Shown here: in pieces, positions 1-25,314 of the stretch | Layout: each line of letters begins with the position of its first letter | Numbering within the stretch: the stretch's first letter is position 1 | Origin: Cytauxzoon felis | Taxonomy: Eukaryota; Apicomplexa; Aconoidasida; Piroplasmida; Theileriidae | NCBI GenBank assembly: GCA_020283715.1 | Contig: JAIQCW010000226.1 | Location: forward strand, 1 to 25,314 | Direction: 5' to 3' | DNA: 25,314 bases | Notes under the pieces: model-generated | What the model was told of the DNA's origin: nothing | Seen by the model: only the letters and a program-made list of their open reading frames with translations | The model's database searches: none | Program-made: the position numbers and the translations under genes

Positions 1-342
1 AAGGAAATTTTTGAATTTATAATGGAAATATGAGCATTAATATGAATATCAATACACATTAATATTAATGAATACCTTATTAATTACTATTATAGAATTA
101 TTATATAAAATGAAATAAATTGCCCGTAGTTGATCTACGGGAGCTGGAAGGGGAAGTAATTAGAAGAGATTACGGCAGGACGGACCTCAGAGGGAAGTTA
201 TACCTACGGTAGAGGTAACTTAAGTGGTTTATCGCATGATTTTAATTTTAAAGTTGTCAATATTAAATTGTTAGATAATATCTTAAATAATTCAATAAAT
301 TTTTAATTTCTTAAATTTACATCTTTACATTTTACACATGAG
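1..342. other. Upstream stretch with one partial repeat module
   Basis: The first 120 bases are AT-rich with no gene I can support. A degenerate repeat module lies at about 123-235. The bases just before 343 are T-rich and end in AG, which could be a splice acceptor for the following gene. No signal-peptide or membrane-anchor exon is visible here. Confidence 0.5.
123..235 (+). repeat. Modular palindromic repeat, half B, degenerate
   Basis: It opens with the hairpin CCCGTAGTTGATCTACGGG (123-141, 7-bp stem). It continues with the GGGGAAGTAATTAGAAGAG spacer, a CGGCAGGAC element like other half B copies, and a decayed ACCTCAG hinge. It is followed by a second decayed hinge near 225. It lies 5' of the multigene-family ORF in the sense orientation. 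Confidence 0.75.
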
Positions 343-2205
343 GTGGAGAAGGTACAAGTTAAAAAAGCTGATGGTAATCCTAGTACTGACTGGGTAGGCT
401 ATAGACATTTTAATAGTGTTCCTACTGATACATTTACACTTAAAAAGATAACTCACAGTGATGTTGATATGACGGGAGGCGGATTGAAAGATAATATGAA
501 TATGACAATTAATAATGGAGGTGCTATATACGTTTATTATAAGCATTTAACTGAAATAGATAAGCCCATGGTCATATGTATTGATCAAGGAGGTGGGACT
601 AGACATTGGTATAAGGCAGGTAGTGGTCCCACTAATTGGAGTGATGCAACCAGTTTAGCCAGTGCAAATCCAACTAGTTTAACTGATCAACAACTTGATG
701 GAGCTGGTGCTCAAAATATTAGTATTCCAGGTACCACTTATGTAATCAAATTAGATAAGAGACCTTTGACGGCGAGTTCTGATAAAAAGATTAAATATAG
801 AACTAAGGGTATAGATATTGAAATTGAGAAGAAGGATGAAAATGATGAGCATGTACCTTCAGGATATGTGAGATATACACATAGTTTTACTGCTATAAAT
901 AATCCCATAATTAAACACAATGGCTTTCCATTGGATGGAATCGATGTTAGGGGGAGTGTTACAGCAGTATATGTATATTATCGTCAAAATACAGATGACC
1001 CTAATCATGAATTCCCATTAATTGTCTGTGTTAAGACAAGTGTGGCTGCTAATATTAAATATTATCAAAGGGGGAGCAAATGGACAACAATTCAAGCTCT
1101 TACTGGAAAAGACCCGGAAACTATAAGTGCTACTGATCTTCAGCCTCATCTTAACGGTCTCATTGATAAATATGAAGTTAAGCTTGACAAGACTACTCAA
1201 TACAAAGCACGTCCTGATGCTGCCGATGGTCAAATTAGTGTTTCAATAGTAAATCCTGATACCGAGGGAAGATTTAAAGGTTTTAAACATGACATAACTA
1301 ATAAACCTGCAAATCGTGTTACAATCCACAATCATGTGATAACAGAAATTAATGATTTTGCAAATAAAAACTTTGTATTCGTATATTTTGAAAAGGAAGA
1401 CGCAGATGGAGATCGTAATAAACCACTTTTGATATGTTTAGCTGAAAGTGAATCGGCTAGTGAGAATAATAAATGGTATGAACGTAAATGGGAGGATAAT
1501 CAAAATAAATGGGAAGATGTTTCTGCTCAATATACTTCTATAAAGCCAGTTGATGAGAGTAATCAAATTGATGAAAAACTTAAACAAAAACTCCAGGGAA
1601 TTACAATTTCCAATGATAAAGGTTATACTCCGTTGGGACTAGTTGTAAAATTGGATTATGCTGCGAATAGTAATTCAGCGCCAATTAAATATCGGACGGG
1701 TGGTAAACAAGTTACTGTTACACCAATATCTGGTACAAGTTTCAAGGGTTATAAGCATGCTTTTACAAGTACTGTGACTATAAATAAAGTTAAGATACAT
1801 AATATCGACACGGGAATTACCGGAACTGCTCTTCAAGATAAACAAAATGTATATGTGTATTATGCAGCATCCGGTGATGATGAACTTCGAAAGCCATATT
1901 TAATATGTTTATCGAAGGATGGTCGATCAGCTGCTGATCCTGAGAATAAATGGTTTAAACGTACGAGCAGTAATCCCAATAGATGGGAGAATGCAAATAC
2001 TGGAGGTGATTATGATACTATAGACCCAGGTCCTACAATTAGTTCTTCACTTGCAGGAAAACTCGGTCCAATTAAAACTAACCTTGATAATCCTGGTCCT
2101 GATACAGGTTATCCCTCAACAAAATCTATAGTCATCGATGCAAGTGTAACACCTACTCAAACTACAACTGGTAAGGAAGCTTTGTATGGATGGGGGGAAA
2201 ATTAA
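343..2205 (+). CDS. Surface-type multigene-family protein, 5'-incomplete
   Basis: The frame is open from 307 to the stop at 2203-2205, but there is no ATG near its 5' end. It starts either after a splice acceptor (AG at 341-342) or by truncation. The protein is about 620 residues built from four divergent modules. Each has a YKH/YRH-type strand and an ending like VYVYY...KPLLICV, at residues about 61, 207, 343 and 502, followed by a KWY/W motif. This architecture matches the large family of secreted or surface proteins I associate with Theileria equi and is probably distantly FAINT-like. Residues between modules are charged and Thr/Asn rich. No C-terminal membrane helix is present, unlike the related fragment at 6350. 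It ends one base before the convergent polymerase I factor gene. Function unknown; host interaction or antigenic diversity is inferred only from family type. Confidence 0.75.
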   Translation: MEKVQVKKADGNPSTDWVGYRHFNSVPTDTFTLKKITHSDVDMTGGGLKDNMNMTINNGGAIYVYYKHLTEIDKPMVICIDQGGGTRHWYKAGSGPTNWSDATSLASANPTSLTDQQLDGAGAQNISIPGTTYVIKLDKRPLTASSDKKIKYRTKGIDIEIEKKDENDEHVPSGYVRYTHSFTAINNPIIKHNGFPLDGIDVRGSVTAVYVYYRQNTDDPNHEFPLIVCVKTSVAANIKYYQRGSKWTTIQALTGKDPETISATDLQPHLNGLIDKYEVKLDKTTQYKARPDAADGQISVSIVNPDTEGRFKGFKHDITNKPANRVTIHNHVITEINDFANKNFVFVYFEKEDADGDRNKPLLICLAESESASENNKWYERKWEDNQNKWEDVSAQYTSIKPVDESNQIDEKLKQKLQGITISNDKGYTPLGLVVKLDYAANSNSAPIKYRTGGKQVTVTPISGTSFKGYKHAFTSTVTINKVKIHNIDTGITGTALQDKQNVYVYYAASGDDELRKPYLICLSKDGRSAADPENKWFKRTSSNPNRWENANTGGDYDTIDPGPTISSSLAGKLGPIKTNLDNPGPDTGYPSTKSIVIDASVTPTQTTTGKEALYGWGEN

Positions 2206-2206
2206 A

Positions 2207-5200
2207 TTAATTATGCGATAAATTAACATCATTATTATTTTTATTAAATTCTCGTGTTAATAAAAGTTCAATTTCACATAAACAATTGTGGACATTAATA
2301 TGTGATGCACCAATGAAATTAGAAATCGATTTCAATAACAACAAATATAAAACAGGTAAACCACCTAATAATTTCTCTAATAAAAATATCATCAACAAAC
2401 TCACCATAAAATTTACCATTCAATTGCCATGGATTTAATGGCAATGTAGAACCACATGTAGTTATCAAACCCAATTCCTGAAATGATGATTCAATATCAT
2501 CCAATATTCCCTCATATAATGGAACCATATCCACATCCGATGTCGTCTTGCAGACAGCTTCCACCCGAGGTCCATCTTTTCCATTGCATGGAGCTTCTCT
2601 ATTTAGTTCCCCCTCCGCTTCCCTGAGATCAGCTACGGGTTCCACTCGAGGTCCAGTACTAACTCCACCTTCCTTTCCACTCGCTGTGGTGGTCCTCCAC
2701 TTGAGGTCTTTCCTGCCGTCAGCTTCTCTATTTACCTCCCCTCGACTCCCATAGATCGTCTCGGATTCCACTTGAGGTCTAGTACTAACTCTAGCTCCAT
2801 CTACACCTCCAACATCGCCACGATCTCTGGGAGTGGCATTACTCTTTAGAGATGAATAATTAGGAGAGCCACCACGGCGAGTGGAAGAAGAGTTGGATTG
2901 GACCTCGGTGGAGGCGAGTGGAAGAGAGTTGGATTGGACCTCAGGTGGAGAGGCTTCATGAATGTTGTCATTATTTGTGGAGGGTGTGTATATATGATCT
3001 TGTAATTTGAGTGATTGTAGTTGTTTGATGAAATCTGTCCAGAAGTCATTTTGTTCTTGACAGATGTCAGTGTTTAGGATTTCACATGTGGATTTGATGA
3101 CCTGTTGTTTTTGATCATGGATTAGACATTTATAATAATCATATTCTAATGATTTTTCTAATGTCCAGCTTGAATAGTATGGATTATTATTAAAATTTTG
3201 TACAATTATATAATAAATTTCATTATTTGATGGTAAAATACATTTTATTTGCTCAATTATATCATCATTTATATTTAAATTCATTTTTAATCGCTCAATA
3301 TTCGAATTTATCCCATCCATCCTACTCTTAGCCATAGAACGTATTAAAGTTAAACACCTCTTATAATTATCATCAGATGGTGAACATAATTCCATATCAT
3401 TATAATCTATACCATCTATCAATTTATAAATATAAGCCTCATCCTCTACAACTTCTCTTCCATCAACACCTACAACCTTTCCTTCGTCTTGCAGACAGCT
3501 CTCCACCAGAGGTCCATCGTTTCCATTGCATGGAGCTTCTCTATTTAGTTTCCCCTCCGCTTCCCTGAGATCAGCTGCGGGTTCCAGTCGAGGTCCAGTA
3601 CTAACTCCACCTTCCTTTCCACTCGCCGTGGTGGCCCTCCACTTGAGGTCTTTCCTGCCGTCAGCTTCTCTATTTACCTCCCCTCGACTCCCATAGATCG
3701 TCTCGGACATTTCGCCACGATCTCCGGGAGTGGCATTACCGTATACGGGGAGTGAATTGGAAGAGCTGTCTGCAAGACGAAGAGAGTTGGATTGGACCTC
3801 AGGTGGAGGATGAATGGAGAGGTATCCATCATCATTTGGGGGTATGATATTTTTGATATTGAAGTATTGGTATATAGGTTTGATTAGAGATCCGCTCCAT
3901 TGACCTATGAAATTGAGCCAGTAGATATTATCGGTATTAATATTTTTAATCCATTTATGTAGACTTCTGGTAAGAAGTGATATATTTTTATCATTAGCAT
4001 ATCTATATAATATAGAATTTAAGAATTTATGGGGATTTTTATTAAATGCCCCATTTATCATTAATCTTTTTAGATAATTTAAATCATTTGGTATATAATA
4101 ATTATTTAATGATAATAATGCATTTATTGGATTAAAATATAATAACCATAATAATGCATTTATAGCTGCTTGATCAAAATTAGATCTTACTGTATAAAAT
4201 AAATACAATTTATAATCACCATCAATTATTATATTGTCGGGTTTATTTAAATATGTGGGGCATTCAAGTTCATTATTCATTAAATTACAGAGTATATGAA
4301 AATTTGATTTAATATCATAAGAATTTAATGATTTATAATCATAACCATTATAATTATAATAATTTTTATTCATTTTCATAGCCATTTCAAATATTTCATT
4401 CATATTCATATCTGTAAATTGATTTCTAACATCAAATCCATTATTCAATGATGATAATATATCAATCTTATTAGAATAATTAACCAATCGAACAACCCAT
4501 GCCATCCTAATATTATCGAAATATATAACACGCTCATATCTCTCCAATAATTTGATACTATTATAATACTTATTTTTATCAGGCATTACACCTGAGGTCG
4601 TCATGCCGTCAGCTCCCCACTTGAGGTCTTTCCACTCGCCGTGGTGGCCTTCCTTATTTATTTCCCCCTCCGCTTCCCTGAGATCAGCTGCGGGTTCCAG
4701 TCGAGGTCTAGTACTAACTCCACCTTCCTTTCCACTCGCCGTGGTGGCCCTCCACTTGAGGTCTTTCCTGCCGTCAGCTTCTCTATTTACCTCCCCTCGA
4801 CTCCCATAGATCGTCTCGGATTCCACTTGAGGTCCAGTACTATTCTTCATTTCACTTCCATCTATACCTCCACCTTCATCGCCACGATCTCCGGGAGTGG
4901 CATTACTCTTTAGAGATGAATAATTAGGAGAGCCACCACGGCGAGTGGAAGAAGAGTTGGATTGGACCTCAGGTGGAACGGATGTTGATTGTGCATTATT
5001 TTTTGAATTATTTGTTGTAATATTTGTATATTTGTTATTATATTTATGTATAAATTGTGTATTTGGGTATGCGGGTGGTTGATAATGGAAGATTGGCCAT
5101 AATAATCTACATGTGATGAGTATGATAGCTGCTGTGATGATATGTGTAGGATGATTATTAAAAATGGTACCATATATGAGTATAGATTGATTATTATAAT

Positions 5201-8200
5201 AAGAATTTATATTATGATGATGATGATGATTGATATCATTTAAATAATCTAATAATAAATCAGATATAATAGTAATTATAATTGGTAATCTCATATAATG
5301 TATAATTCTTCTAGATAATGAATATGGATTTAATTTAATTGGTAATATATATGGATTAATAATAGGTTGAAATAAACCACATGCTATTAATTTAGCTGTA
5401 GTAATTTCTAATTTTCTACTAGAATTTGGTGCATTTGTATGTGTAAATAAATTATATGATATTTCTTCTTGTTCATTTTTAGCATAATTTGTTCTTGGTG
5501 TATATTTACCTTGTCTATATGCTGATCTTAATATCCATGTTGGTAATAAATTTACAATACTTTTTAATGGTAATCTACCTTGTATTATCCAACGTATAAT
5601 ATCATTAGATACTATACCATAACGACATTTTATTAATGATATAAATATTATTGTACATACTAATTGTAAATCTATCATTGGTGCCATTAATGATAATTTA
5701 TATGAAAAATTTTCTATACATTTACCAAAATAATATTTTATTATATAAATATATATTTTATTTATTAATTCTATCCTTATCCTATTTATAATACGACCTT
5801 TATATTTTATATTACCAATCTCTATACCCAATTTCATACATATCGATATTAATATATCTAATTCTAATGGATATCTTATTATCATATCTATATCATATAT
5901 ATCATCATCAATAACATCCTTATAATATAATTTACTCATTAATTCATCATCATCATCAACATCTATCTTACTATAACATAAACGCCATATAAAATCATAT
6001 CTATATACCGAATCCATCTATAATATTATCATTAATATAAATCATATATATTGAAATTATACATCCAATTGAAGTCATTTCATTGTCTTTCCACCTGAGG
6101 TCAGTCCTGCCGTCAGCTCCTTTATTTACTTCCCCCTCAAGTTCCCTGAGATCACTTTCGGGTCCCACCTCAGGTTAATTCCTAATCTCGCCGAGATAAG
6201 ACTAAAGTGATGGAATCTATGTTTATGAGGATAACTAAATGAATATAAATTGGAATGAAATGATGTTTAGTAAACTAGATTAAATCATCAAATTCCTTTT
6301 CAATGAGATATTAACATTAGAAATACATTCAATCGTCATTGCACAATCTTCAGTAGTTTCCCCAGAAATTCGGATTTCGCTTCAAACTTTTGGAAATTAT
6401 TAAACCAATCATAATAGATACAAAGATTATAGAAATCATTATAAGAAAGGACATTCCAATCAATTCCCCTGTTAAATCACGCAGTACATCTTTAAGATCT
6501 TGATTAGTACTATTAGGAGGTAGAGTTTTCCTAATTTTACCAGTTACAGCTGTACCAGTTGCATTTGTAATATCTTTCCATTTAGTCATGTCGGCGTAGG
6601 GATTGTAAAGCTTATCTTCAGGTGTATAGTATTTCCATTCATCGGGAGTAGTTGTACCTATGGCTACGCATATTATAATTGGTCTATCTCCGAAATAAAA
6701 GACATAGACAGCATGGACATCTCCAGTAACACTTATATTAATACTCGTCTCTCCATTTTTAAATGTGGGACTAGTCATCTTCTTATAATTAGTAGTGCCA
6801 CCACCCTTCACCTTATGTTTATAACGTGTATACGGAAATACAGGATTATCATTTTCCAAAAATACTTTAACGGTTTCACCACCACTAGTATACTCGTCAT
6901 TCGTCTTATCAATTTGTATTGTAACATTATTAGCTGTGCCACTTTCAGTTAGATTATCAGGTCTATTAGTTTCTGGTAACATTTGCTGTCCGATTCCACG
7001 GACAGCAACCCATTCCACCGAGTAGCTGCGACATCCTTATGTTTATCACTCCTATCAGTATTAACAGTATCTTTATAGACGTATCTATCAAATAACACTT
7101 TTTCAGTAGCATCATCATTACCATTCATATCTCTAGTACCATTTTTATAGGCAGTCGTTGTTATTGCTGTAATTGTAATGGATAGCTTATGACGGAATAC
7201 AGCTTCAAGTTTAGCACCAGTACCAGCCTCAACTGTTACACCTTGATCATTTAACTTCCCTAACCAATCGTTTAGTTGCCAAACTTGCAATGAATCAGTG
7301 AATCCTGTCATTTCCTTTATCCTATTTGTAATGACTCCATCTCTCCTCCCCTTCAAATTAACCATTAGAAAGATCAAGTTTTTAGACTTCAATGGAGATA
7401 GGATACATTTTCATTTCATAAACAATAAACTCACCATGTAGCATAGTTTTAATGGGTTGGATGCCTCAAGTAATCTCGTTACATTTGTAATATTGGGTGC
7501 CTTTGGTATTCTTCTAGCTGTAAGCATATCCTCTATAATATATAAAGGAAAACCAAGTGGACTACATTTACGCGATCTTGGTAATTTAAAACCTTTATTT
7601 AACCCCATCAAATTCCAATCTTTATGCGATATATAACCATCAATGTCACTATAATCATAATAATTCTCCTCCCTTTCACGTTTCCCAGGTATTTCGTCAT
7701 CCTTCAAATAACGCAATGCACAAATCGATACATACTCAAAACTTGTAAAACCCATTACAGATATCACTAAATATAAATTTATAACAAGAAAAAATGTATT
7801 ACTAAACAGTTATATACAATGGTCCTCCACCTGAGGTCCAATCCTACTCTTCTCTATCACATCTCCCTTTGTCTTGCAGACAGCTTTTCTATTTACTTCT
7901 CCCTCCGCTTCCCTGAGATCAGCTGCGGGTTCCACTTGAGGTCTTATCTTCAACGTCCGCCACGATCTCTGGGAGTGGCATTACCGTTTACGGGGAGTGA
8001 ATTGGAAGAGCTGTCTGCAAGACGAAGGAAAGGTTGATGTAACCTCAGGTGTAGGCGAGTGGGGAAATAGGGTGGAGAAGATTCGGATTGAACTTCAGGT
8101 TGGGTTAATATTATAAGTGGATACGAACCATTTTGTAGTCTTTTTGGTAATTTTGTAAGATCGGAGTCTGTTGAGATTTGTTTGGTATTTTTGATATATT

Positions 8201-8667
8201 CGGGTGATCTAATGGATATGATGAGATGATGATAAAACTTACACGATATATGAGTGTCCTTTTGGTAATGGGTAATTGAACATGGTATTGATGGGTATAT
8301 CATTATCTACAATGAAATAGAGATATTTTGCCCAAATATCTTTGGCTTCAATTTCCACTTGATTAGAGAATGCATATGAATTGACGAGTGTTTTACAAAG
8401 ATAATCAATTACCATTTGTATACCAATTAATAGATGAAAGTCTCTATTATCATCTACTTTATCAGTTTGTATATAATCTTCTACTATATCAACAACTTTT
8501 GTTTGTGATGATGTTATACGTCCAGCTTTATATGTTTGGCTATATGCACCAGAGAATCCTTCAACTACAGTTTGTGTAATATTTTGTACAACACCACAGA
8601 TATTACATGTTATTTCACCTTCGTAATCATAAACTGTTATAAATTCACCACAAGAATCACAAATCAT
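2207..8667 (-). CDS. RNA polymerase I initiation factor, TAF1B/Rrn7-like, with repeat-encoded insertions
   Basis: Predicted exons are 8667-8243, 7741-7435, 6017-2405 and 2376-2207 (4515 nt, 1504 residues). Introns are 501, 1417 and 28 nt. Exon 1 starts at an ATG and encodes a zinc ribbon (C3, C6, C21, C24). It is followed by a helical region with an IWAKYL motif, as in the family N-terminus. Exon 3 begins with helical, cyclin-fold-like sequence. The C-terminus lies in a different frame and is reached by the 28-nt intron. TAF1B/Rrn7 proteins bridge TBP and RNA polymerase I at the rDNA promoter in the nucleolus. Three repeat clusters are translated in frame near residues 592-722, 979-1091 and 1254-1404, roughly a quarter of the protein. 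The exon 2 acceptor is chosen by phase; a TAG at about 7769 is the alternative. A TFIIB/Brf-type factor is the other reading, less likely because the cyclin repeats are so divergent. Confidence 0.65.
2540..2990 (-). repeat. Exonic modular palindromic repeat cluster (TAF1B-like, third)
   Basis: Read on the minus strand, a half A unit (2990-2816) encodes the NATPRDRG-type peptide. A half B series (2770-2540) follows, encoding [14 protein letters not shown] and CKTT-type peptides. The palindrome CTCTTTAGAG sits at 2842-2851. Hinges of the ACCTSAGGT type separate the units. The host frame stays open throughout. Confidence 0.9.
3480..3815 (-). repeat. Exonic modular palindromic repeat cluster (TAF1B-like, second)
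   Basis: Half A (3805-3710) has the GTCTTGCAGAC hairpin and the palindrome CCGTATACGG (3739-3748). Half B units follow to about 3480. It has the same orientation and frame relation to the host ORF as the other clusters. The flanking host sequence is Asn/Ile/Tyr rich, so the boundary shows as an abrupt rise in GC content. Confidence 0.9.
4585..4975 (-). repeat. Exonic modular palindromic repeat cluster (TAF1B-like, first)
   Basis: Half A (4975-4878) carries the CCACTCGCCGTGG-type hairpin cassette and the palindrome CTCTTTAGAG (4906-4915). Half B units run to about 4585. It is almost identical over long stretches to the cluster at 2816-2940. Confidence 0.9.
6090..6178 (-). repeat. Half B repeat module in the TAF1B-like intron 2
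   Basis: It is bounded by CACCTGAGGTC (about 6091) and CACCTCAGGTT (about 6166). It contains the CTGCCGTCAG hairpin and a degenerate second hairpin. It abuts the 3' flank of the nested family gene. A matching module plus flank occurs at 13725-13985. Confidence 0.8.
6350..7392 (-). pseudogene. Multigene-family member nested in the TAF1B-like intron, frame-broken
   Basis: Two overlapping same-strand reading frames (7392-6949 and about 7018-6350) together resemble the protein at 20640-21958. The first has an RHK segment preceding what is a membrane helix in the other gene. The second has the YTSGGE...YTRYKHKV start of a module, an AVYVFY...PIIICVA signature, and a C-terminal membrane helix followed by a short basic tail ending NPNFWGNY. 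The frame changes near 7018. I found no well-formed intron with good splice sites there, so either a frameshift or an unusual intron is needed. The hydrophobic segment of the first part is eroded and no signal sequence is visible, which favours a decaying copy. It lies entirely inside the 1417-nt second intron of the polymerase I factor gene, in the same orientation. Confidence 0.6.
7818..8100 (-). repeat. Modular palindromic repeat cluster in the TAF1B-like intron 1
   Basis: On the minus strand, half A (about 8065-7955) contains GTCTTGCAGAC and the palindrome CCGTTTACGG (7984-7993). A half B unit follows, with the GTCTTGCAGAC cassette and a closing CCACCTGAGG hinge near 7825. The cluster accounts for most of this 501-nt intron. 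Confidence 0.88.
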
Positions 8668-8671
8668 CTTG

Positions 8672-9253
8672 TTACAAGTAATTTAATGCAGTATTGAAAT
8701 TTAAATTATAAAAAGTTGGCGATTTTGATGTTGAAAATGAAATTCCAAGTACAATTGATGAATTTGTATAAAATCTTAACTCATCATTAAAACGATTTAT
8801 AAAACCTTCATGAAATCCACTTTTAAGGCGTAAATTCACTTTTATGGCCTCTAAAATCTCTTTATCAACTTCTTCTGTAATTTTCATAAAAAATTTGATC
8901 ATTGGATAAGTTAATGAATCCTTTTCTAATGGGTATATGAATAATGATTTTAAATGACCACTTTTAACTTTATAGAATGTTAATATTAAATTTAATGATT
9001 CTACAACTTCATATTTATCCTCTTTAATATCTGTACATGTATCCTTTGAATCTCCATGATCATCTTCAATTTCAATAGGTGTAATTTTGAAACCATCTGT
9101 ATCCTTTGAAGTTTTCAAGTATTCCAAGCGTATTGTGTCTATACTGGAAAATACATTACTGTAATAAACGTTGAAATAACGCTTTAACCTTTCTAACATG
9201 TAAAATTTACTCTTGTTTTCCGGCGCTTGCCCATCAAACTCTAGTAAATTCAT
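8672..9253 (-). CDS. Unidentified 193-residue protein
   Basis: A single open frame with an ATG at 9253 and a TAA at 8672-8674. I do not recognise the family. The N-terminal half has a charged linker around residues 66-85. The C-terminal half mixes amphipathic helices with strands and is ordinary, well-structured-looking sequence, not low complexity. It contains no repeat insertion, and no signal peptide or membrane helix is evident, so it is probably soluble and intracellular. The stop codon lies only four bases before the ATG of the zinc-ribbon gene on the same strand. The two are therefore either an unusually tight tandem pair or products of one transcript. It shares the 304-bp upstream gap with the divergent gene at 9558. 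Confidence 0.7.
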   Translation of the reverse strand: MNLLEFDGQAPENKSKFYMLERLKRYFNVYYSNVFSSIDTIRLEYLKTSKDTDGFKITPIEIEDDHGDSKDTCTDIKEDKYEVVESLNLILTFYKVKSGHLKSLFIYPLEKDSLTYPMIKFFMKITEEVDKEILEAIKVNLRLKSGFHEGFINRFNDELRFYTNSSIVLGISFSTSKSPTFYNLNFNTALNYL

Positions 9254-9557
9254 TGAAGTAATTTATTCAGGCAAAGTTATGTTCTACACCGTCTATCCCA
9301 GGTGACTAGACAGTCAATGCGATAAATTCGATAAAAATCTACATTTAATAACCACAAAGAAAGTATTGAATATATAGTAATTTTATGTATAATTTAATGA
9401 TAAATGTGTATAATTTAACTCTCAAAATCTAGTCATCTTGTGCTATGTGAGGTACTCTATACAATTTTGGATGATATTCAAAATTCACGGTTCAATAATA
9501 AAATGTATATTTAAATTTTAAAATAAATAAAAATGTTATATCGCATTTGTGGTTAAA
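9254..9557. promoter_or_regulatory. Divergent intergenic region, candidate bidirectional promoter
   Basis: This AT-rich gap separates two divergently oriented genes and so must hold both 5' regions. No palindromic repeat module lies in it. I see no motif I can name with confidence; the assignment rests on position only. Confidence 0.4.
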
Positions 9558-11715
9558 ATGGAGAATCAAGGTAGATGTACCCGTCATCAGTCCGCAAAGT
9601 TGGTTGGAATTGATCCAAAATTACTGTATGGGAATAAAAGATATATGTTTGAGGATATAGAAGATGCTAAGATTAAACGTAAATCGCGTAAATCTGATGT
9701 ACGTAAATCAGTTGTTGATAAATCATCACAAGAATCTGATGTAGTGAGTGAGGATGATATATCTGATGTAAATACAAACATGTCTATGGAAGATTTAAAA
9801 TTAATGATGAATATAATATTAACTATTGTTGATGATATTTTAAATAAATTAGTTGTTGGTAATAAAATTAAGGATGAAGTGATCATTGATGATAGTAAAA
9901 AGGCTAATTATTATACTAGAGCTTCATCTTTAAAGCATGATGCTAATGTTAATAATTCTAATGTTAATATTGATGGTATATGTATAGATTTAAATGGTCT
10001 ATACAAGCTATGTAATAATGTTCTAAATTATGATAATAATAATACATTATATTTCTTTATGGAATATATCTCCATTAGAACCGAATATTATTATCGTAAT
10101 CGTGAAAATTTAATAAATTTAATGAATTATTTGCACCATAAAAATATGGTGCAAAAAAACTTAATGGGGGAATTAATAAAATTTTATACGTATGCTATAT
10201 TAGTACACCTTACAAATTTAAGAAATTCAATACCATTTGATATTAAAAAGATAGGTGTATTAAATTTTAAATACTGGAAAGAATTGAATAATAATGAAAA
10301 TTTAACATTTAATGATTTCAAACAATTACTAAATAAATATAAATTAACAAACTATATACCAAAAACAATTATACACAAAAAAAATACCAACCCGGAAGAA
10401 CAAACTAATGAATCTACAACTCGAACTGATGAAGTTACCTCTACCGTTGGTCTTGCAGACAGCTCTCCACTCGAGGTCCATCCTGCCGTCAGCTCTTTCA
10501 ATTACCTCCCCGTAGACGGTAATGCCACTCCCAGAGATCGTGGCGATGTGGGGAATTCTGGGGATAAAAAACACCATAATTTATCAAAGGGAAGGAAAAA
10601 TGTTAAACATGAAGAACGTGTTGTAGTCAATGTACCTCAAGTGGAACCCGTAGCTGATCTACGTGAAGCGGAGGGACAACTAAATAGAAGAGCCACCACG
10701 GCGAGTGGAAAAGATAGTAAAACTGCAACCTCAGGTGCAGAATCAACCACGCCAAGTGGAAAGACCAGTTCTAAGGAAGATAATGAAGGACCTAGAGATG
10801 GAACGTCTTGTAAAATGGAACATGGAGATAAGGAACAAATCATAGATGAAAAGGAAGATATATTAAAACTCGGTGTTAAATCTTCAATTAATAATTCCTT
10901 AGAAAGTAGTTATCCACCATCGTTATCTGAAGGTTCATTTTTTAATAGCCAAGAATCATTAGGATCATTTTTAGATGATGGGGATAAATTACACCATAAT
11001 GACGTAACAGGAACACTATCCATACAACAAAATACATCCGACGGTACATCGAATATTATCTCTACCATTGGTGTTACAGAAATATCACCGCCTGAGGTTA
11101 CAACCACTGTTCCACTCGGGTCTACTGTAGGTCTTGCAGACAGCTCTTCCAATTCACTCCCCGTAAACGGTAAGGCCACTCCCGGAGATCGTGGCAGAGA
11201 TGAAGGTAAGGATGTAACCTCGAGTGGAACACCCGCAGCTGATCTACGGGAAGCGGAGGGGGAAGTAAATAGAGATGGCACCACGCCTAGTGGAAAGGAG
11301 AGTATGACTGTAACCTCAGGTGGAACGGCTAGTGGAAGTAAGGTATTTTCGATGGAAGCTTTCGACAGGACCAAAACTTCAACTGCTAACTCTCTAAGTA
11401 AAAATAAGAAGTCGAACACTGCCAATATTACCAAAAAAAACTGATACTGGAAAGTCTAAAGGAGCTATGACTAAAGGACAAACCAACCTCAACTACTTGG
11501 CAGTTCCTAAAAAGACTTCTTCAATGGGTCAATCTGTCATTGCAAAGATGTTTGATAAATTCAAAAGCACAAATGACGATGTCAAAATACCCAAAAAGGT
11601 TAAACAACCAGTAGTTGAACCAACAAAACACTTGGGATACAAAGTAAAGATACGTGAAGAAGATGATATGGATGACCAAGAATCATTATCCTCTATAGAA
11701 TCTATAGATGATTAA
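9558..11715 (+). CDS. Unidentified basic protein with two repeat-encoded insertions and a frame break
   Basis: The first frame starts at the ATG at 9558 (an upstream GTG at 9549 is not a likely start) and stops at 11444. The downstream frame, shifted by one, continues to 11715. The N-terminus is Lys/Arg/Ser rich (RKSRKSD). An Asn-rich helical region follows at residues about 75-280, then two repeat insertions (10437-10750 and 11090-11340). The acidic C-terminus ends DDQESLSSIESIDD. The join is unresolved. One possible cause is a one-base slip in the run of eight A at about 11433-11440, where the reading reads naturally across. The other is an intron such as 11343-11454 (GTATTT...AAAG), which is in phase. 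I recognise no domain; basic and acidic tracts would suit a nuclear protein, but that is a guess. Confidence 0.6.
10437..10750 (+). repeat. Exonic modular palindromic repeat cluster (9558 gene, first)
   Basis: Half A (10437-10545) has GTCTTGCAGAC, then CTGCCGTCAG, the palindrome CCGTAGACGG (10510-10519) and the NATPRDRG peptide. After a host-like stretch of about 90 nt, half B (10635-10750) encodes [11 protein letters not shown] and ends with a CCACCACGGCGAGTGG cassette. Everything is in frame. Confidence 0.9.
11090..11340 (+). repeat. Exonic modular palindromic repeat cluster (9558 gene, second)
   Basis: Half A has the GTCTTGCAGAC cassette and the palindrome CCGTAAACGG (11161-11170). Half B includes CCCGCAGCTGATCTACGGG and an ACCTCAGGTGG hinge near 11314. 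It is in frame with the host, as in the first cluster. Confidence 0.9.
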
Positions 11716-11780
11716 ATATTAAATTAAATTACCCCCACAATAACCACCCCCATATAATTATTAGAATATTCATTTTATAT

Positions 11781-12873
11781 TTATTCGATTTTTATTACAC
11801 CACCTGCATCTTGTATTTGTTTACCCAACTCTTCTGCTTCATCTTCATTCAAATCTACATATATAAATGGGGTATTTTATAACTATAAATACAAGTACCT
11901 TTTTTAATAGTTTTAGGATAATTTTCAACTAATTCTTTAGCTTCTCTTAAATTTAAATTACATATTGTCCTTACAATTTTAATAACTGAGATCTTCTTGT
12001 CACTAGCGAATCCAACCAATTTCAATGTTTTCTTCTTCTTCTCTTCAACCTTGACCTCTTCTATTGACGCTTTAATACAATGAATGATGGTAACTTACCC
12101 TTTTCAACCGGAGCAGGCGCTGGTTCAGATTGCGATTGTACACTCGTTGGCTGCACATTAGGCACCTGTTGACCATACATTACACCTAAAGTATGAAATG
12201 TTATCCTAATTGAAAATCTATCAATTTCACTGAGTTTCAGTTGAGGTTACAACCTTCCCTTCCACTCGCCGTGGTGGCTTCTTCCAATTACCTATCCGTA
12301 AACGGTAGAGCCACTCCCAGAGATCGTGGCAGATGTTGAGGTGTGGAGGATTAGACCTCCAGTAGAACCCGTAGCTGATCTCAGGGAAGCGGAGGGGGAG
12401 ATAAATGGAAGAGCTGACGGCAAGACGGACATCAGGTGGAGAGTTATCTGTAAGACAAGGAAGGTAGTATAGAAGTTAGATTAATCCGTCAAGTAGACAA
12501 CGCATAACTCATATGTAGTTCGACTTCAACTCACTTGAAAAGAAGTTATGTGGATGTGGAAATGGGCTTCTGCCGGGTATAAATCCGTTGTTACTATTGC
12601 TACGCTGTGACAACTTCTCTTGACATAGGTCACATAGATCGGCCGCTTCGATTAGAGTTAAATTTAATATCTCATCAACTAATTTAATAACCTAGGAATG
12701 TTAATTTAGTTAATGTGTAGAGATTATCTAACCTTATTCGATGGTTTCCTGGTATCACTAGTAGATTCCTCAACACCATCGTCCTTTAACTTTTTAAAAA
12801 TATCAAATGTACCAGAAGAATAAAATCTAAACTTTATAAAATTATTACATTTAAACAATTTTAATTTATTCAT
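11781..12873 (-). CDS. Mitochondrial large-subunit ribosomal protein bL12m (L7/L12)
   Basis: Five exons (12873-12733, 12691-12535, 12185-12099, 12069-11899, 11854-11781) give 630 nt, 209 residues. Introns are 41, 349, 29 and 44 nt, with GT-AG ends. The protein starts with a basic, hydroxylated, Asn/Phe-rich stretch ending in YSSG, typical of a mitochondrial presequence. The L12 dimerisation domain follows ([20 protein letters not shown], residues about 48-67). A Pro/Gln/Ser/Ala hinge comes next, then the C-terminal domain with [12 protein letters not shown] and a final GGVIKIE. L12 forms the ribosomal stalk that recruits translational GTPases. The presequence favours mitochondrion over apicoplast. 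The 349-nt intron is long only because it carries a repeat cluster. This gene is convergent with the 9558 gene, 65 bp apart. Confidence 0.92.
12235..12450 (+). repeat. Modular palindromic repeat cluster in bL12m intron 2
   Basis: Half A (12240-12335) has the CCACTCGCCGTGGTGG cassette and the palindrome CCGTAAACGG (12296-12305). Half B (12360-12445) has the CTGATCTCAG and CTGACGGCAA variants. It lies antisense to the bL12m gene. Nothing else explains the length of this intron. Confidence 0.88.
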
Positions 12874-13200
12874 TATTAATGTGACGAAAATTTCATCTAA
12901 ATCTTCAAACAGTTCTACACCCCCGAAGGCCTAAGATGTCTCGACGACGTACACACCTCTCTATACCTTCTATCATTGATTCTATTGTAAGCCCGTTCAT
13001 TGTATTGCAGACAGCTCTTACACTCGAGGTCCAATCCTACTCTTCATTCCACTCGCCGTGGAGGCCTCTTCCAATTACCTATCTCTAAAGAGTAAAGCCA
13101 CTCCCAGAGATCGTGGCAGATGTGATGATTGGACCTCAAGTGGAGTACCTTCAATAGACGGTGGCTTATTCACTTCTTTCCTTAGATATATAGGGTATTA
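12874..13200. other. Gap between bL12m and ORC5
   Basis: The gap contains the repeat cluster at 13010-13150 and otherwise about 180 bases of unremarkable sequence. It must hold the ORC5 3' end and the bL12m promoter; no motif is assigned. Confidence 0.5.
13010..13150 (+). repeat. Intergenic modular palindromic repeat, half A
   Basis: It carries a decayed GTATTGCAGAC, a CACTCGAGGT hinge, the CCACTCGCCGTGG cassette and the palindrome CTCTAAAGAG (13083-13092). It then has the GCCAC...GTGGC hairpin and a closing GGACCTCAAGTGG. There is no half B beside it. Confidence 0.85.
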
Positions 13201-16200
13201 TTACATGATATAGTCGTATATTTCTATTGAGAGGTCATTGCAAATGGATTTGATGAGTTCGTCAGACACCTGAGATAGTCATGAGATGAGAGATCATCAA
13301 CATACATTTAAAAAGAATTGTATATTTTGTTTGAGTAATTGTGAAATGTATGAAGGATTACTACGGAAATGATTAACCTCGGAGTGATGATTCCATAATA
13401 AACCACTGGTACCAACCGGCAACAACTTCAAATCTCTAATATCACACACCGGTCTTATATATCCCTCATCAATAACTGATAACATCTACAAAGAATTTAT
13501 TAAAAGGAAGAAACAACACCAACCTCTTGGTAGAATAACGTATCGATTTTAATATTCCTTGCGTCCGTCGTTATTAATAACCATTCAGTCAACGTTATCC
13601 ATATATTCATATCGAAATTATTACGCCTATTCCATACATTCACATCCTATAAAGATGATAAAATATAAAAGTTTATCACAAGAACCAGTTCCACGAAGTG
13701 AAATCCACCCATTTTCGTCTTGCAGATCCACTCGAGGTCGTCCTGCCGTCAGCTTCTCTATTTACATCCCCCTCAAACTCCCGTAGATCGTTCTCGGGTT
13801 CCACTCGAGGTTATAAATCTAATCTCGACGAGATACGTCTAAAGTGATGGAATCTACGTTTATTAGGATATCTCAATGAATATGATATGGAATAAAGTGA
13901 TGTTGAGGAAACTCAATAGAATCATCAAAGTCCTCTTCAATGAAGTATTTACATATGAAATACATCAAATAGTCAATGAGATATTTACATGAGTTTCCCC
14001 AGAAATTTAGTAATTCCTTGAAATTTTGGGAGTAAAAGTGAAGTTAGTGTTTGGACCTCAAGTGGAACCTGGAAGCGATCTACGGGAGCTGGAAGGGGAA
14101 GTAAATGGAGAAGCTGACGGCAGGACGACCTCAAGTGGATCTGCAAGACAAAGTAATGTGTATGAAGATAAGGTGGAGTATACAACAGCTAATTAATGCA
14201 TTCTAAAGACATCAACTAACCTTTTGTTCATTATTTTTGGTTTTTCTTTTCTTCTTTTTTCCTTGTTCATTTCCTCCATCTTTGATATGTCTTTTAAAGT
14301 ATCTGGGGTTATAAAATGTAGCGATTGATGCACCGATGATGATATATTTTGATAATCTTGATCCATTGAATTTATATTTATTGACAGTTGATGTTAGGAT
14401 GAATTTATTATTTAATTCGGATAGAAAACGTGTTTGATAATTACGCATAATAATTCGTGTATAGAAATCGATACTTTGTGTCATACTATTATCATTTTCA
14501 ATAAATTTCTTAATTGAGCTTAAATCAAATTCATTACGGAGATTCTCCATATAAATTATCCAAATTATTTTAATATAAAGTACTAGGGATTTCATATCAT
14601 TTTTATACCATTTATATACAATGGTTAATATATAATTGACATAAATATCCCATAATGACGATAGGTCATTTAAATAAACATCCTTTAACAAATCCTTTTC
14701 ATCAGGTACATTTTTACATTCTTCATCCTTAATTATTTTCGGTACTACCACTTTAGTAGATTTCTTAGGTCTACCAACAGGTCTCTTTTTAACAGATGGT
14801 GTCACATCAGTCATATTATCCGTAGATTGTCCACCAGAATTAATATCCATACAACCTACCTTTTCAGTTGGAGTCATACCACCCTCACTAAATGTTCTAG
14901 ATGATACAATGTCATTTGTATGACATTTTCTAATTGGTGTTCCATCTAAGGTTACAGCCTCCATTCCACTAGGCTCTCCAACTGAGGTCGTCCTGCCGTC
15001 AGCTCTTCCATTTACCTCCCCCTCCGCTTCCCGTAGATCAGCTACGGGTTCTCCACTTCCACTTGAGGTTATATCCATAACTCTACCTCCATCTACACTG
15101 CCCACTGCCGTGGTGCCTCTTCCATTTACCTCCCCCTCAAGTTCCCGTGGATCACTTTCGGGTAGTCCACTCCCACTTGAGGTTACATCCATAACTCTAC
15201 TTCCATCTATATCTCCACTTCCGCCACGATCTCTGGGAGTGGCATTACCGTCTACGGGGAGGTAATTGGAAGAGCTGTCTGCAAGACCAACGGTGGTTGT
15301 AACCTCAGGTGGAACGGCGAGTGGATCAGTAGATGATAGTGATTGGACCTCGAATGGAGGAGCTTCATTGTTGATATTAGAGGATGATTCGATTGAGTGG
15401 TTGTTATTATATGATGATAATGATGCAGTGGTTGTTAAATCGCTTGGCATTGAATTTAATTTTAGGTATGGGTTATTAGAGGTTGGTGTATTGTCATTTA
15501 TATTTTTATGATTTGTATCTTTACATGTGAATAATGTATAGGCGTAATCGATCAATTCTTTTTTATATTTGTCATTTATTAATTTGAGAATAGAATCTGA
15601 AATGATTTGAACATTTTTTTAGTCATTTTATATATAAAATGTGAATTTATATAAAAATCTAATCTCACCTTTATCAAGAATATCAACTTTAATGATTGGA
15701 ATATATAAATTCGCATTTAATATTTCAGTTGGTATTGGATAATGACCAACAAATATAATCGTCACTTTCCTCTTGAAATCACTGAAAATTTTATTTAAAA
15801 AAAATAATATTCAACTATGAATAAACATACGATAAATCCCTCAATGGAGCTAACAAACGCTCATGAAACTTCAATAAAATCGAAAATAACATCGGATCAT
15901 TATTCAATAAATGATGATAATTATCAATCACAATCACCAAACATTTCAATAAGTTCATATTCTTCAATGAAGATAATCTATACGAATTAACACAAGATAT
16001 TAGATCCTTTACATTAATAGGTTCTACAATGTCGGTTCCACCCGAGGTTATAGCCTTACTCTCATTTCCACTAGGCGCTCCACCTGAGGTCGTCCTGCCG
16101 TCAGCTTCTCTATTTACTTCCCCCTCCGCTTCACGTAGATCAGCTACGGGTTCCACTTGAGGTTCAATCTCAGTACTTCTTTCCAGGTTAACATTAGTGG

Positions 16201-17300
16201 TCTTTTCGGGTAATGAATTGTTATGGGGTTTATTATCTTGATCATGGGGATTATTATCATTATGAGGTTTTTTATCCCCAGAATCCCCCACAATATCCGA
16301 GGTACAATCTACATCTCTTTTTTTGTCTCGCATACGGCGTCTTTTATTTACCTTCCCTTTTATATCACATAAATCACTTCCACCTGAGGTTACAACATCA
16401 TTACCTTCTACAGTACCACCTTCCTTTGTCTTGCAGACAGCTTCTCTATTTACTTCCCCCTCCGCTTCCCTGAGATCAGCTCCGGGTTGCCCACTTGAGG
16501 TTACATTCTGACTACCTTCATCATCACCACGATCTCCGGGAGTGGCATTACCCTTTAGGGATAGGTAATTGGAAGAGGCCTCCACGGCGAGTGGAACAGT
16601 GGTTGTAACCTCTAGTGGATAGCTGTCTGCAAGAGGAAGAGAGGTGGATTGGACTTCAGGTATAGATGAAAGACGACTTCGTCTGCGAGTGGAAGACAGG
16701 GATTTATAATTACTATTGGACATTTCATTTGTTTCTTCATCGTTTGAATCGAAAATCTTTTTATTGAATCTATTCTTTCTATTTGGTGTCCTTTTAGGTT
16801 TATCTATGATTGTTTGTTTCTTTTCGATAAGTTTTATAATGAAATTGACTAGATCTTGAGGATTTTGTATATTTTGTGATAATAATCTCGTATAATTTCT
16901 ATCATCGTTACCATCAGCTGTTATGATGGATTTTATTAAATCACGCATGAATTTGCTCCATTTCCATTCAATTAACATTGATGGTGCTTCTATAGTTTGT
17001 TGTAATGAAGAAATTCCATTATTATTTATAGAATCTTATTAATGATAATATAACATACCATTAAACATCATACAATCTAAGACAGCATAAGGTACATTTG
17101 ATTCTTTTAAAAATGATTCAATCATAATACTTTTACCACAATATGGTAAACCAATTACTTGAATCATTGGTACAGGATTAGTAAACTGATGGTATTAATA
17201 TTAAGTTATATATATATCAACATACATCACCCATCAAACATGATAATTTTTTAAGATTATCACTAACATTATTATTAATACAATTGTGAAAATCTATCAT
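13201..17300 (-). CDS. ORC5: Origin recognition complex subunit 5 with repeat-encoded insertions
   Basis: Eight exons: 17300-17226, 17185-17059, 17034-15831, 15781-15669, 15596-14221, 13646-13524, 13485-13306, 13269-13201 (3267 nt, 1088 residues). Introns are 40, 24, 49, 72, 574, 38 and 36 nt. ORC5 is an AAA+ subunit of the complex that marks replication origins and loads MCM. Walker A GLPYCGKS is at residues 37-44. Walker B (LVIVIDNYHH) lies near residue 430, and a sensor-1-like strand (KVTIIFVGHYP) is on exon 4. The family C-terminal lid and winged-helix segments are recognisable (SKYIIIGASIATFYNPRYFK on exon 5; VSDELIKSICNDLS with IYDYIM at the end). Repeat peptides interrupt it at residues about 189-402, between Walker A and B, and about 595-722. 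The 574-nt fifth intron holds repeats plus a relic of a multigene-family 3' end. Without the insertions the length would be nearer 750. Confidence 0.9.
13725..13810 (-). repeat. Half B repeat module in ORC5 intron 5
   Basis: It is bounded by CCACTCGAGGT at both ends, with the CTGCCGTCAG hairpin and a degenerate second hairpin. It directly abuts the family-gene relic and pairs with the arrangement at 6090-6178. Confidence 0.8.
13811..14045 (-). pseudogene. Relic of the 3' end of a multigene-family gene
   Basis: On the minus strand 14045-13985 encodes a decayed C-terminal tail with an NFWGN motif, like the tail of the nested copy at 6350-7392. Downstream, 13811-13985 matches the 3' flank of that copy (about 6181-6349), including shared stretches such as AAAGTGATGGAATCTA. 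No module or membrane-helix sequence remains. The relic sits in ORC5 intron 5 between two repeat modules. Confidence 0.7.
14046..14160 (+). repeat. Half B repeat module in ORC5 intron 5, opposite orientation
   Basis: It starts with GGACCTCAAGTGG (about 14055). It continues with a TGGAAGCGATCTACGGG second-hairpin variant, the GGGGAAGTAAATGGAGAAG spacer and CTGACGGCAG. It closes with ACCTCAAGTGG. It is antisense to ORC5 and flanks the relic on its other side. Confidence 0.82.
14950..15330 (-). repeat. Exonic modular palindromic repeat cluster (ORC5 exon 5)
   Basis: On the minus strand, half A (15330-15220) has GTCTTGCAGAC and the palindrome CCGTCTACGG (15248-15257). Two half B units follow, each with a CCACTTGAGGT-type hinge. 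They include CCCGTAGATCAGCTACGGG (15030-15048) and the CCACTGCCGTGG cassette variant. All is in frame with ORC5. Confidence 0.9.
16030..16670 (-). repeat. Exonic modular palindromic repeat cluster (ORC5 exon 3)
   Basis: This is the largest cluster. Half A (16670-16525) has two stacked hairpin cassettes and the palindrome CCCTTTAGGG (16551-16560). One half B unit (about 16500-16380) follows, then about 220 nt of host-like Lys/Asp/Asn sequence, then a second half B (16165-16030). It adds about 210 residues between Walker A and Walker B. Confidence 0.9.
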
Positions 17301-17371
17301 TTTATAAAAATTATAATTGTGTAGAGATTTATAAAATCTAATACTTATAACTTATACCGACGACATTACAA

Positions 17372-17549
17372 TTACAGTGGGCCAAAGCCAAATATAAAAA
17401 TCTCATTACACACATTAAATTTAATATATTTAAATCCAATCTTATATAACTCCTCAATTATTTGACAAATTTATCATCAAATGTGTTGGAATATCGGATA
17501 GTTACATCAAGGTTATAAGAAAGGATGTCTAGAACAGGTATCATAGAAT
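17372..17549 (-). pseudogene. Short frame-broken ORF or small spliced gene upstream of ORC5
   Basis: On the minus strand a frame starting MIPVLDILSYNLD runs to a stop near 17465. A second frame continues at once with IIEELYKIGFKYIKFN and ends FGFGPL at 17372-17374. The two read like one small protein with a one-base shift. A 54-nt GTAACT...TTGAG intron would also join them in phase. No family recognised. It ends 71 bases before the ORC5 ATG. Confidence 0.35.
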
Positions 17550-17633
17550 CATCAGTAATAAATTAACTATATTTAACAATATATTGTTCTCATTTATTTA
17601 AATATACTATATTTCGACTAAAATTCGAGTTTA

Positions 17634-17837
17634 ATGACCATAATCCTCATTGTCTACACAACTATATTTATACACATGTATGATGCGTCATATAATGTAA
17701 AGGAATGTAACGACTTCTACAGTAGAGGTCCAATATCTACATCTTCTACTCCATCTTGTCTTCCAATAGGTGTTCCAACTGAGGTCTTTCCACTGCCGTG
17801 GTGGCTTCCTTATTTAGTTGTCCCTCCGCTTCCCTGA
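17634..17837 (+). CDS. Doubtful short ORF with a signal-peptide-like start
   Basis: It starts with ATG and about 15 hydrophobic residues, then a short polar stretch, then runs antisense through a repeat module and stops. The hydrophobic start could be the first exon of a lost secreted-protein gene. No downstream exon is visible in the plus direction before 18300, so I regard it as a remnant or chance. Confidence 0.2.
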   Translation: MTIILIVYTTIFIHMYDASYNVKECNDFYSRGPISTSSTPSCLPIGVPTEVFPLPWWLPYLVVPPLP

Positions 17838-17980
17838 GATCAGCTGCGGGTTCCACTTGAGGTTACATCCTCACTGCCTTCTCCATTGCCACGATCTCCG
17901 GGAGTGGCTATACTCATTAGAGATAAGTAATTAGAGAAGCTGTCTGCAAGACGAAGAGAGGTGGATTGGACATCGAGTGT
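17770..17980 (-). repeat. Intergenic modular palindromic repeat cluster
   Basis: On the minus strand, half A has GTCTTGCAGAC and the imperfect palindrome CTCATTAGAG (17913-17922, three pairs only). Half B follows with CTGATCTCAG and the CCACTGCCGTGG variant. This is the least well preserved small palindrome in the window. Confidence 0.85.
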
Positions 17981-18193
17981 AACTGTCATCGATATAGGAA
18001 CTATTCAATAATATAATATGTATAATATAAATATACTACATTAGATTTACAAATATATGAGTGATATTATATCAACAATTTATTGGAGACATTTCATTCC
18101 ATTTAATTACAACAATAAACTATATTACAAAATTGAAACAAGACGTGAATTATTATTTTAAAATCCTATGTTACATTTGACAAATAAAATAAA
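17981..18193. other. AT-rich stretch without gene
   Basis: No coding frame, repeat module or RNA gene is supported here on either strand. Confidence 0.5.
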
Positions 18194-18337
18194 CTACAAT
18201 TTACAATACTTTAATCGACACATTATGCTTTTTAATTTATCACTACTATACATTTGAGAAATGAATCCTCTGTATTTTTCAGAGTATGTCAATGGAATAT
18301 AATTGAGTAAACGACCTGGAAGTGAATATGTTTTCAT
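18194..18337 (-). CDS. Possible 47-residue ORF or terminal exon
   Basis: A clean frame starts at an ATG placed exactly at the edge of a repeat module (18335-18337). It encodes a balanced, Lys/Tyr/Ser-containing peptide (starts MKTYSLPGRLL, ends RLKYCKL) unlike the surrounding AT noise. It may be a small protein or a 3' exon of the gene at 18603, separated by a repeat-bearing intron. No splice pair could be fixed, and the family is unknown. Confidence 0.35.
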   Translation of the reverse strand: MKTYSLPGRLLNYIPLTYSEKYRGFISQMYSSDKLKSIMCRLKYCKL

Positions 18338-18560
18338 TCCACTGCCGTGGAGCCTCTTCTATTTACTTCCCCTTCCAGCTCCCGTAGATCGCTTCCAGGT
18401 TCCACTTGAGGTCCAATGACTATACTTCCGCCACGATCTCTGGGAGTGGCATTACTCTTTAGAGATGAATAATTAGGAGAGCCACCACGGCGAGTGGAAG
18501 AAGAGTTGGATTGGACCTCGGTGGAGGCGAGTGGAACAGAGGTTGTAACCTCAGGTGGAG
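18335..18560 (-). repeat. Modular palindromic repeat cluster downstream of the FAINT-type gene
   Basis: On the minus strand, half A includes the palindrome CTCTTTAGAG (18455-18464) and the CCACCACGGCGAGTGG cassette. Half B ends with CCACTGCCGTGG. Positions 18429-18536 are identical to 2816-2923. A 90-codon frame from an ATG overlapping the stop of the upstream gene runs through it; I take that as the element's own open frame, not a gene. Confidence 0.88.
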
Positions 18561-18602
18561 AGTGTAATGGAAAATATGGATATATACTAGTCGTAGAATC
18601 CT

Positions 18603-19859
18603 TCATTTTAATCCATTTTCCTGATTAGTACTTTCATCTAATTGTCTAAATCTATTATAAAAGTCGTCTACAGAAACATATGAGAATTTCTTTCCATCCC
18701 TTATAATATACAAATACTTAAAGCCTTCAGATGTATTAACGTTCAAAACTAGAAGTTCTAAGCTTTTCATAAAATAATACACTTTGACACTATAACATCC
18801 ATAAACATCTTCTCCATCTCTTTTCCAAACAAGACGATCTTCATCAGTAATTTTGTAAATTACTGAATTACCGGTTACATTGATTATATGTGAAATGAAG
18901 CAATCCATGTCCTTTACTTTACCTTGTCCCTTGGTACCTGTAAAAGAACCCGTGACAATCAGATTATAGGCTACATCAACTTCTATTTTATTTTTCAAGA
19001 TCTCTATCATCCTCCTTGATCTTTCATCTAATTCTTTTAATCTATTATCAAATTCACTCTTTTTAATTGATGAATATCTTTTATGATCATCTCTATTATA
19101 ATATAATTCAAATGAGCCTCTATAGTCCTTTATAGTTAAAATTAACAACTCTGGTGTGTCTTCCAAATAATACACCTTCATTTCATAGCATCCTAAAAAT
19201 CCCTCTTCATTCCTCAAATTCCAAATTAGATTAGTACCATAGTTAACTTTACCAATTACAACTTTATCATTAACATAATAAAGCCTTGTATATATACAAC
19301 CCTCATTGGAAGCTTCTACAAAAATATCACTAGAAATGGTACTCTCTTTAGATACATCAATATCAATTTTCCTTTTAGAAAGTTCCATATTCTTGAAGTA
19401 TTCTCTTAATTCATTTTCTCTACATATTTGTTCTCCACTCTTCATTTTATGAACAAGATGATTATAAAATTCTAAACATGATCTTCTCCATCCCTCAGGG
19501 AAAAGGAAATAATTAGCTACTTCTGTACCACGACATAATCCAAGTGAGAAGTGTAAAGTTGCCAATATAACTTCATTATCATTAATGTTTGAATACAAAG
19601 CTTCCAAGTACGTTAACTTGTCATGTTTCATTGGTTCATAGACAAGTTTGTTCCCATCTGTAATTAGACGTACTCTGTATCCTTTTTTAGGCTTAATTAT
19701 GTATACTAGCATGCTACCTTCTTCTTTAGCAGTAACTATAAATTTATCAGTACCAACTTTAGTATTGACATCCAAGTCTACAATTTTATCATCTCCACCT
19801 CCACCTGATATAGATGTGTAATTACACAATGCGATGATAATGAATGGAAGGATATACAT
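18603..19859 (-). CDS. Secreted FAINT/DUF529-type protein
   Basis: Single exon, 418 residues, ATG at 19859. Residues 1 to about 18 form a hydrophobic signal peptide. It is followed by a Gly-rich spacer and then three related segments (about 28-140, 165-285 and 300-410). Each begins with a DLDV/DIDV/EVDV strand, has a V-x-Y-K/Y-Y core with an IW or VW pair and a KVYY strand, and ends in an LKELDE/RQLDE-type helix. This matches the FAINT (frequently associated in Theileria) domain, found in secreted and often host-cell-directed piroplasm proteins. No transmembrane helix or GPI signal is evident at the C-terminus. There is no repeat insertion inside, but a repeat cluster starts about 40 bases past the stop. 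The FAINT assignment rests on pattern; an EMA/p32-type merozoite antigen is the main alternative. Confidence 0.7.
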   Translation of the reverse strand: MYILPFIIIALCNYTSISGGGGDDKIVDLDVNTKVGTDKFIVTAKEEGSMLVYIIKPKKGYRVRLITDGNKLVYEPMKHDKLTYLEALYSNINDNEVILATLHFSLGLCRGTEVANYFLFPEGWRRSCLEFYNHLVHKMKSGEQICRENELREYFKNMELSKRKIDIDVSKESTISSDIFVEASNEGCIYTRLYYVNDKVVIGKVNYGTNLIWNLRNEEGFLGCYEMKVYYLEDTPELLILTIKDYRGSFELYYNRDDHKRYSSIKKSEFDNRLKELDERSRRMIEILKNKIEVDVAYNLIVTGSFTGTKGQGKVKDMDCFISHIINVTGNSVIYKITDEDRLVWKRDGEDVYGCYSVKVYYFMKSLELLVLNVNTSEGFKYLYIIRDGKKFSYVSVDDFYNRFRQLDESTNQENGLK

Positions 19860-20639
19860 TCTTGAAGTGATGCGATATAAATTTAATTGATGAGTATATT
19901 AGGTGATAATAATGCAAGAAATTATCCATGAATTACAAACAATGGGTCTATAACAATACACATTTACATAATACACAAATTAACTAATGTACAACAACTA
20001 TATACAACTTGCGATATTTATTACTACAAAAATAACTTATATTATACAATACAACATCTTTAAACAATAGCATTCATGTACCAACATTCAAGGAACTTGC
20101 AAAATGGGGTAAAATAATGAAGTGGGGTGAAACGATGTTTTATTTTAATTAAATGATGTATTAAAACTGGAAGGAAAGTGAAAATATCTATACAAATGTT
20201 AGGATGTTACCTTATTTCCTTGTCATATACATTTGATATATTAGATTATAATATAATTTATATGTGTCTATCATAACCATCCTTATTACATGGAGTTGAA
20301 TATCATACGATCTGCAGTATATTCATCAATTATATTACTACCATTTTTATAATTATTATTTGTATAATATTTTTATGTATAGAATTATTAGCATTCATAT
20401 ACTTTTCACATGCATTATTATTGTTGTTATATTTTAGGTGACCTTATGTGAGGAACTTGGTCATCTGACACCACTTAGGTCAAGATAAGATATATTAAAC
20501 TGTCTCATTATATAATTGTCAATATAATAATAAATTAAATAAATATATGGGTGTACCCCATAAATTTTATTGTAATTATGGGGAAATATTGGAAAGCGTG
20601 TTGTTGAACGATATAAATACCTATTCTAATAATTATAGC
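19860..20639. other. AT-rich intergenic region
   Basis: It separates two same-strand genes and contains no repeat module. A tiny plus-strand frame at about 20291 has a hydrophobic, signal-like start, and a T-rich acceptor-like tract ends near 20437. Together these could be a remnant of a secreted-protein gene, but it is not supportable. The upstream part must hold the promoter of the 18603 gene. Confidence 0.45.
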
Positions 20640-21958
20640 TTAGATAGATATTTTTATAACATAGTGATGCATAAAGAATATACCTTGCCTTGTTAATTTA
20701 CCTGTAATCAAGTTTTGAGCTTGACCGCTAATACCAGGAGTACTACCATTTGGATCTCCTCTCACGACGCTAGTTAGTTCCCATTTCTTAGCTGTATGAT
20801 ACCATTTATCATTAGTATTCACTTTAACGTATATTAATAATGGTCTCTCGATTACAGGTTGACCACTGTCCTCCTTATAATATACCCATAATTTATCTGT
20901 ATTACTAATACTTACACTTCCAGGTAATCCCTTAAGTTCATTGCCATTATGCTTAAATTTGACGTTAATTGAACTAGCATTACTACTGCTATGTTTATAT
21001 GCTACATATCCTGTAGGTACATTAGGATCGGTATTAGTTTTCTTCTCAACGGTAATTTGTGTGGTGCCTCCCGAACCCGTGGTATAACTACTACCACTTG
21101 TTCCTTCAGTATCTGTCTTCTCTATATGAATTACATTATGTCCATTCGCCCAATCATTGAGTTCATCGAGATGCATTAAAAATGTGTGATTATTATTATC
21201 AGGAGCTCCATCAATACCACCTTCTAAAGACCATTGATTATCACTATCCTGTGCAGGATTCGTTTTCTTGTAATAATCGTATCCACTTTGTTTAACAACA
21301 CATATAAACAACGGTTTAGTGTTATCTTCACCATAATATACGTGAACATATTTGACATCATTTGCAGTAATATTACTACCACCACTTTGAAGAGCCTGAT
21401 TTCCCTTTTTAAGATTAGCACTTTTCATTTTCTGCTTATTCGTCAAATGATGAGAGTATCTCGTAAAGCCTCCCTTGGGATTTCCCGAAAATTCCAAGAC
21501 TGTAACCTGTTCACCGCCAGCACCACTTGTATAATCCTTCTTCTGTTCAATATTTATGTCAACAGCAGTAGCATGCTCTCCAGAAATTGTAGGTAATTCT
21601 GGTGGTTTAGGTGGTGGTTTCATTTGCATCACTTCGTTCCATACCATAACGAAAATTCAACCCTCTTACAATTGGTTATCACGGCATCCTCTTTTGTACC
21701 GGACTTTTTATAACCGCCACCTAAAACTAACCACGCTGAATCATCAGGATTAGTATCATTCCAACCTTCAGCTAGGTCCAGAAGATTATATAAACCTTTG
21801 ATAAATGTACAAATAATGAAGCATGTAAGAAAAATTGCAACCTTATGACGTAATCTACTCCCATAATCAGGTGCCGTATTAAGATCAATATCACTAGATT
21901 GTTTAAATCCAGTATTTTGTGGACGTACTGGTCTATTAAATTCCCAATCATTATCCAT
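20640..21958 (-). CDS. Surface-type multigene-family protein with N-terminal membrane segment
   Basis: Exon 1 is 21958-21670. A 38-nt GTAAGA...GAAG intron (21669-21632) joins it in phase to exon 2 (21631-20640). The overlapping frames at 21629-21647 are therefore splicing, not a frameshift. The N-terminus is hydrophilic (RPVRPQNTG) and followed by one hydrophobic helix at residues about 42-58, suggesting a type II or signal-anchor topology. A Pro-rich linker (PPPKPPEL) leads to two modules with signatures YVHVYY...KPLFICV and LWVYY...RPLLIYV. Similar modules occur at 343-2205 and 6350-7018. The C-terminus may be wrong: a GTATAT donor just before the stop could lead to another short exon. The site of action is inferred to be the parasite surface or a secretory compartment. 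Confidence 0.72.
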
Positions 21959-21984
21959 CTTAATGTATCTCTATATCCATTTAT

Positions 21985-22135
21985 TCGACTTGTACCGAGA
22001 TCATTCCACTCTAGGTCTAATCCACCTCTCTTCGTCCTGCACCTGAGGTCTTTCCACTCGCCGTGGTGGCCTTCTCTATTTACTTCCCCCTCCGCTTCCC
22101 TGAGATCGCTTCCAGGTTCCACTCGAGGTCCAACT
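21985..22135 (-). repeat. Intergenic modular palindromic repeat, half B
   Basis: It shows the CACCTGAGGTC hinge, the CCACTCGCCGTGGTGG cassette, the TTCTCTATTTACTTCCCCCT spacer, a CTGAGATCG second-hairpin variant and the CCACTCGAGGTCC hinge. It lies close upstream of the start of the 20640 gene. Confidence 0.85.
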
Positions 22136-22484
22136 AATAATCTATTCATTAATTGAATTATAATCGCATAATTATCTTCCCTCAATCATTTACAACTCAT
22201 GTATAATATTATAATAATTTATAGAAGTTAGTTAAGTTAGTATTATTATTAGTATAATATAGTTACTATAATGGCTTCAGTTCATGTTAGTAATTATATA
22301 GTATATATCTTATTATAATTATTTATATAATTACGTATATATCATCATACAACTATATATCATCCTTCAATTGTATTAATATAGTATTATATGTTATATT
22401 AAGAGAGATATCATCAATAGACAATAAAAATGTAGTGAAAATGGTGTTTATTACCCCCGATAATTCTGGGGTATATTAGGTGTA

Positions 22485-22625
22485 TTGATTAGACCTCGAG
22501 TGGAACCCGAAGCTGATCTCAGGGAAGCGAAGGGGGAGGTAAATAGAAGAGCTGTCTGCAAGACGAAGAGAGGTGGACTAGAGGTAAGAGGATTGGACCT
22601 CAGGTGGAGGACCTCGATTGGATAG
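22485..22625 (+). repeat. Intergenic modular palindromic repeat, half B
   Basis: It begins AGACCTCGAGTGGAACCCG, then has CTGATCTCAG, the GGGGGAGGTAAATAGAAGAG spacer and GTCTGCAAGAC. It closes with GGACCTCAGGTGG near 22597-22609. Confidence 0.87.
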
Positions 22626-22712
22626 GTCTTCGATATATAAATTACAGTAGATATATATAATATGGGTGTATGTTTTATGTATTCATTTGTATAATATAGA
22701 GTAGTAATTAGA

Positions 22713-25314
22713 TTAAGGGTTTGTTACAGTGATATTAAGATTGAATTTATGATAGAGTAATTTAGCTTTATTAATTAATTGATTATTGAAATTATATAAT
22801 GTTTTTATAAATATTTTATTATTTATTGTATTATATGATATAAAATCATTATATAAAGTATTAAATAATAAATTTCTTGTATTTATATTAATAATATCTA
22901 ATGTATTATTAATTGTTGTTACATTTTTATAATCTATTAATTGATTTTGTAAATATAATGTATTACTTAATCTTACACTAAATAATATTATCTTCTCTAT
23001 ACAATTTTCCATTATTATTATCAATTTATCCATTAATATAAATGATGGAATATGGGGTAAAATAACACTATAATTTTTATCATTTTGTAATATATTTTTA
23101 TAATTTGTATTAATATCTAATAATAATTTCTTCTTATCATTATTATTATAAGTAAATTTAAATCTAGATGATTTCATATCATTAATTAATTTCATTAATA
23201 ATATACCAATCTCAATTATATTATTCTCAATCAATAATAATAATTCCAATGTTACATCATTATTAATATCATCATCAATGTCCATCAATAATATTTCCTC
23301 ATCCATATCATAACCAGATTTACATCCTATATACTCTATTCCATTCACATTTCCACCTGTGGACATCCTGCCGTCAGCTCTACCTGATGTCTTTCTCTTG
23401 TCTTGCAGACGGCTTCCTCTATTTAGTTGTCCCTTCGCTTCCCTGAGATCAGCTACGGGTTTTCCACCAGAGGTTACAGTACGACTCTCGTTGCCACTGC
23501 CGTGGTGGCTTATCTCATTTACCTCACCTCGACTCCCATAGATCGTCTCGGATTCCACTTGAGGTCCAATCCAACTCTTCATTCCACTCGCCGTGGTGGC
23601 CTCTCTATTTACCTCACCTCGACTCCCATAGATCGTCTCGGATATTTCGCCACGATCTCCGGGAGTGGCTATACCCATTTGGGATAGGTAATTGGAAGAG
23701 CTGACGGCAGGATGGACCTCAGGTGGAGAGCTCTCTGCAAGAGGAAAAGAGTTTGATCGACTTTCTGTATAAGTATCATCGGGTATGAAATCATTGGGTA
23801 GTATAGTGATGATATTTCGATTCATTTTATTTGAGCATGTAATGAGTTTATTTTTAGTGGGTGGTAAAATATCATTTAATTGACGTAGTAGATTATTTTG
23901 TAATAGGAAATCTAAATATAAATCAATACTAGATATAAATATATATAATAATCTTTGTTTATATATAGATATTATACCATTCTCATTATTATCCGATTCT
24001 ATCTCATTAATATCAATCGGCCTAATAAAATATGATATATTATTCAATCCATTCTGATATATCAATAATAAATTATTAAAATATCCATACTGTAATCGCA
24101 TCATTAATCCAATACTAAAATTTTCACTCGAAGTGATATCCTTACATCCATTCCACTCGCCTCCACTCGAGGTCCTTCTTTTCCACTCTCCGTGGCGGCC
24201 TCCACCCGAGGTTACATTCCTGCCGTCAGCTTCTCTATTTACTTCCCCCTCCGCTTCCCGTAGATCAGCTACGGGTAGTCCACTCGAGGTCCAATAACTA
24301 CTCTTCATTCCACTCGCCATTCCACCTGAGGTCGTCTTGCAGACAGCTTCCTTATTTACTTCCCCTCGACTCCCATAGATCGTCTCGGATAATCTACCTC
24401 CACTTGAGGTCCAATAACTACCATCACAACCTTCGCCACGATCTCTGGGAGTGGCATTACCCATTTGGGATAGGTAATTGGAACAGCTGTCTGCAAGACC
24501 AACGGTGGTTGTAACCTCAGGTGGAACGCCGAGTGGAAAACTGGTTGTATGACCTAGGGTAGAGGTAACCTCGGGTGTTGTGTCATGATAATAATTTTTC
24601 AATAATTTGAGATAGAGTATCATTTCTTCGATGTATGCGAGATTGGGTATGGTATTGGCGATGAATTTGATTCTAATGATGGTATGTTTGATAAATTTGA
24701 TATTATTGAAATGAATGAAGGATAATAATTTACAATGTAAAAGATGGAAATATGAACGTTGTATAAATTTAGAATTAATAATATAACAAGGATACCATTT
24801 ATAAATATTATCATTTAATAAATTAATAAATGAATTATTTAATAATTTATTATTATTTTTATTAATTAAATAATTATTAATAAATATATTTTTTGGATTT
24901 ATAATAAATAATGGTTGTAAATAATAATTTAAATATGAAAATCTATAAAATTTCATAATAATATTTATATTATTTAATAAATTTATATTATTAATATATA
25001 TTATATCAATAATATAATCAATACAACCATATATAATCTTTATTAACATATTCTTATTATTATAATCAATATATATACCATCTTCACTTATACATGATAT
25101 CATATACTCTATTGATATATCCATATCATTAAAATTTATATATAACATATCCAATATATCACATAACCAATCATCCAAACCCATAAATACTACACCCTCC
25201 ATACCTATACTCAATTTATTGTCTACATCTGAGGTCTTCCACTCGCCTCCACCTGAGGTTACAACCTTGTCTTTGTCTTGCAGACAGCCTCTTCCATTTA
25301 CTTCCCCCCTTCGC
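22713..25314 (-). CDS. Unidentified Asn/Ile-rich protein with two repeat insertions, 5'-incomplete
   Basis: The stop is at 22713-22715. The first internal ATG is at 25202, but the frame stays open to the window end through a further repeat module, so the true start is probably outside. Beyond the repeats the protein is dominated by Ile, Asn, Leu, Tyr and Lys in long amphipathic helices, with no signal peptide or clear membrane helix. I recognise no family; a helical scaffold or complex subunit is the most that can be said. Two large repeat clusters (24580-24120 and 23760-23345) are translated in frame and split the host sequence into three parts. Codon composition switches sharply at their edges. 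Confidence 0.6.
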   Translation of the reverse strand, partial: RRGEVNGRGCLQDKDKVVTSGGGEWKTSDVDNKLSIGMEGVVFMGLDDWLCDILDMLYINFNDMDISIEYMISCISEDGIYIDYNNKNMLIKIIYGCIDYIIDIIYINNINLLNNINIIMKFYRFSYLNYYLQPLFIINPKNIFINNYLINKNNNKLLNNSFINLLNDNIYKWYPCYIINSKFIQRSYFHLLHCKLLSFIHFNNIKFIKHTIIRIKFIANTIPNLAYIEEMILYLKLLKNYYHDTTPEVTSTLGHTTSFPLGVPPEVTTTVGLADSCSNYLSQMGNATPRDRGEGCDGSYWTSSGGRLSETIYGSRGEVNKEAVCKTTSGGMASGMKSSYWTSSGLPVADLREAEGEVNREADGRNVTSGGGRHGEWKRRTSSGGEWNGCKDITSSENFSIGLMMRLQYGYFNNLLLIYQNGLNNISYFIRPIDINEIESDNNENGIISIYKQRLLYIFISSIDLYLDFLLQNNLLRQLNDILPPTKNKLITCSNKMNRNIITILPNDFIPDDTYTESRSNSFPLAESSPPEVHPAVSSSNYLSQMGIATPGDRGEISETIYGSRGEVNREATTASGMKSWIGPQVESETIYGSRGEVNEISHHGSGNESRTVTSGGKPVADLREAKGQLNRGSRLQDKRKTSGRADGRMSTGGNVNGIEYIGCKSGYDMDEEILLMDIDDDINNDVTLELLLLIENNIIEIGILLMKLINDMKSSRFKFTYNNNDKKKLLLDINTNYKNILQNDKNYSVILPHIPSFILMDKLIIIMENCIEKIILFSVRLSNTLYLQNQLIDYKNVTTINNTLDIININTRNLLFNTLYNDFISYNTINNKIFIKTLYNFNNQLINKAKLLYHKFNLNITVTNP
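23345..23760 (-). repeat. Exonic modular palindromic repeat cluster (22713 gene, second)
   Basis: Half A (23760-23655) uses the CTGACGGCAG cassette and the palindrome CCCATTTGGG (23674-23683). Several half B units follow, two of the SETIYGSRGEVN type and one of the ADLREAKG type. All are in frame with the host. Confidence 0.9.
24120..24580 (-). repeat. Exonic modular palindromic repeat cluster (22713 gene, first)
   Basis: Half A (24580-24435) has GTCTTGCAGAC and the palindrome CCCATTTGGG (24460-24469). Half B units follow, one with CCCGTAGATCAGCTACGGG at 24257-24275. Extra CCACTCGAGGT hinges near 24172 and 24282 suggest nested or tandem insertion. Confidence 0.9.
25225..25314 (-). repeat. 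Modular palindromic repeat, half B, cut by the window end
   Basis: It has a CACCTGAGGTT hinge at 25250, the GTCTTGCAGAC cassette and the CTTCCATTTACTTCCCCCC spacer, then the window ends. The frame of the neighbouring gene is open through it. Confidence 0.82.

Follow-up and report, generated by a model that had tools for sequence, protein, structure and literature searches.

Piroplasms are usually regarded as poor in mobile DNA. Modular inverted arms are a property of Foldback and Mutator-like elements such as Tm1. In bacteria, the Rickettsia palindromic elements (RPE) are described, in the parts of the literature cited here, as palindromic and as situated both between genes and in frame within unrelated, often conserved genes (PMC2229807, PMC2996958). 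The REP/REPIN sequences (BIME) are reported, likewise from excerpts, as short hairpins of alternating orientation in mosaic clusters (PMC2817692), and REPs as carrying a tag at one end (PMC3733652).

The window analysed here, i.e., the whole stretch of 25,314 nt, constitutes one contig (C131) of a Cytauxzoon felis assembly of 8,623,106 bases in 181 contigs. Its placement in C. felis is based on the cf76 gene of the assembly; in addition, a FAINT domain in the frame 18603-19898 is indicative of Theileriidae, whereas COX1 could not be matched in the assembly. For the C. felis assembly of Tarigo et al. (2013), 361 contigs, 9.1 Mb and 31.8% GC are stated in the portion cited (PMC3748084), and the present assembly probably represents it after filtering. 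Counts by cluster refer to a sample of 265,314 bases, which consists of the window and of contiguous, non-randomly chosen stretches of three further contigs (C4:1-120000, C37:40001-120000, and C9:1-40000) and corresponds to 3.1% of the assembly.

A hairpin family dispersed across the nuclear genome

A family of hairpin elements, probably selfish, is dispersed across the nuclear genome of C. felis in thousands of copies. Its core motif GATCTNNGGGA has 7,145 matches genome-wide, whereas the reversed control has 14, which bears out the modular palindromic repeat family proposed in an earlier note on this DNA. The genome-wide search suggested there yielded 2,716 matches (1373+1343, at most 1 mismatch) for a 21-mer of the A module and 2,636 (at most 2 mismatches) for a 24-mer of the B module, compared to 0 for each reversed control. 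In the sample, 181 clusters comprise 35,578 bases, such that around 13% (13.4%) of the sampled DNA belongs to this one family, partly within reading frames; the GC content is 0.50-0.52 in clusters and 0.28-0.31 outside (C4, C37, and window). Exonic clusters (34 of 181, in 18 open frames) are defined as those crossed by one stop-to-stop frame that continues for 30 or more non-repeat codons on each side, clusters in shorter exons being counted as non-exonic; the remaining 147 are situated outside long open frames. Orientation and frame counts exclude the 29 clusters of the 181 that contain neither an A nor a B match. The orientable non-exonic clusters of the sample are found on both strands (66 and 61), and the non-exonic A modules of the window are likewise situated on the plus strand (12310, 13097) and on the minus strand (7959, 17888, and 18430, of which 18430 falls in a short 96-aa frame), as had been stated for copies outside exons.

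The unit consists of the conserved GATCTNNGGGA and a 3-bp stem that is variable yet complementary. At 268 sites, 63 of which were flagged as exonic with a looser margin, the three stem positions are Watson-Crick paired in 259, 259, and 258 cases, whereas independence would yield 96, 99, and 139. The commonest stems are CAC/GTG (96), GCT/AGC (96), AGC/GCT (39), GAC/GTC (9), AAC/GTT (6), GAT/ATC (4), and AGT/ACT (3), at least seven complementary types being present among these sites. In a gap-free alignment of 80 units (of 123 distinct ones, from 266 units), 95.0% of the cells pair, compared to 58.7% after shuffling, and the covariation score amounts to 0.948, compared to 0.286 in the shuffled and at most 0.155 in the slid control, both of which retain the relatedness among units.

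After the GATCTNNGGGA hairpin come a GTAAAT-like stretch, a second hairpin (X), which is also variable, and T, a 12-bp near-palindrome (TCCACYTGAGGT and variants). Stems in the H2 slot covary as well (CTCT/AGAG, CCGT/ACGG, CCCT/AGGG, CCCA/TGGG). Among the rows listed for hairpin X, 69 have the inner stem GCC/GGC, 24 have GGC/GCC, and 6 have the mismatched GGC/GGC; in the X class anchored by GCT-N4-GCA-N4, 116 of 237 are fully complementary, and the frequent class GACG/GGAC (43) and its kin exhibit no pairing in the proposed stem. The X type is not significantly tied to the unit class (p=0.08), so that the unit is considered modular. Since both arms of a cluster have the same X type in 24 of 63 cases (16.3 expected; 24 reached in 40 of 2000 shuffles), the slots are not wholly independent; a strong pairing of X types between arms was rejected, given this weak excess. 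The stem order in X and B would permit an H-type pseudoknot.

Two module types had been distinguished earlier, but the NATPRDRG module and the second peptide module represent one hairpin unit read on opposite strands, as both carry GATCTNNGGGA with complementary 3-base flanks. Because the A and B units of one cluster are situated on opposite strands in 93 of 93 pairs and A precedes B in 61 of 61, a cluster constitutes an inverted dimer, outside of which further X-T layers can be stacked.

Broken pairs amount to 3-4% per pair in the stems (around 1.7% per base if one base changed), and changes at nearly fixed unpaired positions to 0-4% in a BLAST-limited set of 164 matches, which makes the comparison a rough one. 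Continued stem repair after insertion is not supported, as broken pairs are about as frequent as changes at unpaired sites; for the same reason, we infer selection for pairing at the copying step.

Strong covariation (0.948 vs. 0.286 shuffled) would also be expected of a functional structured RNA or chromosomal element selected at each site, e.g., an RNA-processing or regulatory hairpin. Such an element might further account for the smaller share of broken pairs in exonic copies (2/180, vs. 33/618 in non-exonic ones, p=0.012) and for one exonic cluster with an RNA fold z of -5.15 relative to shuffles. We regard it as improbable, since the copies number thousands and the non-exonic clusters have the same orientation as neighbouring frames in 72 cases and the opposite one in 63. 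Moreover, wobbles are few in the B-unit main stem (12 G-T and 10 A-C among 552 cells, with no strand bias), and a non-exonic cluster folded as DNA yielded a z of -1.82, a value not like-for-like with that of the RNA fold. In the window, to which the Rfam search was confined, no family came near its gathering score; of the four matches with E values of 5 or below (the best being 0.76), two are situated over clusters (MIR1023 with 22.1 bits vs. a gathering score of 90, snR76 with 20.8 vs. 55). The X stem (X-P1) contains 12 G-T wobbles and 1 A-C wobble, counted in pairs with at least 3/4 Watson-Crick pairing, and nine of them represent one variant.

Copies within open reading frames

Nine A modules ([GA]CCACTCCCNGAGATCGTGG[CT]) are found in the long frames of the window, three in the TAF1B-like gene and two each in the '9558 gene', the ORC5-like exons, and the '22713 gene' (Table 1). 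All nine are read in sense and in phase 0, in agreement with the earlier claim of nine exonic copies sharing strand and frame in four genes. Clustering by k-mers yields 11 exonic runs in the same genes, because some copies are split or partial. The ORC5 label found no support in Pfam or PDB for the 468- and 406-codon frames, and the TAF1B-like label derives from a relative in T. equi that has the precomputed annotation PF20644, which we take to be a TAF1B-type family.

Table 1. Features of the 25,314-nt window, by position
Feature	Position	Strand	Remarks
Hairpin unit GTT-GATCTACGGGA-GCT near window start	124..150	+	one stem pair broken
1232-aa open frame, TAF1B-like host gene	2322..6017	-	three clusters
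Exonic cluster 3, TAF1B-like gene	2542..2952	-	in frame; absent from T. equi relative
Exonic cluster 2, TAF1B-like gene	3479..3810	-	in frame; absent from T. equi relative
Exonic cluster 1, TAF1B-like gene	4587..4981	-	in frame; absent from T. equi relative; RNA fold z -5.15
B unit and second AT-rich core copy	6089..6394	.	core copy 6182-6394, 78% to 13819-14031
Cluster, non-exonic or exon-edge, TAF1B-like gene	7824..8051	-	
637-codon open frame ('9558 gene')	9531..11441	+	holds clusters
Exonic cluster, A half, '9558 gene'	10389..10548	+	
Exonic cluster, B half, '9558 gene'	10634..10766	+	
Exonic cluster (A + B), '9558 gene'	11091..11329	+	
Non-exonic cluster	12242..12480	+	inverted dimer
Non-exonic A cluster	13005..13145	+	
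Composite non-exonic element	13714..14152	.	inverted B units around AT-rich core; arms 13714-13822 and 14044-14152, 84% complementary
468-codon open frame	14215..15618	-	earlier labelled ORC5 (label without support)
Exonic cluster	14982..15353	-	one A and two B units
406-codon open frame	15818..17035	-	earlier labelled ORC5 (label without support)
Exonic B-only cluster	16037..16164	-	
Exonic cluster (A + B)	16377..16697	-	
Non-exonic cluster	17822..17965	-	
Cluster adjoining end of FAINT-domain frame	18359..18560	-	
Frame with FAINT domain	18603-19898		
Non-exonic B cluster	22021..22132	-	
Non-exonic B cluster	22492..22610	+	
866-codon open frame ('22713 gene')	22716..25313	-	
Exonic cluster, '22713 gene'	23364..23746	-	
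Exonic cluster, '22713 gene'	24149..24571	-	

The tabulation of strand and frame that had been proposed gave the same picture for the whole sample, in which 38 of 39 exonic A/B modules are read in sense and in phase 0; the remaining one, a B unit, is in antisense orientation within a frame of 1,055 codons. The frame of the modules themselves is open in 25 of 25 orientable exonic clusters (including one whose host reads the opposite strand), compared to 39 of 127 non-exonic ones, and the A-B distance is divisible by three in 14 of 14 exonic and 18 of 47 non-exonic pairs, but exonic clusters are open by definition, which forces much of this pattern. Around non-exonic modules, the sense frame S0 contains 1.0 stop per 100 codons and the other five frames 2.6-7.5. 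Hydropathy is -0.84 in S0, -1.37 in the sense frame S2, and -0.11 to 0.33 in the antisense frames; as S2 is more polar yet excluded by its stops, stops, and not polarity alone, explain the favoured frame.

In the T. equi relative of the TAF1B-like gene (47% identity over 26% of the query), all three inserts are missing (3/3 sites), and three T. orientalis TAF1B-like sequences are also without inserts in a poorly aligned region. In the YJU2 splicing-factor gene (PF04502), the B-type insert is missing in 8 of 8 aligned relatives, those of seven named piroplasms plus an additional protein close to T. equi, among the 120 of 450 matches that were listed. Judged from these empty orthologous sites, the exonic copies are insertions in the two genes and not conserved peptides of orthologues, as would have been the alternative according to the earlier note.

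The recurrent repeat peptides are present in many frames, and a search with one exonic copy (residues 86-216 of the 468-codon frame) among public proteins of 0.55-1.75 times the query length gave two matches with E<=0.001, both of them C. felis cf76 surface antigens. The copies are apparently read as extra protein stretches. Recurrent peptides in many frames would equally suit an ordinary repetitive protein linker common to many genes, the palindromes being a by-product of codon choice; this explanation is barely credible, as 147 of the 181 clusters lie outside long open frames, as no more than 39 of the 127 orientable non-exonic clusters are open in frame, and as the peptide is missing in the relatives of both genes (3/3 and 8/8).

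The cf76 frame of the assembly is identical to the deposited protein of 723 aa and carries two repeat clusters. According to the portion of Tarigo et al. (2013) cited here (PMC3748084), cf76 has 723 aa in the isolate sequenced and around 706 aa in most others, and its ORF of 2,172 bp, in a gene called single-exon, was amplified from cDNA of DNase-treated RNA. Since this length includes both copies, they stay in the cf76 mRNA, as judged by length, which answers for this gene the earlier question of whether exonic copies are spliced out. Long hairpins inside coding sequence might nevertheless remain untranslated, either by splicing or by ribosomal bypassing as in Magnusiomyces mitochondria, bypassed palindromes being known from that yeast mitochondrion (PMC6649704, in part). 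We consider this very improbable, as the open frames through the copies, with 38 of 39 modules in one strand and phase, would be needless, and as the full-length cf76 cDNA, so far as reported, excludes splicing there, though not bypass.

A recombinant cf76 region that contains one copy is reported to react with survivor sera (PMC3748084, in the portion cited), and this region, if it represents the last 225 residues, holds the second cluster; as a vaccine antigen, cf76 is described in a later study, cited in part, as not highly immunogenic (PMC10058880). Two deposited alleles are identical after alignment column 305 and differ in and around the first cluster by substitutions and in-frame gains or losses. 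The second cluster contains a 33-bp tandem X-T duplication, which is probably the '30 bp' repeat reported, in the same portion of PMC3748084, as double in 10 of 11 samples and single in the remaining one. Such inserts, e.g., the two in cf76, should be taken into account when genes are predicted, orthologues called, and antigens chosen in C. felis.

The earlier proposal that only in-frame insertions survive holds as far as the frame is concerned, but survival is not sufficient. Around 60% of the non-repeat sample bases are situated in open frames, and if the non-exonic clusters are placed with random phase and orientation, the ratio of exonic to non-exonic clusters should be around 0.05 (0.014-0.026 when those shorter than 150-200 bases are left out), whereas the observed ratio is 0.197-0.279, an about 4- to 20-fold excess that is inflated to some extent by the decay of copies outside coding sequence and by small exons that escaped detection. 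The sense frame is expected in only 49-75% of the survivors and observed in 38 of 39 modules. Furthermore, the median A-B distance is 127.5 in exonic (n=14) and 63 in non-exonic pairs (n=46; p=9e-5), and where an exonic cluster has a sibling in its frame (24 cases), that sibling is its best match in 10, compared to 0.38 expected. The longer linkers and the sibling matches suggest that local in-frame spread or growth contributes, and the exonic excess is interpreted here as the result of local duplication and growth in frame that add to survival. Outside their own frame, exonic clusters find their best match in exonic clusters in 8 of 34 cases (26 non-exonic), which is close to the background of 0.188, so that a strong coding lineage is not supported.

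Probable mobility of the hairpin element

Dispersal and allele differences point to mobility. The repeat is probably a mobile selfish hairpin element for which pairing is needed at copying and which spreads in frame within genes. Pairing would be needed during copying, which would make use of the folded hairpin in a single-strand or template-switch step, and would not be maintained once a copy exists; template switching at quasi-palindromes, which makes perfect inverted repeats, is named in the cited part of PMC6649704. In exons, mainly one stop-poor frame would be tolerated, such that the copies become polar linkers, which may subsequently spread and grow inside the gene while keeping its frame.

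A non-autonomous DNA transposon of the MITE or Foldback/Mutator type, with terminal inverted repeats and a DDE transposase encoded elsewhere, would resemble the clusters in several respects. Long, imperfect and layered terminal inverted repeats are present, the stacked T-X layers are similar to the modular arms of Foldback elements, within a cluster, T motifs usually stand left of their reverse complements (with several exceptions among the patterns listed), 12 of 16 AT-rich cores form composites flanked on both sides by units in inverted orientation (B-core-B), and non-exonic clusters are found on both strands (66 and 61). It is nonetheless unlikely, since recognition of the ends leaves the covarying internal stems unexplained, since target-site duplications are not in excess over shuffled pairs (75 clusters, lengths 2-10, offsets 0-3, with an uncertain outer boundary), and since rve is not found in the assembly by a search whose controls were recovered in 6 of 14 cases. 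Likewise, neither a tyrosine recombinase (Phage_integrase; controls recovered in 14/14) nor a Y1 (RAYT) transposase (5/14) was detected in the assembly, and RVT_1 is present at one locus; these families, rve, and PiggyBac, for which no control was recovered, make up the range of the search. With regard to a SINE, for which a tRNA-derived head and a reverse-transcriptase partner would be expected, no tRNA gene was detected in the window with bacterial settings, which a diverged tRNA relic would escape, and the only RVT_1 locus is the one just mentioned.

Going beyond a mobile hairpin copied in its folded state, we tentatively consider it possible that a nuclear hairpin-mobility system recognises the folded shape and the 11-base loop motif alone, such that stems may drift while complementary, and that the coding-competent form grows in frame and adds polar segments, including those of an isolate-variable surface antigen. 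With its thousands of natural copies, the family lends itself to tests of the copying and recognition of folded DNA, and of the question whether a nuclear genome gains new protein segments from selfish DNA.

Comparison with known systems

Modular inverted arms are common to the C. felis repeat and Foldback or Mutator-like elements such as Tm1, but in C. felis no excess of target-site duplications is found (75 clusters) and no transposase is linked to the repeat. With REPIN it shares the inverted hairpin pairs (93/93), whereas no Y1 transposase was found in the C. felis assembly, some copies are situated inside genes and in frame, and the conserved part is the loop of the unit instead of an end tag, as far as the excerpts on REPs show.

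Inverted repeats inside eukaryotic coding sequence are also described, in the cited part of PMC6649704, for the coding palindromes of Nematomorpha and the bypassed ones of Magnusiomyces. Both are mitochondrial, whereas the C. felis repeat is nuclear; the arms in Nematomorpha encode conserved parts of the protein itself, and the elements of Magnusiomyces are untranslated. As regards organelles, the earlier statement that no described eukaryotic counterpart is known does not hold; as regards the nucleus, the top papers in the literature searched, with most subscription papers and all preprints outside its scope, contained no Cytauxzoon account of the repeat and no nuclear in-frame palindromic family.

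The analogy to RPE drawn in the earlier note is apt. As in RPE and in the coding palindromes of Wolbachia, the repeats are palindromic and found both between genes and in open frames; as in RPE, they are inserted in frame with one favoured frame (38/39, openness being built into the definition of exonic) and are absent from orthologues (two genes). Likened by structure and by the published descriptions, the C. felis repeat works like RPE as a separate nuclear eukaryotic variant, which differs from them by its situation in a eukaryotic nuclear genome, by thousands of units compared to RPE insertions in 19 reading frames (in the parts cited), and by modular, stacked hairpins with interchangeable, covarying stems.

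A motif accompanying the hairpin clusters

In the 265,314-base sample, an additional motif close to GGGGATAAAAAACCYCATAA, whose peptide reads GDKKPH or GDKKHH, is found in frames of C4 and C37 as well as in the window. Of its nine matches, seven fall within long open frames; these seven share one strand and phase, and each is within about 110 bases of a hairpin cluster.

Coordinates of the features discussed
Feature	Location	Strand	Remark
GDKKPH/GDKKHH motif	window 10560, 10980	+	sample matches
GDKKPH/GDKKHH motif	window 16260	-	sample matches
1,629-codon frame (L023/L024)	C37 joined coordinates 28528-33414		seven exonic runs
33-bp tandem X-T duplication, cf76	L033:2045-2111
Cluster at apparent exon edge, TAF1B-like gene	window 7824-8306	-
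Frame with repeated YKH...YVYY...PLLICV-like segments	window 307-2205	+
Same	window 20640-21656	-
Reverse-transcriptase-like frame	G000:C56:73693-74436		1,010 codons
AT-rich core repeat (TTTCCCCAGAA)	window 6182-6394 and 13819-14031

Copies within genes and other frames

Three copies in the C37 frame are near-identical and have the flanking peptide KVGGDEVD in common, which suggests that they were duplicated inside the gene. The duplication in the surface antigen gene cf76, comprising the second hairpin (X) and the 12-bp near-palindrome (T), is probably the length polymorphism reported for natural isolates. In the TAF1B-like gene, the frame similar to T. equi (SPEYIKNTKQI) enters the cluster's A half and then meets a stop; this cluster appears to sit on an exon edge.

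Neither YKH...YVYY...PLLICV-like frame matched Pfam; they perhaps represent a secreted piroplasm family. The sole reverse-transcriptase-like frame found is perhaps telomerase.

The AT-rich composite

In 12 of 16 copies in the sample, the AT-rich core is flanked on both sides by inverted B units, and this composite is MITE-like.
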